In this document: positions 1 to 50,311 of the stretch, one piece after another | Numbering within the stretch: position 1 is the stretch's first letter | Layout: every line of letters begins with the position of its first letter | Origin: a virus | Direction: 5' to 3' (one strand) | Length of the DNA stretch: 50,311 nt | IMG/VR virus record: IMGVR_UViG_3300020385_000861 | Span: 1 to 50,311 of that record | Translations under genes and position numbers: made by a program | Notes under the pieces: generated by a model | Seen by the model: only the letters and a program-made list of their open reading frames with translations | What the model was told of the DNA's origin: nothing | Databases searched by the model: none

Positions 1-1076
1 TGTATGGTGCAACAGCATTACCTTCATTTAGATATGGTTCTGTAATTTTATCAGAAGCAATTACACTTACAGGTCAAAGAATTATTCAAGATTCAGGTAC
101 ATTTATAAATCAAGAAGCTGAAAAAACACTTCAAACAGGAAAAGAGGTGTATGAAATTAAAACTATACCAACACAAAATTACGACACATGCTTTGGAGTT
201 GTAATGTATGAAGACACCGATTCTTGTTATGTTGATGCTGAACCCCTCTTACGCAAACTTCATCCAACATTTGACGACATGGAGGAAACAGAACGTTCAG
301 ACAAATTAGAAGAATTGTCATTGTATTATGAAAAGAAAATCAACGAATATTATAATACATTAGCTCCAACAGCATTCAATGTTCCTGTAGAAAAACACAG
401 ATTAGAAATGAAAACGGAATGTACAATACGTTCTGCATTCTTTTCAGGTAAACGTAGATATGCGCAGTATATTACAAAGAAAGAAGGCGTACCTTGTAAT
501 GAAATTGATGTAAAAGGTCTTGACTTTATGAAATCTAATTTTCCACCTGTATTTAAAGAATTTTTTGAAAGCACATTACATAAGATTCTATTTGGTGAAA
601 CAAGAGAAAAAATTGACAATGACATTCTAGAATTTAAAAATTCATTGGAAGACATGCCATTTGCAGAACTTGCAAAACCTACAGGAGTTAAAGGTATAGA
701 AAAATACGTCGCTGTGCATGCTACCGCAGACAGTATATTTTCAGAATTTGCTAACAAAGCACCTGTAGGAGTTAAAGCAGCTGTACGATACAATGATTTA
801 CTTAAATTCAAACGATTAGACACTCAACACACTCAAGTTGTAGAAGGTGATAAAATCAAATGGGTGTATTTAAAAGACAATCCTTACAAAATCGACACAA
901 TAGGATTTTTAGACTTTGATTTACCTGAAAAAATACGTGAATTCATTGAAACATATGTGGATAGGCCAAAAGCTTTTAATACAATACTAAAGAACAAGTT
1001 AGAGTCATTTTATGAAGACCTCAATTGGGGAAATTTGACTTTAAATACGTATGTACAACAATTTTTTAAATTTTAA
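1..1076 (+). CDS. Family B DNA polymerase, C-terminal part (5' end outside window)
   Basis: The reading frame is already open at base 3 and runs to the TAA at 1076, so only the last ~357 residues are present. The first residues (YGATALPSFRYGSVILSEAITLTGQ) match the end of polymerase motif B, and YEDTDS at 207-224 is motif C with the two metal-binding aspartates. These are hallmarks of family B replicative polymerases such as T4 gp43. A GTG at 147 lies in frame but inside the palm domain, so it is not the start. The protein ends in QQFFKF, a plausible clamp-binding tail given that the sliding-clamp gene follows 8 bases later (inference). The exonuclease domain would lie upstream of the window. 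Confidence 0.93.
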   Translation, partial: YGATALPSFRYGSVILSEAITLTGQRIIQDSGTFINQEAEKTLQTGKEVYEIKTIPTQNYDTCFGVVMYEDTDSCYVDAEPLLRKLHPTFDDMEETERSDKLEELSLYYEKKINEYYNTLAPTAFNVPVEKHRLEMKTECTIRSAFFSGKRRYAQYITKKEGVPCNEIDVKGLDFMKSNFPPVFKEFFESTLHKILFGETREKIDNDILEFKNSLEDMPFAELAKPTGVKGIEKYVAVHATADSIFSEFANKAPVGVKAAVRYNDLLKFKRLDTQHTQVVEGDKIKWVYLKDNPYKIDTIGFLDFDLPEKIREFIETYVDRPKAFNTILKNKLESFYEDLNWGNLTLNTYVQQFFKF

Positions 1077-1084
1077 TAAAGGTT

Positions 1085-1807
1085 ATGATACAAAAGAGGG
1101 TTTTATCCAACTTTATTTCTAAATATCATCTTAACGGTCTTATAGAAAAAGTACAATGGTCATCTGACAATGGCATAAAAATGGGATTTGTAAACAATTC
1201 TAAAACATTATTAGGATTTGTTACATTAAAAGACATTGATTTTCCGTCGGGTAAATTAGGTATTTTTGACACTGGAAAGTTAAACAAAATGTTAAACATT
1301 CTAGATGGTGAATTATTAATTGACGTTAAAAAAACAAATGGAATTCCTGCAAAATTAAACATGGAAGACACTAATTACAGTATATCATGTAATTTAGCAG
1401 ATCCGTCAGTAATTCCATCATTACCCCAACCTACCATTCCACCTACCCCTGCGTCTAAATTTGACATTACACAAGAATTCATCAATAGATTTATTAAATC
1501 AAAAGATGCATTAAGTGAAGTGGAAGCATTTACAGTAGAAACAGATGAAGGATTTAACGGTAATGAATTAGTATTTACATTAGGTGCTGAAACTGAAAGT
1601 AACCAAATTCGATTCAGTGTAGGTGTAGACAATGATGATTTTTTACCTAAATCACCTTTTAACGCTGATTTAATAAAAGAAATCCTTAAGTGCAATAAGG
1701 CGTGTCTATCTGGAGAATTTTTCGTATATTCCGAGGGATTACTAATGATGAAGTTTGTCGAAGACAATATAGAATCAAAATATTATTTAATAAGAAACCA
1801 AAAATAA
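1085..1807 (+). CDS. gp45: DNA polymerase sliding clamp (T4 gp45-like)
   Basis: A 240-residue protein close in length to T4 gp45 (228). Shared landmarks are IFDTGKLNKMLNIL near residues 60-73 (T4: IYDLNGFLGILSLV) and an ADPSVIPSLPQP linker near residue 105 that resembles the ADPSTVVAPNKP interdomain segment of gp45. The clamp would form a trimeric ring that holds the polymerase on DNA and, in T4, also activates late transcription. It sits directly between the polymerase and, a few genes later, the clamp-loader subunits, as in T4-like replication clusters. The leader just before the ATG reads AAAGGTT, a sequence also found before the starts at 12617 and 49604. Identification is from recalled motif similarity, not alignment. 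Confidence 0.85.
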   Translation: MIQKRVLSNFISKYHLNGLIEKVQWSSDNGIKMGFVNNSKTLLGFVTLKDIDFPSGKLGIFDTGKLNKMLNILDGELLIDVKKTNGIPAKLNMEDTNYSISCNLADPSVIPSLPQPTIPPTPASKFDITQEFINRFIKSKDALSEVEAFTVETDEGFNGNELVFTLGAETESNQIRFSVGVDNDDFLPKSPFNADLIKEILKCNKACLSGEFFVYSEGLLMMKFVEDNIESKYYLIRNQK

Positions 1808-1810
1808 GTT

Positions 1811-2089
1811 ATGGCAAGAGGAAGACAAAAAGGTCAAACCAAAAGAGTTTGCAAAATTAAAGATGCATCAATTGCACCTTATGAAATATGGATGGATGAA
1901 GACCAATTCACATTACTAAACACAGACAATAATAAAACATTAGGATATTATAGTGAATTAGATAAAGTTATCTTAAAAGTATCAAAATTAAGTTTGGCTA
2001 ACGCTAAAGAAGATTATACATTAACGGGATTTATAGAAAGTTACAACAATATAAAAGATCAATTAACCAAACCATTTAAATTAAATTAA
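1811..2089 (+). CDS. Small hypothetical protein, basic N-terminus
   Basis: A 92-residue protein starting MARGRQKGQTKRVCKIKD, followed by a mixed acidic and hydrophobic region. It begins 3 bases after the clamp stop and ends 4 bases before groES, so it is probably co-transcribed with the replication and chaperone genes. I recognise no domain. The Arg/Lys-rich first 17 residues could contact nucleic acid, but that is only suggested by composition. Confidence 0.7.
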   Translation: MARGRQKGQTKRVCKIKDASIAPYEIWMDEDQFTLLNTDNNKTLGYYSELDKVILKVSKLSLANAKEDYTLTGFIESYNNIKDQLTKPFKLN

Positions 2090-2093
2090 AATT

Positions 2094-2408
2094 ATGGAAT
2101 GTCCAATTTCACCTTTAGGAGACAATATAATCATCCTACCAAATGACGAAGGAGAACAAATGTATGGAAACATCGTTGTTCCTGACATGGGTAAAGAAAA
2201 ACCCGAAATAGGTAAAGTATTAGCTGTAGGACCTGGTCGTATTACACCAGATGGCAATTTAGTACCAAACCGAATTCAAGTGGGTCAAACAGTATTAGTA
2301 CCAAAATTTGGTGCACAAGTAGTAGTAGTAGAAAATGAAACATACATCGTAGCAAGCGAAAATGATGTATTAGGTACTTTAAATAAAAATGAAAATGACA
2401 ATGAGTAA
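2094..2408 (+). CDS. groES: GroES-like co-chaperonin
   Basis: A 104-residue Cpn10-type protein. It has the usual fold landmarks: PLGDNIIILP near residue 7, a mobile loop around residues 17-30 (EGEQMYGNIVVPD) that would dock on GroEL, then EKPEIGKVLAVGPG and a closing TYIVASENDVLG. It caps the GroEL ring and encloses the folding chamber. Its stop overlaps the groEL start by 8 bases, implying translational coupling. Phage co-chaperonins (T4 gp31, for example) serve capsid protein folding; this one resembles bacterial GroES more closely than gp31 does. Confidence 0.93.
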   Translation: MECPISPLGDNIIILPNDEGEQMYGNIVVPDMGKEKPEIGKVLAVGPGRITPDGNLVPNRIQVGQTVLVPKFGAQVVVVENETYIVASENDVLGTLNKNENDNE

Positions 2409-4050
2409 AATTATCAACACAGGAGGCGAATCTCGCGAAAAATTACTAAATGGAGTAAATCAACTAGCTAATGCAGTTGTTTCTACTTTAGGACCAAACG
2501 GACGTAATGTTGTAATTGCACAACCTGGAGGGATGAATCCATCATCAACTAAAGATGGTGTAACAGTTGCAAAATCAGTTGAATTAGAGGACCCAGTAGA
2601 AAATATGGGTGCTCAAATTGTAAAACAAGCAGCAATTAAAACAGCTGACAAAGCAGGTGATGGTACAACTACATCTACATTGTTAACTAAAGAATTACTT
2701 ATGGAAGGTATGAAACACCTATCTGCAGGTAATCGTAATGCAGTTTCCATTAAAAGAGGAATGGACAAAGCAGCTAAAGCAATTGTAGCTCAATTAAAAG
2801 AATTGTCAACTGACATTTCATCAGAAGAACAAATTGAGCAAGTTGCTACAATTTCATCTAACAATGATCCTGAAATTGGTAAATTAATTGCTACTGCGAT
2901 GGACAAAGTAGGTCGTGAAGGTGTTGTTACTGTAGAAGAAAGCAAAACCAACGAAACTACATTAGAAACAGTTGAAGGTATGCAATTTGACAGAGGTTAT
3001 AAATCACCGTATTTTGTAACTAACAATTCAACAATGCAAGCGTCACTTGAGGATCCATACATTTTATTGTATGATGGTAAAATCAATCAAGTTAAAGAAT
3101 TGTTACCTATTTTAGAATCTGTATCACAACAAAATAAGCCACTTTTAATTGTAGCTGAAGATATTGATGGTGAAGCATTAGCTGCTATGATTGTAAATAA
3201 AATGCGTGGTATTTTAAAATGTTGTGCTGTTAAAGCTCCCGACTTTGGAGAACGTAGAACACACATCCTAGAAGACATGGCTATTTTAACAAATGCAACT
3301 GTAATTTCTAAACAAAAAGGTATGCGTTTAGATAAAATTACATTTGACCAATTAGGTACTTCACGTGGTGTAACAGTTGAAAAAGACAAAACAACTATTG
3401 TTGATGGTGCAGGTACTGAAGAAGCAATTGTTGCTCGTTTAGAAGAAATCAAAGACCAAATCGATCGTGCAGAATCAGCATACGCAGTTGATGCATTACA
3501 AAACCGTTTAGCTAAAATGGCAGGTGGTGTTGCGATTATCAATGTTGGTGGTTTTACTGAAACTGAAATGAGAGAAAAGAAAGACCGAGTTGATGATGCA
3601 CTTCATGCTACAAGAGCTGCAATTGATGAAGGTGTTGTGTCAGGTGGTGGTGTTGCATTATTAAATGCAAAAGAAATGCTTCTAAATGAATCTGAATCAG
3701 GTTATTCTGAACTTACTGAAGATGCTGATGAAGAATTAGGTGTTGACATTTTATTAAATGCTATTGAAAAACCATTCACCCAAATTTTACTAAATGCAGG
3801 TATTACTAAATACCACAGTATTTTATCCAAAGTAGAAACAGACAATGATGGTACTGGTTTTAACATTAAAACATCATCGTTTGTTAATATGATTCAAGAA
3901 GGAATTATTGATCCTACAAAAGTAACTAGAACAGCACTTGAAAATGCAGTGTCAGTTGCAGGTACAATGTTAATTACAGAATGTACAATCGTTGACAAAC
4001 CGTCAGACACAACAGCTGCGGCAGATCCAATGGCAATGATGGGGATGTAA
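2401..4050 (+). CDS. groEL: GroEL-like chaperonin
   Basis: A full-length Cpn60 of about 549 residues. GDGTTT lies at residues 86-91, exactly where E. coli GroEL has it. Other signatures are [11 protein letters not shown] in the apical region and [13 protein letters not shown] in the equatorial domain. The tail ends MAMMGM, like the flexible Met/Gly tail of bacterial GroELs. I chose the third ATG of a cluster (2389, 2395, 2401) because MSKIINTG aligns with the usual first residues; starting at 2389 would add four residues. With GroES it forms an ATP-driven folding machine, here presumably for phage proteins. Confidence 0.95.
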
Positions 4051-4238
4051 TGAAGTTTCTTATTATATATCTTTTAGGTGGTTTGGTTTTTTCACTTATT
4101 TCAGAATACACTGTAAGTGATGAAATGATTGAATTAAACGAAACCTCTAGAGGATTAGTCAGATTAGTATCTGTAATATTATGGCCAGCTTACGTTTTAG
4201 TTTTTATAGTACAATTAATAAAAGGATTATCTAAATGA
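4050..4238 (+). CDS. Small two-helix membrane protein
   Basis: A 62-residue protein with two hydrophobic stretches, residues ~2-17 and ~40-58, separated by a charged segment (SDEMIELNETSRG). Its ATG overlaps the last base of the groEL stop, and its end overlaps the next gene by 4 bases, so it belongs to the replication operon. I do not recognise the family. Its position between groEL and the clamp loader gives no clear clue to function. Confidence 0.65.
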   Translation: MKFLIIYLLGGLVFSLISEYTVSDEMIELNETSRGLVRLVSVILWPAYVLVFIVQLIKGLSK

Positions 4239-5131
4239 ATCTTTGGGTAGAAAAATATAGACCACAAACTCTAGAGGAGTACGTAGGTAATGAAATGATT
4301 AAGAATAAGATTTCCGACTATCTTAGTCAAGGATCAATTCAGAACCTACTCCTCCATGGAGTGGCTGGTACAGGTAAAACCACACTAGCAAAATTAATTG
4401 CAAACAATCTTAATTGTGATTTACTATACATCAACGCAAGTGATGAAAGAGGTATAGACACAATTAGAGAAAAAATCATCCCCTTTGCTTCTAGTATGGG
4501 ATTTGGTGACATAAAAATTGTTATATTAGATGAAGCAGATTATATTACACCTCAAGCACAAGCTACTTTACGTAACACAATGGAATCATTCAGTGGAAAC
4601 ACACGTTTTATTCTTACATGTAATTACTTAGAACGTATAATTTCTCCCTTACAAAGTAGATGTCAAACATTAGAAATTAAACCTCCATCTAAAAAAGAAG
4701 TAGGAATTAGATGTATTGACATATGTGAAGCAGAAGAAGCTAAATGGGAAAATGGCGATATGACTGTTTTAAAAACAATCATTAATGCACATTACCCCGA
4801 CATTAGAAAAATCATCAACACTATACAGGGTTCTACAGTTGATGGAATTGTAAAACTTGACAAAGCATCATTAAAAAATGATTTAAACGAACAAATCATT
4901 AATGCATTGTCAAATAAAATCTTATTACAAGAAATACGCCAAATATTAGCAGATTCAGGTTCAAGAGAATTTGACAGCTTATTTAAAGCTTTATATGACA
5001 ATTTAGACAAGTTTACTAAAAAAACAGGACCCGCTATATTAATTATAGCAAAATATCAATATGAATACACATTTGTTCTTGAAAAAGAAATATGTGTCGC
5101 AGCAATGTTAAATGAACTAAATTATTTATAA
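4235..5131 (+). CDS. gp44: Clamp-loader large subunit, AAA+ ATPase (T4 gp44-like)
   Basis: A 298-residue AAA+ protein of the RFC/gp44 type. Walker A (GVAGTGKT) is at residues 42-49, Walker B (ILDEAD) at 97-102, and the SRC arginine-finger motif characteristic of clamp loaders at 141-143. It begins with the typical WVEKYRPQTLEEYVG. Four copies together with one gp62 would open the sliding clamp and load it on primed DNA. The matching small subunit lies about 300 bases downstream, and the clamp 2.4 kb upstream. Confidence 0.93.
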   Translation: MNLWVEKYRPQTLEEYVGNEMIKNKISDYLSQGSIQNLLLHGVAGTGKTTLAKLIANNLNCDLLYINASDERGIDTIREKIIPFASSMGFGDIKIVILDEADYITPQAQATLRNTMESFSGNTRFILTCNYLERIISPLQSRCQTLEIKPPSKKEVGIRCIDICEAEEAKWENGDMTVLKTIINAHYPDIRKIINTIQGSTVDGIVKLDKASLKNDLNEQIINALSNKILLQEIRQILADSGSREFDSLFKALYDNLDKFTKKTGPAILIIAKYQYEYTFVLEKEICVAAMLNELNYL

Positions 5132-5132
5132 A

Positions 5133-5285
5133 ATGAGCAAAAACTCACCATTACAAAACTATCAAGCTACTATGGAGTGGCATGATGCACGAAAACGAGC
5201 AAGAAAATTTAAACGTAAAACAAACAAAAATGCAACAACCCCAACTAAACATAGATTTAAGCCAAACAACCGAAGAGGTATGTGA
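5133..5285 (+). CDS. Very basic 50-residue ORF overlapping the next gene
   Basis: An ATG two bases after the clamp-loader stop opens a 50-codon frame ending TGA at 5283-5285. The product is strongly basic in its second half (about 15 Lys/Arg in residues 20-49, for example KRARKFKRKTNKN) and rich in Asn/Thr. It overlaps the zinc-ribbon gene in another frame. The ATG is well placed for coupling to the clamp loader, and without this ORF the gap before the most family-like start of the next gene would be ~100 bases. Recognised only by position and composition; it may be a DNA-binding small protein or a chance frame. Confidence 0.45.
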   Translation: MSKNSPLQNYQATMEWHDARKRARKFKRKTNKNATTPTKHRFKPNNRRGM

Positions 5286-5442
5286 TGCGTGTGAAAACAC
5301 AACATTTCAACAAGTATATCAAATGCGTAGATTATCAGCATTATTATCTCCTACAGGACAACCAGCTATGATACCTATTCAAGTATTTGCATGTGTTAAA
5401 TGTGGACATATTAATCCTGAATTTTTACCTAAAGAAGACTAA
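5182..5442 (+). CDS. Zinc-ribbon-like small protein
   Basis: An 86-residue frame with two Cys pairs, CDAC near residue 34 and CVKC near residue 72 followed by GHIN, a typical treble-clef or zinc-ribbon spacing. Two starts are possible. ATG 5182 gives a hydrophilic, Gln/Asn-rich N-terminus that overlaps the upstream basic ORF heavily. ATG 5230 starts MQQPQLNIDLSQTTEEVC, which looks more like a natural start for small zinc proteins of marine T4-like phages as I recall them. The stop overlaps the start of the gp62-like gene by one base. Function unknown; located within the clamp-loader operon. Confidence 0.7.
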   Translation: MMHENEQENLNVKQTKMQQPQLNIDLSQTTEEVCDACENTTFQQVYQMRRLSALLSPTGQPAMIPIQVFACVKCGHINPEFLPKED

Positions 5443-5846
5443 TGAATCCATTCGACCATATAAAAAATCTGCATACTAAACAGCGTTCTTGGGGTGATTT
5501 TAATGATGAAGAAAAAAAGTCATTCAACATCTTTATAATTAACAAGGCATTAAGTATGAATCCTAATTATCTTAGTATAGTTAACATGGTTCAAAGATAT
5601 ACTAACAATCTACTTGATCCTAAAGAAGTATTTAATTTATATTTTAATCTTTTACCTAATAAATTTCGTTTTTATAAATGGATTAAAGGTACTAAAGATA
5701 AAAACAAAGAAAAATACCAAATTTTAGCCCAACACTTTGAATGTAGTTCTCGTGAAGCTAAAGATTATATGGAATTATTAGACAAAAAAGAAGTAAATAA
5801 AATATTAAAATTATATAAAGATGGCACATCAAAAAAGGCTTTATAA
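5442..5846 (+). CDS. gp62: Clamp-loader small subunit (T4 gp62-like)
   Basis: A 134-residue protein resembling the short gp62 of marine T4-like phages. Landmarks in T4 order are FIINKALSMNPNYLSIVNM (T4: MVENALSQFPECMPAVYAM), then NLLPNKFRFYKWIK (T4: AAVPRGKRYGKWAK), then a C-terminal helix region around AKDYMELLDKKEV. It would complete the clamp loader with the AAA+ subunit encoded upstream. In T4 genes 44 and 62 are adjacent; here two small ORFs separate them. It is shorter than T4 gp62 (187). Confidence 0.78.
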   Translation: MNPFDHIKNLHTKQRSWGDFNDEEKKSFNIFIINKALSMNPNYLSIVNMVQRYTNNLLDPKEVFNLYFNLLPNKFRFYKWIKGTKDKNKEKYQILAQHFECSSREAKDYMELLDKKEVNKILKLYKDGTSKKAL

Positions 5847-6063
5847 AGCATTAAAAAGCGAATGTGAAGCTAACATTAATGAAGCTTTATTGACATTAGA
5901 TTTATGTTTTGACAATGGAGTAGCAATTGGCGAACATACATCAGAACATTTTATGGAAGAAGCTAGCAAAGCATTAACTAAACTTACTGATGCAAGAGAT
6001 CGTTTAGACACATTAGAATATTATTATAATCAAGATAAAATTAAAAAACAACTAAATGACTAA
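5821..6063 (+). CDS. Small hypothetical protein
   Basis: An 80-residue, mostly helical-looking protein (ECEANINEALLTLDLC, then EEASKALTKLTDARDRLDTLE). It overlaps the gp62-like gene by 26 bases and the next gene by 8, so it is likely co-translated. No recognised family. The heptad-like spacing of Leu/Ala in the second half suggests a short coiled coil. Confidence 0.62.
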   Translation: MAHQKRLYKALKSECEANINEALLTLDLCFDNGVAIGEHTSEHFMEEASKALTKLTDARDRLDTLEYYYNQDKIKKQLND

Positions 6064-6418
6064 TTTAAATTTTACAGAAGAAGACAATAAAGCAGTCGAA
6101 TGGTGTGAAAAAGAATACCCTGAATTAACACAGGAGTATAAAAAAATCATGATGGAACAATATATTTTGTTCTGTAAAAAACACCGTAACTATGGATGTG
6201 CCAACATAAATGTAGGTACAAATTTAGAAACAGACGCAGATGTTAAATTATCATTAACAGGCTTATGGTTTCGTTTAAATGATAAAATTCAACGTCTTAA
6301 AAATTTAGTTGTAATGGGTGAACCTGACACAGTAGGAGAAGCTATAGATGATACATTCCAAGATTTATCAATTTATGGTATTATTGCCCAAATAGTTAAG
6401 CAAAAGAAATTTAAGTAA
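6056..6418 (+). CDS. DUF1599 / nucleotide-modification-associated (Nmad1-like) protein
   Basis: A 120-residue protein with the pattern I associate with DUF1599: CKKHRNYGCANIN, then LTGLWFRLNDKIQRLKNL (Arg/Lys-rich helix), then EAIDDTFQDLSIYGIIA. The family is common in phages and is found near deoxynucleotide-modification enzymes, hence the name. The biochemical role is not firmly established. It ends one base before the next gene. It fits a phage that handles its own nucleotide pool, but no base-modification enzyme is evident nearby. Confidence 0.65.
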   Translation: MTNLNFTEEDNKAVEWCEKEYPELTQEYKKIMMEQYILFCKKHRNYGCANINVGTNLETDADVKLSLTGLWFRLNDKIQRLKNLVVMGEPDTVGEAIDDTFQDLSIYGIIAQIVKQKKFK

Positions 6419-6419
6419 T

Positions 6420-6995
6420 ATGTGGGAAATTCTCTTAGCTACAGTTGTAAGTTTATCTGCAGGGGTAAGACAACCAAGACAGGTTCCTACCGCTCCATTT
6501 GATTATGAATTATCTTACAAAATAGAAAATCAGTATAAAGACTTAGATTTAGCTTTTAGACATGATTATGAAAGAGAAGATGGTGACTTTTTTAACGATA
6601 TAAGAGGAGAACTTAATTATAAAAAGGGAATTCTAGTTGTAAAAGAAGATTACAAACAAATAGGATCTAAAGACATATACCAATTTAACAGTGACATTAG
6701 ACTAAGCAAAAATGGCTTTTCTGTTGGTTGTGGTATTATATGGGATTTAGAAGATGAAACTTTATTTGCTTCATCTGTAGGTTATTCTAAAAAAATCAAA
6801 CATAAAAAGTGGGAATTAGAAACCGAAAATGATCTATACCTTACAAACCCCATCACTTACCAAGTAGAATCTAAAGCCATATATAATATTTCAAATAATA
6901 TAGGTATTGGTTTATCAGGTAACTACATTAATTTAATTAACGGATATGATTACAATTTTCGAACAGTAATCACAATAAAATTTGGAGGGGCTTAA
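6420..6995 (+). CDS. Exported beta-strand-rich protein, possibly a small outer-membrane barrel
   Basis: A 191-residue protein beginning with a hydrophobic, signal-like stretch (WEILLATVVSLSAG). The rest is a run of short alternating strands such as ELSYKIENQYKDLDLAF, KGILVVKEDYKQIG and FSVGCGIIWDLE. The C-terminus ends FRTVITIKFGGA; a terminal aromatic/hydrophobic strand is common in outer-membrane barrels. The signal peptide lacks strong basic residues, so export is uncertain. No family recognised. A promoter begins inside its last codons. Confidence 0.6.
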   Translation: MWEILLATVVSLSAGVRQPRQVPTAPFDYELSYKIENQYKDLDLAFRHDYEREDGDFFNDIRGELNYKKGILVVKEDYKQIGSKDIYQFNSDIRLSKNGFSVGCGIIWDLEDETLFASSVGYSKKIKHKKWELETENDLYLTNPITYQVESKAIYNISNNIGIGLSGNYINLINGYDYNFRTVITIKFGGA

Positions 6996-7012
6996 TCTCT
7001 TTCGTATATTAA
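6982..7012 (+). promoter_or_regulatory. Promoter P1 (TTGGAG / TATATTAA)
   Basis: TTG at 6982-6984, a 20-base spacer and TATATTAA at 7005-7012, preceded by TTTCG. It shares TTGGAG, the exact 20-base spacing and the G before the -7 box with most other sites in this window. Only 4 bases separate the -7 box from the ATG at 7017, so the transcript is probably leaderless. The -33 element overlaps the end of the upstream gene. Confidence 0.8.
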
Positions 7013-7016
7013 TAAT

Positions 7017-7931
7017 ATGAACATATTAGAAAATATCAGCAATACAGTTGTCCCTAAAATCAATTGGGACACCGAAAAACATATCAGTTACACTCAATTG
7101 TCTGCATGGATGGAATGTCCACGTAGATGGAAAGAAATGTACGTTGATAAAATTAAGACTCCACCAAACATTTACTTTTCATTTGGTACTGCAATGCATG
7201 AAACCCTACAAGAATATTTAGAGTTAATGTATAATAAAGGTCAACAACATGCTGATCAATTTGATGCACACGCTGATTTTCAAGAACGCTTTATGCGTGA
7301 GTATATGGCTGACACTGAAAAATTAGGTGAGCAAGTAGCCCCAAAAGATCAGTTGATTGAGTTTATGAATGATGGTTTAAATATTATTGATTTTTTCTTA
7401 CGTCACAGACAGGAACATTTCCAAAAACACGGATGGAAGTTATTAGGTATCGAGATGCCTATATTAATAGCTCCCCATGAAGATTACCCCAATGTAAAGA
7501 TGATGGGTTCATTAGATTTAGTATTATTCGATGAAACACTACACAAAGTAGTTATTTATGATATTAAAACATCAACTCGTGGATGGACAAAATATGATAA
7601 AGAAAATAAGGCAAAAACATCACAAATGATTGTTTATAAGAAATATTTTGCAGAACAATATAATGTACCTGTAGACAATATTGATGTTAGATATTTTATT
7701 GTAAAACGTAAAATTCCAGACAATCCAAAATACCCAATTATGAAGTCACGTATCCAAAAATTTGTGCCTTCCAGCGGTAAAACAACGCGAAATAAATTAG
7801 AAAAGAGTATAAAGTCATTTATAGAAGACGTATTTATAGAAGGTTCTCATATTTATGACATAGATAAAATTACCCAAAAGGCAGAAAACGCTGGTAAGTG
7901 TTCTTCTAAATGGTGTAAAACATGTACTTAA
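7017..7931 (+). CDS. RecB/Cas4-like PD-(D/E)XK nuclease with four candidate Fe-S cysteines
   Basis: A 304-residue nuclease of the PDDEXK_1 type. QLSAWMECPRRWK (residues 27-38) is the N-terminal box, and FGTAMHETLQ supplies His61. Probable metal ligands follow: Glu146, Asp167 (in GSLDLVL), then the catalytic Asp182-Ile-Lys184 (YDIKTS). One cysteine (Cys34) lies N-terminal and three C-terminal (Cys295, Cys300, Cys303), the layout of the iron-sulfur staple in AddB and Cas4 nucleases. It probably acts as a DNA exonuclease in recombination or host DNA degradation. It is transcribed from P1 with little or no leader. Confidence 0.85.
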   Translation: MNILENISNTVVPKINWDTEKHISYTQLSAWMECPRRWKEMYVDKIKTPPNIYFSFGTAMHETLQEYLELMYNKGQQHADQFDAHADFQERFMREYMADTEKLGEQVAPKDQLIEFMNDGLNIIDFFLRHRQEHFQKHGWKLLGIEMPILIAPHEDYPNVKMMGSLDLVLFDETLHKVVIYDIKTSTRGWTKYDKENKAKTSQMIVYKKYFAEQYNVPVDNIDVRYFIVKRKIPDNPKYPIMKSRIQKFVPSSGKTTRNKLEKSIKSFIEDVFIEGSHIYDIDKITQKAENAGKCSSKWCKTCT

Positions 7932-7943
7932 TCTAATTTAAAA

Positions 7944-9086
7944 ATGAAACAAAAATTATTTCCATACATTATAGCGCTGTCAGCGCTTTCTGTATCGGCA
8001 TCAGCAGCATTCTACTCAGTATTTGGCTTGTCACATTTATTTGCAGGTGCTAGCACACAAGTAATTATAATGGCAGGTGCTTTAGAAGCAGCTAAATTAG
8101 TTGTAGCTTCCCTTTTATATCAATATTGGGACACAATTAATAAATTTTTACGATTTTATTTTGTATTAGCTGTTTTTATTCTTATGGTAATTACATCCGG
8201 AGGTATCTATGGATATCTATCTGGTGCGTATGCTGAAACAGCAACTCAATCAGAATTTTTAGATAAACAAGTAGCTATAATTGATCAAAAAAGAACTCGA
8301 TTCGAAGAACAAAGAAATGATTACAAAGTATCAGTTAAAGAACTAACCACAGCCCTTTCAAATCCAACAATGATACAGTATGTTGATAAAGAAACAGGCC
8401 AACTTGTAACTACAACATCATCACGTCAACGTAAACTATTACAATCACAATTACAAGAAGCAAAAACTAATTTAAACGCAGTAACTGATTCAATCGCTAA
8501 TCTTGATGTATTAATATTAGACACGCAAATTAATAATGAATCTGCGCGAGAATTAGGCCCACTTCAATATATAGCAACATTAATGGATCGACCTATGGAT
8601 CAAATTATTAATTGGTTTATGTTATTAATTATTTTTGTATTTGATCCACTAGCTATTGGAATGGTTGTGGCTGCCAATATGGCTTTTGCTAAAATAGCTA
8701 AAAAACATCCTGATATTGAAGACACCGTGACAGAAGAAGAAATAATGGAAGTGTTAGAAGAAAAAATAGAATGTTCAGTTCCAGAAGGCGCAGAATGGGG
8801 GGTATCATATCCTTTAACTGATCATTTTGACTCTTCAGATGTTGATGAATTAGAACATTGGGAAGAGGATGATATACCTGCTCTACCACCTAACCAACTA
8901 CTTAAGGATGCAAAAAACGATTGGGAAGAAGAAGCTGAAAAAGAAGTGGTTGTTGAAAAAGAAATTATTAAAGAATATATAAAATTACCAAAAGAATTAA
9001 AAGGTCCTTTAGAAAAAACAATTAAACATGCTAAAAGAAGAGGTGAAAAAATACCCACTAATCTTAATGGGTTTTTTGAAGACTGA
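7944..9086 (+). CDS. Multipass membrane protein with long coiled coil and acidic tail
   Basis: A 380-residue protein with three hydrophobic helices in the first ~95 residues, a charged ~100-residue coiled coil (DKQVAIIDQKRTRFEEQR and LLQSQLQEAKTNLNAV), and a fourth hydrophobic helix near residues 213-238 (NWFMLLIIFVFDPLAIG). A very acidic tail (EEEIMEVLEEK and similar) and a basic C-terminus follow. I recall similar proteins in marine T4-like phages but know no function. A structure like this could sense or remodel the host inner membrane; that is speculation. It starts 12 bases after the nuclease gene. Confidence 0.75.
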   Translation: MKQKLFPYIIALSALSVSASAAFYSVFGLSHLFAGASTQVIIMAGALEAAKLVVASLLYQYWDTINKFLRFYFVLAVFILMVITSGGIYGYLSGAYAETATQSEFLDKQVAIIDQKRTRFEEQRNDYKVSVKELTTALSNPTMIQYVDKETGQLVTTTSSRQRKLLQSQLQEAKTNLNAVTDSIANLDVLILDTQINNESARELGPLQYIATLMDRPMDQIINWFMLLIIFVFDPLAIGMVVAANMAFAKIAKKHPDIEDTVTEEEIMEVLEEKIECSVPEGAEWGVSYPLTDHFDSSDVDELEHWEEDDIPALPPNQLLKDAKNDWEEEAEKEVVVEKEIIKEYIKLPKELKGPLEKTIKHAKRRGEKIPTNLNGFFED

Positions 9087-9118
9087 TATATGTATATTCG
9101 AATATAAAAATATACGCA

Positions 9119-9316
9119 ATGGCAAATTCAAATTTAAAATTAACAAGTGTAAAAATAGTAGATCATTTATTTGAAGACTTTAAAATTTCATCAATCAGAC
9201 ATAAATTTAATCTTCAAAAACTAACTAATAGAGCACTACATCTTTATCTAACAGATGAAGAATTTAGAAAACAAATTCACAACCACACAGAATTAACAGT
9301 AAGTGGTAGTTTATAA
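9119..9316 (+). CDS. Small ribbon-helix-helix-like protein
   Basis: A 65-residue protein with a short strand-like segment (LKLTSVKIVDHLFEDF) followed by two helices (FNLQKLTNRALHLYL and DEEFRKQIHN). This arrangement resembles small MetJ/Arc-type DNA-binding proteins. It sits alone, 29 bases before the first glycosyltransferase, so it could regulate the glycan block (inference). A TATATTCG at 9093-9100 lies upstream but lacks the -33 TTG at the spacing used by the other promoters here. Confidence 0.55.
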   Translation: MANSNLKLTSVKIVDHLFEDFKISSIRHKFNLQKLTNRALHLYLTDEEFRKQIHNHTELTVSGSL

Positions 9317-9345
9317 TTAACAAAACAAAGTTAAAAACAAATTTT

Positions 9346-10812
9346 ATGAAAAAAGGTTATGTTCCAAAAGATCAACGTAAAAAGATTCTTTTATTATCAG
9401 ATGATATCCGCACAAATAGTGGAGTGGGTACAATGTCAAGACAAATAATTTTAAATACAGCACACCATTTTAATTGGGTAAATTTAGGAGGAGCTATTAA
9501 ACATCCTGAAGCAGGTAAAAGGTTTAATGTATCTAATGATGTAAATAAAGAATCTAATTTAACAGATTCAGATGTAAAAATCATAGCATGTGATGGATAC
9601 GGGGATGCTGCTATATTAAGACAAATTATTGCTCAAGAAAAACCAGATGCTATAATGCATTTTACAGATCCACGTTATTGGATTTGGTTGTATCAAATGG
9701 AAAATGAAATTCGTCAAAACATACCAATGGTATTTTACACTATATGGGATGATGTTCCATATCCAATGTATAATAGAGAATTTTATCGTTCAGATGACAT
9801 GCATCTTTGTATTTCTCGTCAAACAGAAAACATTGTAAAAAATGTTTTAAAAGACCACCCAAAAGAAGATTGGGCTGTAAAATATGTTCCTCATGGTATA
9901 AATAAGGATAAATTTTTCCCTATAATGAATGATTTTAAGTTTGAAGCTTTTAAAGAAGATTTATTAGGTAAAGAAGAACAAGATTTTGTCGTACTTTGGA
10001 ATTCACGAAATATTCGTAGAAAAAATGCATCAGATATTATTTTAGCTTGGAGATTATTTTTAGATCAACTTCCAGATGCTAAAGCTAAAAAATGTACATT
10101 AATAATGCACACAGAACCAATAGACCAAAATGGAACTGATTTACCCGCAGTAGTTGAAAATTTTTGTGATGAAAGGCATAAAGTTATATTTACAAATACT
10201 AAATATGATGAAAAACACCTAAATTATCTTTATAATTGTTCAGATGCCCATATGTTTATGACTGATAATGAAGGTTGGGGATTAGGTTTAACAGAATCAC
10301 TTACAGCAGGTAGAATGATTATAGCACCAGTACAAGGTGGTATGCAAGATCAAATGCGTTTTGAAGACGAAAATGGTGATTGGGTTAAATTTACAACAGA
10401 ATGGCCTTCAAATGCAGATGGACGTTATAAAAAATGTGGAGAATGGGCAATGCCGATGTTCCCCAAAACACGTTCAGTTAAAGGTTCACCATTAACACCT
10501 TACATCTTTGCTTCTCAATGTTCAATTGAAGATGCCGCAGTAACTCTTATGAAAACCTACAAAATGGGTAGAGAAGAAAGATTAAGAAGAGGTATGGCAG
10601 GTAGAGAATGGGTTATGTCCGACGAATCAATGTTTACATCAGAAAATATGGGTCAAAACTTTATAGAAAATTTAAACACTTTATTTGACAAATGGAAACC
10701 ACAACCACGATTCCATTTAGTTAAAGTAGACGACAGCACTATTTTAGATAATCACAACCCAAATCCAATAAGTACAACAGACGAATTTAAAAAAGAAATA
10801 GCAACAATATGA
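9346..10812 (+). CDS. GT4-type glycosyltransferase
   Basis: A 488-residue GT-B glycosyltransferase. The N-terminus (KKILLLSDDIRTNSGVGTMS) resembles the acceptor-side Rossmann start of GT4 enzymes. The C-terminal donor site includes FVVLWNSRNIRRKNA near residue 215 and the EGWGLGLTESLTAG motif near residues 309-322, whose second Glu usually contacts the sugar nucleotide. It is the first gene of the 24-kb glycan block and overlaps the next gene by 4 bases. Its Arg codon use (many CGT) resembles the replication genes, unlike the middle of the block. Confidence 0.85.
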   Translation: MKKGYVPKDQRKKILLLSDDIRTNSGVGTMSRQIILNTAHHFNWVNLGGAIKHPEAGKRFNVSNDVNKESNLTDSDVKIIACDGYGDAAILRQIIAQEKPDAIMHFTDPRYWIWLYQMENEIRQNIPMVFYTIWDDVPYPMYNREFYRSDDMHLCISRQTENIVKNVLKDHPKEDWAVKYVPHGINKDKFFPIMNDFKFEAFKEDLLGKEEQDFVVLWNSRNIRRKNASDIILAWRLFLDQLPDAKAKKCTLIMHTEPIDQNGTDLPAVVENFCDERHKVIFTNTKYDEKHLNYLYNCSDAHMFMTDNEGWGLGLTESLTAGRMIIAPVQGGMQDQMRFEDENGDWVKFTTEWPSNADGRYKKCGEWAMPMFPKTRSVKGSPLTPYIFASQCSIEDAAVTLMKTYKMGREERLRRGMAGREWVMSDESMFTSENMGQNFIENLNTLFDKWKPQPRFHLVKVDDSTILDNHNPNPISTTDEFKKEIATI

Positions 10813-12116
10813 AACCAGTATGCGTAGTATCGTGTCCAATAGACACATTTTCAGGTTATGGAGCAAGATCAAGAGATTTTGTAAGATCATTAATTAAAGA
10901 AAAAGACTCTGAATGGGATATTAAAATTATGCCCCAACGTTGGGGAGATTGCCCTTGGAATTTTTTATCAAAAGATGACCCTTTAAGACAAAGATTTACA
11001 GGACAATTAAGACAAAAACCAGACATTTGGATGCAAATTACAGTTCCGGATGAATTTCAACCAATAGGTAATTTTAATATTGGTATATCAGCGGGTATAG
11101 AATCTACTATATTTCCAGTTAAGTTTTTAGAGGGAATGAATAAAATGAATTTAAATTTAGTTTCATCTCAACATTCTAAAAATGTGGCTCAACAATCAAC
11201 CTTCCAAAAACAATCACAGGGTCAAGTTATAGGTTCAATTAAATTAGAAAAACCATGTGAAGTATTATTTGAAGGTTTAGATTTAGATAAATATTATAAA
11301 AACCCAAATAAAACCTCTATATTAGATGGTGTGGATGAAGAGTTTTGTTTTTTATACACAGGACACTGGTTACCAGGTAAATTTGGTGAAGATAGAAAAA
11401 ATACAGGTTTAATGATTAAAACATTTTTAGAAACCTTCAACACCCCCTCTAAAAAGAAACCTGCATTAATATTAAAGACTAACCATGTTAGTTATTCATT
11501 ATTAGATAGAGAAGAAATACTTAAAAAAATTAATAAAATAAAATCTCAAGTTAAAGGAACTCTACCAAATATTTATCTGTTACATGGTGAAATGACAGAT
11601 AATGAAATGAACGAATTAAACAATGATCCTCGTGTAAAATCATTTGTATCATTCACTAAAGGTGAAGGATTTGGTAGACCATTACTTGAAGCAGCAGTTA
11701 CGGGTAAACCTGTTATAACAACCAACTGGAGTGGCCATACTGATTTCTTACATCCTGATTATAATGTTTTAATAGGTGGTGAATTAAAACCAATACACAA
11801 ATCTGCTGCAAATCAATTTTTATTAAAAGAATCCCAATGGTTCAATATTAATACAGCGATTGCAAGTAGAGCAATGAAAGATGTATTTAATCATTATAAA
11901 AAATACATTGAAAAATCACGCAAACAAACACAATATATTAAGGATAACTTTAGTTTTGATAAAATGGGTGAATTAATAAATAATTTTATGCCTAAAGTAG
12001 AGGCTGCACCCCAAATGCAGCAATTACAATTACCCAAACTTAAAAAAATAGGGGATAATAAATTACCAGAACTTCCAAAATTAAAATTACCAAAACTTAA
12101 AAAAGTAGAAGCATAA
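10809..12116 (+). CDS. GT4-type glycosyltransferase with lysine-rich tail
   Basis: A 435-residue GT-B enzyme. The donor-site motif is FTKGEGFGRPLLEAAVTG near residues 282-299, followed by PVITTNWSGHTDFL. The last ~34 residues are an unusual low-complexity tail built from LPKLKK/LPELPKLK units, which may tether the enzyme to an acidic partner or membrane. The start overlaps the previous gene by 4 bases. Donor and acceptor cannot be predicted. Confidence 0.85.
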   Translation: MKPVCVVSCPIDTFSGYGARSRDFVRSLIKEKDSEWDIKIMPQRWGDCPWNFLSKDDPLRQRFTGQLRQKPDIWMQITVPDEFQPIGNFNIGISAGIESTIFPVKFLEGMNKMNLNLVSSQHSKNVAQQSTFQKQSQGQVIGSIKLEKPCEVLFEGLDLDKYYKNPNKTSILDGVDEEFCFLYTGHWLPGKFGEDRKNTGLMIKTFLETFNTPSKKKPALILKTNHVSYSLLDREEILKKINKIKSQVKGTLPNIYLLHGEMTDNEMNELNNDPRVKSFVSFTKGEGFGRPLLEAAVTGKPVITTNWSGHTDFLHPDYNVLIGGELKPIHKSAANQFLLKESQWFNINTAIASRAMKDVFNHYKKYIEKSRKQTQYIKDNFSFDKMGELINNFMPKVEAAPQMQQLQLPKLKKIGDNKLPELPKLKLPKLKKVEA

Positions 12117-12610
12117 TGGAACAAGGACAAGATAAATTAGTAAACAGTCCTATTTGTGATAGTAATGCATGTTATGAATCCGAATTTACAACAGCAGAAG
12201 GACCTATAAAAACATGGCTTTGTATGACTAGTGGTTATACTTCAAATACTACAATGAAAGCAGACAGTGAAATAGTTAAATTAGCAGAAGAAACAACAGC
12301 AGACTTAATTAGAGATTTAAGACAAGATCATGAACCACCAGGAGGTGGAGATGTGTTGGCTTGGTTTCCTACTGTTATTACAATGCCCGAAAAAGGTATG
12401 ATATTTCCTGAACCAATAAAAGGAACAAAAGATTGGCAATGGACATGTGTAAAAGCAGTTGTAATACCTGAAGAAGAACAAGATAAATATCCTGATCCTA
12501 AAAATCCAGGTACATTCTACAAACACAAAATGGATATGAAAAACCCACTACGTTTTGATAAACTTTGTTTTATGGATGCAGCCGAAGAAATGGGAATGTT
12601 TAAAAAATAA
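12116..12610 (+). CDS. Hypothetical protein between glycosyltransferases
   Basis: A 164-residue protein with three cysteines near the start (SPICDSNACYES, then TWLCMTSGYTSNT) and a Pro-rich middle (DHEPPGGGDVLAWFP). It resembles no enzyme family I can name. The stop of the previous gene overlaps its start by one base (TAATG). The Cys pattern might bind a metal. It could be a phage core protein rather than part of the glycan pathway, since its codon use resembles that of the two genes before it. Confidence 0.65.
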   Translation: MEQGQDKLVNSPICDSNACYESEFTTAEGPIKTWLCMTSGYTSNTTMKADSEIVKLAEETTADLIRDLRQDHEPPGGGDVLAWFPTVITMPEKGMIFPEPIKGTKDWQWTCVKAVVIPEEEQDKYPDPKNPGTFYKHKMDMKNPLRFDKLCFMDAAEEMGMFKK

Positions 12611-12616
12611 AGGTTA

Positions 12617-13261
12617 ATGAAAATAAGTTATGCTATTCCTGTTTGTAATGAACATGAAGAATTAAAAAGGTTATTAAATTTTCTAATTGAAAATATTAGA
12701 GAAGAAGACGAAATAGTAGTTCAATGTGATAAAGGTAATACAACACCTGAAGTATATGAAGTATTAGACCAAATAGATCAATCTTGGCAAAATAACCCAA
12801 TTAAAACCCCTGTTAAAGTCATAGAATTTCCTTTAAATGGTCACTTTTCAAATTTTAAAAATAATTTAAAAGAAAAATGCACAGGTGATTGGATATTTCA
12901 AATTGATGCGGATGAATATCCTGATGAATATTTAATTAATGTGTTGCCCAGTATATTAGAAGAAAATACCGAAACTGAAGTATTTTTAGTTCCTAGAATT
13001 AATGAAGTAATTGGTATAACTCAATCTCATTTAGGTGAATGGGGTTGGAATATGAGTGATAAAGGATGGATTAATTATCCTGATTATCAAATGCGTATTT
13101 TAAAAAATATTCCCGAAATAAGATGGCAAAATAAAGTGCATGAAATAATTAAAGGAAACAAAAACTATTCAGCATTGCCTACTAATAAAGAATATTCTTT
13201 ATGGCATCCTAAAGAAATCACAAGACAAGAAGCCCAAAATAATTTTTATAATACATTATGA
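12617..13261 (+). CDS. GT2-family glycosyltransferase
   Basis: A 214-residue GT-A enzyme. It opens with ISYAIPVCNEHEELKRLL, the usual GT2 nucleotide-binding start, and has an IDADE motif (DXD-like, metal and sugar-nucleotide binding) near residues 96-100. The later MRILKNIPEIRWQNKVHEII is typical of WaaE/KdtX-like GT2 proteins. It ends overlapping the next start by 4 bases. From here to about 30.2 kb arginine is encoded almost entirely by AGA, in contrast to the flanks. Confidence 0.82.
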   Translation: MKISYAIPVCNEHEELKRLLNFLIENIREEDEIVVQCDKGNTTPEVYEVLDQIDQSWQNNPIKTPVKVIEFPLNGHFSNFKNNLKEKCTGDWIFQIDADEYPDEYLINVLPSILEENTETEVFLVPRINEVIGITQSHLGEWGWNMSDKGWINYPDYQMRILKNIPEIRWQNKVHEIIKGNKNYSALPTNKEYSLWHPKEITRQEAQNNFYNTL

Positions 13262-14124
13262 TTTTTTGGAGAATATTAGATAATAAAGTATACCCTATTA
13301 AAGAAGTAAGTAAATTAGGTTTTGATGAATCTGAAGGATTAAGGATCCCTGATGAATATTTAAAACAGCAAAATTTTACAATACTACGAACTACATGGGG
13401 AACAGGAGATTGGGGTATTATTTCATCTATTCCACGATTATTAAAAAATAAATATCCCCAATGTAAAGTTTATGTACCTTCTAATAAATTAATTAAAAAG
13501 TTATTTGATATAGATACAAATGTAATGTATGATATTTTCCAAAATAACCCTTATGTAGATAGTTTTAAAGACGAAATAGAGGGAGAAATATTTCACGACC
13601 ATTATAGAATATATAATTCAAATATTAATACCCCCCTAACAGAACAAATCCTAAAATTTTGGCAATTTAGTGAAGATGAATATAAAGATTCCCAACCAGA
13701 ACTATATTGGTCTAAAGAAGAAAAGGAGTTAGGAGACAAAATAATAAAAAAATATGTAGGGGATAGTGAATTTGGTAGCTTATTAATTTCTGAAAGATTC
13801 GGAACCCAATCTGGGAAATACAATAAATCTAGCTTTATAAATGATAATAAAAAAATAATAAATTTACTTAAAAATAATAAATTACCCTATTTTTGCTGGA
13901 CATATAAACCATTAAACCAATATGATTTTAATTTTATAAATAATATTTTAGATATGCGTAATATGGATTTAAGATTACAACTTTATATAAAATCAAAATC
14001 CAAAATTAATATATCTAACCAATGTGGTACCAACCATTGTGTAGTAAGATATTCAAATGTATATGAAGTACAAAGACAACAAAATTTAAAAATGAATTTT
14101 GTAAAAGGAATAAATTATGAATAA
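13258..14124 (+). CDS. Putative GT9/heptosyltransferase-like protein
   Basis: A 288-residue protein. The segment FTILRTTWGTGDWGIISSIPRLLKNKYP (residues ~39-66) resembles the glycine-rich N-terminal turn of ADP-heptose-type GT-B transferases (GT9), and KVYVPSNKLIKKLF follows as the next strand-helix unit. The C-terminal half ends in a region (SNQCGTNHCVVRYSN) where GT9 enzymes have a donor-binding loop. Similarity is partial, so I am unsure of donor and function. Overlaps its neighbours by 4 and 8 bases. Confidence 0.55.
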   Translation: MIFWRILDNKVYPIKEVSKLGFDESEGLRIPDEYLKQQNFTILRTTWGTGDWGIISSIPRLLKNKYPQCKVYVPSNKLIKKLFDIDTNVMYDIFQNNPYVDSFKDEIEGEIFHDHYRIYNSNINTPLTEQILKFWQFSEDEYKDSQPELYWSKEEKELGDKIIKKYVGDSEFGSLLISERFGTQSGKYNKSSFINDNKKIINLLKNNKLPYFCWTYKPLNQYDFNFINNILDMRNMDLRLQLYIKSKSKINISNQCGTNHCVVRYSNVYEVQRQQNLKMNFVKGINYE

Positions 14125-14809
14125 AAAAGTAATATATACATCTATTATAGGAAAATACGACTCATTAACTGAACCAAAATACATTCCTAAGGGGTATGAT
14201 TTTATATGTTTTACGGATCAAGATATAGATAACCCTAATAGTATATGGGAAATTAGAAAAGTTTTACCCTTATATAAAGATAATACACGAACTGCAAGAA
14301 AATATAAAATCCTCCCTCATAGATTTTTACCTGAATATGATTTAAGTATATGGGTAGATGGAAATGAAATAATAGTAGGAAATGTAGATAAACTCCAAGA
14401 AGAATATTTAAGTAATAAAAATATGGCTGTTTATAACCATATGAGTTGTTGGGATAAACGAAATTGTATTTACGATGAAGCAAAAGCCATATTTTATTTA
14501 GGTAATAAAAATAATAATTGGAAGGACAACCCAAAAATAATAGAAAACCAAATGAATAAATATTTTAAAGAAGGTTACCCTCCTAATAATGGATTAATAG
14601 TTAGTGGAGTTATGTTTAGAAAACATAATAAAAAAGACATTATAGATTGTATGGAATTATGGTGGGAAGAACTTAAATATGGGAGTAAAAGAGATCAATT
14701 AAGTTTTAATTATACTTCATGGAAATGTGGAACTTCATTTAATTGGATTAACCAAGATATTAGGGATGATGGGTATGTTTTAGAAGTTAAACATAATAAA
14801 CATAAATGA
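14117..14809 (+). CDS. DUF616/TOD1-type glycosyltransferase
   Basis: A 230-residue protein matching the DUF616 signature: YTSIIGKYDSLTEPKYIP at the start, DFICFTDQ near residue 29, ARKYKILPHRFLPEYD near residue 60 and SIWVDGN with a metal-binding-type Asp near residue 78. The family contains plant TOD1/MUCI70 and many bacterial LPS-locus proteins annotated as glycosyltransferases. Overlaps its neighbours by 8 and 4 bases, consistent with coupled translation. Confidence 0.8.
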   Translation: MNKKVIYTSIIGKYDSLTEPKYIPKGYDFICFTDQDIDNPNSIWEIRKVLPLYKDNTRTARKYKILPHRFLPEYDLSIWVDGNEIIVGNVDKLQEEYLSNKNMAVYNHMSCWDKRNCIYDEAKAIFYLGNKNNNWKDNPKIIENQMNKYFKEGYPPNNGLIVSGVMFRKHNKKDIIDCMELWWEELKYGSKRDQLSFNYTSWKCGTSFNWINQDIRDDGYVLEVKHNKHK

Positions 14810-15375
14810 AAATAGCTATACATCAACCTAATTTTTTACCTTGGTATCCTTTTTTTCAAAAAATTAAAGAAGTGGATAAGTTTATTATTTTGGGGCATTG
14901 TCAATTTGAGAAAAATGGATTCCAAAATCGTTTTAATTTAGAAGGAAAATGGCATACTATGAGTACCAAAAAAGGATTAGATCCTATTAATACAAAAACT
15001 TATTTAAATTATATAAAAGATTGGAATAAAATTAAAATTAACCTCCCCCAATATGCAACTATATTAAATCAATTAGATGATTGTATTAACGAAAACCTAT
15101 TTATTACTAATTCTCAAATAATAGAAAAACTAACAAAATTATTAGGATATAATACTGAAATTTTATATGATTACCCCACAAACTTAAAATCAACAGAAAG
15201 ACTAGTAGACATTTGTTTAAAACATAATGCTACTGAATATTTTTCGGGTATTAGTGGTAAACAATACTTAGATTTAACTAAATTTAAATCTAAAGGAATT
15301 AAAGTAAACTTCCAAGAAAATTCAACAAATATACACACTTTAGAATTATTAAAAAATGAGCAGAAAAATATTTAG
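14806..15375 (+). CDS. WbqC-like protein
   Basis: A 189-residue protein beginning MKIAIHQPNFLPWYPFFQKI, the WbqC family signature (I-QPxYxPWxGY-type), then KFIILGHCQFEKNGFQNR. WbqC proteins occur in O-antigen loci; a role in sugar transfer or modification is assumed, but the reaction is not established to my knowledge. Overlaps the previous gene by 4 bases and the next by 20. Confidence 0.82.
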   Translation: MKIAIHQPNFLPWYPFFQKIKEVDKFIILGHCQFEKNGFQNRFNLEGKWHTMSTKKGLDPINTKTYLNYIKDWNKIKINLPQYATILNQLDDCINENLFITNSQIIEKLTKLLGYNTEILYDYPTNLKSTERLVDICLKHNATEYFSGISGKQYLDLTKFKSKGIKVNFQENSTNIHTLELLKNEQKNI

Positions 15376-15910
15376 ATTTGATGACATATGCTTAAATGCT
15401 GATATGAAACTTCATATTGATATAGCTAAACATATTAAAAAAGAAATACCATCTGCAGATGTAATATTTTGTATATCTCCTTTGGTACATAATATGTCAG
15501 ATGAAAAAGGAAAAACCCAACAAAGAATCTTCCCTCAAATATTAAATGCACATAGTGATTATAGAAAATTCTATCAAGTAGACAAATGTGGGGTTCCTGA
15601 ATTTCCTGAATGGATAACTAGAGCGGGACATGGGTTAATTCATGTAGATCATCGATTATTAACTAAAGAAACCCAAGAATTAAGTATTTTAACTAGTTGT
15701 AGTTTATCAAAATCATCTATTTTTGTCCCCCCTTTCAATAAATGGGATAAATCCACAGAGGAAATATGTAATGAACATGGTATAAAATTAGTAAAATTTG
15801 AAGATGGTTGGTTATGCTGTGAATATAATGAATATAACCCTAAACATAATTTATGGTACATCCATGCTAGAGAATTTACATTAGATTCATTTAAAACTTG
15901 GTTGGGGTAA
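15356..15910 (+). CDS. Polysaccharide deacetylase-like protein
   Basis: A 184-residue, NodB-fold-like protein. RFDDIC near residue 7 supplies the Asp-Asp pair, AGHGLIHVDHR near residue 83 resembles the HxxxH metal site, and FVPPFNKWDKSTEE near residue 123 resembles the conserved Pro-Pro segment near the active site, followed by YIHAREFTLDSFKTWL. It would remove an acetyl group from an N-acetyl sugar, consistent with a pathway starting from UDP-GlcNAc. It is shorter than typical members (~220-300), so the assignment is moderate. Confidence 0.65.
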   Translation: MSRKIFRFDDICLNADMKLHIDIAKHIKKEIPSADVIFCISPLVHNMSDEKGKTQQRIFPQILNAHSDYRKFYQVDKCGVPEFPEWITRAGHGLIHVDHRLLTKETQELSILTSCSLSKSSIFVPPFNKWDKSTEEICNEHGIKLVKFEDGWLCCEYNEYNPKHNLWYIHAREFTLDSFKTWLG

Positions 15911-15911
15911 T

Positions 15912-16916
15912 ATGAAAAAAATACTATTCATAACAACCCAGTATAGAACAGGAGAAAGAATATATCCTATACTCCCCTCTTTATCTAAAGAGTTTGAAGT
16001 TCACTTATTAAAACTTTACCAAATGGATCCTTCTCATAAATGGCCTGGTAGTTTTGATACAAGAATACTTTTTGACAAAGAATATCTTAAATATTTTACA
16101 CATATTATCCCCACTATAAATGATATATACTATAACGAATATGATTTAATTTTATGTGATGACAATAGATTAACTAAAAAATGGAACTCAGGATATATTT
16201 TTAAAAATAAAATGTGCCCCATGATAGGATGCAGTCATGGAAACACAGACGCAAATTATGTAAATATTCATCATAACAAAGCTTTTAATAAATGTTTTGT
16301 TTTTGGGGAAAAAGAAAAACAACCCCATACTATATTAGGAGGAATACCCTCTAATGATAAATTAAAAAAATACTCTTCAGAAGAAAAAAAACATATACTT
16401 GTTATTTGTAATTTTTTAGGTAATAGACACTGTGAGTTTAAAATATCTTTTAACAAACATTTTTTTAATGAATGTGGTTTATTAGAATTACAAAAAAGAT
16501 ACAATAAAAAAATAATTATTAAGTTAAAAAGCAGAGCAGACGAAGGCGGTTATAAACATAATATAAGTTATTTAAATTCAATTTTGCCTAAGGAATTAGA
16601 CTATGAAATATTAGTAGATGTAGAAGACGACAATTTATTAATAGCACAAAGTTTTATGGTAATATCTGCTCCTTCTACTATGGCCTTTAAACCTTTACAA
16701 TTAAAAATCCCAACAGCTATAATAAATGGTAGTGGCCAAACAGGATTATTTTATGATTTTAAGGGGTTAGTAGAATTAAATAGTAATAAAATAATAAGCA
16801 CCTTAGAAGATCAAATAATAAATCCTGATAAAGATTTTATTTTAAATACTATAGAAGGAGGATTGAATTTTAATTCAACAGAAGTCTTTGTTAAAAAAAT
16901 TAAAAAATTAATATGA
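15912..16916 (+). CDS. Putative GT-B-like transferase
   Basis: A 334-residue protein beginning KKILFITTQYRTGERIYPIL, a Rossmann-like start. The late segment MVISAPSTMAFKPLQLKIPTAII resembles the donor-binding loop of CDP-glycerol/polyribitol transferases and WecB-like folds, where S-T-M-A lies before a Pro-Thr turn. I cannot assign a family with certainty. It starts 1 base after the deacetylase stop and overlaps the next gene by 4 bases. Confidence 0.5.
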   Translation: MKKILFITTQYRTGERIYPILPSLSKEFEVHLLKLYQMDPSHKWPGSFDTRILFDKEYLKYFTHIIPTINDIYYNEYDLILCDDNRLTKKWNSGYIFKNKMCPMIGCSHGNTDANYVNIHHNKAFNKCFVFGEKEKQPHTILGGIPSNDKLKKYSSEEKKHILVICNFLGNRHCEFKISFNKHFFNECGLLELQKRYNKKIIIKLKSRADEGGYKHNISYLNSILPKELDYEILVDVEDDNLLIAQSFMVISAPSTMAFKPLQLKIPTAIINGSGQTGLFYDFKGLVELNSNKIISTLEDQIINPDKDFILNTIEGGLNFNSTEVFVKKIKKLI

Positions 16917-17896
16917 AAGATAGTATAATTATATATGTTTCTTCTTACAACAATTATGATATGTTAGAAGAAGTAGTTTTAAAAAATATAAACACTGAGG
17001 GTTTTGAGTTTATAAATGTAGATGATAATAGTTTTCCAGAAGAATTAGAAAAAGGAAAATCAATATGTAAAAAGCACGGAATACAATGTTTAGAAAATAA
17101 ATCTACAGGAGTGCAAATGGCTACCCAAACAGTAATTGATTTTATAAATAAAAATAGACCTAAATGTAAATGGATAATTTGTTTTCAACATGATAATTGG
17201 CCTCTTAGTAAAGATTTTTTTACTACATTAAATAATATGATCATAAATGGCCCTATTAATGATTATGGTTGTATAGGATTTAATGTATTAGATAATGGTA
17301 AAAATACTAGAATCAATTCTGTAGAAAAATTTAAAAAAGACCTTTTACCCAGAGGCATGTTAGGTCATAGACATTTAAGTTACCTTTCTCCTAAACATAG
17401 ATGGATATCCCCCACCCATAATGATAATATGAGTAAGCACTATCATGAGTCCCATCAAAACAAATATGCATTTATCATAGATATTCCTACATGGGCAGTA
17501 ACAGGGTGGAATATAGAAAAATGGAATAAAATTATAGAACCAACAACAGATTTTAATTTTTTATTTTGGGCTCCTGATCTTATTATGCAATTTGCAAAAA
17601 ACAATATTCCAACTTTATCTATTACTAGTTTATATATTGAAAATTGTCAATCTATTAAAAAGAAGTATAATATCCCCGTCAATTTAACCCATGCTATAAA
17701 AAAAAATAGTAAAAAATATTCTCAAGAAAATTATGGTGAACATCATAAAAATTGGATTAAACGTTGGGGGTGGGATTTTGAAAATCCTGCTAAGACTTTT
17801 CCTAAAGTAAAAAACCAATATAAAAATACATTAATAAACAAACTATGGAAGCATAACTGTTCTTCAGACGCCCCCTATAAAATAATAGAATTATAA
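16913..17896 (+). CDS. GT2-like glycosyltransferase
   Basis: A 327-residue protein with a GT-A-like beginning (DSIIIYVSSYNNYDMLEEVV, then FINVDDNSFP) and WIICFQHDNWPLSKDF near residue 84, where QHDN may replace the usual DXD metal motif. The C-terminal third is basic and aromatic (WIKRWGWDFENPAK). Classification as GT2 is by overall pattern; the missing canonical DXD lowers certainty. Overlaps the previous gene by 4 bases. Confidence 0.6.
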   Translation: MKDSIIIYVSSYNNYDMLEEVVLKNINTEGFEFINVDDNSFPEELEKGKSICKKHGIQCLENKSTGVQMATQTVIDFINKNRPKCKWIICFQHDNWPLSKDFFTTLNNMIINGPINDYGCIGFNVLDNGKNTRINSVEKFKKDLLPRGMLGHRHLSYLSPKHRWISPTHNDNMSKHYHESHQNKYAFIIDIPTWAVTGWNIEKWNKIIEPTTDFNFLFWAPDLIMQFAKNNIPTLSITSLYIENCQSIKKKYNIPVNLTHAIKKNSKKYSQENYGEHHKNWIKRWGWDFENPAKTFPKVKNQYKNTLINKLWKHNCSSDAPYKIIEL

Positions 17897-17898
17897 TT

Positions 17899-18705
17899 AT
17901 GAGACATTTTTTTAATTACACATCTAAAGATTTAAATGAAAATTTAATAGAATCTCCTTTTCCTTACTTTTACGTAGATAATTTTATAAAAGAAGATCTA
18001 TTTAAAAATTTAAACTCAGAATTTAGACAACTAAAAGACAACAATAAGTTTCAATTTACAGTAGCAGAAACTCCTCGAGTAACCAGACCCAACGAACCAC
18101 ATGGATCTAGTTATTGTGTTGGAGGGGGTTTTGGAAATAATAAAGACACCTTTAATGAAATAACATCCCAAAGTCCTTTATGGGATAATTTTTTAACTGA
18201 ACTATATACAAATAAAAGTTATAAGTACTTTCATAATATATTTAAAGACAGTCTAACTTATAATAAAATAGTTACTAAAGAAATATACAATAATAGTAGT
18301 ATAGGTTGTAAAATGGGGTGCAATACGAATAATTATGGGGATATAATACACCCAGATAATTCTAAAAAAGTATTATCTTTTTTATTATATATGGATAATC
18401 CTGATTGGGGTAAAGACAATACAGGAGGCACTCAATTTTGGGAAGTTACAGATTCAGATATTTCTTATGATTGGAATGATACTAGTATAGATTCTCAATT
18501 AAGAAAAGGTAGATATAGTCAAAAAGTACATTCTTTAAACGAAGAAGAAGCAGAAAAAGTAAATTGTTTTCTTTCAGTAGATTTTAAACCTAATAGATTA
18601 GTGGGCTTTTTAAGAACTGATGATTCATATCATTCTATTTTACCTATGAAATTAAAAGAAGGAATAACTAGAAATTGTTTCCAAATAAATGTTTGGAGAA
18701 ACTAA
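17899..18705 (+). CDS. 2-oxoglutarate/Fe(II)-dependent oxygenase
   Basis: A 268-residue double-stranded beta-helix enzyme. The iron triad is visible: His151-x-Asp153 (IHPDN) and His245 (SYHSIL), with Arg258 (ITRNCF) placed to bind 2-oxoglutarate. The N-terminal PYFYVDNFIKEDLF is typical of prolyl-hydroxylase-like members found in LPS loci. It probably hydroxylates a sugar or a peptide side chain; hydroxylation could create a glycan attachment site (inference). Its end overlaps the wecB-like start by 17 bases. Confidence 0.82.
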   Translation: MRHFFNYTSKDLNENLIESPFPYFYVDNFIKEDLFKNLNSEFRQLKDNNKFQFTVAETPRVTRPNEPHGSSYCVGGGFGNNKDTFNEITSQSPLWDNFLTELYTNKSYKYFHNIFKDSLTYNKIVTKEIYNNSSIGCKMGCNTNNYGDIIHPDNSKKVLSFLLYMDNPDWGKDNTGGTQFWEVTDSDISYDWNDTSIDSQLRKGRYSQKVHSLNEEEAEKVNCFLSVDFKPNRLVGFLRTDDSYHSILPMKLKEGITRNCFQINVWRN

Positions 18706-19708
18706 TACATATGCACATATAGTAGCTGCTAGACCAAATTTTATAAAAGCAGCCCCTTTAATAGAAGAATTATCTAATAAAGGCTATAATAATATCATAA
18801 TTCATACAAATCAACATTATGATTATAAAATGTCTAAAATATTTTTTCAAGAACTAAATATTCCAGAACCTAATTACCATTTAGGTATAAAATCAGGTAC
18901 CCATGCCCAACAAACAGGCTATAGTTTAATTGAAATAGAAAAAGTTCTATTAAAAGAACAACCCCAAGCATTAATAGTTTATGGAGATGTTAATTCTACT
19001 CTTGCAGGTGCTTTAGCTGCTGTAAAATTACATATACCTATATTTCATATAGAATCAGGTTGTAGAAGTTTTGATACAAAAATGCCCGAAGAAATAAATA
19101 GAATATTAATTGACAATATATCAGATTTATTATTTTGTACTGAACAAAGTGCTTGTAATAATTTAGTTAATGAAGGTTTTAATAAAGATAAAATAAAATT
19201 AGTTGGAAATACTGCTATTGATACTCTACATAAAATTAATTTAAACAAAATTATAAATAAAGACTACTATTTATGTACTTTACATAGACCATTTAATGTA
19301 GATAATAAAAATATATTACACAAAATTTTATCTAAATTAAATAAATTGGGCAAAAAAATAATAATTCCCACTCATCCTAGATTAAAAAATAATCTAAACC
19401 ACACTTATAATAATATAGAATTTATTGAACCTTTAGGGTATCTAGATTTTATTAATTATTTAAAATGTAGTAAAGGAGCAATCTCAGATTCGGGTGGGAT
19501 ACAATGTGAAGCTGGTTTTTTAAATGTACCTTTATTAACATTAAGACCAACAACAGAACATTTGGTTACTTTAGAAAGAGGTAATACATTAGTAAATGTA
19601 GATAAAGATTTTATATTTCAAAAAAATCAACATACAGATATTCCTTTTATATGGGATGGTAACACATCTAAAAGAATAGTCAATATAATAGAAAATTATG
19701 ATACATAA
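18689..19708 (+). CDS. wecB: UDP-N-acetylglucosamine 2-epimerase (WecB-like)
   Basis: A 339-residue GT-B-fold epimerase. Signatures in order: HIVAARPNFIKAAPL, HTNQHYDYKMS, YGDVNSTLAGALAA, ESGCRSFDTKMPEEINR, VGNTAID, LHRPFNVDN, ISDSGGIQCEAGFLNVP and LRPTTEH, matching WecB in every block. It would convert UDP-GlcNAc to UDP-ManNAc. The upstream frame does not allow a much longer N-terminus; the ATG used overlaps the previous gene by 17 bases. It is slightly shorter than usual (~370). Confidence 0.92.
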   Translation: MFGETNTYAHIVAARPNFIKAAPLIEELSNKGYNNIIIHTNQHYDYKMSKIFFQELNIPEPNYHLGIKSGTHAQQTGYSLIEIEKVLLKEQPQALIVYGDVNSTLAGALAAVKLHIPIFHIESGCRSFDTKMPEEINRILIDNISDLLFCTEQSACNNLVNEGFNKDKIKLVGNTAIDTLHKINLNKIINKDYYLCTLHRPFNVDNKNILHKILSKLNKLGKKIIIPTHPRLKNNLNHTYNNIEFIEPLGYLDFINYLKCSKGAISDSGGIQCEAGFLNVPLLTLRPTTEHLVTLERGNTLVNVDKDFIFQKNQHTDIPFIWDGNTSKRIVNIIENYDT

Positions 19709-19744
19709 AACAGCTAACATCTAGGGTAACCCCGCAAAAGAAAT

Positions 19745-20614
19745 ATGAAAAAATTCGCTTTAATAGGAGCTAGTGGTTATATTGCCCCTCGACATGTAGA
19801 AGCTATTAAATACACTAATAACGAATTAGTTGCATTATTAGATCCCTATGATGGTATAGGATACATTGATCAATACTACCCTAATTCTTCATACTTTAAA
19901 GAACCTGAAAGATTTGATAGACATTTAGATAGACTTAGACGTAAAGGACAAGGTATAGATTATGTGTCTATATGTTCTCCTAATTATTTACATGATTCTC
20001 ACATTAGATTAGCTTTAAGAAATCAATGTAATGTTATATGTGAAAAACCATTAGTATTAATATATGAACATTTAGAAGCCCTAAAATCTATAGAAAAAGA
20101 AACAGGTAAGGTAATTAATACTATTTTACAACTTAGATATCACCCTACTATTAAAGCATTAAAAGAAAAATATTTAAATACTAATAAATTTCATAAAATA
20201 AGTATAGATTACATTACACCTAGAGGCTTATGGTATGATTATAGTTGGAAAGGTGATTTAGAAAAATCAGGTGGAGTAGCATCTAATATAGGTGTTCACT
20301 TTTTTGATATGTTATTATGGATTTTTGGGGATTTAAAAGATTTTGAATTTATTAATACTAATAAAACTTCAAGGGGAACATTAATCTTAGAGAATGCTGA
20401 AGTAAAATATAATTTAAGTATTCAAAAAGAAGACTTACCTTGGGATAGATGGAAACCCTTTAGATCTATAAAAATAAATAACAATGAATTAGAATTCTCA
20501 ACAGGTTTTACTGAATTACACAACATAAGTTATCAAGAAATTTTAAGGGGAAATGGTTTTACCCTAAAAGATATTGAACCCACAATTAAATTAATAGAAA
20601 AAATAAGATTATGA
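19745..20614 (+). CDS. Gfo/Idh/MocA-family oxidoreductase (WlbA/WbpB-like)
   Basis: A 289-residue NAD-dependent sugar dehydrogenase. FALIGASGYIAPRHVEAI is the nucleotide-binding turn, SICSPNYLHDSHIRLAL the next conserved strand, and CEKPLVL carries the catalytic Lys-Pro of the family. The closest type I recall is WlbA/WbpB, which oxidises UDP-GlcNAcA at C3 on the way to diaminouronic acids. The partner aminotransferase and acetyltransferase are not in this window. The 36-base gap before it is the largest inside this part of the block. Overlaps the next gene by 4 bases. Confidence 0.85.
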   Translation: MKKFALIGASGYIAPRHVEAIKYTNNELVALLDPYDGIGYIDQYYPNSSYFKEPERFDRHLDRLRRKGQGIDYVSICSPNYLHDSHIRLALRNQCNVICEKPLVLIYEHLEALKSIEKETGKVINTILQLRYHPTIKALKEKYLNTNKFHKISIDYITPRGLWYDYSWKGDLEKSGGVASNIGVHFFDMLLWIFGDLKDFEFINTNKTSRGTLILENAEVKYNLSIQKEDLPWDRWKPFRSIKINNNELEFSTGFTELHNISYQEILRGNGFTLKDIEPTIKLIEKIRL

Positions 20615-21969
20615 ATATAAAAAATGTACACAATGCATTTACAATAGTAGAAATTAATAAACACAAAATAGTATGTGACCCTTGGATTACTGAGGGGTTA
20701 TTTGATGGTACATGGGGAAAATTCCCCAAAATAGATAATATAGAAAAATACTTAAAAGGAACCACCCATTGTTTTATATCCCATGTTCATCAAGATCATA
20801 TGGATTTAGAAGCTATAAAACTTATGGATAAAAAAACAAAATTCTATATCCCAGACATATACCCTAATCATGTAATAAAAAACATACTAAATAATTTAGG
20901 CTTTAAAGAAATCTTAATGCTAAAACCTTTAGAAAGAACAGAAATTGAAAAAGAAATATTCTTTAATGTTATACCACCTATGAATGGTGGGGGGTTAGTT
21001 ATGGATAAAAAAGACGAAGCAGGTACGTTAGCACATTTATCAGTAGATGCAGGATTAGTTATAGAAAGAATATTTCAATCTCAAATTATTCATAACCAAA
21101 AAATAGTATTATTATCGGATAATGGACCTTACGAATTAAATGGCAATATACCACTAATCGAAGCAATGGAAGATGCAAATTTAATAGCATTTCCTTTTAA
21201 TGGAGTAGCTGATAATTATCCTGTATGTTTTTCTAATATGTCTTTTAAAGAAAAACAACAAGCATCTCTTAAAAGACAAGAAAATAGGACTGAATTACAA
21301 TCAAAATCTTTAAAAATACTTAACCCCCAACATCTTATACCTTATTCTTCTGATATGGTTATATTAGGCCCCAAAGCAAAAGACTTTGCAGACACACACC
21401 CTAAAGAATATATAGAAAGAAAAAGGGTAGCCCAGATATACGAAGAAAAAACAAGAATCCCCACACACGCAGTATGCTATAACAATAACATTATAATTAA
21501 AAATAATAAAACAATTATAGAAGGAGAATATAAAACGATTAATTTTAAAAAATATGCATATTCAAAGTACTCAGAAGAGATTAATCCTATTATAACACAC
21601 AAATCAATAAGTAAAACTTATTTAATTAAAAATTTTAAATTGTCGTGTAAAAATATGTTTTCAATGATGGATAAACTAAAATTATCATCTGAATGGATAT
21701 TACAATTTATAATTAGTGATTTAAAGATAACATTTAGTGTAAATTTAAAGACTAAAGAAATAATTTTAAAAAATGATCCAAATATATATAAAGAAAAAGT
21801 CCAAATATTAATTATCCCCTCAGGATATTTAAATAAACATTTTACTTTTCATCATCATTGGAATAATTCAATTATTTCCTATAATTTAGAGTGGAAAAGA
21901 ACTATAAATCAATATTGTGGTGGTTTAGATAGTGCTTTAAATTTTTTACATTTAAACCAAAATAAGTAA
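20611..21969 (+). CDS. Metallo-beta-lactamase-fold hydrolase in glycan cluster
   Basis: A 452-residue protein with the MBL metal motif His58-x-His60-x-Asp62-His63 (SHVHQDHMD), preceded by KIVCDPWITEG, as in UlaG-like and CMP-NeuAc-hydroxylase-like MBL proteins. The C-terminal ~150 residues form an additional domain without a family I recognise. Substrate unknown; MBL proteins of this type occur beside sugar-nucleotide genes. Overlaps both neighbours (4 bases and 1 base). Confidence 0.75.
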   Translation: MNIKNVHNAFTIVEINKHKIVCDPWITEGLFDGTWGKFPKIDNIEKYLKGTTHCFISHVHQDHMDLEAIKLMDKKTKFYIPDIYPNHVIKNILNNLGFKEILMLKPLERTEIEKEIFFNVIPPMNGGGLVMDKKDEAGTLAHLSVDAGLVIERIFQSQIIHNQKIVLLSDNGPYELNGNIPLIEAMEDANLIAFPFNGVADNYPVCFSNMSFKEKQQASLKRQENRTELQSKSLKILNPQHLIPYSSDMVILGPKAKDFADTHPKEYIERKRVAQIYEEKTRIPTHAVCYNNNIIIKNNKTIIEGEYKTINFKKYAYSKYSEEINPIITHKSISKTYLIKNFKLSCKNMFSMMDKLKLSSEWILQFIISDLKITFSVNLKTKEIILKNDPNIYKEKVQILIIPSGYLNKHFTFHHHWNNSIISYNLEWKRTINQYCGGLDSALNFLHLNQNK

Positions 21970-22910
21970 TGGAAATTTTAATAACAGGCGCAGCAGGTTT
22001 AATTGGTAGTCATTTATGTGATTCTTTAACCCGTAAAGGATATATTGTATCGGGTGTAGATAATTTATCATTTGGTAATATTAATAACATACCTAATAAT
22101 GTTGATTTTATAAAAGATGACATTACTTCATGGCAGTATCACCTTCATTGGAATAACTTTGAATATAAAAAATATGATGTGATTTTTCATCTAGCTTCTC
22201 TTAAAAAGGTATGGGATGGTAGTATTGCTTCAGCTGAAGTAATGGATGTTAATTATAATATGACAAAAGTATTAGTTAATAAATGCTTAACAGATGGCAG
22301 TAAGCTTATATTTGCATCTACATCAGACATATATGGTAATTCTACTTTTTTTAAGGAAGATGATAATATTACCATGGGTGCCCCCACCAATTTAAGATAT
22401 TCATATGCTTTATCAAAGTGGCACAGTGAACAATATATACTTAATTCTATTCAAGAAAGTAATTTACAAGCATGTATTGCAAGAATATTTGGATGTGCAT
22501 CTAACAGATCAAATAAAAGTTGGTCAGGGGGACATGTACCTCTTTTTATAGATTTAGCCATGAACAATAAAGAAATTATTATTCATGGTGATGGATCACA
22601 AACTAGATCTATATCTCATGCTAGTGATATAGCTGATGGTTTATCTGATCTTATTCCTATCAATAATGAAATTGTAAATTTAGGTACTGATCAAGAGACA
22701 ACAGTTAAGTATATTGCGGAATATGTAAAAGAAAAAGTAGGCTCTTTATCAAAAATTTCTTACGTTAATAAGGATAAAATCTTTGGTAATTATAATGAAA
22801 TACAAAGAAGATTTGCTAATACATCTAAAGCAAAACAATTAATAGATTATAAAGTTAATTATACAACAGAGCAAGTTGTAGATAGTATTATTGAAGCATG
22901 GCAAAAATAG
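21969..22910 (+). CDS. NAD-dependent sugar-nucleotide epimerase/dehydratase (SDR)
   Basis: A 313-residue extended SDR. GAAGLIGSHLCDSL is the NAD-binding GxxGxxG, FASTSDIYGN holds the catalytic Ser/Thr strand, and YSYALSKWHSE holds the Tyr-xxx-Lys pair. IHGDGSQTRSISHASDIADG is the conserved substrate-side block of GalE/WbpP-type enzymes. It would epimerise or dehydrate a UDP- or dTDP-sugar. Overlaps the next gene by 13 bases. Confidence 0.88.
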   Translation: MEILITGAAGLIGSHLCDSLTRKGYIVSGVDNLSFGNINNIPNNVDFIKDDITSWQYHLHWNNFEYKKYDVIFHLASLKKVWDGSIASAEVMDVNYNMTKVLVNKCLTDGSKLIFASTSDIYGNSTFFKEDDNITMGAPTNLRYSYALSKWHSEQYILNSIQESNLQACIARIFGCASNRSNKSWSGGHVPLFIDLAMNNKEIIIHGDGSQTRSISHASDIADGLSDLIPINNEIVNLGTDQETTVKYIAEYVKEKVGSLSKISYVNKDKIFGNYNEIQRRFANTSKAKQLIDYKVNYTTEQVVDSIIEAWQK

Positions 22911-23830
22911 CAGTTATCACCCCCATATCTCATTTAAATGGTATAGTTGATTTATTACATACTAAAGGTCAAGTATTTTATTTAGAAGAGGGTACTAAAA
23001 ATCAAGTTAGAAACTTACTATTATCTAATCATATAGATACTATAGTATGTAACCCTAATCAACAAACATATACGATAGATAAAAAATTATTAGAAAATAC
23101 TAAAGTTAAAACTATTAATTCATGCTCTACAGGATTAAACCATATTGATTTAGAGTACTGTAGGTTAAATAATATTGAAATACAATGCCATAAAAATGAT
23201 TACAAATTAATTAACGATTTACCCTCTACTTCAGAATTAGCATTTGGTCTTATGCTTTCTTTACTTAGAAATATTCCTGAATGTAATAATCATGTTTCAA
23301 GATACTATTGGGATTATACACAATTTGTAGGAAGACAAGTTAAAGATTTAACTATTGGTATAATAGGATATGGTAGATTAGGTAAAATGATGTGTAATTT
23401 TTGTGAAGCTTTTGGGGCAAATGTTAAAGTATATGACCCTTATATAGTTGGGTATACTCCACCAAATCCAATATCTTTAGAAAATATGTTTAAAAAATGT
23501 GATGTTATTTCACTTCATGTACATGTTACTGATAAAACAAAATATATGATTAATAAGAATTTACTTGGTTTAGCTAAAAAAGATTTGTATATTATTAATA
23601 CATCAAGAGGAGAAATAGTCAATGAAAATGATATAGTTAAGGCTTTAGAAAATAAAACATTAACAGGTTATGGAACTGATGTAATTGAAAATGAATTTGA
23701 TGATTTAACTAAATCTCCTATAATAAAAGCAATGAATGAAGGTAAAAATATTATAGTAACTCCTCATATAGGGGGTATGACAATAGAAGGCCAAACTAAA
23801 GCATATAAATGGTCAATTAATAAATTATAA
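22898..23830 (+). CDS. D-isomer-specific 2-hydroxyacid dehydrogenase
   Basis: A 310-residue protein of the phosphoglycerate dehydrogenase/lactate dehydrogenase type. IGIIGYGRLGKMMCNF is the NAD-binding turn. NTSRGEIVN carries the substrate-binding Arg, DVIENEF the Glu, and TPHIGGMT the catalytic His, so the Arg-Glu-His set is complete. In LPS loci such enzymes can make or use a hydroxy-acid for a modified sugar; the actual substrate is unknown. It overlaps the previous SDR gene by 13 bases. Confidence 0.87.
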   Translation: MAKIAVITPISHLNGIVDLLHTKGQVFYLEEGTKNQVRNLLLSNHIDTIVCNPNQQTYTIDKKLLENTKVKTINSCSTGLNHIDLEYCRLNNIEIQCHKNDYKLINDLPSTSELAFGLMLSLLRNIPECNNHVSRYYWDYTQFVGRQVKDLTIGIIGYGRLGKMMCNFCEAFGANVKVYDPYIVGYTPPNPISLENMFKKCDVISLHVHVTDKTKYMINKNLLGLAKKDLYIINTSRGEIVNENDIVKALENKTLTGYGTDVIENEFDDLTKSPIIKAMNEGKNIIVTPHIGGMTIEGQTKAYKWSINKL

Positions 23831-23831
23831 A

Positions 23832-24650
23832 ATGGATCCAATATTTAAAAAAATACCAAATGACAATTGGCTAACAGATTTAGATCAATATAGAATTAAA
23901 GAGAAACCATTATTACCCAAAAAGCCAAAAAATAAAGGCTGGTACTGTAAAGGACCTTGGTATAGTGATGATGGGGAAGACGGAATATTAGATTATTTAT
24001 TTGAGTATATAAATGATGTAAATAAATACGCTGTAGACATTGGCTCAGCTCATGGTTATGGGGGAAGTCATGTTAGATATTTAGCTGATAAATATGGTTG
24101 GGGGACTACTGAAATAGATGGGAAGAGGTGGAAAAGAATGCACCCAAGAATTAAAAATGAAATAATAACACCTAATAACATATGTGAATTATTAACTAAA
24201 TATGAGACCCCTAAAAACTTTGATTTATTATCATTAGATATTGATAGTATGGATTGGTATGTGTTAGAAAAATTATTATTAGGTGATTTTAGACCCTCTG
24301 TAGCTATAGTTGAGTTTAATCCTATTTTTGAATATAATGAAGGGTATGTAGTAAAATATGATAAAACCTATAAAAAAGATGGAACCTCCCAATATGGGGC
24401 CTCTGCTAAAGCATATGAAATGTTAATGAATAAATATAATTATACTTTAGTACATATATTTCCTAAAGAAGTAAATAACCTTTTATTTATCTCTAATAAC
24501 TTTATATTACCTACAATAATCGTAGATACTATTAAAAATATGCATTCTAAATCTTATATTGAACATCATAAAATTAAGGGAAACAAAAAAAATTATATAT
24601 CTAAAGAAAATTTAATAAAAAATAAATTTAATAAATTAACCCAAATATGA
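23832..24650 (+). CDS. FkbM-like methyltransferase or Rossmann-fold protein
   Basis: A 272-residue protein. AVDIGSAHGYGGSHVRYLAD (residues ~58-77) looks like methyltransferase motif I, TTEIDGKRW like the following acidic strand, and FDLLSLDIDSMDWYVLEKL (near 133) like the DID-D segment of FkbM-type O-methyltransferases. The N-terminus (WYCKGPWYSDDGEDGILDYL) is characteristic of a set of LPS-locus proteins. The Gly-rich loop is less regular than usual, so cofactor binding is not certain. Overlaps the next gene by 4 bases. Confidence 0.6.
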   Translation: MDPIFKKIPNDNWLTDLDQYRIKEKPLLPKKPKNKGWYCKGPWYSDDGEDGILDYLFEYINDVNKYAVDIGSAHGYGGSHVRYLADKYGWGTTEIDGKRWKRMHPRIKNEIITPNNICELLTKYETPKNFDLLSLDIDSMDWYVLEKLLLGDFRPSVAIVEFNPIFEYNEGYVVKYDKTYKKDGTSQYGASAKAYEMLMNKYNYTLVHIFPKEVNNLLFISNNFILPTIIVDTIKNMHSKSYIEHHKIKGNKKNYISKENLIKNKFNKLTQI

Positions 24651-25207
24651 TAAAACCATTTATAATAATTCCAGCTAAAGGTGACTCTAAAAGATTAGTA
24701 GGTAAAAACAAAAGAACTATAGCAGGTAAAACACTACTTGAACATTCTATAGAATATGCACAAAAATCTAAATTAGCAACTACTATAATAGTTTCAACAG
24801 AAGATGAAGTAACTAAAACAATAGCTGAAGCTTACGGAGTAAGAGTGGTTGGGAGAAGTAAGGATTTTATGGGTGAAAGAGAAGTAGCTGATGTATATAT
24901 TAAAATCTTTAAAGAGTATGGACATAATAATTTTACACATGTAGTAGGTATACAACCTGACCACCCTGACAGAACAATACCTTTAGATAAAATGTTAACA
25001 TATGCAGTAGAAAATAAATATGATGATTTATTTACAGTAGATCCTGATGGTACCAGAAATGGTTCAATTAGAATTACAAAAGCAGAACATGTTAATATAG
25101 GAGCTATGAGTAGAAGAGTAGGTAGTATGATGGATGATTGTACTAATATCCACAGTGAGCAAGATTTATTAAAAGCAGAAAAAAATATAAATGAACGAGT
25201 ACATTAA
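24647..25207 (+). CDS. Cytidylyltransferase (NeuA/KdsB-type)
   Basis: A 186-residue nucleotidyltransferase. IIPAKGDSKRLVGKNKRTIAG is the CTP-binding loop of CMP-sugar synthetases (IPARxxSKxxxxKN), and QPDHPDRTIP plus the closing TNIHSEQDLLKAE also fit the family. It is short (NeuA ~230, KdsB ~250) because the central insertion is reduced. It would activate an acidic 3-deoxy sugar with CMP. The next gene is a DAHP/KDO8P-synthase-like enzyme and overlaps it by 17 bases, so both probably act on the same product. Confidence 0.83.
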   Translation: MIKPFIIIPAKGDSKRLVGKNKRTIAGKTLLEHSIEYAQKSKLATTIIVSTEDEVTKTIAEAYGVRVVGRSKDFMGEREVADVYIKIFKEYGHNNFTHVVGIQPDHPDRTIPLDKMLTYAVENKYDDLFTVDPDGTRNGSIRITKAEHVNIGAMSRRVGSMMDDCTNIHSEQDLLKAEKNINERVH

Positions 25208-26033
25208 ATTATTAAAAGAGCAAGGTAAGTTAAATATATCAATTGATAAAACTAAAGAGTTTAATTGGAGATATACTAAAATAGCAGGACCCTGTTCTGT
25301 AGAAGGTCCTGAAATAATAGATATTGCTAAAAAAATTAAATCATTAGGTGCAAATGCTTTTAGAGCAGGTGCTTATAAACCATGTACTTACCCTATTTTA
25401 AAAGAGACTAATGGTTGGAAAGAAGGATTAAGAGAAGAAGGACTAAGATTATTACAACAAGTAAAAGAAGAAACTAATCTACCTATTGTAACTGAAGTTA
25501 TGGATGCTAGTATGATAGAAGAAGTATCACAAGTAGCAGATGTATTTCAAATAGGTACTCGAAATTTTCAAAATTATACTTTGTTAGATGCTTTAGGTAA
25601 ATGTAATACCCCAGTTTTACTAAAAAGAGGTACATGGGGTACTATAGATGAAATATTAGGTGCATGTGAACGAATTTTAGTAGGGGGTAATGATAATATA
25701 GCTATATGTTTAAGAGGAGTAGTTGGTATGCCTAATTACAGACATGTATTTCCTACTATTAGATGGGCTCCTGATTTAATGATGATACCTGCATTAAAAG
25801 AATTAACAAATATCCCTATTATATTTGATCCTAGCCACTCAACAGGGTATAGAAATTTTGTAGAACCAATGTCAAAAGCAGCCATAGCAGCGGGGGCGGA
25901 TGGTTTAATAATTGAATGTCATCCTGAACCCGATAATTCAATTAGTGACCCCGCACAAGCAATAGATTACATTACATTAGAAAAAATTTTAAATAGTACT
26001 AAACCAAATAATATGGACAGACGATATGGATGA
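25191..26033 (+). CDS. DAHP/KDO8P-synthase-family 3-deoxy-ulosonate synthase
   Basis: A 280-residue TIM-barrel aldolase using PEP. GPCSVEG (Cys35) supplies the metal-binding Cys, FDPSHSTG the His, and ECHPEPD the Glu and Asp. The overall text (EVMDAS, GTRNFQNYTLL, KRGTWGTIDE, CLRG) is closest to the short Bacillus/Bacteroidota-type DAHP synthase. The E4P-binding KPRT motif reads Lys63-Pro-Cys-Thr here, so the sugar-phosphate specificity may differ. Coupled to a cytidylyltransferase, it likely makes a CMP-activated ulosonic acid and not a shikimate intermediate (inference). Confidence 0.83.
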   Translation: MNEYIKLLKEQGKLNISIDKTKEFNWRYTKIAGPCSVEGPEIIDIAKKIKSLGANAFRAGAYKPCTYPILKETNGWKEGLREEGLRLLQQVKEETNLPIVTEVMDASMIEEVSQVADVFQIGTRNFQNYTLLDALGKCNTPVLLKRGTWGTIDEILGACERILVGGNDNIAICLRGVVGMPNYRHVFPTIRWAPDLMMIPALKELTNIPIIFDPSHSTGYRNFVEPMSKAAIAAGADGLIIECHPEPDNSISDPAQAIDYITLEKILNSTKPNNMDRRYG

Positions 26034-26679
26034 TAATGTAAGTATTATAATTAGAAACAGAAATGAAAATGAATTTATTGGGTTTGCAATCCAATCATGT
26101 TTAGACCATTTTAATAAACCAGAAATTATAATTGTAGACAATAATTCTACAGATGATTCTTTACATACAGTAAATTTATTTAAAGATAGAACTACAATTA
26201 AAATTGTTCCTATTAATGATTATACCCCGGGTAAATCAATTAATTTAGGAGCCAAACACGCTACTAAAGATACAATTTTAGTGTTGTCCGCTCATGCACA
26301 AATTACTCAAGTTGATCTAGAATTAATAGAACTTAATTTAACCCCAGCTGGTAGTGCTGTAGCTGTATTTGGTCAACAAACCCCTATATATAAAGGTAAA
26401 AAAATATCAAAAAGATATATTTGGAGTCATTTTAAAGAAGGACGTGAAATAAATATGTTTTCAAAAATAGAAAACAGACAGTTTTTACATAATGCGTTTT
26501 GCTTTTATAATAGACAATTTCTATTAAATAACCCTATGCCTGAAGATTACTCTACTAAAGAAGACAGATATTGGGCTATAGATATGGTAGATAAAGGATA
26601 TAATTATTATTACAACTCTACACATAAAGCTAATCACTTTTATACATCTAATGGTGCAACTTGGAAAGGAATAGGGTAA
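26026..26679 (+). CDS. GT2-family glycosyltransferase
   Basis: A 217-residue GT-A enzyme. VSIIIRNRNENEFIGFAIQS and IIVDNNSTDDSL are the standard GT2 nucleotide-binding blocks. A LSAHAQI segment takes the place of DXD, and MPEDYSTKEDRYWAIDM near residue 168 contains the ED catalytic-base region. Overlaps the previous gene by 8 bases. Followed by a 43-base AT-rich gap, one of the few breaks in the block. Confidence 0.82.
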   Translation: MDDNVSIIIRNRNENEFIGFAIQSCLDHFNKPEIIIVDNNSTDDSLHTVNLFKDRTTIKIVPINDYTPGKSINLGAKHATKDTILVLSAHAQITQVDLELIELNLTPAGSAVAVFGQQTPIYKGKKISKRYIWSHFKEGREINMFSKIENRQFLHNAFCFYNRQFLLNNPMPEDYSTKEDRYWAIDMVDKGYNYYYNSTHKANHFYTSNGATWKGIG

Positions 26680-26687
26680 TATATTTA
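26680..26687 (+). promoter_or_regulatory. Possible weak promoter -7 box before 26723
   Basis: TATATTTA stands at the start of the 43-base gap before the gene at 26723. A TTGG is present upstream at 26661-26664, but the spacer is 16, not 20, and the base before the box is A, not G. It does not belong cleanly to the promoter set of the flanks. It is the only candidate I see for internal transcription of the glycan block. Confidence 0.25.
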
Positions 26688-26722
26688 AAGATTAATATAA
26701 AAATAACATAACATAAATTACA

Positions 26723-28144
26723 ATGCATTATTCACCTATAAGTTTAGAGTATTTTTTAAATATGGAAATCCAACATGGAGGTGGAGGTAAAGAAATAATC
26801 CACCAAAATGGTAGTTTAACAAAAATACAAGATATTGTTAATTATTTTAAGACACCTCATCATATTAATAAAACCAAATCTGATTTAAATCCCACTAACT
26901 GGCAATACTTTAATTGCATGTTAGCAGAATTTAGACATAATGTTAAAAATCACCATGATTTAGGTTGGGAAAACATGACCGAAGAATATTATAACAGTCT
27001 AACCCCTATGTCAGATTTAGAAATACAACAGTTTTTAAAACAAAATCCCGTAGAATTTGATAATGGTTTTATTAGACATAACTATCATAGAGCATGTGCT
27101 ATGATTGGTAGACTTATTGGGGGTAAATCCTATATCCCTTTCTATATGGAAACTGAGCAAATATACAATAAACCCAGAAAAAAAGATGGAATTCATAGAA
27201 TTAAACCATTAACTAATAAAATTAAATTATTAGAAAAAATGGATAAAATGGGAATAGATAAAAATGATTATTGTTTGACCCAAAGTTCTATTTTAAGTAT
27301 AATGGGTATTAGAGATAATGATGATTTAGATATTATCATTTCAAGTAAATTAAGAAACCAAAATATACAATTTCCTCCTGGTGTGGATGTATTTGCAGCT
27401 AATAGAGGAAAGTTTAATTATTTCGGAGCTAAAGGAGATGATGATATATTAGAAAATTATTGTATTACAATTAATGGTTATAAATTTTTAGAACCTAGAT
27501 TTTATTTTGCTCGTAAAAATAGAACAACTAAAAGAGACATTAATGATTGGAAATCTATAGAATCGTTTTTTAATAATAATAATCATAAAGGACACCCTTT
27601 TAATTTTGATTTTTACAAATGGGGAATAAATTATGTGGATAAAATCCAATATGAGGATTTAGAACACCAAAACAGAGATTTAAAAGTTATTATAAATAAA
27701 TTTAATAGAACAGTAAATAATATATCTCATGGTAGAAATGTTTATTATGATATTAATAACAAAGAATACATCAAAATCTTTAATCTAGATTATTGTCGTT
27801 TAAATAACTTTAATGAAGCTTTGAACTCAGGAATCCTAGTAGGATTATGCCCTGCTTTAAAAACACTAATATATCATGGGGATCAATTAATGGGTTATAT
27901 CTGTCAAGAAGGAAAAGTATGTAATGAAATCCCCCAAGATTTTTTAACTACTATATTAAAAAACTGTAGGAAATGGAATAAAATATATTATGATATAGTA
28001 CCCCAAAATATAATTCAATTACCTAATGGTCAATATAGTCTAATTGATTTAGAAAGTGTTTATGATTTGGATAAATTAGATATATTACCTTATCACAATG
28101 CTCAAATAAAACCCCCAAATCTTTTAGAACTAATAAATAATTAA
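26723..28144 (+). CDS. Nucleotidyltransferase-like plus kinase-like fusion protein
   Basis: A 473-residue protein with three recognisable parts. Residues 1-150 hold IRHNYHRACAMIGRLIGG and IPFYMET, family unknown to me. Residues ~185-270 look like a nucleotidyltransferase: TQSSILSIMGIRDNDDLDII with an Asp-x-Asp pair, then TKRDINDWKSIESFF. Residues ~330-455 look like a protein-kinase/APH fold: YYDINNKEYIKIF (beta-3 Lys), FNEALNSG (helix C Glu), YDIVPQNIIQL (catalytic loop Asp and Asn) and YSLIDLE (metal-binding Asp). Together it could phosphorylate and activate a small sugar or alditol. Interpretation is by motif only. Confidence 0.6.
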   Translation: MHYSPISLEYFLNMEIQHGGGGKEIIHQNGSLTKIQDIVNYFKTPHHINKTKSDLNPTNWQYFNCMLAEFRHNVKNHHDLGWENMTEEYYNSLTPMSDLEIQQFLKQNPVEFDNGFIRHNYHRACAMIGRLIGGKSYIPFYMETEQIYNKPRKKDGIHRIKPLTNKIKLLEKMDKMGIDKNDYCLTQSSILSIMGIRDNDDLDIIISSKLRNQNIQFPPGVDVFAANRGKFNYFGAKGDDDILENYCITINGYKFLEPRFYFARKNRTTKRDINDWKSIESFFNNNNHKGHPFNFDFYKWGINYVDKIQYEDLEHQNRDLKVIINKFNRTVNNISHGRNVYYDINNKEYIKIFNLDYCRLNNFNEALNSGILVGLCPALKTLIYHGDQLMGYICQEGKVCNEIPQDFLTTILKNCRKWNKIYYDIVPQNIIQLPNGQYSLIDLESVYDLDKLDILPYHNAQIKPPNLLELINN

Positions 28145-28145
28145 T

Positions 28146-28910
28146 ATGAATATAGTATTTATCCCTAATATAGATTTAGGAAACAATAGAAACACACCTT
28201 ACCATTATTCTATTTCTAGTTGGAAAAAATGGGCAGAACAATACGATGATGTTGAAGTTATAGAGTGGGATGAAGCTATTATGGATCCTAACCAATTTAA
28301 AATAACATTGCAACGTTATTGGGTTCATGATATATTAAAACATAATGAAGTAGAATATGAACAAGTATTATTAGTGGATGCTGATACTATTATCCATCCT
28401 AATTGTCCTAATTTTTTCAACCAAACAGAAGGTAAATTTGGGGTAACACTTAATAATGGATGTTATGAATGGGTTACTAGAAGTATTAAACAATGGGGAG
28501 ATAATTTATTTACAAATGAACCTAAAGTTAAACCTTGGAAATACTTTAATGGGGGCTTTCAGATAACAAGTAAAAAACATATACCCTTTTATACAAAAGT
28601 CCAAGAATATTATACTAATAACATAAATAAAATAAACCAATTAAATGAACAAATAAAAGCAGGAACCGACCAAACTATTATAAATTATTTGGCTCAGCAA
28701 AATTCTATTGATACAATATATATGCCTGAAGCCTATAATCTTCAAGATTTATTTAGAAAAAACCTTCTATATATTCCAGGACATTCTTGGTTTCCCGATG
28801 ATTTAATATTTTTAGAAGCAGGGTGGATCTATCATTTTAACGCTATACCCCAAAATGATAGACATGTAAATTATTGGATGGAAAGAACATATAAAGAATT
28901 ATATAAATAA
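28146..28910 (+). CDS. GT8-like glycosyltransferase
   Basis: A 254-residue GT-A enzyme. LLVDADTIIHPN near residue 77 has the DXD motif, YFNGGFQITSKKH near residue 137 matches the conserved FNxG substrate block, GTDQTIINYL near residue 174 is the GxDQ motif of GT8-type enzymes, and WIYHFNA near the end holds the C-terminal metal-binding His. This is a good motif set for a retaining GT-A transferase. Its stop overlaps the first copy of an 11-base tandem repeat. Confidence 0.78.
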   Translation: MNIVFIPNIDLGNNRNTPYHYSISSWKKWAEQYDDVEVIEWDEAIMDPNQFKITLQRYWVHDILKHNEVEYEQVLLVDADTIIHPNCPNFFNQTEGKFGVTLNNGCYEWVTRSIKQWGDNLFTNEPKVKPWKYFNGGFQITSKKHIPFYTKVQEYYTNNINKINQLNEQIKAGTDQTIINYLAQQNSIDTIYMPEAYNLQDLFRKNLLYIPGHSWFPDDLIFLEAGWIYHFNAIPQNDRHVNYWMERTYKELYK

Positions 28911-28930
28911 AAATTAAACAAAAATTAAAC
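28909..28930 (+). repeat. Tandem 11-base repeat before methyltransferase gene
   Basis: Two exact copies of AAAAATTAAAC (28909-28919 and 28920-28930) lie between the stop at 28910 and the ATG at 28933. They are probably a slippage duplication of the AT-rich intergenic leader. No promoter box is visible here. Confidence 0.8.
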
Positions 28931-28932
28931 AA

Positions 28933-29541
28933 ATGAAATTAAAAAAACTAGAATCATATAAGGATTATTATGATGCTCAAAACAAAAGAAGTGGGATGAA
29001 AGCATCTCAAATAAATCTTAAATTAATTATGGACTTATTTAATCTTGAATCTGAAGATAAAGATATAAATATTTTAGATATTGGATGCAGAGATGCTACT
29101 GCAGTAAGTTTTTTACATAATAAAGGTTTTAAAAATACTTTTGGTTTTGATATAGGTAAACGAGCTAAAGAAACTTGGGATAGTATATATGATAAAGAAT
29201 TTATAGATAATTATTTAACAATAGGGGATGTTCATAAAGGCATACCATATGACAAGAAATTCCATTTAATATTATCATCACATGTAATAGAGCATTTATA
29301 TGATGCCCCCCAAGCAATAGAACATATGTACACTCATTTAATACCAGGTGGATTTTTATTTACTCAAGTACCTATACAACCTGAAGAAAGATTTTTAAAT
29401 GCTAAGCCCCATTATTATATGTTTGATAATATGAAGGATTATATATCATTATTTGATGATACTAAATTTAAAGTAGTACATCAAGAAGAAGGATTTAAAG
29501 CAGCTAATCCTGAAGCTACATTAGTATTACAAAAGTTATAA
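28933..29541 (+). CDS. SAM-dependent methyltransferase (class I)
   Basis: A 202-residue methyltransferase. NILDIGCRDATAVSFL near residue 44 is SAM motif I, FGFDIGKRA the acidic motif II, HLILSSHVIEHLYDAP the motif IV region, and LIPGGFLFTQVP the motif VI turn typical of Methyltransf_11/UbiE-like enzymes. It probably methylates a sugar or a nucleotide-linked intermediate of the glycan pathway. Confidence 0.85.
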   Translation: MKLKKLESYKDYYDAQNKRSGMKASQINLKLIMDLFNLESEDKDINILDIGCRDATAVSFLHNKGFKNTFGFDIGKRAKETWDSIYDKEFIDNYLTIGDVHKGIPYDKKFHLILSSHVIEHLYDAPQAIEHMYTHLIPGGFLFTQVPIQPEERFLNAKPHYYMFDNMKDYISLFDDTKFKVVHQEEGFKAANPEATLVLQKL

Positions 29542-29543
29542 AT

Positions 29544-30443
29544 ATGAAAATAGCATTTTTCACAGAAGGGGGATACCAAGGCAAAGTACCCAGAAACCAT
29601 CCTAATATGAGAACTGAATTAGCATGGATGTGTGCTTTAAATGCTGATCATTGGAATATAAACCAACCACCTAACCAACAATATGATTTAGGTATTGTTA
29701 TTATACCAAAGAAAAATCCCCAATTTGATTTAAACAAACTAAAGCAATATTGCAACAAAATAACAGTAATGCAAGAGGGACCAAATTGGTATTGGCAAGA
29801 TTATCCTTTAAACCAACAGATATGGTATTATAATACTATTCAAGAAGCCGATTTTATGTTTGTGCATAATGAATTAGATAAAAAGTACTATGAAGGCCTA
29901 ACAGGTAAAGAATGTAAAGTTTTACCTAGTTTAATGATTGAAGATTCTATTAATGATTTACCCCAAATTGAGAGAAAAAATATTATTATAGGAGGAAATT
30001 TTTGTAGTTGGTATGGTGGTTTTGACTCATATATAACCGCACAAGAAGCTGAATGTCCTATTTATATTCCTAGTATGGGAAGAAAGATAGATGGTGAAGA
30101 AAATATGCCCGAATTAAATCATTTATCATATATGAATTGGGTCGAATGGATTAAAACGCTTAATACTTTCAAGTATGGTGTCCATATGATGCGCACGCAT
30201 GCCGCGGGTACATTCGCTTTAAATTGCGCTTATTTAGGTATTCCTTGTATTGGGTATGAAGGTTTGGATACACAAGAAAAATGCCACCCGAATTTAACAG
30301 TTAAGTTAGGAGATTTGGTTTCTGCAAAAGAAAAACTTACATTACTCAAAACAGATAAAGATTTTTATAATGAATGTACTTTTTCTGCAAAAGAAAATTA
30401 TTTAAGGTATAATGAAAAAACTTTTATAGATAAATGGAAATAA
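29544..30443 (+). CDS. Putative GT-B-like glycosyltransferase
   Basis: A 299-residue protein. MKIAFFTEGGYQGKVPR resembles the start of GT-B transferases. The C-terminal half (YGVHMMRTHAAGTFALNCAYLGIPCIGYEG) resembles their donor domain, with a conserved Gly-Thr before a Pro-Cys turn. The sequence from ~30170 to 30230 uses codons rare elsewhere in the block (CGC, ACG, GCC, GCG), giving a local GC rise inside an AT-rich gene. Overlaps the next gene by 10 bases. Confidence 0.55.
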   Translation: MKIAFFTEGGYQGKVPRNHPNMRTELAWMCALNADHWNINQPPNQQYDLGIVIIPKKNPQFDLNKLKQYCNKITVMQEGPNWYWQDYPLNQQIWYYNTIQEADFMFVHNELDKKYYEGLTGKECKVLPSLMIEDSINDLPQIERKNIIIGGNFCSWYGGFDSYITAQEAECPIYIPSMGRKIDGEENMPELNHLSYMNWVEWIKTLNTFKYGVHMMRTHAAGTFALNCAYLGIPCIGYEGLDTQEKCHPNLTVKLGDLVSAKEKLTLLKTDKDFYNECTFSAKENYLRYNEKTFIDKWK

Positions 30444-31672
30444 GTTTAATACAACCTGGAAGAAATAATCTTAAGTATCTTAAATGGTCTTATGATTCAA
30501 TTAGAAGAAACCAAGGCAACCACGAAGTAGAAATATGTGTTGCAGATGATTTTTCAAATGATGGTACTTGGGATTGGTGTCAAGAAATGATGGAAAAAGA
30601 TCCATTATTTAAAGCAATTAGAAATGAAGGACCTACACGTTTAGGTCATACAATTTTATATGACACTTTAGTTAATGAAGTAGCTACAAAAGATATTTGT
30701 ATGATTTACCATGCAGATATGTACTTAATGCCAAATGCTATGGATTCAATTGAAAAACATCTTATAGATAAAACAATTGTATCACTTACTAGAATAGAAC
30801 CACCACTTCATCCAGATGGTCCCGAAAAAATCCTTATTGATTTTGGAATTGAGCCTGAAGAATTTAGAGAAGATGATTTATTAGAATGGTTTACTAAACC
30901 AATTGACTCAACAGGTGGGTATCAACCTAAACATGATAGTCCTACTGAAGGTATATTTGCACCTTGGGCGTTTTATAAAAAAGATTTTCAAGAAATAGGG
31001 GGTCATGATCCCATATTTGCCCCACAATCAAAAGAAGATACTGATATATTTAACCGTTTTCAATTAAATGGAATCAAATTTATTCAAACATGGGAAGGAT
31101 GTGTTTATCATATGACTTGTAGAGGTAGTAGATTTGCTGATGGGGCAAAACGAAATCCTAATGGTGATGTGTTTATGAAAAATAGAGAAACAGATGAATG
31201 GTTAAAACAAAATCAAAAATCAACTAGAGAATTTTTACGTAAATGGGGTCATTATTGTAAGCATGATCCTTTAATGAAACCAATTATACCACCTAAATAT
31301 GATATTGGTTTTATAATTAAAAATTGTAATGATCAATTACTAGCAACTTTAGAACCATGGTGTAGTAATATTTATGTGGATGAAGGAAATATCCCCTCAA
31401 TGATTGATAATTACATAACATTAGAATCCCCAAATACAAATTTTGATTTATATGAAAGAATAAGACTTTTTGATGATAAAAAAAATAATGAAATTCTAGT
31501 TACAATAGATGGTAATAGAGTTACACAACAAGATTTTCAATATATTCAACAATTATCTGAAATATTAGCTGATAGTGGTGAACCAGGATTTCATGGTGAG
31601 TTAGGAAATTTAGTAGTTGAAATATTTGAAACAATGAATACATTTGAAAAAGAATTAATATGCGTATCTTAG
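30434..31672 (+). CDS. GT2-family glycosyltransferase, long form
   Basis: A 412-residue protein. The first ~230 residues are GT2 (EISLIQPGRNNLKYLKWS, CVADDFSNDGTWDWCQ, MIYHADMYLMPNAM with a HADM metal site, then FAPWAFYKKDFQEIGGHD). The last ~150 residues (from IGFIIKNCNDQLLATLEPW) form a second domain I cannot name. CGT arginine codons reappear here, as in the genes before 12.6 kb. It ends overlapping the next start by 13 bases. Confidence 0.78.
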   Translation: MEISLIQPGRNNLKYLKWSYDSIRRNQGNHEVEICVADDFSNDGTWDWCQEMMEKDPLFKAIRNEGPTRLGHTILYDTLVNEVATKDICMIYHADMYLMPNAMDSIEKHLIDKTIVSLTRIEPPLHPDGPEKILIDFGIEPEEFREDDLLEWFTKPIDSTGGYQPKHDSPTEGIFAPWAFYKKDFQEIGGHDPIFAPQSKEDTDIFNRFQLNGIKFIQTWEGCVYHMTCRGSRFADGAKRNPNGDVFMKNRETDEWLKQNQKSTREFLRKWGHYCKHDPLMKPIIPPKYDIGFIIKNCNDQLLATLEPWCSNIYVDEGNIPSMIDNYITLESPNTNFDLYERIRLFDDKKNNEILVTIDGNRVTQQDFQYIQQLSEILADSGEPGFHGELGNLVVEIFETMNTFEKELICVS

Positions 31673-32487
31673 TAACAGGTGGTGCTGGTTTTGTAGGCAC
31701 AAATCTAATAAAGCGATTAGTATCACAAGGACATAAAGTTACATCTTATGACAATTATACTACAGGTAAGAAAGAAAATCATATTGAGGGGTGTGATTAT
31801 TACGATGTTGATATAACAACATGTACCTTTGAAGTTGATTTTGATATTGTTTTCCACATGGCGGCAATAGCTAGAATACAACCTTCATTTGAACACCCTG
31901 AAAAATATATTGATGTAAATTTTAATGGAACTTATGAAATAGTTAAATATTGTTCTAAAAATAATATTCCTTTAATATATGCGGGTAGTTCATCACACCA
32001 TTCAGGTAAATTTAAAAACCCTTATACATTTAGTAAAGATTTAGGAGAAGAAATTATTAAATTATATCAAGAACATTTTAATTTAAAGGCATCAATAGCT
32101 AGATTCTATAATGTATATGGTCCTTATCAACTAACAGAGGGGGGTTATACTACATTGATTGGTAGATGGTTAAAAAATATTGAGAAAGGGTTACCTTGTG
32201 AAATATACGGAGACGGTAGTAAACGAAGAGACTTTACTCATGTAGATGATATTATAGAAGCTTTAATTAAGATAGTAGATAGAGAGAAGTATGGGTACAT
32301 ATTTGAATTAGGCAGAGGAAAAAACATTACAGTTAACGCCGTAGCTAATCTGTTAAATATTAAACCAATTTATAAAGCAGATAAACCTGGAGAAGCGTTT
32401 GCAACTTTAGCTGATAGAACAGAAGCAAGATTACATTTAGAATGGGATGCAAAAATTAATTTAGAAGATTATATAAAAACATTATGA
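31660..32487 (+). CDS. NAD-dependent epimerase (GalE/UDP-glucuronate epimerase-like SDR)
   Basis: A 275-residue extended SDR. RILVTGGAGFVGTNLIKRL is the GxxGxxG NAD site, AGSSSHHSGKFKNPYTFSK holds the Ser and the Tyr-xxx-Lys pair, and FYNVYGPYQ and EIYGDGSKRRDFTHVDDI are the conserved substrate blocks. It is shorter than GalE (~330), with reduced loops. The UDP-glucose dehydrogenase gene overlaps it by 4 bases, so a UDP-glucuronate epimerase or decarboxylase role is plausible. Confidence 0.87.
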   Translation: MRILVTGGAGFVGTNLIKRLVSQGHKVTSYDNYTTGKKENHIEGCDYYDVDITTCTFEVDFDIVFHMAAIARIQPSFEHPEKYIDVNFNGTYEIVKYCSKNNIPLIYAGSSSHHSGKFKNPYTFSKDLGEEIIKLYQEHFNLKASIARFYNVYGPYQLTEGGYTTLIGRWLKNIEKGLPCEIYGDGSKRRDFTHVDDIIEALIKIVDREKYGYIFELGRGKNITVNAVANLLNIKPIYKADKPGEAFATLADRTEARLHLEWDAKINLEDYIKTL

Positions 32488-33335
32488 AAATAGGAATAGT
32501 AGGAAGAGGATTTGTAGGATCCGCAGTAGAATTTGGGTTTTCTGCCCAAACAGGTTGTGATGCTAAAGTAAGGGTTTATGACAAAGATCCTTTAAAAAGT
32601 ATTCATACATTAGAAGAAACAATCAATAAATCAGATTTTATATTTTTATCAGTCCCCACTCCCTCTAACCCAGATGGTAGTATGCATTTAGGGATATTAG
32701 AATCTGCTTTACAAGAAATACAAGCAGTAAATAAAAGAAAAAATAATATTATATTAATTAGGTCTACTGTTATACCAGGTACAACAGATAAATTATGTAA
32801 AAAATTTACTAAATTAAATATGGTATTTAATCCTGAATTTTTAACAGAACGTTCAGCTAAATTTGATTTTATTAATCAATCAAGATTTGTTTTAGGTGGA
32901 AGAAAACGGAATACAGGAAGAGTAGCAGAATTATACAGATGGAGATTTGGTGACAGTGTACCCTGTATTGAAACTAATTTTAATACAGCAGAAATGATTA
33001 AATATATGAATAATTGTTTTTTTGCTACAAAGGTATCATTTATGAACGAAATGAAGCAAATAGCAGATAAGACAAATATAGACTGGGATATGGCAGTTGA
33101 AGGTTTTGTAAGAGATGGCAGAATAGGTCATTCACATTTAGCTGTACCGGGACCCGATGGAAGGGGTGGCTTTGGGGGTTCATGTTTCCCTAAAGATGTT
33201 CAAGCAATGATTAATTTTGGGGATCAGTTAGGTTTAAACATGAATACTTTAAAAGGTATTTGGAATACTAATTTAGAAGTAAGACCCGAACGTGATTGGG
33301 AAGAGCTAAAAGGCCGCGCAATAATAAACCAATAA
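32484..33335 (+). CDS. Short UDP-glucose/UDP-sugar 6-dehydrogenase
   Basis: A 283-residue protein of the UDPG/GDP-mannose dehydrogenase family. KIGIVGRGFVGSAVEFGF is the NAD site, STVIPGTTDKL and FNPEFLTERSA are typical blocks, and GGSCFPKD carries the catalytic Cys234, with Lys173/Asn177 upstream (TAEMIKYMNN). Normal members are ~390-450 residues; this one stops after the central helix and lacks the C-terminal UDP-binding domain. It may still act as a short form, or depend on a partner. Last gene of the glycan block. Confidence 0.85.
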   Translation: MKIGIVGRGFVGSAVEFGFSAQTGCDAKVRVYDKDPLKSIHTLEETINKSDFIFLSVPTPSNPDGSMHLGILESALQEIQAVNKRKNNIILIRSTVIPGTTDKLCKKFTKLNMVFNPEFLTERSAKFDFINQSRFVLGGRKRNTGRVAELYRWRFGDSVPCIETNFNTAEMIKYMNNCFFATKVSFMNEMKQIADKTNIDWDMAVEGFVRDGRIGHSHLAVPGPDGRGGFGGSCFPKDVQAMINFGDQLGLNMNTLKGIWNTNLEVRPERDWEELKGRAIINQ

Positions 33336-33345
33336 ACAATATAAT

Positions 33346-33735
33346 ATGGATAAGTATATTTACAGAGCAAAGCTCGACAGAGTAGTAGACGGCGATACAG
33401 TAGACGCCCTAATAGATGTTGGATTCGACATCTGGTTTAAGAAACGAATTAGATTTATGGGGTTAGATACCTGGGAATCTAGAACACGAGATTTAGAAGA
33501 AAAAAAGTTAGGTAAACTAGCTAAAGAACGTACACGTCAATTGTTAGAAGACGTAAGTAGCAAGTCAGGTTACTTTAGACTTAAATCACATGGTTTAGGA
33601 AAATATGGTAGAGTGTTAGGTGAGCTTTTCATTATGGATAAAGATGGTAAACAATGGAATGTTAACGAAACATTAATAGCTGAAGGCCATGCCTACGTTT
33701 ATGACGGAGGTAAGAAAAAAGTATTCACTTCGTAG
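33346..33735 (+). CDS. Staphylococcal-nuclease-like (thermonuclease) endonuclease
   Basis: A 129-residue SNase-fold enzyme. VVDGDTVD near residues 13-20 is the metal-site Asp motif, RIRFMGLDTWES carries the catalytic Arg36 and Glu44 (with Asp41), and GKYGRV carries Arg89; all key residues are present. It is compact, lacking a signal peptide, so it would act inside the cell on DNA or RNA. Starts 10 bases after the dehydrogenase. Confidence 0.9.
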   Translation: MDKYIYRAKLDRVVDGDTVDALIDVGFDIWFKKRIRFMGLDTWESRTRDLEEKKLGKLAKERTRQLLEDVSSKSGYFRLKSHGLGKYGRVLGELFIMDKDGKQWNVNETLIAEGHAYVYDGGKKKVFTS

Positions 33736-33746
33736 ATTTTTTCCAT

Positions 33747-33989
33747 ATGTATAACAAAATAAAAAATATGTGGGGAATTTTTAAAGACGATAATGAGTGG
33801 AACGAAAAAAACGTAGTTGGTTTTATTGCGTTCTTAGTTATGGTTGCTTTTGCATTAGCAGACCTAATAACAGGCTATATAGGTAAAGATTTAGTTATCA
33901 ATGAATTCATTTATGATTCATTTACTTGGATAGTATTAGGTTGTTTTGGTATTGCAGGTTTAGAAAAATTTTCAGGTAGTAAAAAATAA
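33747..33989 (+). CDS. Holin-like small membrane protein
   Basis: An 80-residue protein with two predicted membrane helices, residues ~23-43 (VVGFIAFLVMVAFALADLIT) and ~56-74 (DSFTWIVLGCFGIAGLEKF), with a charged N-terminus and a short basic C-terminus. Size and topology match phage holins, which form lesions in the inner membrane during lysis, but two-helix proteins of other roles look the same. A lysozyme-like gene lies 2.5 kb downstream, not adjacent. Confidence 0.5.
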   Translation: MYNKIKNMWGIFKDDNEWNEKNVVGFIAFLVMVAFALADLITGYIGKDLVINEFIYDSFTWIVLGCFGIAGLEKFSGSKK

Positions 33990-34006
33990 ATTAATAATAA
34001 ATTAAA

Positions 34007-34264
34007 ATGGCAAACAAAAAACAATTACTAAAAGAACGATTTCAAGAATTAGCAGGTATTAAATCCTTAAATGAATTAGAAGTTGAGCAATCCCGAACTG
34101 ATCAGTTGCTGAAACAAGCTGATATTTTAACTGATGACGAAAGAGATTATGCATTTGATGTGCTTTCAAAAATGCATAAAAAATTAAACCCTACTCTTGA
34201 TGTAGAAAAAACACGAATAATAATTGATTTTGCTGAAGCAGTTTTACAAGAATTTTATGAATAA
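34007..34264 (+). CDS. Small protein with ERFQELAGIK leader (candidate capsid-targeted)
   Basis: An 85-residue helical protein. Its first ~22 residues contain LLKERFQELAGIKSLNE, nearly repeated at the start of the next protein. The remainder (TDQLLKQADILTDDERD, then DFAEAVLQEFYE) is acidic and helical. The shared leader resembles in placement, not in sequence, the capsid-targeting peptides of T4 internal proteins. Function otherwise unknown. Confidence 0.6.
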   Translation: MANKKQLLKERFQELAGIKSLNELEVEQSRTDQLLKQADILTDDERDYAFDVLSKMHKKLNPTLDVEKTRIIIDFAEAVLQEFYE

Positions 34265-34276
34265 AAATAATAAAAA

Positions 34277-34804
34277 ATGAAAAAAACACTACTTACAGAA
34301 CGATTTCAAAAGTTAGCAGGCATTAAGCCTTTGTATGGAAATCTTAATGAAATTGGAGATGAAAAATTATCCCCCGAATCAAGTGAATGGTTAAAAGACC
34401 AAATCAATATGTACTTTGATGGAGGAGATGAATTAGAACCAGGAGGACGAGGAGAGTTTGAGATAACTAGAATGGAACAAGGTGATCCTAAAAAATATCA
34501 GGATGCTCAATCAGCTCAAAAATTCTTAGATGAATTAAAAGTAATAAAAAGTGTAGTTGTCCGTTTTGATGATTATATAGGTGATATTTTAGTATTATCA
34601 GATAGAGAGGGTGATGCAATGGTGTCATGGACAAATCCTGGAGATAATCAGGTTGTACCCGAAGATTATTCAAAAGGTAACGAATTAGAAGTAGTAGATA
34701 CTGATAATAGAGATTCACAATATACTGTGTTACATTTAAGTAATGGTGATTATGTTGAAGTAAATGTTGTTGATTTATATCAAAACATGAAAGATAACCA
34801 ATAA
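34277..34804 (+). CDS. Acidic protein with ERFQKLAGIK leader
   Basis: A 175-residue acidic protein starting KKTLLTERFQKLAGIKPLYGNLNE, the same leader type as the preceding gene. The mature part is rich in Asp/Glu/Gly (DGGDELEPGGRGEFE, then DNRDSQYTVLHLSNGDYVEVN). A C-terminal SH3-like beta stretch is possible. No family recognised. The acidic composition and leader fit a head core or internal protein (inference). Confidence 0.6.
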   Translation: MKKTLLTERFQKLAGIKPLYGNLNEIGDEKLSPESSEWLKDQINMYFDGGDELEPGGRGEFEITRMEQGDPKKYQDAQSAQKFLDELKVIKSVVVRFDDYIGDILVLSDREGDAMVSWTNPGDNQVVPEDYSKGNELEVVDTDNRDSQYTVLHLSNGDYVEVNVVDLYQNMKDNQ

Positions 34805-34810
34805 AATAAT

Positions 34811-35185
34811 ATGAACTGGAAAGACATAAAAGGCTTAATTAGAGAAGAACTCAACGAAGAAACCAACGTTACCGCTGACAACACAACATTTATTATGCGT
34901 ACAGGGGTAAATAAAAATCCTACTAAATTAGGTCTTAAAATTCAATTTACACCTAAAGATGGTGCTTTAGATCCTGACACAAAAGCAAGATTAGCTCAAG
35001 TATTACAATCTAAATTAAATGAAAGTCTTCGTCAATTTAACTTACAAGCAAGTATTGACACAGATGTACCAAATCCAGAAGTAGTTGGATTTATGATTCC
35101 TTTAATGCAAGTTAAAAACATGATAGTTAAAGCTATTGGTGGATCAGAACAAGCACCTAAACCTGAAGTAGAAGATGAATTTTAA
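34811..35185 (+). CDS. Hypothetical protein with amphipathic IREELNEE leader
   Basis: A 124-residue protein starting MNWKDIKGLIREELNEETN, again a short basic/acidic amphipathic N-terminal helix. A beta-rich middle follows (TFIMRTGVNKNPTKLGLKIQF), then a helix (TKARLAQVLQSKLNESL), and it ends with an acidic tail. No recognised domain. It belongs to the same run of small genes between the thermonuclease and promoter P2. Confidence 0.58.
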   Translation: MNWKDIKGLIREELNEETNVTADNTTFIMRTGVNKNPTKLGLKIQFTPKDGALDPDTKARLAQVLQSKLNESLRQFNLQASIDTDVPNPEVVGFMIPLMQVKNMIVKAIGGSEQAPKPEVEDEF

Positions 35186-35187
35186 AT

Positions 35188-35218
35188 TTGGTTAATTAAA
35201 ATAGTTTTCGTATATTAA
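35188..35218 (+). promoter_or_regulatory. Promoter P2 (TTGG / TATATTAA)
   Basis: TTG at 35188-35190, a 20-base spacer ending TTTTCG, then TATATTAA at 35211-35218. It lies in the 45-base gap after the stop at 35185 and 12 bases before the ATG at 35231. The spacer starts GTTAATTAA instead of GAG as in most sites. Confidence 0.8.
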
Positions 35219-35230
35219 AATAAAACAGTT

Positions 35231-35413
35231 ATGGCAAAATTTGGGTTATATACAAATCAAGGTGAACGAATTACAATCACAGAACATAAAGATATGAAAG
35301 AAGCTTTAGAATACCATTCTAAATCAAAACAATTATCTTTAGATATATTTTTAAATTTATTCCAAGTAAAAGAAGAAAAAAATGAAACTAGAAATACTAA
35401 GGGTAAGCTCTGA
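35231..35413 (+). CDS. Small hypothetical protein
   Basis: A 60-residue protein (MAKFGLYTNQGERITITEHK at the start) with a strand-turn-strand beginning and a Lys-rich end. It is the first gene after promoter P2. The last 32 bases overlap the DUF5675 gene, consistent with coupling. No family recognised. Confidence 0.6.
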   Translation: MAKFGLYTNQGERITITEHKDMKEALEYHSKSKQLSLDIFLNLFQVKEEKNETRNTKGKL

Positions 35414-35852
35414 ATCTGATTCATCATCAGGTTTAGTATTTGATATTACAGATGGAAGAAAGTTTTTATGTTATTCATTAGAAGATGAATATCGTAATGA
35501 AAAAGTAATGCATGAAACACGCGTTCCAGCAGGCACATATAAAATTCTTTTAAGAAAAGAAGGTGGGTTTAATGCTAAATACGAAAAAAAATATGGTGAC
35601 TTTCATAAAGGAATGTTACATGTTCAAGATGTACCAGGATTTGAATACATTTTAATCCACACAGGTAACACAGATGAACACACAAGTGGTTGTTTAATTG
35701 TAGGTGATTCTCAAGAAAATAATCAATTAATGAAAAATGGTTTTATTGGTAAGTCAGTTCAAGCATATAAAAGAATATATACCCCAATAGCTACAGCTCT
35801 AGAAAATGGAGAAGAAGTAACCATTACATACATTGACTATGACGCTGTATAA
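35382..35852 (+). CDS. DUF5675 family protein
   Basis: A 156-residue protein matching what I recall of DUF5675: SLEDEYRNEKVMHETRVPAGTY, then HVQDVPGFEYILIHTGNTDEHTSGCLIVG. The His93...Thr-Ser-Gly-Cys104 arrangement looks like the L,D-transpeptidase (YkuD) active site, though no link is proven. Phages often carry it near lysis or peptidoglycan genes, and the lysozyme-like gene is two positions downstream. The next start overlaps its stop by one base. Confidence 0.75.
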   Translation: MKLEILRVSSESDSSSGLVFDITDGRKFLCYSLEDEYRNEKVMHETRVPAGTYKILLRKEGGFNAKYEKKYGDFHKGMLHVQDVPGFEYILIHTGNTDEHTSGCLIVGDSQENNQLMKNGFIGKSVQAYKRIYTPIATALENGEEVTITYIDYDAV

Positions 35853-36496
35853 TGGCAGGACGAAAAGAACTTTTATTAACTAAGGATTTAATTCTTAGAG
35901 CACAATCACACACTAAATCTAATATGGCAGCCGCTCGTTATTGCGGCTGTTCCTATCCTCATTATAAAAAATATGCTAAATTATATAAAAATGAGGATGG
36001 TACATCATTATTTGACAGCCACTTAAATCGAGCAGGTAAAGGTATATCTAAACATTTATATAAGAAAAAAGATATAACCCCAATAATGGACATTTTAGAA
36101 GGTCGAGTTGATGTTTCTAATTATGATCCAAAAGAAATTAAAGATCGTCTTATACATGAATCATTAATTGCTGAAGAATGTAGCAAATGTGGATTTCATG
36201 AACGTAGAGTGGTAGATTATAAAGTACCTTTAATATTAAACTTTCAAGACGGTAATAAACGTAATTGGGTACTTTCAAACCTAGAATTGTTATGTTATAA
36301 TTGTTACTTTCTAAATGTCGGTAACGTATGGAGTGATAATCAATTACATCAGATGGAAGATTTTACCACTGAAAATAAATATAACAATGATGACACCCCA
36401 GACTGGGAAATGGATACTGCACACATCGATCATCTAAAAGAATTAGGTTTATGGGATGAAGAAGATGATGGAGAAGAATATGTAACTAATCGCTAA
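35852..36496 (+). CDS. HNH-like zinc protein with altered catalytic residues
   Basis: A 214-residue protein. The N-terminal part (DLILRAQSHTKSNMAAARYCG) looks like a helix-turn-helix. The C-terminal part has a zinc knuckle pair, Cys110-x2-Cys113 and Cys148-x2-Cys151, around PLILNFQDGNKRNWVLSNLELLCYNCYF, the HNH-endonuclease framework. However, the usual His of the central strand is Asn130, and the final His is Tyr152, so nuclease activity is doubtful; it may be a DNA-binding regulator. Similar proteins occur in marine T4-like phages as I recall. Confidence 0.7.
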   Translation: MAGRKELLLTKDLILRAQSHTKSNMAAARYCGCSYPHYKKYAKLYKNEDGTSLFDSHLNRAGKGISKHLYKKKDITPIMDILEGRVDVSNYDPKEIKDRLIHESLIAEECSKCGFHERRVVDYKVPLILNFQDGNKRNWVLSNLELLCYNCYFLNVGNVWSDNQLHQMEDFTTENKYNNDDTPDWEMDTAHIDHLKELGLWDEEDDGEEYVTNR

Positions 36497-36501
36497 AAAA
36501 T

Positions 36502-36532
36502 TTGGAGTCCTCATTTCTTTTTTGTATATTTA
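36502..36532 (+). promoter_or_regulatory. Promoter P3 (TTGGAG / TATATTTA), near leaderless
   Basis: TTG at 36502-36504, a 20-base spacer ending in a T run plus G, then TATATTTA at 36525-36532. It starts 5 bases after the stop of the HNH-like gene. Only 3 bases separate the box from the ATG at 36536, so transcription would start about at the ATG. A weak imperfect hairpin over the -33 region followed by T6 may also terminate the upstream transcript. Confidence 0.8.
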
Positions 36533-36535
36533 AGT

Positions 36536-36997
36536 ATGAAAAAGAAAATTATATTATTGGCATTCTGCGTGCCTATGGTGGCAGCTAAATGTCCTATCCC
36601 AAAATCTAATTATGTAGTAAATTTACCATCAATTAGAGTAAAAACAATTACAGAAGATAAATTAATACAAGCTTTAATTAATGTTGAAAGTTCTAATAAC
36701 GACAATGCTTACCGTTCTTGCGAAGATGCTGCAGGGGCTCTACAAATACGACGCACAATGGTACGGGATGTTAATAGAATCCTTAGGCGTCAAAAATCCA
36801 ACCAACAATACACCTACGAAGACAGATGGAACAGACAAAAATCAATAGAAATGTTTAACATCTATTGTAACCATTATAATTTATCTACACCAGAAGAAAA
36901 AGCTAGATGCTGGAATGGTGGTCCTCGAGGTTTACAAAAATTATCTACAAAAAGATATTGGGAAAAAGTCAAAAAACAGTTGGCTGTTCAAAATTAA
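36536..36997 (+). CDS. Exported lysozyme/lytic transglycosylase-like protein
   Basis: A 153-residue protein. The N-terminus (KKKIILLAFCVPMVAAKC) is a good signal peptide, so the enzyme would be sent to the periplasm. LIQALINVESSNNDNAY holds a Glu placed like the catalytic acid of SLT/lysozyme-fold enzymes, and GALQIRRTMVRDVNRIL and CWNGGPRGLQ follow the family pattern. It probably cuts peptidoglycan during lysis. Transcribed from P3 and likely leaderless. Confidence 0.77.
   Translation: MKKKIILLAFCVPMVAAKCPIPKSNYVVNLPSIRVKTITEDKLIQALINVESSNNDNAYRSCEDAAGALQIRRTMVRDVNRILRRQKSNQQYTYEDRWNRQKSIEMFNIYCNHYNLSTPEEKARCWNGGPRGLQKLSTKRYWEKVKKQLAVQN
36975..36988 (+). other. Hairpin presenting the -33 element of P4 in its loop
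   Basis: AACAG (36975-36979) and CTGTT (36984-36988) form a perfect 5-base-pair stem with TTGG as the 4-base loop. The loop is exactly the -33 element of promoter P4. It lies inside the end of the lysozyme-like gene. Confidence 0.6.
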
Positions 36998-37010
36998 TTT
37001 TATATATTAA
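36980..37010 (+). promoter_or_regulatory. Promoter P4 (TTGG / TATATTAA)
   Basis: TTG at 36980-36982, a 20-base spacer, then TATATTAA at 37003-37010. The base before the box is A, not G, the only exception in the set. It begins inside the lysozyme-like gene and reaches the gene at 37025 with a 14-base gap. Confidence 0.72.
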
Positions 37011-37024
37011 ATTAAAAATACACT

Positions 37025-37264
37025 ATGGGTAGAATGAAAGAAAAGTTCATGGATGAACAACAGCGAAGAGACGCTGAAATGCAAAACCAATATCTTGATG
37101 ATGGTTATTGTTGTGGGCAACAATGTGGTTGTCATGAAGAAAATGAAGCTAATGCTAATGCTGCTAGTTATGATGCATGGTGGGATAGTTTAACAGATGA
37201 TCAAAAGGAACAATTGTTTAAAGATCGAGATGCTAGTGAAAGAGGACATTATGAACGTAACTAA
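37025..37264 (+). CDS. Small Cys-rich acidic protein
   Basis: A 79-residue protein with a tight cysteine cluster (CCGQQCGCH near residues 29-37) between a charged N-terminus and an acidic C-terminus (SYDAWWDSLTDDQKEQL). The cluster could bind zinc or iron. No family recognised. First gene after promoter P4. Confidence 0.62.
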   Translation: MGRMKEKFMDEQQRRDAEMQNQYLDDGYCCGQQCGCHEENEANANAASYDAWWDSLTDDQKEQLFKDRDASERGHYERN

Positions 37265-37634
37265 CATATCTAAAGAACGCTTTTTAGAAGCTAAGAAAAA
37301 AATCACCCGTAAGTATCCTAATGCTAAAACTATAATAGACAGTCAAGGTAAATATTATGTTGCAACAGAAGATGGCCGTGACATATGTAACTTACAAATT
37401 GGTAATTCGCTAAATAGTTTTAAATTCGATCAAACAGAATACTGTGATACTGATTATGAGGTGGATCGTTTAAATAGCCAGCTAAACAAAATATCTATGA
37501 TACCTCATAGTGATACAGTTAAAGAAGCTTGGCTTAAAACTGAGGTAGCTATAAAATCATATCATGTAGTGGAACGTAATAGTAATAAATTTAATGACGA
37601 GAAAGTCATGAAAAAAATGGCTAAATATGAGTAG
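37251..37634 (+). CDS. Hypothetical protein
   Basis: A 127-residue protein starting MNVTNISKERFLEAKK. An upstream in-frame ATG at 37197 would lie deep within the previous gene, so I chose the ATG at 37251. It has an AGAGG ribosome-binding-like sequence 5 bases upstream and overlaps the previous stop by only 14 bases. The middle is beta-rich (AKTIIDSQGKYYVATEDGRD), the end basic. Function unknown. Confidence 0.62.
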   Translation: MNVTNISKERFLEAKKKITRKYPNAKTIIDSQGKYYVATEDGRDICNLQIGNSLNSFKFDQTEYCDTDYEVDRLNSQLNKISMIPHSDTVKEAWLKTEVAIKSYHVVERNSNKFNDEKVMKKMAKYE

Positions 37635-37971
37635 AGCGTTATTATTATGTTTGGCGTATTTTATAGGAGCTCATTTAATGACTTGGTTTCAATTAAACGG
37701 GCAATTTATATGGTCTTGGTTTAAAGATCACCCTTTAACTTTATGTTTATTTGGTGTACCCGTAAGTTATTTTTATATTGTAGCTACAAAATATTCATTT
37801 GAAGCATTTAATCAATTATTATGGCCAGGAAGGTTTGTAGGTTTTGCAATTGGGATGATTACATTTACAGTATTTACTGCTATATTTTTGGGAGAAGGAA
37901 TTAATAACAAAACAGTAGTAAGTCTACTTTTAGCATCTATTTTAGTTTGTATTCAGGTTTTTTGGAAATAA
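37627..37971 (+). CDS. Small multipass membrane protein
   Basis: A 114-residue protein, almost entirely hydrophobic, with about three to four helices (ALLLCLAYFIGAHLMTWF, HPLTLCLFGVPVSYFYIVA, FVGFAIGMITFTVFTAIFLG, VVSLLLASILVCIQVFW). Overlaps the previous gene by 8 bases. Family unknown. It may serve in superinfection exclusion or lysis, but nothing in the sequence shows this. Confidence 0.65.
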   Translation: MSRALLLCLAYFIGAHLMTWFQLNGQFIWSWFKDHPLTLCLFGVPVSYFYIVATKYSFEAFNQLLWPGRFVGFAIGMITFTVFTAIFLGEGINNKTVVSLLLASILVCIQVFWK

Positions 37972-38057
37972 TTATATGTATAGCAAATTGACTGATTTAT
38001 CGTAAGAAAATCAATAGTTTATAACCGCTACCCAAGGGAGCAAAAATTAAATAAAAA
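37972..38057 (+). promoter_or_regulatory. Leader region upstream of hsp20
   Basis: An 86-base non-coding gap without the TTGG-N20-TATATT pattern. TTG at 37988 and TAGTTTAT at 38015 are 24 bases apart, so a promoter is possible but unlike the others. GATTT and AAATC around 37992-38012 can pair as a small hairpin. A GGGAG at 38036-38040 lies 17 bases before the ATG. The hsp20 gene may use a different promoter class. Confidence 0.35.
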
Positions 38058-38471
38058 ATGACACATTTACACACATTTCACACCCCGTTTGACATTCTAG
38101 TCAAAAATTTTTTCGAACAAGATTCACAATTTGATAAAGTAAACCACCGAGCAGTAAATCATCCCGTTGACATTTGGGAAAATGATGAAGGCTTAACTCT
38201 AGAAGTTGCTTGTGTTGGTTTAACCAAAACAGACGTTGAAGTAGACATCGAAGATGATATTTTAAAAGTATTTTATAATAAAAAAGACTTAACAGATGAG
38301 TCTGCTCACTATCATTATAGAGGAGTTAAAAAAAGCAGTTTTGATTTAGGTTGGAAAATCGCTCGACGATTTGATTTAACCAAAGCAAATGCAAATATGG
38401 AAAATGGATTACTTAAGATTTTAGTACCGTTTTCTAAAGCTGCAAAACCAAAATCACTTAAAATCCAATAA
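38058..38471 (+). CDS. Hsp20-family small heat-shock protein
   Basis: A 137-residue alpha-crystallin-type chaperone. The N-terminal FHTPFDILVKNFF is followed by HPVDIWENDEGLTLEVACVGLTKTDVEVDIEDDIL, the start of the crystallin domain, then a SSFDLGWKIARRFDLTKANANMENGLLKILVP block with the conserved NGLL segment, and it ends KPKSLKIQ with an I-x-I/V-like tail. It holds unfolded proteins. Hsp20 genes are common in marine T4-like phages. It stands alone between an 86-base and a 108-base non-coding gap. Confidence 0.9.
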   Translation: MTHLHTFHTPFDILVKNFFEQDSQFDKVNHRAVNHPVDIWENDEGLTLEVACVGLTKTDVEVDIEDDILKVFYNKKDLTDESAHYHYRGVKKSSFDLGWKIARRFDLTKANANMENGLLKILVPFSKAAKPKSLKIQ

Positions 38472-38528
38472 TTAATTTCTCAGTCAATTTTATCCTCATT
38501 TTTAATTAGGTTACGTTCATGTTTAGAG

Positions 38529-38565
38529 AGGGATTAGTTGAGGAGCTAGTCCCTTTCTATATTTA
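38529..38565 (+). promoter_or_regulatory. Hairpin plus TATATTTA before 38580
   Basis: AGGGATTAG (38529-38537) pairs with CTAGTCCCT (38546-38554) as a 9-base-pair stem (one G-T pair) with an 8-base loop that contains TTG (38538-38540). TATATTTA follows at 38558-38565. From TTG the spacer is 17 bases; the 20-base position falls on TAG. So this is a strong hairpin overlapping an off-spacing promoter, 14 bases before the next ATG. It may terminate hsp20 transcription and start the next unit. Confidence 0.5.
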
Positions 38566-38579
38566 TCATAAAACAATTT

Positions 38580-39764
38580 ATGTTCACATTAGGAATACCC
38601 CTTAAACAAAAAAGAAGAACATTAGGTTATTTATCTAATGAATATTTCCCTGGTGGGATGAAAAAGTTAGGACAACAAGTACCATACGAAATACTTTCAT
38701 CTGATGATGGATTTTTTGAATTAGGTTTTCCTAACATGGATGAAGACGAATTTAGAAACATTACATTTCAATTAAAACAACAAGGAGTTACAGTTATAGG
38801 AGCTGATTCTCAATTAACAGAAAAAACTATGAAATTAGCAAATTTAGTACCATTAAAAGAATCTTTACAAGTAACTACAAATGACGGAAAAGTAGCTATA
38901 ATTTCAGACCCTGAAGACATAAAAACTTTTTATAGAGGTGGTACTGTATTTGGTGATGATAGTGATGGTGATTCAATAGAACTTAGTAAAGAAACTTCAT
39001 TAGACTTTCAATCAATGGGTTTTCGTCATTACCAAGAAGATTCCAATTCAAATGAAGTAAATGAAAATAGATTATCAGGTCCATTTAATTATAAAACCTT
39101 ATCAAACATTGCCCATAAATATGATAGTGCCTTAGCTTTTGTTGCAGGAAACCTAGTATATGAAAGTGGGTTTTTTGTCTCATTAGAACTTGATGGACTT
39201 GATCCAAATGATCCAGAATCTTTTTTCGGTCTTAAAGAAGATGGTGAAAGTGTAGAGGTTGATTATGATGATGTTGAATTTGTAGATGTAGGATCCACAG
39301 TAGATGAAGGTTCTTGTGGTTACGCTCCTGATGGTGAAGACCCTAATAAAGCAGATCAACCTGCTGGACCTCATCTATTAAGAAAGAAAATCAGAGAAAT
39401 AATTAAAGAAAAAATGAAACATCCACAATATAGAGATGCTTCAAACCAATATGCTCAAAGAGGTAAATCTACTAAACTTTCACCTGAGAAAAAAGCAGCA
39501 CAAAGAGATAGTATGAGAGCTTTAGCTCAAAGAATTAAAGATTTAGATAAAGAAAAAGACATTGATGAATCATACGTTGACGATCCTAATGTACCAGGTA
39601 CAACAGGAATGGAAGACGCAGTAAATGATCCAAATGCTAAAGCAGAAAAAATCTTAATGTCATTAGCTAAAGCATTTCCAGATGTACCCTTATCTAAAGT
39701 AATAAATGATAGTACTTATAAACGTCAAGCAGTTACTCAAATACTGTTTGGAATGATGAATTAA
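38580..39764 (+). CDS. Large hypothetical, probably structural, protein
   Basis: A 394-residue protein. The N-terminal ~85 residues (FTLGIPLKQKRRTLGYLSNE and FFELGFPNMDEDEFRN) look like a folded alpha/beta domain. The middle is very acidic (FGDDSDGDSIELSKE, then DGESVEVDYDDVEFVDVG), and an amphipathic basic helix (HLLRKKIREIIKEKMKH) and a charged C-terminal helical part follow. No family recognised. The KIREIIKEK segment resembles the leaders of neighbouring small proteins, which suggests it too may be a head-associated protein (inference). Confidence 0.65.
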   Translation: MFTLGIPLKQKRRTLGYLSNEYFPGGMKKLGQQVPYEILSSDDGFFELGFPNMDEDEFRNITFQLKQQGVTVIGADSQLTEKTMKLANLVPLKESLQVTTNDGKVAIISDPEDIKTFYRGGTVFGDDSDGDSIELSKETSLDFQSMGFRHYQEDSNSNEVNENRLSGPFNYKTLSNIAHKYDSALAFVAGNLVYESGFFVSLELDGLDPNDPESFFGLKEDGESVEVDYDDVEFVDVGSTVDEGSCGYAPDGEDPNKADQPAGPHLLRKKIREIIKEKMKHPQYRDASNQYAQRGKSTKLSPEKKAAQRDSMRALAQRIKDLDKEKDIDESYVDDPNVPGTTGMEDAVNDPNAKAEKILMSLAKAFPDVPLSKVINDSTYKRQAVTQILFGMMN

Positions 39765-39765
39765 T

Positions 39766-39960
39766 ATGCCACATAAAGTATTTATACGACATACTTACAT
39801 TTACAAATGCGCAGATGATGCATGTAGTGAAGAATGGAAAATTAATGAAGCATCTAATTTAGATAAACTACGATGTCCTCATTGTGGTAAGTATGATGCT
39901 GTTAAATATGTGGATGTAGATCAAAGAACAAAGTATAATCGTAGAGGAATGGGATTATGA
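39766..39960 (+). CDS. Zinc-ribbon small protein
   Basis: A 64-residue protein with CADDAC near residue 15 and CPHCGKYDAVKY near residue 37, a four-Cys zinc-ribbon layout. The C-terminus is basic (RTKYNRRGMGL). The start lies 1 base after the previous stop, and the end overlaps the next start by 4 bases. Nucleic-acid binding is plausible, but the partner is unknown. Confidence 0.7.
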   Translation: MPHKVFIRHTYIYKCADDACSEEWKINEASNLDKLRCPHCGKYDAVKYVDVDQRTKYNRRGMGL

Positions 39961-40256
39961 ATTTAAAAGATATTTTAAGAGAAATAATTATAGAAAACCT
40001 ACGTAATTGGTTTAAAAAAGAAAAGTGGAAACGAATTGACACTCAAGGTAATATAGCAGGTGACTGTGGTACAATGCCTAAAGGTAAAGCTACACAACGT
40101 TGTTTACCTGCAGCTAAAGCTAAATCACTTACTAAAAAACAAAGAGCAGCTACTTCTAGGAAAAAAGTAAGAGGTAGTAAAAAAGGTAAACAATTTGTTA
40201 AAAACACTAAAAAAGCTAAAGTAAAGCTAAAAAAGAATGAAAACGAACAGGCTTAG
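39957..40256 (+). CDS. Highly basic protein with IREIIIENL-type leader
   Basis: A 99-residue protein. The first ~14 residues (MNLKDILREIIIEN) are an amphipathic helix; from residue ~15 the sequence is Lys/Arg-rich (KKQRAATSRKKVRGSKKGKQF). It also contains a motif around GDCGTMPKGKATQRCLPAAKA, with two cysteines, that I recall from other marine phage proteins. It is probably a DNA-binding internal head protein; the evidence is composition and neighbourhood. Overlaps the next start by 20 bases. Confidence 0.62.
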   Translation: MNLKDILREIIIENLRNWFKKEKWKRIDTQGNIAGDCGTMPKGKATQRCLPAAKAKSLTKKQRAATSRKKVRGSKKGKQFVKNTKKAKVKLKKNENEQA

Positions 40257-40695
40257 ACAATTTATAAGAGAAGCAATTGAGGAAAATGTTAAATCATGTC
40301 CTGCCCCCACACAAGATTTAGAACTTAATACAGCTAATCGTAATAGGGCTATTAAAGCAGATTTTATTAAATATGGCCCCCTTAATTTATCAGATAAAGG
40401 TTATTGGGAAGAATATGCTAAAAAATGGGGTCCAACAACTTCAGCTGATGAAGCTAAAAAATCTAATTGTAGTAATTGTGTAGCGTTTGATGTATCTCCT
40501 AGAATGGAAGCTTGTATGCCTGGTACTACAGATGAAGATGGTAGATTAGGATATTGTTGGATGCATCATTTTAAATGTCATTCTGCTAGAACTTGCTACA
40601 CATGGGCAGCAGGTGGTCCTATTGTTGAAGATGAAGCATCTTATGATTGGCAAAAACGAAATTTAAAAGCAGCATTAAATAAAGAACCAATATAA
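40237..40695 (+). CDS. Cys-rich protein with FIREAIEEN leader
   Basis: A 152-residue protein. The leader MKTNRLRQFIREAIEENV is again amphipathic. Further on, seven cysteines lie in CSNCVAFD, EACMPG, YCWMHHFKCHSARTCYTWAAGGPI, a spacing compatible with a metal or Fe-S cluster. I recall a similar CxxC...C...C...C...GGPI module in marine T4-like phage proteins; its function is not known to me. Its stop overlaps the next start by one base. Confidence 0.62.
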   Translation: MKTNRLRQFIREAIEENVKSCPAPTQDLELNTANRNRAIKADFIKYGPLNLSDKGYWEEYAKKWGPTTSADEAKKSNCSNCVAFDVSPRMEACMPGTTDEDGRLGYCWMHHFKCHSARTCYTWAAGGPIVEDEASYDWQKRNLKAALNKEPI

Positions 40696-41312
40696 TGAAA
40701 AATTCAAATTTAAACTTAGAAGAAATGGTAAGCATGGTTGAAAAACTATGTAAAAAAGGCCAAGCATATAGAGCCAAACGAATGAGAGCAGGTGAAAAAT
40801 CATCAGCTTACTTATCTGGTAGAGCAGTTAAAGTTTGTAAAGGACAAATGCAAGGTGAAGGTGTAGATGAAGATATTGAAGCAGAAGATGATACTGAATT
40901 TAAAGTAAGTCTAAAACATTTACTTAAAAAACATGTTTCTAAAGGTGGAGAATTAGATGAAGGTGAATTAGACGAAGTAGAAATGACAATCCAAGAAGTT
41001 TTTGATATAGATGTTATTGATGAAAACATTACAGAAGCTAAATATAAAGGTAAAACAGTTACTTTAAATAAACCTATGAGAGGTGACAGTAAGAAATTTA
41101 AGGTTTATGTTAATACAGGTAAGAAAAATGCTGATGGGTCAATTAAGGTAAAAAAAGTTAATTTTGGACATGGTGGAACATCAGCTAAACGGCCTACAAT
41201 GAGAATTAGAAAATCAAATCCTAAACGAAGAAAAGCATTTAGAGCAAGACATCGTTGTGATAATCCAGGACCTAAAACTATGGCTAGATACTGGAGTTGT
41301 AAAAAGTGGTAA
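40695..41312 (+). CDS. Phage protein with conserved C-terminal ARYWSC tail domain
   Basis: A 205-residue protein. The N-terminal half is charged (EEMVSMVEKLCKKGQAYRAKR, then acidic SSGRAV-type linker and EEEDDTE-like stretches). The C-terminal ~75 residues (NKPMRGDSKKFKVYVNTGKK, TMRIRKSNPKRRKAFRARH, CDNPGPKTMARYWSCKKW) form a basic domain I recognise from many T4-like phage proteins, attached to unrelated N-termini. It may be a DNA- or head-associated module. The function is unknown. Confidence 0.7.
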   Translation: MKNSNLNLEEMVSMVEKLCKKGQAYRAKRMRAGEKSSAYLSGRAVKVCKGQMQGEGVDEDIEAEDDTEFKVSLKHLLKKHVSKGGELDEGELDEVEMTIQEVFDIDVIDENITEAKYKGKTVTLNKPMRGDSKKFKVYVNTGKKNADGSIKVKKVNFGHGGTSAKRPTMRIRKSNPKRRKAFRARHRCDNPGPKTMARYWSCKKW

Positions 41313-41337
41313 AACCCACCTTGCGCTAATATATTAT
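41306..41337 (+). promoter_or_regulatory. Possible promoter with hairpin (TGG / TATATTAT)
   Basis: TATATTAT at 41330-41337 has TGG, not TTG, at the expected -33 place (41307-41309), and the base before the box is A. GTGG (41306-41309) and CCAC (41316-41319) can pair. It follows the end of the previous gene and is 70 bases upstream of the ATG at 41408. Weaker than the nine exact sites. Confidence 0.35.
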
Positions 41338-41407
41338 CAAGAAAAAAATGGAAATATCAAGGCAGCAGATCAGTAGCTTAAAAATACAATAGAAATAGAA
41401 TAGGATT

Positions 41408-42097
41408 ATGAAATTAAATGAAATAAAAAATATAAATAACGATATAACACTTTTAGAAGAAAGTATTGGAGATTTATTAAAAAAGGGTAAAGAGGTTACT
41501 GAAGAATTTTTAGCTAAAAGAATAGCTCCTATTATATCTAAAATAACTTCTGCTCTTAAAAGAGGTGGTGATTTTATTATAAATCTTGTAAAAAGATTAT
41601 TTAATGTAGTTGAAAGGTTTAGACAAAAACACCCATTTTTATTTAAAGTAGTAGTACTACTCATTTTAATGGTATTAACTGCAATATTTAGTGCAGCTGC
41701 CCAAGCTCAAGACCCAGCAACTTTAAATTATAGTGCAAATGCATTAGATACTATGGTTGGTTTATTATCAGATACATCACTCCAGGATGTTGGTGTATTT
41801 GATTCTATAGATATGATGGATAAAATGGAAGCTCAAATGTATTTAAAGGATTTAAAAGACGGTAATTTATCGGGAAATTATAGTGAAGGAGCTCGTAAAG
41901 TAGCTTCTGGGGTTGAAGCACTATATCAAAGTTTAATGAAAGATGCTACAGGTGGAGATAAAAATATAATGGATCTTCTTTTTCAAGCACTAGAAACAGG
42001 ATATAATACAACAATGAGTAGTTTTGGTACATCAATTAAAGAATCAAACTTAGGAAGTATAAAACTAACAGAAATAATAAGAGGAATGGGATTATAA
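41408..42097 (+). CDS. Hypothetical membrane-associated protein
   Basis: A 229-residue protein. Residues 1-70 are charged and helical (NEIKNINNDITLLEESIGDLLKK, then RFRQKHPFLF), and ~78-97 form a hydrophobic segment (FKVVVLLILMVLTAIFSAAA) that looks like a membrane helix. The remainder has acidic helices (VGLLSDTSLQDVGVFDSIDMM). It may be a membrane-bound phage virion or host-interaction protein; no family recognised. A 14-codon frame at 41348 lies in its leader. Confidence 0.6.
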   Translation: MKLNEIKNINNDITLLEESIGDLLKKGKEVTEEFLAKRIAPIISKITSALKRGGDFIINLVKRLFNVVERFRQKHPFLFKVVVLLILMVLTAIFSAAAQAQDPATLNYSANALDTMVGLLSDTSLQDVGVFDSIDMMDKMEAQMYLKDLKDGNLSGNYSEGARKVASGVEALYQSLMKDATGGDKNIMDLLFQALETGYNTTMSSFGTSIKESNLGSIKLTEIIRGMGL

Positions 42098-42121
42098 AAA
42101 ATCTTAAAAACTTCTACAAAA

Positions 42122-42147
42122 AGACTTGGAGACCCCAGGTCTTTTTT
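42122..42147 (+). terminator. Intrinsic terminator overlapping promoter P5
   Basis: AGACTTGG (42122-42129) pairs with CCAGGTCT (42135-42142) as an 8-base-pair stem (one G-T pair) with a 5-base loop, followed directly by a T run to 42147. This is a good Rho-independent terminator for the gene ending at 42097. The -33 TTG of promoter P5 is part of its left arm. Confidence 0.8.
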
Positions 42148-42156
42148 GTATCTTAC
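42126..42156 (+). promoter_or_regulatory. Promoter P5 (TTGGAG / TATCTTAC) for DNA ligase
   Basis: TTG at 42126-42128, a 20-base spacer made of the terminator loop, right arm and T run plus G, then TATCTTAC at 42149-42156. It is the only site in the set with TATCTT. The box overlaps the left arm of a perfect inverted repeat (42152-42171). The ligase ATG follows at 42182, leaving a short leader. Confidence 0.75.
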
Positions 42157-42171
42157 GGGTATAACCGTAAG
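42152..42171 (+). promoter_or_regulatory. Inverted repeat at P5 start region (operator or leader hairpin)
   Basis: CTTACGG (42152-42158) and CCGTAAG (42165-42171) are a perfect 7-base inverted repeat with a 6-base centre. It overlaps the end of the -7 box and the expected transcription start, so it could be a repressor operator or a hairpin at the very 5' end of the ligase mRNA. The ATG follows 10 bases later. Confidence 0.55.
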
Positions 42172-42181
42172 AAATAAAAAT

Positions 42182-43471
42182 ATGCGAGAACTACAAGAAT
42201 TTATCAACCAAATGCAAGCTACATCCAGTAGTTTAGAAAAAGTAGAAATACTAAAACAACAATCAGAATTTATTCAAAAAGTACTTGAATACACTTACAA
42301 TCCATTTAAACAATATCATGTTACAAGTAAGACATGTATTAAAAATAGTGATTTGTGTGGATCAGGTCTGTCACTTGATTTATTTGAATTGTTAGACAAA
42401 TTAAACACAAGAGAAGCTACTGGACACGATGCTATTAAATTAGTAAATAGATTCGCATCTAATTACCCACGTACTAGTTCTGAATTAATTTACAATATTA
42501 TAGATAAAGATCTAAAAATTAGAACAGGTGCTAAAGTAATTAATAAAGCATTTCCAGGTTTAATTCCAGAATTTAATGTTGCACTAGCACAAAATTATGA
42601 ACCAAAATTAGCTTCATTTGGTGAAAATGCAACTGAAATATGGTATGCATCTAGAAAATTAGATGGTGTACGTTGTTTAGCAGTTGTAGACATAGAAGGT
42701 AATTGTAGACTTTATTCTAGAATGGGTAAAGAATTTACTACTTTAGATAAAGTAAAACAAGCTATCGAAGCAACAGGTGTTATCAACACAGTATTTGATG
42801 GTGAAATTTGTATATTAGATAAAGATGGTAATGAAGATTTCCAAAGCGTAATGAAAGAAATCAGACGTAAAGATCATCAAATTGAAAATCCTTCATTTAT
42901 GATTTTTGATATGTTAAGTGGTGAGGAATTTAACAACAAAAAAGGTTCACATCCATTAAATTTACGTTTATGGAGATTAAGAACTTTTATAGAATCTTAT
43001 GTAATAGAAAATAAAAACACATTACGTTACTTAGATCAAGCAGAAATTACAGACGAAAGACATTTTGACAAATGGGCTCAAATGGCGGGTGATAATAATT
43101 GGGAAGGATTTATGTTACGTAAGGATGTAGGTTATGAAGGTAAACGTAGTAAAAATTTACTTAAAGTAAAAACATTCCACGATGCTGAATATAAAGTAGT
43201 TGATTGTGATTTTGCTCCTATGTCTGTAGTTCGAGATGGTAAGGAAGCTCAAGAAGTTATGCTAGCACAAGTTTATATTGAACATAAAGGTTATAGAGTA
43301 AAAGTTGGTAGTGGCTTTAGTCAAGAACAAAGAATCAAATATAAAATGGAAGACATTGTTGGTAAAACAATCACTGTACAATATTTTGAAGAAACTCACA
43401 ACGATAAAGGGGGTATCTCACTAAGGTTTCCTACAGTAAAACACATTTATAATAACGAAAGAGACTGTTAA
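42182..43471 (+). CDS. ATP-dependent DNA ligase
   Basis: A 429-residue ligase. Lys159 in SRKLDGVR is the adenylated lysine of motif I (KxDGxR). Further motifs are FDGEICILD (motif III), EGFMLRKDVGYEGKRS (motif IV region) and LLKVKTFHDAEYKVVD (motif V and the start of the OB domain). An in-frame TTG at 42146 lies within the promoter, so I used the ATG at 42182. It seals nicks in phage DNA during replication and repair. It is expressed from P5. Confidence 0.93.
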   Translation: MRELQEFINQMQATSSSLEKVEILKQQSEFIQKVLEYTYNPFKQYHVTSKTCIKNSDLCGSGLSLDLFELLDKLNTREATGHDAIKLVNRFASNYPRTSSELIYNIIDKDLKIRTGAKVINKAFPGLIPEFNVALAQNYEPKLASFGENATEIWYASRKLDGVRCLAVVDIEGNCRLYSRMGKEFTTLDKVKQAIEATGVINTVFDGEICILDKDGNEDFQSVMKEIRRKDHQIENPSFMIFDMLSGEEFNNKKGSHPLNLRLWRLRTFIESYVIENKNTLRYLDQAEITDERHFDKWAQMAGDNNWEGFMLRKDVGYEGKRSKNLLKVKTFHDAEYKVVDCDFAPMSVVRDGKEAQEVMLAQVYIEHKGYRVKVGSGFSQEQRIKYKMEDIVGKTITVQYFEETHNDKGGISLRFPTVKHIYNNERDC

Positions 43472-43696
43472 ATGACATTAAACAAACAATCAATTAGATC
43501 CACACAAACAATTTATCTTAATAGGAGTGCTACTCCGTCTGACAAGTCAGAAGTAATTGCTTTAAGCGAAAATTGGACTGAAAAAGAAGAAGAAACATTT
43601 AGAAAACTATTAAAACAAGGAGGAAGTGTTATTATACAAGGAACCCATTTTAAAATAGTTAGAGAAGAAAAACAAGTAGGTTTAAGAGAATGGTAA
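43472..43696 (+). CDS. Small hypothetical protein after ligase
   Basis: A 74-residue protein directly joined to the ligase stop. The C-terminal half (WTEKEEETFRKLLKQGGSVIIQG) is a helix followed by a strand. No recognised family. It is the last gene of the P5 unit, and the next promoter hairpin starts right after its stop. Confidence 0.6.
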   Translation: MTLNKQSIRSTQTIYLNRSATPSDKSEVIALSENWTEKEEETFRKLLKQGGSVIIQGTHFKIVREEKQVGLREW

Positions 43697-43699
43697 AAA

Positions 43700-43718
43700 A
43701 ATTTGGAGCCCCCAAATT
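43700..43718 (+). other. Hairpin overlapping promoter P6
   Basis: AATTTGG (43700-43706) pairs perfectly with CCAAATT (43712-43718) around a 5-base loop. The stem contains the -33 TTG of P6. It is not followed by a long T run, so termination strength is uncertain. Confidence 0.6.
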
Positions 43719-43733
43719 CCCTTTGTATATTTA
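43703..43733 (+). promoter_or_regulatory. Promoter P6 (TTGGAG / TATATTTA)
   Basis: TTG at 43703-43705, a 20-base spacer ending CTTTG, TATATTTA at 43726-43733. It is preceded by an A run and by the stop of the small gene. The next ATG is at 43759, giving a leader of about 20 bases. Confidence 0.82.
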
Positions 43734-43758
43734 CATTTATTAATTAAAATTATTTGTT

Positions 43759-44241
43759 ATGAATGTAGACAAAATAGATTATTGGGTAAAAAAATACGGG
43801 TATACCCCTATAGGTAAATTAGTAGATGTTAAGTCAAAAGTTACCCCTATTAGAGGAGCAAGTACATCATTAATACATCAATGGTTTAAGCCACTACCTC
43901 CTTCTCCATGTAATTATATAATTGTTATAGATAGCCAGATTTATAAAGGAAAATTTGGTAGAACCAAAAATTTAAAACAAAGATTTAGATGTTATGGTTC
44001 TAGAGGAGGTAAAAGAGTACAAGATAGAATTCATAATGCATTATTTGATGAAATGTTAAATGCATTTAATAATGGTAAAAATGTAGAATTTTATGTTCGC
44101 CCTGCAGAAAAAATAGGTGAAAAAATAATTAATAATAAATTATATGAATCTTATTTAGATGTTGAATCTCTAGAAAAAGATAATGCAAATGAATATAAAA
44201 CAATAATGGGTAAGTGGCCCTTATATTATAATCCCTCATAA
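43759..44241 (+). CDS. GIY-YIG-like nuclease-fold protein
   Basis: A 160-residue protein. CNYIIVIDSQIYKGKFGRT (from residue 51) followed by LKQRFRCYG resembles the GIY-YIG core: strand with aromatic, then YKGKFGRT as a variant of YIG, and Arg75 as the catalytic Arg. A Glu-containing helix (NNKLYESYLDV) fits the catalytic Glu. The GIY triplet itself is degenerate (NYI...IYK), so nuclease activity is uncertain; T5orf172-type proteins look similar. First gene after P6. Confidence 0.55.
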   Translation: MNVDKIDYWVKKYGYTPIGKLVDVKSKVTPIRGASTSLIHQWFKPLPPSPCNYIIVIDSQIYKGKFGRTKNLKQRFRCYGSRGGKRVQDRIHNALFDEMLNAFNNGKNVEFYVRPAEKIGEKIINNKLYESYLDVESLEKDNANEYKTIMGKWPLYYNPS

Positions 44242-44688
44242 ATGAAAAGACCAATTAAACCTTCAGGTAGAAAACGTTCACCATTCTATTGGTGGCGACG
44301 TTTTCGAACCCACAAATATTTACCACATAATGCTCCTTTATTAAGAAAAATACAAAATGGCGATTTTGATTATCCCCCTTACTTCCAGCAAGCAGAATGG
44401 GAATTAGAGTGGGCTAAAGAAGAACAAAAACAATATGTGAATGAATATAAAGGTACAGGTAACCCTCGCACTGATGAAGCGTATGATGATATAGAAAAAC
44501 GTGCTCGAAAACGTTATAAAAAATTACTTGAAGATGCTATGGAAGTAGAAACACGCCATTTAAATACTCTTACAGAAGGATTAGCTAAACAATTTAAATT
44601 ACATAAAGAAACTGTAAAAACTCTCATGGGAGAATTTGGAGGAACGATAGAGGAGTTGTATATTCACGTAAAACGAAATTATATATGA
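44242..44688 (+). CDS. Basic hypothetical protein
   Basis: A 148-residue, strongly charged protein starting KRPIKPSGRKRSPFYWWRRF, with long helices (AEWELEWAKEEQKQYVNEY, then EKRARKRYKKLLEDAMEVE). It is joined to the previous gene without a gap and overlaps uvdE by 4 bases. Promoter P7 lies in its last 50 bases. No family recognised. Confidence 0.62.
   Translation: MKRPIKPSGRKRSPFYWWRRFRTHKYLPHNAPLLRKIQNGDFDYPPYFQQAEWELEWAKEEQKQYVNEYKGTGNPRTDEAYDDIEKRARKRYKKLLEDAMEVETRHLNTLTEGLAKQFKLHKETVKTLMGEFGGTIEELYIHVKRNYI
44636..44666 (+). promoter_or_regulatory. Promoter P7 (TTGGAG / TATATTCA), inside upstream gene
   Basis: TTG at 44636-44638, a 20-base spacer ending GTTG, TATATTCA at 44659-44666. 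The site lies in coding sequence of the preceding gene yet keeps the exact spacing and the TTGGAG start. The uvdE ATG is 18 bases downstream. Confidence 0.72.
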
Positions 44689-45581
44689 AAATAGGTTATG
44701 CGTGCATTAATAGCACATTACAAACAGCAGGTGGTGTTACTACCAACCGCGGTATGCGTCAGAAAACATACAACGAGAAAGGTCTCAATTATGTGTCTGA
44801 ATTAGCATTACAAAATTGTAGAGACTTAGTCACTATAGTTAAGTGGAATGAGGAAATGGGTATTAAGTTATTTAGAATGTCTAGCGATTTATTTCCGTGG
44901 ATGACATTATATGAATTTACTGATTTACCTGATTATGATAAAATAGCTAATTTACTTAAAGGTGTAGGTACATTAGCAGCAAAATATGATCATCGTTTAA
45001 CATTCCATCCTAGTCACTTTAATGCTTTAGGTTCACCTAATCCTGTTGTAGTTGAAAAAACCATTAAGGAACTAAATAAACATAGTCAAATAATGGATCT
45101 AATAGGATTAACTATATCACCATACAATAAAATTAATATACATGTAGGTGGTGCTTATGGTGATAAAGAAACTACATTAAAACGATGGGTAGAAAATTAT
45201 AACAAATTAGATTATAATACTAGAAAACGTTTGACTATAGAAAATGATGATAAAGCAAACATGTATTCAGTAAAAGAATTATATGAAGGTATTTACAAAC
45301 AATGTGGTGTACCAATTGTGTTTGATTATTACCATCATAAATTTTGTACAGGTGGTCTTACTGAACAGGAAGCATTAGAATTAGCTACTAGTACTTGGCA
45401 TGGTATTACACCATGTACTCATTATAGTGAAAGTAGACGTAAAGAACATCTAGATGAATCTATCAAAGCACAAGCACACAGTGATCTAATTAACGGTCCT
45501 ATTGAGACTTATGGTAATGATATTGATGTAGTAGTAGAAGCAAAACATAAAGAATTAGCAGTATTAAATTATGGCAGTTAG
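44685..45581 (+). CDS. uvdE: UV damage endonuclease (UvdE/UvsE family)
   Basis: A 298-residue TIM-barrel endonuclease. KIGYACINSTL at the start, RMSSDLFPWMT near residue 65, FHPSHFNALGSP near 106 with a metal-binding His, INIHVGGAYGDKE near 149, TIENDD near 184 and VFDYYHHKFC near 208 are UvdE signatures. It cuts 5' of UV photoproducts and other lesions, starting alternative excision repair. It would protect phage DNA in sunlit water (inference). Expressed from P7 and probably coupled to the gene before it. Confidence 0.9.
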   Translation: MKIGYACINSTLQTAGGVTTNRGMRQKTYNEKGLNYVSELALQNCRDLVTIVKWNEEMGIKLFRMSSDLFPWMTLYEFTDLPDYDKIANLLKGVGTLAAKYDHRLTFHPSHFNALGSPNPVVVEKTIKELNKHSQIMDLIGLTISPYNKINIHVGGAYGDKETTLKRWVENYNKLDYNTRKRLTIENDDKANMYSVKELYEGIYKQCGVPIVFDYYHHKFCTGGLTEQEALELATSTWHGITPCTHYSESRRKEHLDESIKAQAHSDLINGPIETYGNDIDVVVEAKHKELAVLNYGS

Positions 45582-46773
45582 AGAATATACACAAGTAATA
45601 AAAGGTAAGTACGATACTAAAGGTAGTATTAAAGCAATGGATATACTAAATAATATCCCTTTAACAGTAGAATACTTTAAAACTAGACCTGACGTACAAC
45701 AACGAATAGAAAAATCAATTAATAGTAATGAGTATTTGGCTGTTTATAAAAGGGGTACTAGATCAGGTTTTGAATATATTCCTAGAGACGAAAATGCTCT
45801 AACAACTAGAGGAATAGAGATTAAAGATATGAGTAAAACTACACAAGAAGAAAATATTATAAGTTGGGATAGTATTCCAAAACCAAATGATTTCTACATT
45901 GATGATTTAAAATGGAAATATCTTTTACGTAACATAATTAGAGGCAAAAACATTATGATGACTGGTCCTTCTGGATGTGGTAAAACAGATGTTACCTTTA
46001 AAGCATCTAAAGCATTAGATAGAGAAGTTATATACTTTAATTTAGGTGCTACACAAGATCCTAGATCAACTTTAATAGGTAATACTCATTATAGTAAAGA
46101 TACAGGAACATATTTTAGTGAATCATTATTTGTGTCAGCAATACAAAAACCAAATACGGTTATTCTTTTAGATGAATTGAGTAGAGCGCACCCAGAAGCA
46201 TGGAACATATTAATGACTGTACTTGATCCTATCCAACGTTATCTACGTTTAGATGAAAAATCAGATTCACCCACAATTAAAGTAGCTGATGGAGTATCAT
46301 TTATAGCAACTGCAAATATTGGTTCAGAATACACTGCTACTAGAATAATAGATAGAGCATTATTAGATAGATTTGCTATTTTAGAAATGGATGTTTTAAG
46401 TTATGAACAAGAATACCAACTATTATCTAGTAAATGTACTGTAAATCAAGAAACATTACTTAAATTATGTGATATAATTAAAGATATTAGAAAAGAAATC
46501 AAATCAGACACACCACGTATTAGTACTACTGTATCGACTCGTGCTACATTAGAAATAGCTGAATTATTAGAGGATGCTTTTACTTTAGAACAAGCAATTG
46601 AAATATTAGTTTATCCGTTATTCTCAGATGAAGGTGGTAATGATAGTGAACGAACTTATGTAAAACAAGTCGTACAAAAATATTTAGTTTCTAATACAAG
46701 TAAACGAGTTCATCACAATCCACAAAAAATTGCAGAAAATTTACAAAATGTTATAAAAAATATAGGGGAATAG
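45571..46773 (+). CDS. AAA+ ATPase, MoxR/CobS/CbbQ-like
   Basis: A 400-residue protein. Residues ~1-105 are an N-terminal region with a basic character (KRGTRSGFEYIPRDEN). Walker A GPSGCGKT is at 132-139, Walker B ILLDELSR at 198-205, sensor 1 FIATANIGSEY near 247, and RIIDRALLDRF near 259 holds the Arg finger. This is the layout of MoxR-type AAA+ proteins, which remodel partner proteins, often with a VWA-domain protein. No VWA gene is seen here, and the partner is unknown. Overlaps uvdE by 11 bases. Confidence 0.85.
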   Translation: MAVREYTQVIKGKYDTKGSIKAMDILNNIPLTVEYFKTRPDVQQRIEKSINSNEYLAVYKRGTRSGFEYIPRDENALTTRGIEIKDMSKTTQEENIISWDSIPKPNDFYIDDLKWKYLLRNIIRGKNIMMTGPSGCGKTDVTFKASKALDREVIYFNLGATQDPRSTLIGNTHYSKDTGTYFSESLFVSAIQKPNTVILLDELSRAHPEAWNILMTVLDPIQRYLRLDEKSDSPTIKVADGVSFIATANIGSEYTATRIIDRALLDRFAILEMDVLSYEQEYQLLSSKCTVNQETLLKLCDIIKDIRKEIKSDTPRISTTVSTRATLEIAELLEDAFTLEQAIEILVYPLFSDEGGNDSERTYVKQVVQKYLVSNTSKRVHHNPQKIAENLQNVIKNIGE

Positions 46774-46790
46774 TTTAAGATACGATATTT

Positions 46791-47477
46791 ATGACCATGA
46801 GACCAGAACTAGAAGTATACTTAACTACATATGATGGCGCACAACATCTTCGCCTACATGGTTGGCTTAAACGTAATACCATTTTAATTAAGTCTGAAAC
46901 TATCAATAAGTCTAAAGATTATTTTGGTATGTTTATGGTTTATATAAATGATAAAATGTTAGATAAACTTAAAGAAGCTAACATAGAACAAGGAATGTAT
47001 TGTGATATGGAAGTTATGGGTAGTGAAAGTAGTCGCTTAGATTTATTTAATAGGTCAAACCCCGAAATTAAATTTGATTGGGGTAAATTGGAAGATGATT
47101 TAGATGAAGATGGAAATTTCCCATTAGATGAAGATGGTCATTTTGATCCTAGTAGATTAGATAATTTAGATAAATTTAGTAATGGTATAAAAAGTTTTAT
47201 GTTTAGTTTAGATTTACAATCACCCGAAAGAATGGATGAGTTTATTAAATCTGCTAACGAAATGTCTTTAAAATTATTTAAACGAGAAGATGAATTTGTA
47301 GAAGAATATGTAAAAACACCTGCTATGTCTTCAAAAGAAAAAATTAAAGACATAGAAATAATGATTGAATATTTTATAGAAAATGGTGAACGATATGAAG
47401 ATTGTGCTATATTATATAAAGTAAAAGAAAGAATAATAAATTATGAAATAAACAACTTATATAAACAAGTAAATTAA
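46791..47477 (+). CDS. Hypothetical acidic protein
   Basis: A 228-residue protein with an N-terminal beta-rich part (ELEVYLTTYDGAQHLRLHG), an acidic middle with repeated DEDG units (DLDEDGNFPLDEDGHFDP) and a helical C-terminus (KEKIKDIEIMIEYFIENGE). It may be the partner of the preceding AAA+ protein, since the genes are adjacent (inference). A second ATG at 46797 is an alternative start. Family not recognised. Confidence 0.6.
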   Translation: MTMRPELEVYLTTYDGAQHLRLHGWLKRNTILIKSETINKSKDYFGMFMVYINDKMLDKLKEANIEQGMYCDMEVMGSESSRLDLFNRSNPEIKFDWGKLEDDLDEDGNFPLDEDGHFDPSRLDNLDKFSNGIKSFMFSLDLQSPERMDEFIKSANEMSLKLFKREDEFVEEYVKTPAMSSKEKIKDIEIMIEYFIENGERYEDCAILYKVKERIINYEINNLYKQVN

Positions 47478-47803
47478 TGACATACATTTTAATTGCCTTA
47501 GTGGCATCAAGTTTTATTTTTGAATACTGGTTATTAACAAAAATAAGTAAAATAGAAAAAGAAAAGTTTCGCTTACAAAAAGCATTATTTGCTTTAAATC
47601 AAGATCTAACTACATTCCAAGCAGGAATTTCTAGAGACACAAAATCTCAAAAAGATGAATTATTAGTTGAAATGAAAAGAGTCCAGAAAAAAGTGGATGT
47701 TATGAGAAGAGATATTATGAATTCATTACCAACACAAATTAGAAAAACAATCGGTCATATTGAATTTGCAAGACCTTTAGATAATAACCATGGCAGAGGA
47801 TAG
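47477..47803 (+). CDS. Membrane-anchored coiled-coil protein
   Basis: A 108-residue protein with one N-terminal hydrophobic helix (residues ~3-22, ILIALVASSFIFEYWLL), followed by a charged helix with heptad-like Leu/Lys spacing (KIEKEKFRLQKALFALNQD, KDELLVEMKRVQKKVDVM). Type II membrane anchoring is likely. Family unknown. Its start overlaps the previous stop by one base. Confidence 0.6.
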   Translation: MTYILIALVASSFIFEYWLLTKISKIEKEKFRLQKALFALNQDLTTFQAGISRDTKSQKDELLVEMKRVQKKVDVMRRDIMNSLPTQIRKTIGHIEFARPLDNNHGRG

Positions 47804-47999
47804 ATACACAGCTTTAACTTCAGGAATGAAGAAAACTTACTTACAATCTGAGTTTGTAAAATTAAAACAACCTACATTCAGAGACACAGTTCTAGAATTA
47901 CCTGATAATATGGAATTAGGCGCTTTTATTAGAGAATGGATAAATGAAAATCCAGAAAATGGATTAAATATTAAATACTTAAATACAAATAAAAAATGA
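47790..47999 (+). CDS. Small hypothetical protein
   Basis: A 69-residue protein (MAEDRYTALTSGMKKTYLQS at the start, then LELPDNMELGAFIREWINEN). Overlaps the previous gene by 14 bases and the next by 4. The C-terminus is Asn/Lys-rich. No recognised family. Confidence 0.55.
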   Translation: MAEDRYTALTSGMKKTYLQSEFVKLKQPTFRDTVLELPDNMELGAFIREWINENPENGLNIKYLNTNKK

Positions 48000-48220
48000 T
48001 GATGAGTCTTTTTGATTACCTAGGACGCCCAGCAGGTTCTGAATTAGGTCAACGAGTAGCAGCTGCTGCAGCACAAAATAAAATTAAATTTGAAACTAGA
48101 CATGTAAGTAATGCTAAATACACTGGAGACATTATGTTATATCCAAAATCATTTCTAGATCAATTTTTTGGAGGAGTTAATGAAGGCACTAACGATAATA
48201 GACAATTGTTACATGGCTAA
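47996..48220 (+). CDS. Small hypothetical protein
   Basis: A 74-residue protein starting at the first of several ATGs (MMMSLFDYLGRPAGSELGQR). The middle (VAAAAAQNKIKFETRHVSNAKY) is Ala-rich then basic. Overlaps the next gene by about 40 bases. Function unknown. Confidence 0.55.
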   Translation: MMMSLFDYLGRPAGSELGQRVAAAAAQNKIKFETRHVSNAKYTGDIMLYPKSFLDQFFGGVNEGTNDNRQLLHG

Positions 48221-48425
48221 GATTGAAAGATTTATTACGTTAACAACCTGGGAATGGCGCGAAGCTGAATTGACTGAAGAACAATTAGTCGAATATAAAG
48301 CTTACCAAAATGATGAAACAGGTGAAATTGAAGAACCAGAATGGGTAGAGGAATTAGAATTTGAACTTACTAAAGACAAATGCCCAGCAGATGAATATGA
48401 AGATGAATTAATAGAAGATGAATAA
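48180..48425 (+). CDS. Small acidic protein
   Basis: An 81-residue protein starting MKALTIIDNCYMAK. I used the ATG at 48180 because it has a clear GGAGG ribosome-binding site at 48170-48174; an in-frame TTG at 48168 would start inside that site. The second half is strongly acidic (EIEEPEWVEELEFE, then DEYEDELIEDE). No family recognised. Confidence 0.62.
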   Translation: MKALTIIDNCYMAKIERFITLTTWEWREAELTEEQLVEYKAYQNDETGEIEEPEWVEELEFELTKDKCPADEYEDELIEDE

Positions 48426-48525
48426 ATTTAGAGCATATGGAGACCATTCCAATTGGGATTATTGGACAGCTAGCACCACATTTGGTGATAATATTAAAGT
48501 AAATTATATGATAGTAATGGGATAA
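48418..48525 (+). CDS. 35-residue ORF preceding a membrane ORF without a good start
   Basis: The ATG at 48418 overlaps the previous stop by 8 bases and opens 35 codons (MNKFRAYGDHSNWDYWTAST at the start), ending TAA at 48523-48525. It is followed in another frame by the membrane-protein ORF. A one-base insertion in the GGG at 48519-48521 would join the two into one ~178-residue protein. Either a real tiny gene or the 5' part of that protein. Confidence 0.45.
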   Translation: MNKFRAYGDHSNWDYWTASTTFGDNIKVNYMIVMG

Positions 48526-48638
48526 TAGAAAGAATTTTATTTGCACTTACAGGTATTTTATATCTAGCTTTATTTCCTTATATTTACGGGATAAAAAATG
48601 CTTACAGTGCCTATTATGCTGAGAACCCTACATTATTT

Positions 48639-48953
48639 GTGGGGTCTCTTTGTCTTCTATCATTAGGGTTTTTTAAAAGTGGGGGTCATTGGATTAAAGC
48701 AGGATTCTTTCTAGTTGCATTAGCTTTTTTTGATTGTTATCGTTTTGAAACCATACATTTTATTATGGCTGCTAATTTCTTTTTAATATGTATGTACGTA
48801 ATGATTACTGATAAACGCTTCAGTTATTTAGGAAAAGCCTCTTTATTATTAATACCTCTAGCATTTCAAAATATGCTAATCTTCGAGGCATCTCAAGTAG
48901 TTTTGGTAATAATATTTAACCTTTTATACACTATAAAACTAAAGCAATTATGA
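48639..48953 (+). CDS. Small multipass membrane protein (start uncertain)
   Basis: The only canonical in-frame start is GTG at 48639, giving 104 residues with about four hydrophobic helices (SLCLLSLGFF, IKAGFFLVALAFFDCYRF, FIMAANFFLICMYVMI, VVLVIIFNLLYTIKL). However, the frame is open back to 48498, and that part codes for another convincing helix (ILFALTGILYLALFPYIYG). So the true protein is probably longer and starts upstream through a frameshift, a non-standard start or a sequencing error. Family unknown. Overlaps the next gene by 4 bases. Confidence 0.55.
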   Translation: MGSLCLLSLGFFKSGGHWIKAGFFLVALAFFDCYRFETIHFIMAANFFLICMYVMITDKRFSYLGKASLLLIPLAFQNMLIFEASQVVLVIIFNLLYTIKLKQL

Positions 48954-49504
48954 CACAAGATCAAAAAACAATCTCTTCTATTATAGCAATTGTATTTACT
49001 TTTATTATTTTAATAGGATCTTGTTCTCATATGTTTAAACAACCCTATGTTGATCCTGTATTAAAACCTGCTTTTGATGAATGGGTTAATCAATGTGAAT
49101 TAAGAGACATTAAGTATAAAAGAGATATTGCAAATATTGATTCTATTTTATATGCACCTTTAGAAGAGGGTTATTGGGGTCAATGTTTTGGAAATAAAAT
49201 TATTATAAATGAAAATGCTATATCTCCTATTGATTTATTTACGTTAAAGTTAGTTTTATTTCATGAATTGGGTCATTGTGCTTTTGGATATGATCATTTT
49301 GAATGGGGGGAAGACATTATGAATAGTGTATTACCTGAAGAAAAAATAATAATATACCAATATTTTTGGACTATTCTAGAAGATCAATATTTTATTAGAT
49401 ACCTTACAAAAAAAGAACGAAGAAAATTGCAAAAACGGTTGGAGAAGCAAAATTGTTTTTGTATATTGGACGAAGATAAATTACAAGTCAAAGAAAGTAA
49501 TTGA
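48950..49504 (+). CDS. Membrane-anchored or lipoprotein zinc metallopeptidase-like protein
   Basis: A 184-residue protein. An N-terminal hydrophobic helix (residues ~8-24) leads to LIGSC25, a lipobox-like site, so it may be a lipoprotein. HELGHCAFGYDH has a zinc-peptidase HExxH (His105, Glu106, His109) with a third His116. The following helix (MNSVLPEEKII) fits a small zincin. It probably acts in the periplasm on a cell-envelope protein. Promoter P8 begins inside its last codons, and the C-terminus (KERRKLQKRLEKQ) is basic. Confidence 0.65.
   Translation: MTQDQKTISSIIAIVFTFIILIGSCSHMFKQPYVDPVLKPAFDEWVNQCELRDIKYKRDIANIDSILYAPLEEGYWGQCFGNKIIINENAISPIDLFTLKLVLFHELGHCAFGYDHFEWGEDIMNSVLPEEKIIIYQYFWTILEDQYFIRYLTKKERRKLQKRLEKQNCFCILDEDKLQVKESN
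49439..49469 (+). promoter_or_regulatory. Promoter P8 (TTGGAG / TATATTGG), inside upstream gene
   Basis: TTG at 49439-49441, a 20-base spacer ending TTTTTG, TATATTGG at 49462-49469. It lies in the end of the metallopeptidase gene, 70 bases before P9. Both would serve the DUF932 gene. Being inside a gene, it could be chance, but the TTGGAG, spacing and T-run-plus-G all match. Confidence 0.65.
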
Positions 49505-49532
49505 AAGTAATTTAAAAGCGCCTGCCGAGTTG

Positions 49533-49546
49533 CTTGGCTCCCCAAG
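49533..49546 (+). other. Hairpin overlapping promoter P9
   Basis: CTTGG (49533-49537) and CCAAG (49542-49546) form a 5-base-pair stem with a 4-base loop; its left arm contains the -33 TTG of P9. No T run follows, so it is not a standard terminator. Confidence 0.5.
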
Positions 49547-49564
49547 AGAAGGGTCGTATATTTA
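49534..49564 (+). promoter_or_regulatory. Promoter P9 (TTGG / TATATTTA) for DUF932 gene
   Basis: TTG at 49534-49536, a 20-base spacer ending GGTCG, TATATTTA at 49557-49564, followed by CGGGG. P5 also continues with CGGG after its box. The DUF932 ATG at 49604 follows a 39-base leader that ends with AAAGGTTATT before the ATG. Confidence 0.78.
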
Positions 49565-49603
49565 CGGGGTAAATAAGGATATAAATTAAAAATAAAGGTT
49601 ATT

Positions 49604-50311
49604 ATGGCACAAGTATTAGAAGTTACCACTGAAATGAGAGATGAAGTAAATGCAATCAACGATGCAGCTCGTCAACAACAAGCATTTCACAATCAGGTTT
49701 TTACAAAAGTAAAAAATCATAAAGCATTAGGGGATAATGAAATTAAGTATCTAGCCCCAGTTGCTTTCAAATCTGAAATGTCAACACAAGAGATTGCAGA
49801 TTTAGGTTTATCAAATCATTATTCATTTGTACCAACAATGAATGTAGTTCGAGATCTACAAACAATGGGTTGGGATTGTGTTGATGCTAAGCAAGTTAAA
49901 GCTAGAAAAAAATCAACTAATGGGTATCAAAAGCACATGCTTACATTTGAACACCCAAAATATAAAGTTGAAGGTGTAGAAGAATATCCACAATTGCTTT
50001 TGACTAACAGTCATGATGGTGGTAATGCGTTTCAATTATCAGCTGGTATATTCAGATTAGTTTGTAGTAATGGTTTAGTTATTAAAACTGAAGATTATGG
50101 TACACAACGTTTGATCCACAAAGGTTATTCATTTGAAGCAGTTCAAGAAATGGTAGAAGGTTTTATCGCTACTATTGATGAAACAATGACCAGAATTACT
50201 GCTATGAAACGTACTAAACTTGATCAAGACCAAATGACTGAATTTGCTAAACAAGCAGCATTATTACGTTTTACTTCTAAGAGTTACAATGAAGAAAACA
50301 TTGATAAAGTA
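49604..50311 (+). CDS. DUF932 (phage/plasmid-like TIGR03299-type) protein, 3' end outside window
   Basis: The frame runs from ATG 49604 through the last base (236 codons seen), so the C-terminus is missing. The N-terminus (MAQVLEVTTEMRDEVNAIND) leads to SNHYSFVPTMNVVRDLQTMGW and LLTNSHDGGNAFQLSAGIFRL, followed by CSNGLV, the DUF932 signature. DUF932 proteins are common in phages and plasmids and are often linked to DNA metabolism; the reaction is unknown. It has two tandem promoters (P8, P9). Confidence 0.85.
   Translation, partial: MAQVLEVTTEMRDEVNAINDAARQQQAFHNQVFTKVKNHKALGDNEIKYLAPVAFKSEMSTQEIADLGLSNHYSFVPTMNVVRDLQTMGWDCVDAKQVKARKKSTNGYQKHMLTFEHPKYKVEGVEEYPQLLLTNSHDGGNAFQLSAGIFRLVCSNGLVIKTEDYGTQRLIHKGYSFEAVQEMVEGFIATIDETMTRITAMKRTKLDQDQMTEFAKQAALLRFTSKSYNEENIDKV

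Follow-up and report, generated by a model that had tools for sequence, protein, structure and literature searches.

Precedents exist: T4-like phages can carry large glycan gene clusters, mycobacteriophages can have glycosylated virions, and chloroviruses glycosylate their capsids in the cytosol. For cyanophage P-SSM2, a 15-gene glycan cluster has been published (PMC7824862). Chlorovirus capsid protein receives its glycans in the cytoplasm from enzymes that the virus itself encodes (PMC7019647, PMC4691112), and mycobacteriophage virions carry glycans on capsid and tail proteins (Freeman 2023, via PMC12619734). The literature searched, which left most subscription journals outside, contained no account of a fixed core exclusive to phages and combined with swappable rare-sugar cassettes.

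We analyzed a stretch of DNA of 50,311 bases (the window), which is a whole IMG/VR record and a linear fragment, the remainder of its own phage genome lying outside the data. As originally predicted, it contains 27 consecutive same-strand genes, present in the ORF list as tightly packed ORFs at 9346-33335, all on the + strand. We consider it the best explanation, with a probability of about 0.55, that T4-like phages have a modular glycan locus common to the whole lineage, of which this island is one allele, and that the locus is devoted to virion-protein glycosylation in the cytosol, with a core and a swappable outer glycan. The locus belongs to T4-like viruses of aquatic bacteria, and its nearest cultured member infects Flavobacterium. 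The Flavobacterium phage vB_FspM_immuto (immuto) was the best cultured match both for GroEL of the window (61%) and for the first island protein, G1 (53%). A T4-like origin suits the window's genes for GroES, GroEL, a clamp loader, UvdE and an Hsp20-like protein.

An IMG/VR scan with G1 gave at least 600 matching stretches, of which the best 80 loci were kept. The locus and its core were common to these 80 and immuto: directly after a PD-(D/E)XK nuclease come, in this order, a GT4, a second GT4, a zinc-ribbon protein and a GT2 (G1-G2-G3-G4). In the following list, G1 to G27 are the island genes, and counts refer to those of the best 80 loci with room on the contig. Elsewhere, labels of the type G001 denote IMG/VR records of relatives, and labels of the type L005 denote loci or contigs.

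7017-7931, + strand: PD-(D/E)XK nuclease, conserved left flank, upstream of G1 in 51/52 loci
9346-10812, + strand: core G1, GT4 glycosyltransferase by family, motif and fold, phage-restricted by distribution
10809-12116, + strand: core G2, GT4 glycosyltransferase with invariant E-x7-E and conserved basic tail, adjoining G1 in 57/57 loci
12116-12610, + strand: core G3, zinc-ribbon protein of unknown fold, in 37/38 loci
12617-13261, + strand: core G4, GT2 glycosyltransferase (Pfam PF00535), in 37/38 loci; its end is the start of cassette exchange
13258-29541, + strand: variable cargo G5-G23, by family searches WbqC, WecB, WlbA, DAHP/KDO8P-synthase family, cytidylyltransferase-like, SDR, glycosyltransferases, methyltransferase and unknowns, nearly all without counterpart in relatives
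29544-32487, + strand: right module G24-G26, a putative glycosyltransferase, a GT2 (30434-31672) and an epimerase (31660-32487), recurring in immuto, L029 and L186
32484-33335, + strand: G27, UDP-sugar dehydrogenase without C-terminal domain (Pfam PF03721 and PF00984 only)
34811-35185, + strand: right-boundary 124-aa protein, with homologues at the right end of relatives' islands
35852-36496, + strand: right-boundary HNH-type protein, likewise with homologues at the right end of relatives' islands

Family searches supported seven island glycosyltransferases. G1 and G2 were each under the Pfam cut-off, yet their E-x7-E motif was kept without exception in about 42 sequences of each; GT2 proteins at 12617, 26026 and 30434 were over the cut-off, the one at 16913 was under it, and ORF 14117 is a TOD1/MUCI70-type glycosyltransferase. 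The "about ten" originally counted would require some of ORFs 13258, 15912, 28146 and 29544, for which no relevant family was matched. Enzymes proposed for UDP-ManNAc, an oxidised sugar and methylation were all recovered, namely WecB (18689, exceeding the NCBIfam cut-off), WlbA/WbpB (19745, matching PDB 3oa2 with E 6e-80, and with only remote matches among phages) and a methyltransferase (28933). Also supported were WbqC (14806), two SDR epimerase/dehydratases and a 2-hydroxyacid dehydrogenase. Other assignments lost ground. The CMP-activated 3-deoxy acid keeps a synthase of the DAHP/KDO8P family, with DAHP synthase as the better match (E 1.6e-54) and KDO8P synthase as the poorer one (5.6e-21), and a short cytidylyltransferase-like protein (186 aa) whose match is confined to its N-terminal part. 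For the uronic acid step, the match of the UDP-sugar dehydrogenase (283 aa) covers only the first two domains of its family. The hydroxylase had a sub-threshold 2OG-Fe(II) match (E 0.003), and the supposed deacetylase (ORF 15356) matched no family. A PHROGs search with ten island proteins gave no match, and the MBL-fold protein at 20611 had neither a PDB match by sequence nor a phage homologue. The GC content was 0.268 in the cargo versus 0.306-0.314 in core and flanks.

The assignment of G1 to GT4 is based on a GT-B fold and the E-x7-E motif (model and alignment), the predicted structure being a confident GT4 fold (pLDDT 91). Its best match by both sequence and fold was chlorovirus NY2A B736L (3oy2; E 3.8e-12 and 6.1e-15), ahead of numerous other GT4 proteins; this match does not reveal the substrate. 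The G3 model was likewise confident (pLDDT 95) and had no match in the PDB; in BFVD, the one convincing match was an uncharacterised phage protein. By eye against homologues, G3 of the window (12116-12610) has lost two of four otherwise conserved zinc-ribbon cysteines. The C-terminus of G2 (11997-12113) is a repetitive basic tail, LKLPxLKKIELPKL, common to G2 homologues, which could be a docking peptide.

The G1 family is phage-restricted, judging from its distribution: the search of GTDB gave no more than five MAG contigs with it, of which four have phage flanks and the fifth starts inside G1. A tblastn search of 50,697 phage records with G1 and G2 recovered immuto, Microcystis phage Mel-JY01, Rhodothermus phage RM378 and an uncultured phage, besides distant matches such as one in S-CBS4. 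Mel-JY01 has the order nuclease-IMPDH-G1-G2-G4, followed by a short cargo. In RM378, G1 is followed by a protein weakly similar to G2 (28% over 85 residues), without cargo. The core spans phages whose hosts belong to different phyla, with Flavobacterium (immuto), Microcystis (G1-G2-G4) and Rhodothermus (G1 and a G2-like protein). Among its relatives, the window is most similar (G1 74%, GroEL 77%) to a phage contig that had been assigned to a "Pelagibacter" MAG; a Woesearchaeota MAG and a Flavobacteriaceae MAG also contain phage contigs of this kind (L184, L187, L188).

Most fully readable islands end on the right with a homologue of the 124-aa protein, the HNH-type protein or both. From G1, this boundary lies about 10.8 kb away in immuto, 12.3 kb in G003, 14.6 in G007, 15.8 in G013, 17.4 in G012, 18.1 in G015, 21.1 in G002, 22.1 in G001 and 25.5 in the window, and in G008 similarity to G013 is back only after 31.6 kb. 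With islands of 11-32 kb at the same locus in relatives, and the published P-SSM2 cluster (PMC7824862), the island is large but not exceptional, contrary to the claim that such a scale is unusual. Misassembly of bacterial and phage DNA, named earlier as a possible flaw, is excluded since both junctions were found again in independent contigs: G5 and G6 also follow G4 in L005 (74% and 52%), and the right module recurs in immuto and in L029 and L186.

The records G001-G003 encode a T4-like set (terminase, portal, prohead protease, capsid, sheath, baseplate, helicase) and therefore look near complete. The G006 record (loci L159-L164) seemingly has two related GroEL-glycosyltransferase core regions, at about 12-33 kb and 57-77 kb, which would stem from a duplication or from two phages having been joined. 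Genes for 7-deazaguanine DNA modification (QueC/D/E/F, FolE, DpdA) are widespread in the clade, for example at 18607-37015 in immuto, and absent in G001 and G004. Near the right boundary of the island and beyond, small proteins (34007-34264, 34277-34804, 34811-35185, 40237-40695) have recurring motifs at their N-termini (LLKERFQELAGIK, LLTERFQKLAGIK; LIREELNEE, FIREAIEEN), reminiscent of the sequences that target T4 internal proteins to the capsid; the motif ERFxxLAGI was not found in 17 other genomes.

The fixed four-gene core had been overlooked in the original prediction, as had the wholesale exchange of the cargo. Relatives share the locus, core and boundaries, while their cargo is nearly all different. 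The immuto locus (MW353175, 49172-59988) has the same core order, the same boundaries, and the right-end epimerase (60%) and GT2 (47%) of the window. It differs in its length (11 kb) and in its cargo, which includes WecE-type aminotransferases; 2 of 8 cargo genes have a window counterpart at 40% or more. At the DNA level, G015 and G021 are 88-94% identical as far as the last bases of G4, have almost no similarity past it across 13.7 versus 11.1 kb, and return to 91% identity just before the right boundary. Their core proteins are 90% identical, yet at 40% identity just 1 of 18 cargo genes can be paired. For G008 and G013, the cores are 81% identical and none of 33 cargo genes is shared. Over all pairs of 12 islands, a counterpart was found in 6.8% of comparisons, and 103 of 191 cargo genes had none in any other island. 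Because closely similar cores coexist with so little shared cargo, and because the DNA similarity stops where G4 ends and returns close to the right boundary, we conclude that the cargo is swapped as a block by cassette exchange between conserved flanks. By its families, the cargo of relatives is rare-sugar chemistry again: among 136 ORFs from nine relatives were 24 epimerase/dehydratases and 10 DegT aminotransferases, besides RmlC, FdtA, TPP enzymes, glycosyltransferases and methyltransferases.

The claim that the island codes for no obvious membrane protein was confirmed, as none of its 27 ORFs has a hydrophobic segment at the usual transmembrane threshold (maximum KD19 1.42); a TM-rich ORF lies just outside (7944-9086). 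The proposed lack of export and polymerisation machinery extends past the window to the complete genomes of immuto, Mel-JY01 and RM378 and to three relatives of 170-183 kb. The flippase family PF01943 was found in 0/25 records, complete immuto included, and the WbaP-type initiating transferase PF02397 in 0/10. For the WecA-type PF00953, six phage records gave no credible match, RM378 having only a sub-threshold, stop-interrupted one. We also counted transmembrane segments independently of families in all ORFs of at least 70 aa, with genuine Wzx (10-11 segments) and WecA-type enzymes (8-9) as controls. In the relatives' records, five or more segments were predicted only for tape-measure-size proteins in immuto (150801) and Mel-JY01 (36514) and for a 167-aa ORF in G021. 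Membrane-crossing machinery is absent from the genomes that could be read. What defines a Wzx/Wzy- or ABC-dependent locus (flippase, polymerase or ABC permease, and polyprenyl-phosphate initiating transferase) was not found in these readable genomes, the window's own being a fragment. What was found is a set of virus-encoded glycosyltransferases and sugar enzymes without secretory machinery, as in autonomous cytosolic virion glycosylation.

Since no membrane-crossing genes were found, the sugar coat is probably built inside the cell on the phage's own particles. In the proposed mechanism, the fixed core (two GT4, the zinc-ribbon protein and a GT2) would build a conserved inner or linker glycan on a cytosolic acceptor provided by the phage, most likely a virion surface protein. 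The cargo would supply rare sugars and the transferases for a variable outer part, and replacement of this nucleotide-sugar and glycosyltransferase block as a unit, by recombination between the conserved flanks, would yield virions differing in coat "serotype". The benefit of such a coat might be protection, adsorption or escape from recognition, which is conjecture. We infer with slightly better than even confidence that the core enzymes act on a virion protein. A phage-supplied protein is favored as the acceptor because the core is phage-restricted and common to phages infecting hosts of different phyla, and because the group's phages, with as much as 32 kb of sugar genes, encode no membrane step at all. 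Further support comes from the chloroviruses, the source of B736L, the best match of G1: they show that a complex glycan can be assembled on a viral capsid protein in the cytoplasm by the virus's own enzymes (PMC7019647). Counted against a glycan on the virion is the position of the island, which is surrounded by replication genes and distant from structural genes.

Alternatively, the enzymes may modify lipid-linked O-antigen or capsule intermediates of the host, whose own flippase, polymerase and ligase would finish and export them, so that the surface of the infected cell is altered and other phages are blocked. Published work interprets the glycan genes of cyanophages and pelagiphages in this way (PMC7824862, PMC7029224). 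The cargo does resemble O-antigen sugar chemistry, and an undecaprenyl-linked acceptor requires no phage membrane protein if the host performs the membrane steps. We nevertheless consider this alternative unlikely, though it deserves to be taken seriously: none of the group's phages contributes a membrane step, and the phage-restricted core is common to Flavobacterium and Microcystis phages, whose hosts should differ in surface glycans.

Modified bases of phage DNA, shielded from nucleases by the glycan, are a very improbable acceptor. There are phage glycosyltransferases with DNA as their known substrate, replication genes surround the locus, and many relatives encode 7-deazaguanine DNA modification. 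Base-modification genes are, however, missing from several core carriers, which makes DNA, offered originally as an alternative acceptor, unlikely: Mel-JY01 and RM378 have neither thymidylate-synthase/hydroxymethylase homologues nor DpdA/Que genes, the former are also missing in G002, G003 and G004, and the latter in G001 and G004. PF00303 was found in 5/25 records, none of them Mel-JY01 or RM378, and the thymidylate synthase of some relatives was rejected as a general link to modified DNA. These searches for PF00303 and DpdA/Que gave no consistently co-encoded base hydroxymethylation or other modified acceptor base; a Tet/JBP search matched nothing, its controls being silent as well. To our knowledge, DNA glycosylation needs far less than a 20-gene rare-sugar cargo. 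Finally, that the cargo genes are metabolic genes captured for a time, unrelated to one another and not serving a common product, would agree with its differing among all islands, but is highly implausible for genes that are swapped as a block between fixed boundaries and consistently belong to sugar chemistry beside a conserved glycosyltransferase core.

Virion glycosylation, our preferred reading, can be taken a step further, to a virion "serotype" locus of a widespread aquatic T4-like clade in which a phage-exclusive linker-glycan core and exchangeable cassettes give phages that are otherwise close relatives different coats, made in the cytosol without lipid carriers; we put this forward tentatively, at somewhat less than even odds. 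Should the virion carry the glycan, the surface antigens of waterborne phages would be exchangeable, as in bacterial serotypes, and would be made by a compact glycosylation system without lipid carriers. In that case, immuto on Flavobacterium LMO8 would be a cultured model for cytosolic rare-sugar protein glycosylation. It would also offer a testable alternative to the standing assumption that "LPS genes" of marine phages modify the host surface.

Compared with described systems, the island shares with P-SSM2-type LPS clusters that it is a large multi-gene cluster for glycosyltransferases and nucleotide sugars in a T4-like phage, polymorphic between relatives (PMC7824862). It differs in that no G1 or G2 homologue was found there (tblastn, 50,697 phage records) and in its fixed four-gene core, which the accessible part of that paper does not describe. 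With the chloroviruses (PBCV-1 Vp54; NY2A B736L, the best PDB match of G1), it shares virus-encoded glycosyltransferases and sugar enzymes, which act there in the cytoplasm on a capsid acceptor; cassette exchange is not described in the accessible part of the source (PMC7019647). The chlorovirus host is eukaryotic, and the acceptor is known there, whereas here a virion protein is the probable acceptor. The mycobacteriophages with glycosylated virions reportedly have few glycosyltransferases and no large rare-sugar cassette, unlike the island. Like bacterial O-antigen and capsule loci, the island has a variable sugar block between conserved flanks that is replaced by recombination; unlike in those loci, no flippase, exporter or initiating transferase was found, and the conserved part consists of the glycosyltransferases themselves.

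Follow-up and report, generated by a model that had tools for sequence, protein, structure and literature searches.

A phage DAHP-synthase-like enzyme with KPCT in place of KPRT, encoded beside a cytidylyltransferase and exchanged with NeuB: a candidate 3-deoxy-2-ulosonate synthase

Results

A conserved four-gene cassette contains the synthase gene

The window (the whole stretch of DNA analysed, 50311 bases) is a virus record with T4-like genes, including those for a clamp loader, a DNA ligase, and GroEL. The nearest matches of its clamp loader, at ≈40% identity, are from marine viruses and from Prochlorococcus and Pelagibacter phages. The window contains a cassette encoding a 2-hydroxyacid dehydrogenase, a cytidylyltransferase, a synthase with the DAHP synthase fold, and a GT2-type glycosyltransferase, in that order (Table 1). 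The initial annotation had described an aldolase gene starting at 25191 with KPCT in place of KPRT, and the ORF list, Pfam, and an alignment to PDB sequences confirmed this description. The 17-base overlap with the cytidylyltransferase gene that it reported was likewise recovered from the ORF coordinates. The same overlap occurs in L001, L004, and L016, and an overlap of 4 bases in L003, L005, L006, L008, and L011.

Table 1. Features of the cassette and of the synthase that it encodes (positions in the window)
Feature	Coordinates	Strand	Description
D-2-hydroxyacid dehydrogenase, cassette gene 1	22898..23830	+	Pfam 2-Hacid_dh_C, 152.8 bits
Short cytidylyltransferase (CTP_transf_3), cassette gene 2	24647..25207	+	186 aa; Pfam 65.3 bits, cut-off 22.6
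Overlap of genes 2 and 3	25191..25207	+	17 bases; ORF coordinates
DAHP-synthase-fold synthase, cassette gene 3	25191..26033	+	280 aa; Pfam DAHP_synth_1 (PF00793)
KPCT motif, residues 63-66	25377..25388	+	Cys65 replaces E4P-contacting Arg; aligned to 1ZCO/1VS1
beta2-alpha2 loop with insert, ILKETNGWKEG, residues 69-79	25395..25427	+	Compared with 1ZCO/1VS1
beta6-alpha6 loop with insert, RGVVGMPNYRHVFPTIR, residues 175-191	25713..25763	+	Compared with 1ZCO/1VS1
GT2-type glycosyltransferase, S-A-H for DxD, cassette gene 4	26026..26679	+	Pfam Glycos_transf_2, 60.3 bits

We determined linkage in 13 distinct viral loci, not counting the window itself or L012, whose aldolase is identical to that of L011 and which was also excluded from the alignment and the tree. 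The cytidylyltransferase gene was within 3.5 kb of the synthase gene in all 13 loci and the dehydrogenase gene in 12, and the dehydrogenase is absent from the locus of L038. The cassette GT2 was present in all 13 loci and within 3.5 kb in 10; the GT2 of L038 exists only in a fused form, with 22% identity. No other window gene between 9 and 34 kb was near the synthase in more than four of the 13 loci. These counts bear out the coupling of the synthase to a cytidylyltransferase and the glycan context proposed in the initial annotation.

The neighbouring proteins also have conserved residues. All 45 aligned dehydrogenase rows have R237, E266, and H290, which we take to be the catalytic three. CMP-NeuAc synthetases were the best fold matches to a structural model of the cytidylyltransferase (pLDDT 92.3), and the invariant D105 of this enzyme aligns with the Asp of the KdsB QGDEP motif. 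Residue 169, in a C-terminal IHSExDL stretch, is His in 17 of 17 rows; as mapped by eye, this residue is presumably at the position of the expected second metal Asp, where KdsB has Asp, and the activity of the enzyme could therefore differ. At what we take to be the DxD site, all 48 rows of the cassette GT2 read S-[AGS]-H, where the control GT2 of the window has HAD. The cassette GT2 had no match in a search of the sequences of solved structures. Metal binding for NDP donors is normally the role of DxD, and transferases that use CMP-sialic acid manage without this motif, so that the loss of DxD from the cassette GT2 sequence would fit a CMP donor. If it does use such a donor, the cassette enzyme would be the first CMP-sugar user in GT2 known to us.

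The synthase retains PEP and metal residues and has lost the E4P Arg

The synthase scored 182.3 bits against Pfam DAHP_synth_1 (cut-off 25.5), and its closest PDB sequences are the type I-beta DAHP synthases 1ZCO, 4C1K, and 1VS1 (E ≈1e-54). Its structural model (pLDDT 83.4) matched 1VS1 and 1RZM in Foldseek with a TM of 0.78. The synthase was below the NCBIfam cut-offs for DAHP synthases (240.3 versus 267.75 for TIGR01361; 272.1 versus 335 for PRK08673) and barely above that of the NeuB Pfam family (24.1 bits, cut-off 22.1). A Pfam scan of the 280-aa protein found neither a SAF domain nor an ACT or chorismate mutase regulatory domain. As judged from these sequence and model comparisons, the synthase is a type I-beta DAHP-synthase-fold enzyme with KPCT for KPRT.

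In the PDB sequence alignment, KPRTS of the templates pairs with KPCTY of the synthase. Among 20 aligned relatives, the window included, position 65 is Cys in 19 and Ala in one (L018), so that the E4P Arg is lost in every row. Because KPCT is present in 19 of these relatives and KPAT in the other, KPCT is not a chance change. The excerpts of PMC6362186 list the active-site residues of a type I-beta enzyme, which we mapped onto the synthase. The metal ligands C36, H206, E232, and D243 correspond to C35, H216, E242, and D253; the PEP residues R60, K65, Q116, S119, R120, K141, and R171 correspond to R58, K63, Q120, T123, R124, K145, and R175; and the E4P residues R67, T68, and D243 correspond to C65, T66, and D253. 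The excerpts of PMC5526877 and PMC6435475 do not describe E4P contacts. Ten metal and PEP residues (C35, R58, K63, Q120, R124, K145, R175, H216, E242, and D253; this set leaves out T123) are invariant in all 20 rows, in agreement with the initial annotation, which had noted the presence of the PEP and metal residues. T66 is also invariant.

Both loops on the acceptor side are longer by 6 residues than those of 1ZCO and 1VS1. The insertion in the beta2-alpha2 loop follows KPCT, and W76, E78, and G79 of this loop are invariant in the 20 rows; the insertion in the beta6-alpha6 loop follows the RG of beta6, and G179, P181, R184, and H185 are invariant. The beta2-alpha2 and beta6-alpha6 loops are substrate-binding parts according to the excerpts of PMC12202928. 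The retention of the PEP and metal residues, the loss of the E4P Arg, and the conservation of the loop inserts imply that, at the level of the alignments, the active site has kept its PEP half and has been remodelled in its acceptor half. Model confidence was low in both loops, and lowest in beta6-alpha6, so that the acceptor is not readable from the model.

The phage synthases form a clade that is not defined by Cys

Scanning genomes with the patterns [AG]GAYKPCT and Q[VI]GTRNFQ returned 22 loci, 6 of which belong to the phage clade. Another 10 (L021-L029 and L036), from records labelled Armatimonadetes, Chthonomonas/Chthonomonadales, or "bacterium", encode longer proteins with KPCTSPY and ordinary loops; where searched, their genomes also contain KPST or KPRT forms. 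We built a synthase tree of 63 rows, from which L008 was omitted, as were L024, L026, L027, L031, and L036, the latter five being near repeats or a fragment. The phage clade (19 rows) had support of 100/99. A set made up of the phage clade, a second clade (B), and the long branch L013 was placed apart from all ordinary DAHP synthases at 99/99, and KDO8P synthases were separate at 100/100. The Armatimonadota KPCT group was outside the phage clade, with KPST forms (88/74, not starred), and Cys at the position of the KPRT Arg therefore arose more than once.

We rejected the idea, raised in the initial annotation, that Cys at this position marks a separate clade, since unrelated DAHP synthases of Armatimonadota have KPCT and clade member L018 has Ala. 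The proposal that the synthase belongs to a clade separate from shikimate DAHP synthases was upheld by the support values given above. Grouping with Cys-bearing shikimate DAHP synthases would have contradicted this proposal; such enzymes exist in Armatimonadota and group elsewhere. Because these KPCT enzymes have ordinary loops, loss of the Arg need not end the use of E4P.

Clade B, from Prochlorococcus-Synechococcus and Pelagibacterales, resembles the phage clade (A) in its sister position at 99/99 and in having a cytidylyltransferase and a GT2::cytidylyltransferase fusion nearby. It differs from the phage clade in its KPLT motif and in the replacement of the metal Cys by Asn (it also has GPN), and Gfo/Idh and AroE-like proteins replace the 2-hydroxyacid dehydrogenase. 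Among genomes of the Synechococcus order, 6 of 299 had a clade B member, as did 11 of 397 genomes from the Pelagibacterales order. In the stretches read from these 11 Pelagibacterales genomes, the synthase was accompanied by an AroE-like protein in 11, a Gfo/Idh protein in 10, a cytidylyltransferase in 10, and the fusion in 7. KPLT was printed in 9 of the 11 members, and the other 2 fell outside the motif pattern. We found no published function for clade B. Because clade B is also located beside glycan-type genes, all of lineage A+B seems to be devoted to such cassettes.

Distribution in viral and cellular records

Six phage clade members are in cellular records. L015 is on a 3.3 kb contig of a MAG, which is probably viral; L016, L017, and L018 are from Bacteroidetes, Pelagibacteraceae, and Alphaproteobacteria SAGs, respectively; L019 is from an Elusimicrobia MAG; and L020 is on a 201 kb contig of a Synechococcus SAG. 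Searches of 299, 397, 385, and 198 genomes each returned a single clade member, already known, and no new ones. The remaining matches scored ≈255 bits or less, compared with at least 440 bits for clade members, and of these, only 11 from the 397-genome search and 7 from the 299-genome search were read further. In catalogued phages, the best tblastn matches to the synthase had less than 60% identity, were mostly in unannotated records labelled as Listeria, Enterococcus, or Staphylococcus phages, and resemble ordinary host-type DAHP synthases; for the cytidylyltransferase there was a single weak match. Searches of the open-licence literature did not turn up a description of an enzyme or pathway of this kind.

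The synthase is exchanged with NeuB in otherwise similar cassettes

A scan of viral contigs with a cytidylyltransferase alignment built from KPCT loci only returned 44 loci. A KPCT synthase was present in 14 of these contigs and a NeuB-family synthase in 29, none had both, and the contig of L099 ends before the place. NeuB was called by tblastn with one NeuB-like protein of L017 (E of 4e-18 or better), and Pfam NeuB was confirmed in all 5 of the 29 loci that were checked. The order dehydrogenase, cytidylyltransferase, synthase, and GT2 was found in 11 of the 14 KPCT loci and 24 of the 29 NeuB loci. The claim that the synthase uses a slot filled elsewhere by NeuB was thus borne out.

At less than 97% identity, 35 cytidylyltransferases were left (13 with KPCT, 21 with NeuB, and 1 with neither). 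In the cytidylyltransferase tree (39 rows), synthase type switches at least 4 times, compared with a shuffled mean of 12.7 changes, and all 4 switches are forced by well-supported (starred) branches. Two loci with KPCT, L128 and L136, are nested among loci with NeuB, and L139, which has NeuB, is the sister of L109, which has KPCT. Most simply, KPCT and NeuB synthases would feed the same enzymes.

Gene fusions join members of the cassette in several combinations. The fusion partner of the cytidylyltransferase is NeuB in L126 and L134, GT2 in L037 and L038, and the dehydrogenase in L017, L018, and L207. In L017 and L018, genes for an enolase-superfamily sugar-acid dehydratase and a second dehydrogenase are between the fusion gene and the synthase gene. 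The L207 fusion (44% over 566 aa) is on the contig of the Elusimicrobia member, ≈60 kb from the synthase and not adjacent to it. The NeuB proteins of L119 and L112 are short and have no SAF domain; those of L126, L134, and L139 have one.

Discussion

The separate clade, the linkage to a cytidylyltransferase, the glycan context, and the shared slot with NeuB point to a product that is a 3-deoxy ulosonic acid other than DAHP, and the cassette context is the strongest evidence for this reading. We propose that the synthase is a PEP-dependent enzyme, descended from type I-beta DAHP synthases, that makes a 3-deoxy-2-ulosonate. It would condense PEP with an aldehyde other than E4P, most likely an aldose or aldehydo acid that is not phosphorylated. 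The cytidylyltransferase encoded beside it would join this product to CMP, and the cassette GT2 would transfer the sugar into a phage-encoded glycan or onto a host surface glycan. The 2-hydroxyacid dehydrogenase may act in this pathway too, probably at an earlier step that yields the acceptor. The synthase would thereby do in this cassette the job of the NeuB-family synthase in related phages. We consider this explanation as a whole to be probably correct, with considerable room for doubt.

Alternatively, the synthase could still use E4P and make DAHP, and DAHP, or DAHP dephosphorylated by a host phosphatase, could be CMP-activated for the glycan. This alternative is consistent with the identity of the nearest solved relatives, which are DAHP synthases, with the retention of Thr66 and Asp253 (the excerpts of PMC6362186 list three E4P contacts, including these two), and with the KPCT enzymes of Armatimonadota, which have ordinary loops and may well use E4P. 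It is harder to reconcile with the loss of the Arg in all 20 rows together with inserts in both acceptor-side loops, or with the exchange with NeuB, since known NeuB members use unphosphorylated sugars. Moreover, no phosphatase was found among the four conserved genes or the Pfam-scanned window proteins from 15912 to 33335. We regard this alternative as unlikely.

We judge it very unlikely that the gene encodes an auxiliary metabolic DAHP synthase feeding the host shikimate pathway during infection. Beyond family membership at the Pfam level, a shikimate role is suggested as possible in two draft genomes that carry the gene (G002 and G005), because a chorismate synthase and no other DAHP synthase were found there. 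Three other host-type genomes have a second DAHP synthase (type II in G003 and G004; type I-alpha with KPRTT in G006), and the separate clade, the strict linkage to glycan genes, the exchange with NeuB, and the missing regulatory domain all argue against this role. A variant KDO8P synthase making Kdo 8-phosphate or Kdo is extremely improbable. After DAHP synthases (188.5 bits), the family closest to the synthase is that of KDO8P synthases (78.5 bits), but this assignment was rejected on the TIGR01362 score (102.7 versus a cut-off of 314) and the separation in the tree. In addition, the synthase has KPCTY instead of the KANR[ST] motif, and two of the phage loci, L002 and L005, also encode a separate KDO8P-synthase-like protein, so that Kdo would come from another gene.

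For the preferred 3-deoxy-2-ulosonate synthase, the likeliest use of the cassette, by analogy, would be a change of the host O-chain against coinfection. Such a change is suggested for pelagimyophages, which have glycosyltransferase genes in a hypervariable region, in the excerpts of PMC7029224. More speculatively, clades A and B in marine phages, SAR11, and picocyanobacteria might make undescribed 3-deoxy-ulosonic acids from unphosphorylated aldehydes (for example, heptulosaric-type acids), which would be CMP-activated by a divergent cytidylyltransferase and moved by a metal-independent, DxD-less GT2, with phages swapping the synthase with NeuB and so varying the same glycan position; we hold this extended scheme only tentatively.

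If the proposed function is correct, the entry enzyme of the shikimate pathway was recruited at least once to make acidic sugars for the glycans of microbes that abound in the ocean and of their phages, and one pathway can run with either of two unlike synthases. Acidic sugars would also join the host-surface additions made by phages, and such changes may bar competing phages. Cassettes that share a cytidylyltransferase family and GT2, and in which the partner is NeuB in some and a DAHP-synthase-type enzyme in others, would then provide a clean test system.

Comparison with known systems

CMP-ulosonate synthesis is already known as a kind, and we read the window cassette as a variant of it. 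The window synthase shares with type I-beta DAHP synthases (TIGR01361; 1ZCO, 1VS1, and 1RZM) the fold, the metal and PEP residues, and ≈40% identity in structural alignment. It differs from them in having KPCT[YF] for KPRTS and longer beta2-alpha2 and beta6-alpha6 loops, in scoring under the family cut-off, and in its own clade and glycan-cassette context. With NeuB/SiaC/PseI (PF03102), it shares the slot before GT2 and beside a cytidylyltransferase and, presumably, PEP-dependent ulosonate synthesis, which is known for NeuB. In contrast to those enzymes, it belongs to DAHP_synth_1 rather than NeuB by Pfam score and is without a SAF domain. Similarly, the window cytidylyltransferase has the N-terminal nucleotide-binding signature and fold of CMP-Kdo, CMP-NeuAc, and CMP-Pse synthetases (PF02348), and differs from them in its length of 186 aa, in being under every NCBIfam equivalog cut-off, and in His169.

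Synthases and accessory genes of the cassettes

The origin of the acceptor for the KPCT synthase, the DAHP-synthase-fold enzyme of the cassette, may be hinted at by two alphaproteobacterial single-cell genomes (L017 and L018), each of which carries a gene for a sugar-acid dehydratase within its cassette. A cytidylyltransferase-like protein is encoded ≈1.3 kb upstream of the DAHP-synthase-like gene of L013.

Cassettes of clade B, the sister clade of the KPCT synthases, contain genes for a KPLT/GPN DAHP-synthase-like protein, an AroE-like protein, a Gfo/Idh protein, a cytidylyltransferase, and a GT2::cytidylyltransferase. In the clade B glycan cluster, the DAHP-synthase-like gene is adjoined by the shikimate-dehydrogenase-like (AroE-like) gene.

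Features of the window and of scanned loci
Feature	Location	Remarks
GroEL chaperonin, phage-encoded	window 2389-4050	phrog_5725, 546.7 bits
452-aa protein	window 20611-21969	
Cassette GT2	window 26026-26679	S-[AGS]-H row
KDO8P-synthase-like gene	L002 10788-11594	directly 3' of KPCT synthase
KDO8P-synthase-like gene	L005 5684-6496	KPCT synthase in same locus
DAHP-synthase-like protein	L013 8279-9091	viral contig; no KPRT, reads GGIFSAGTYPGDKFG
Enolase-superfamily sugar-acid dehydratase	L017 7922-9058	nearest model galactarate/talarate dehydratase, score below cut-off
Enolase-superfamily sugar-acid dehydratase	L018 4881-6017	assigned from position and sequence start only
Clade B cassette	L081-L086, L184-L194	picocyanobacteria and Pelagibacterales
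Cytidylyltransferase::NeuB fusion	L126 5974-7590	viral contig; 538 aa
Cytidylyltransferase::NeuB fusion	L134 5986-7554	viral contig; 522 aa
SAF-containing NeuB with a fused amine-oxidase/UDP-galactopyranose-mutase-like domain	L139 3561-5939	792 aa

The 452-aa window protein had no match in a Pfam scan at 0.01. A 451-aa look-alike with a similar start is encoded immediately 5' of the dehydrogenase gene in the NeuB-type cassette of viral locus L119, and L007 holds another (54%).

Motif of the cassette GT2

The DxD of GT2 enzymes is replaced by S-[AGS]-H in all 48 cassette GT2 sequences (that of the window and 47 others), at a position that we take to be the DxD site.
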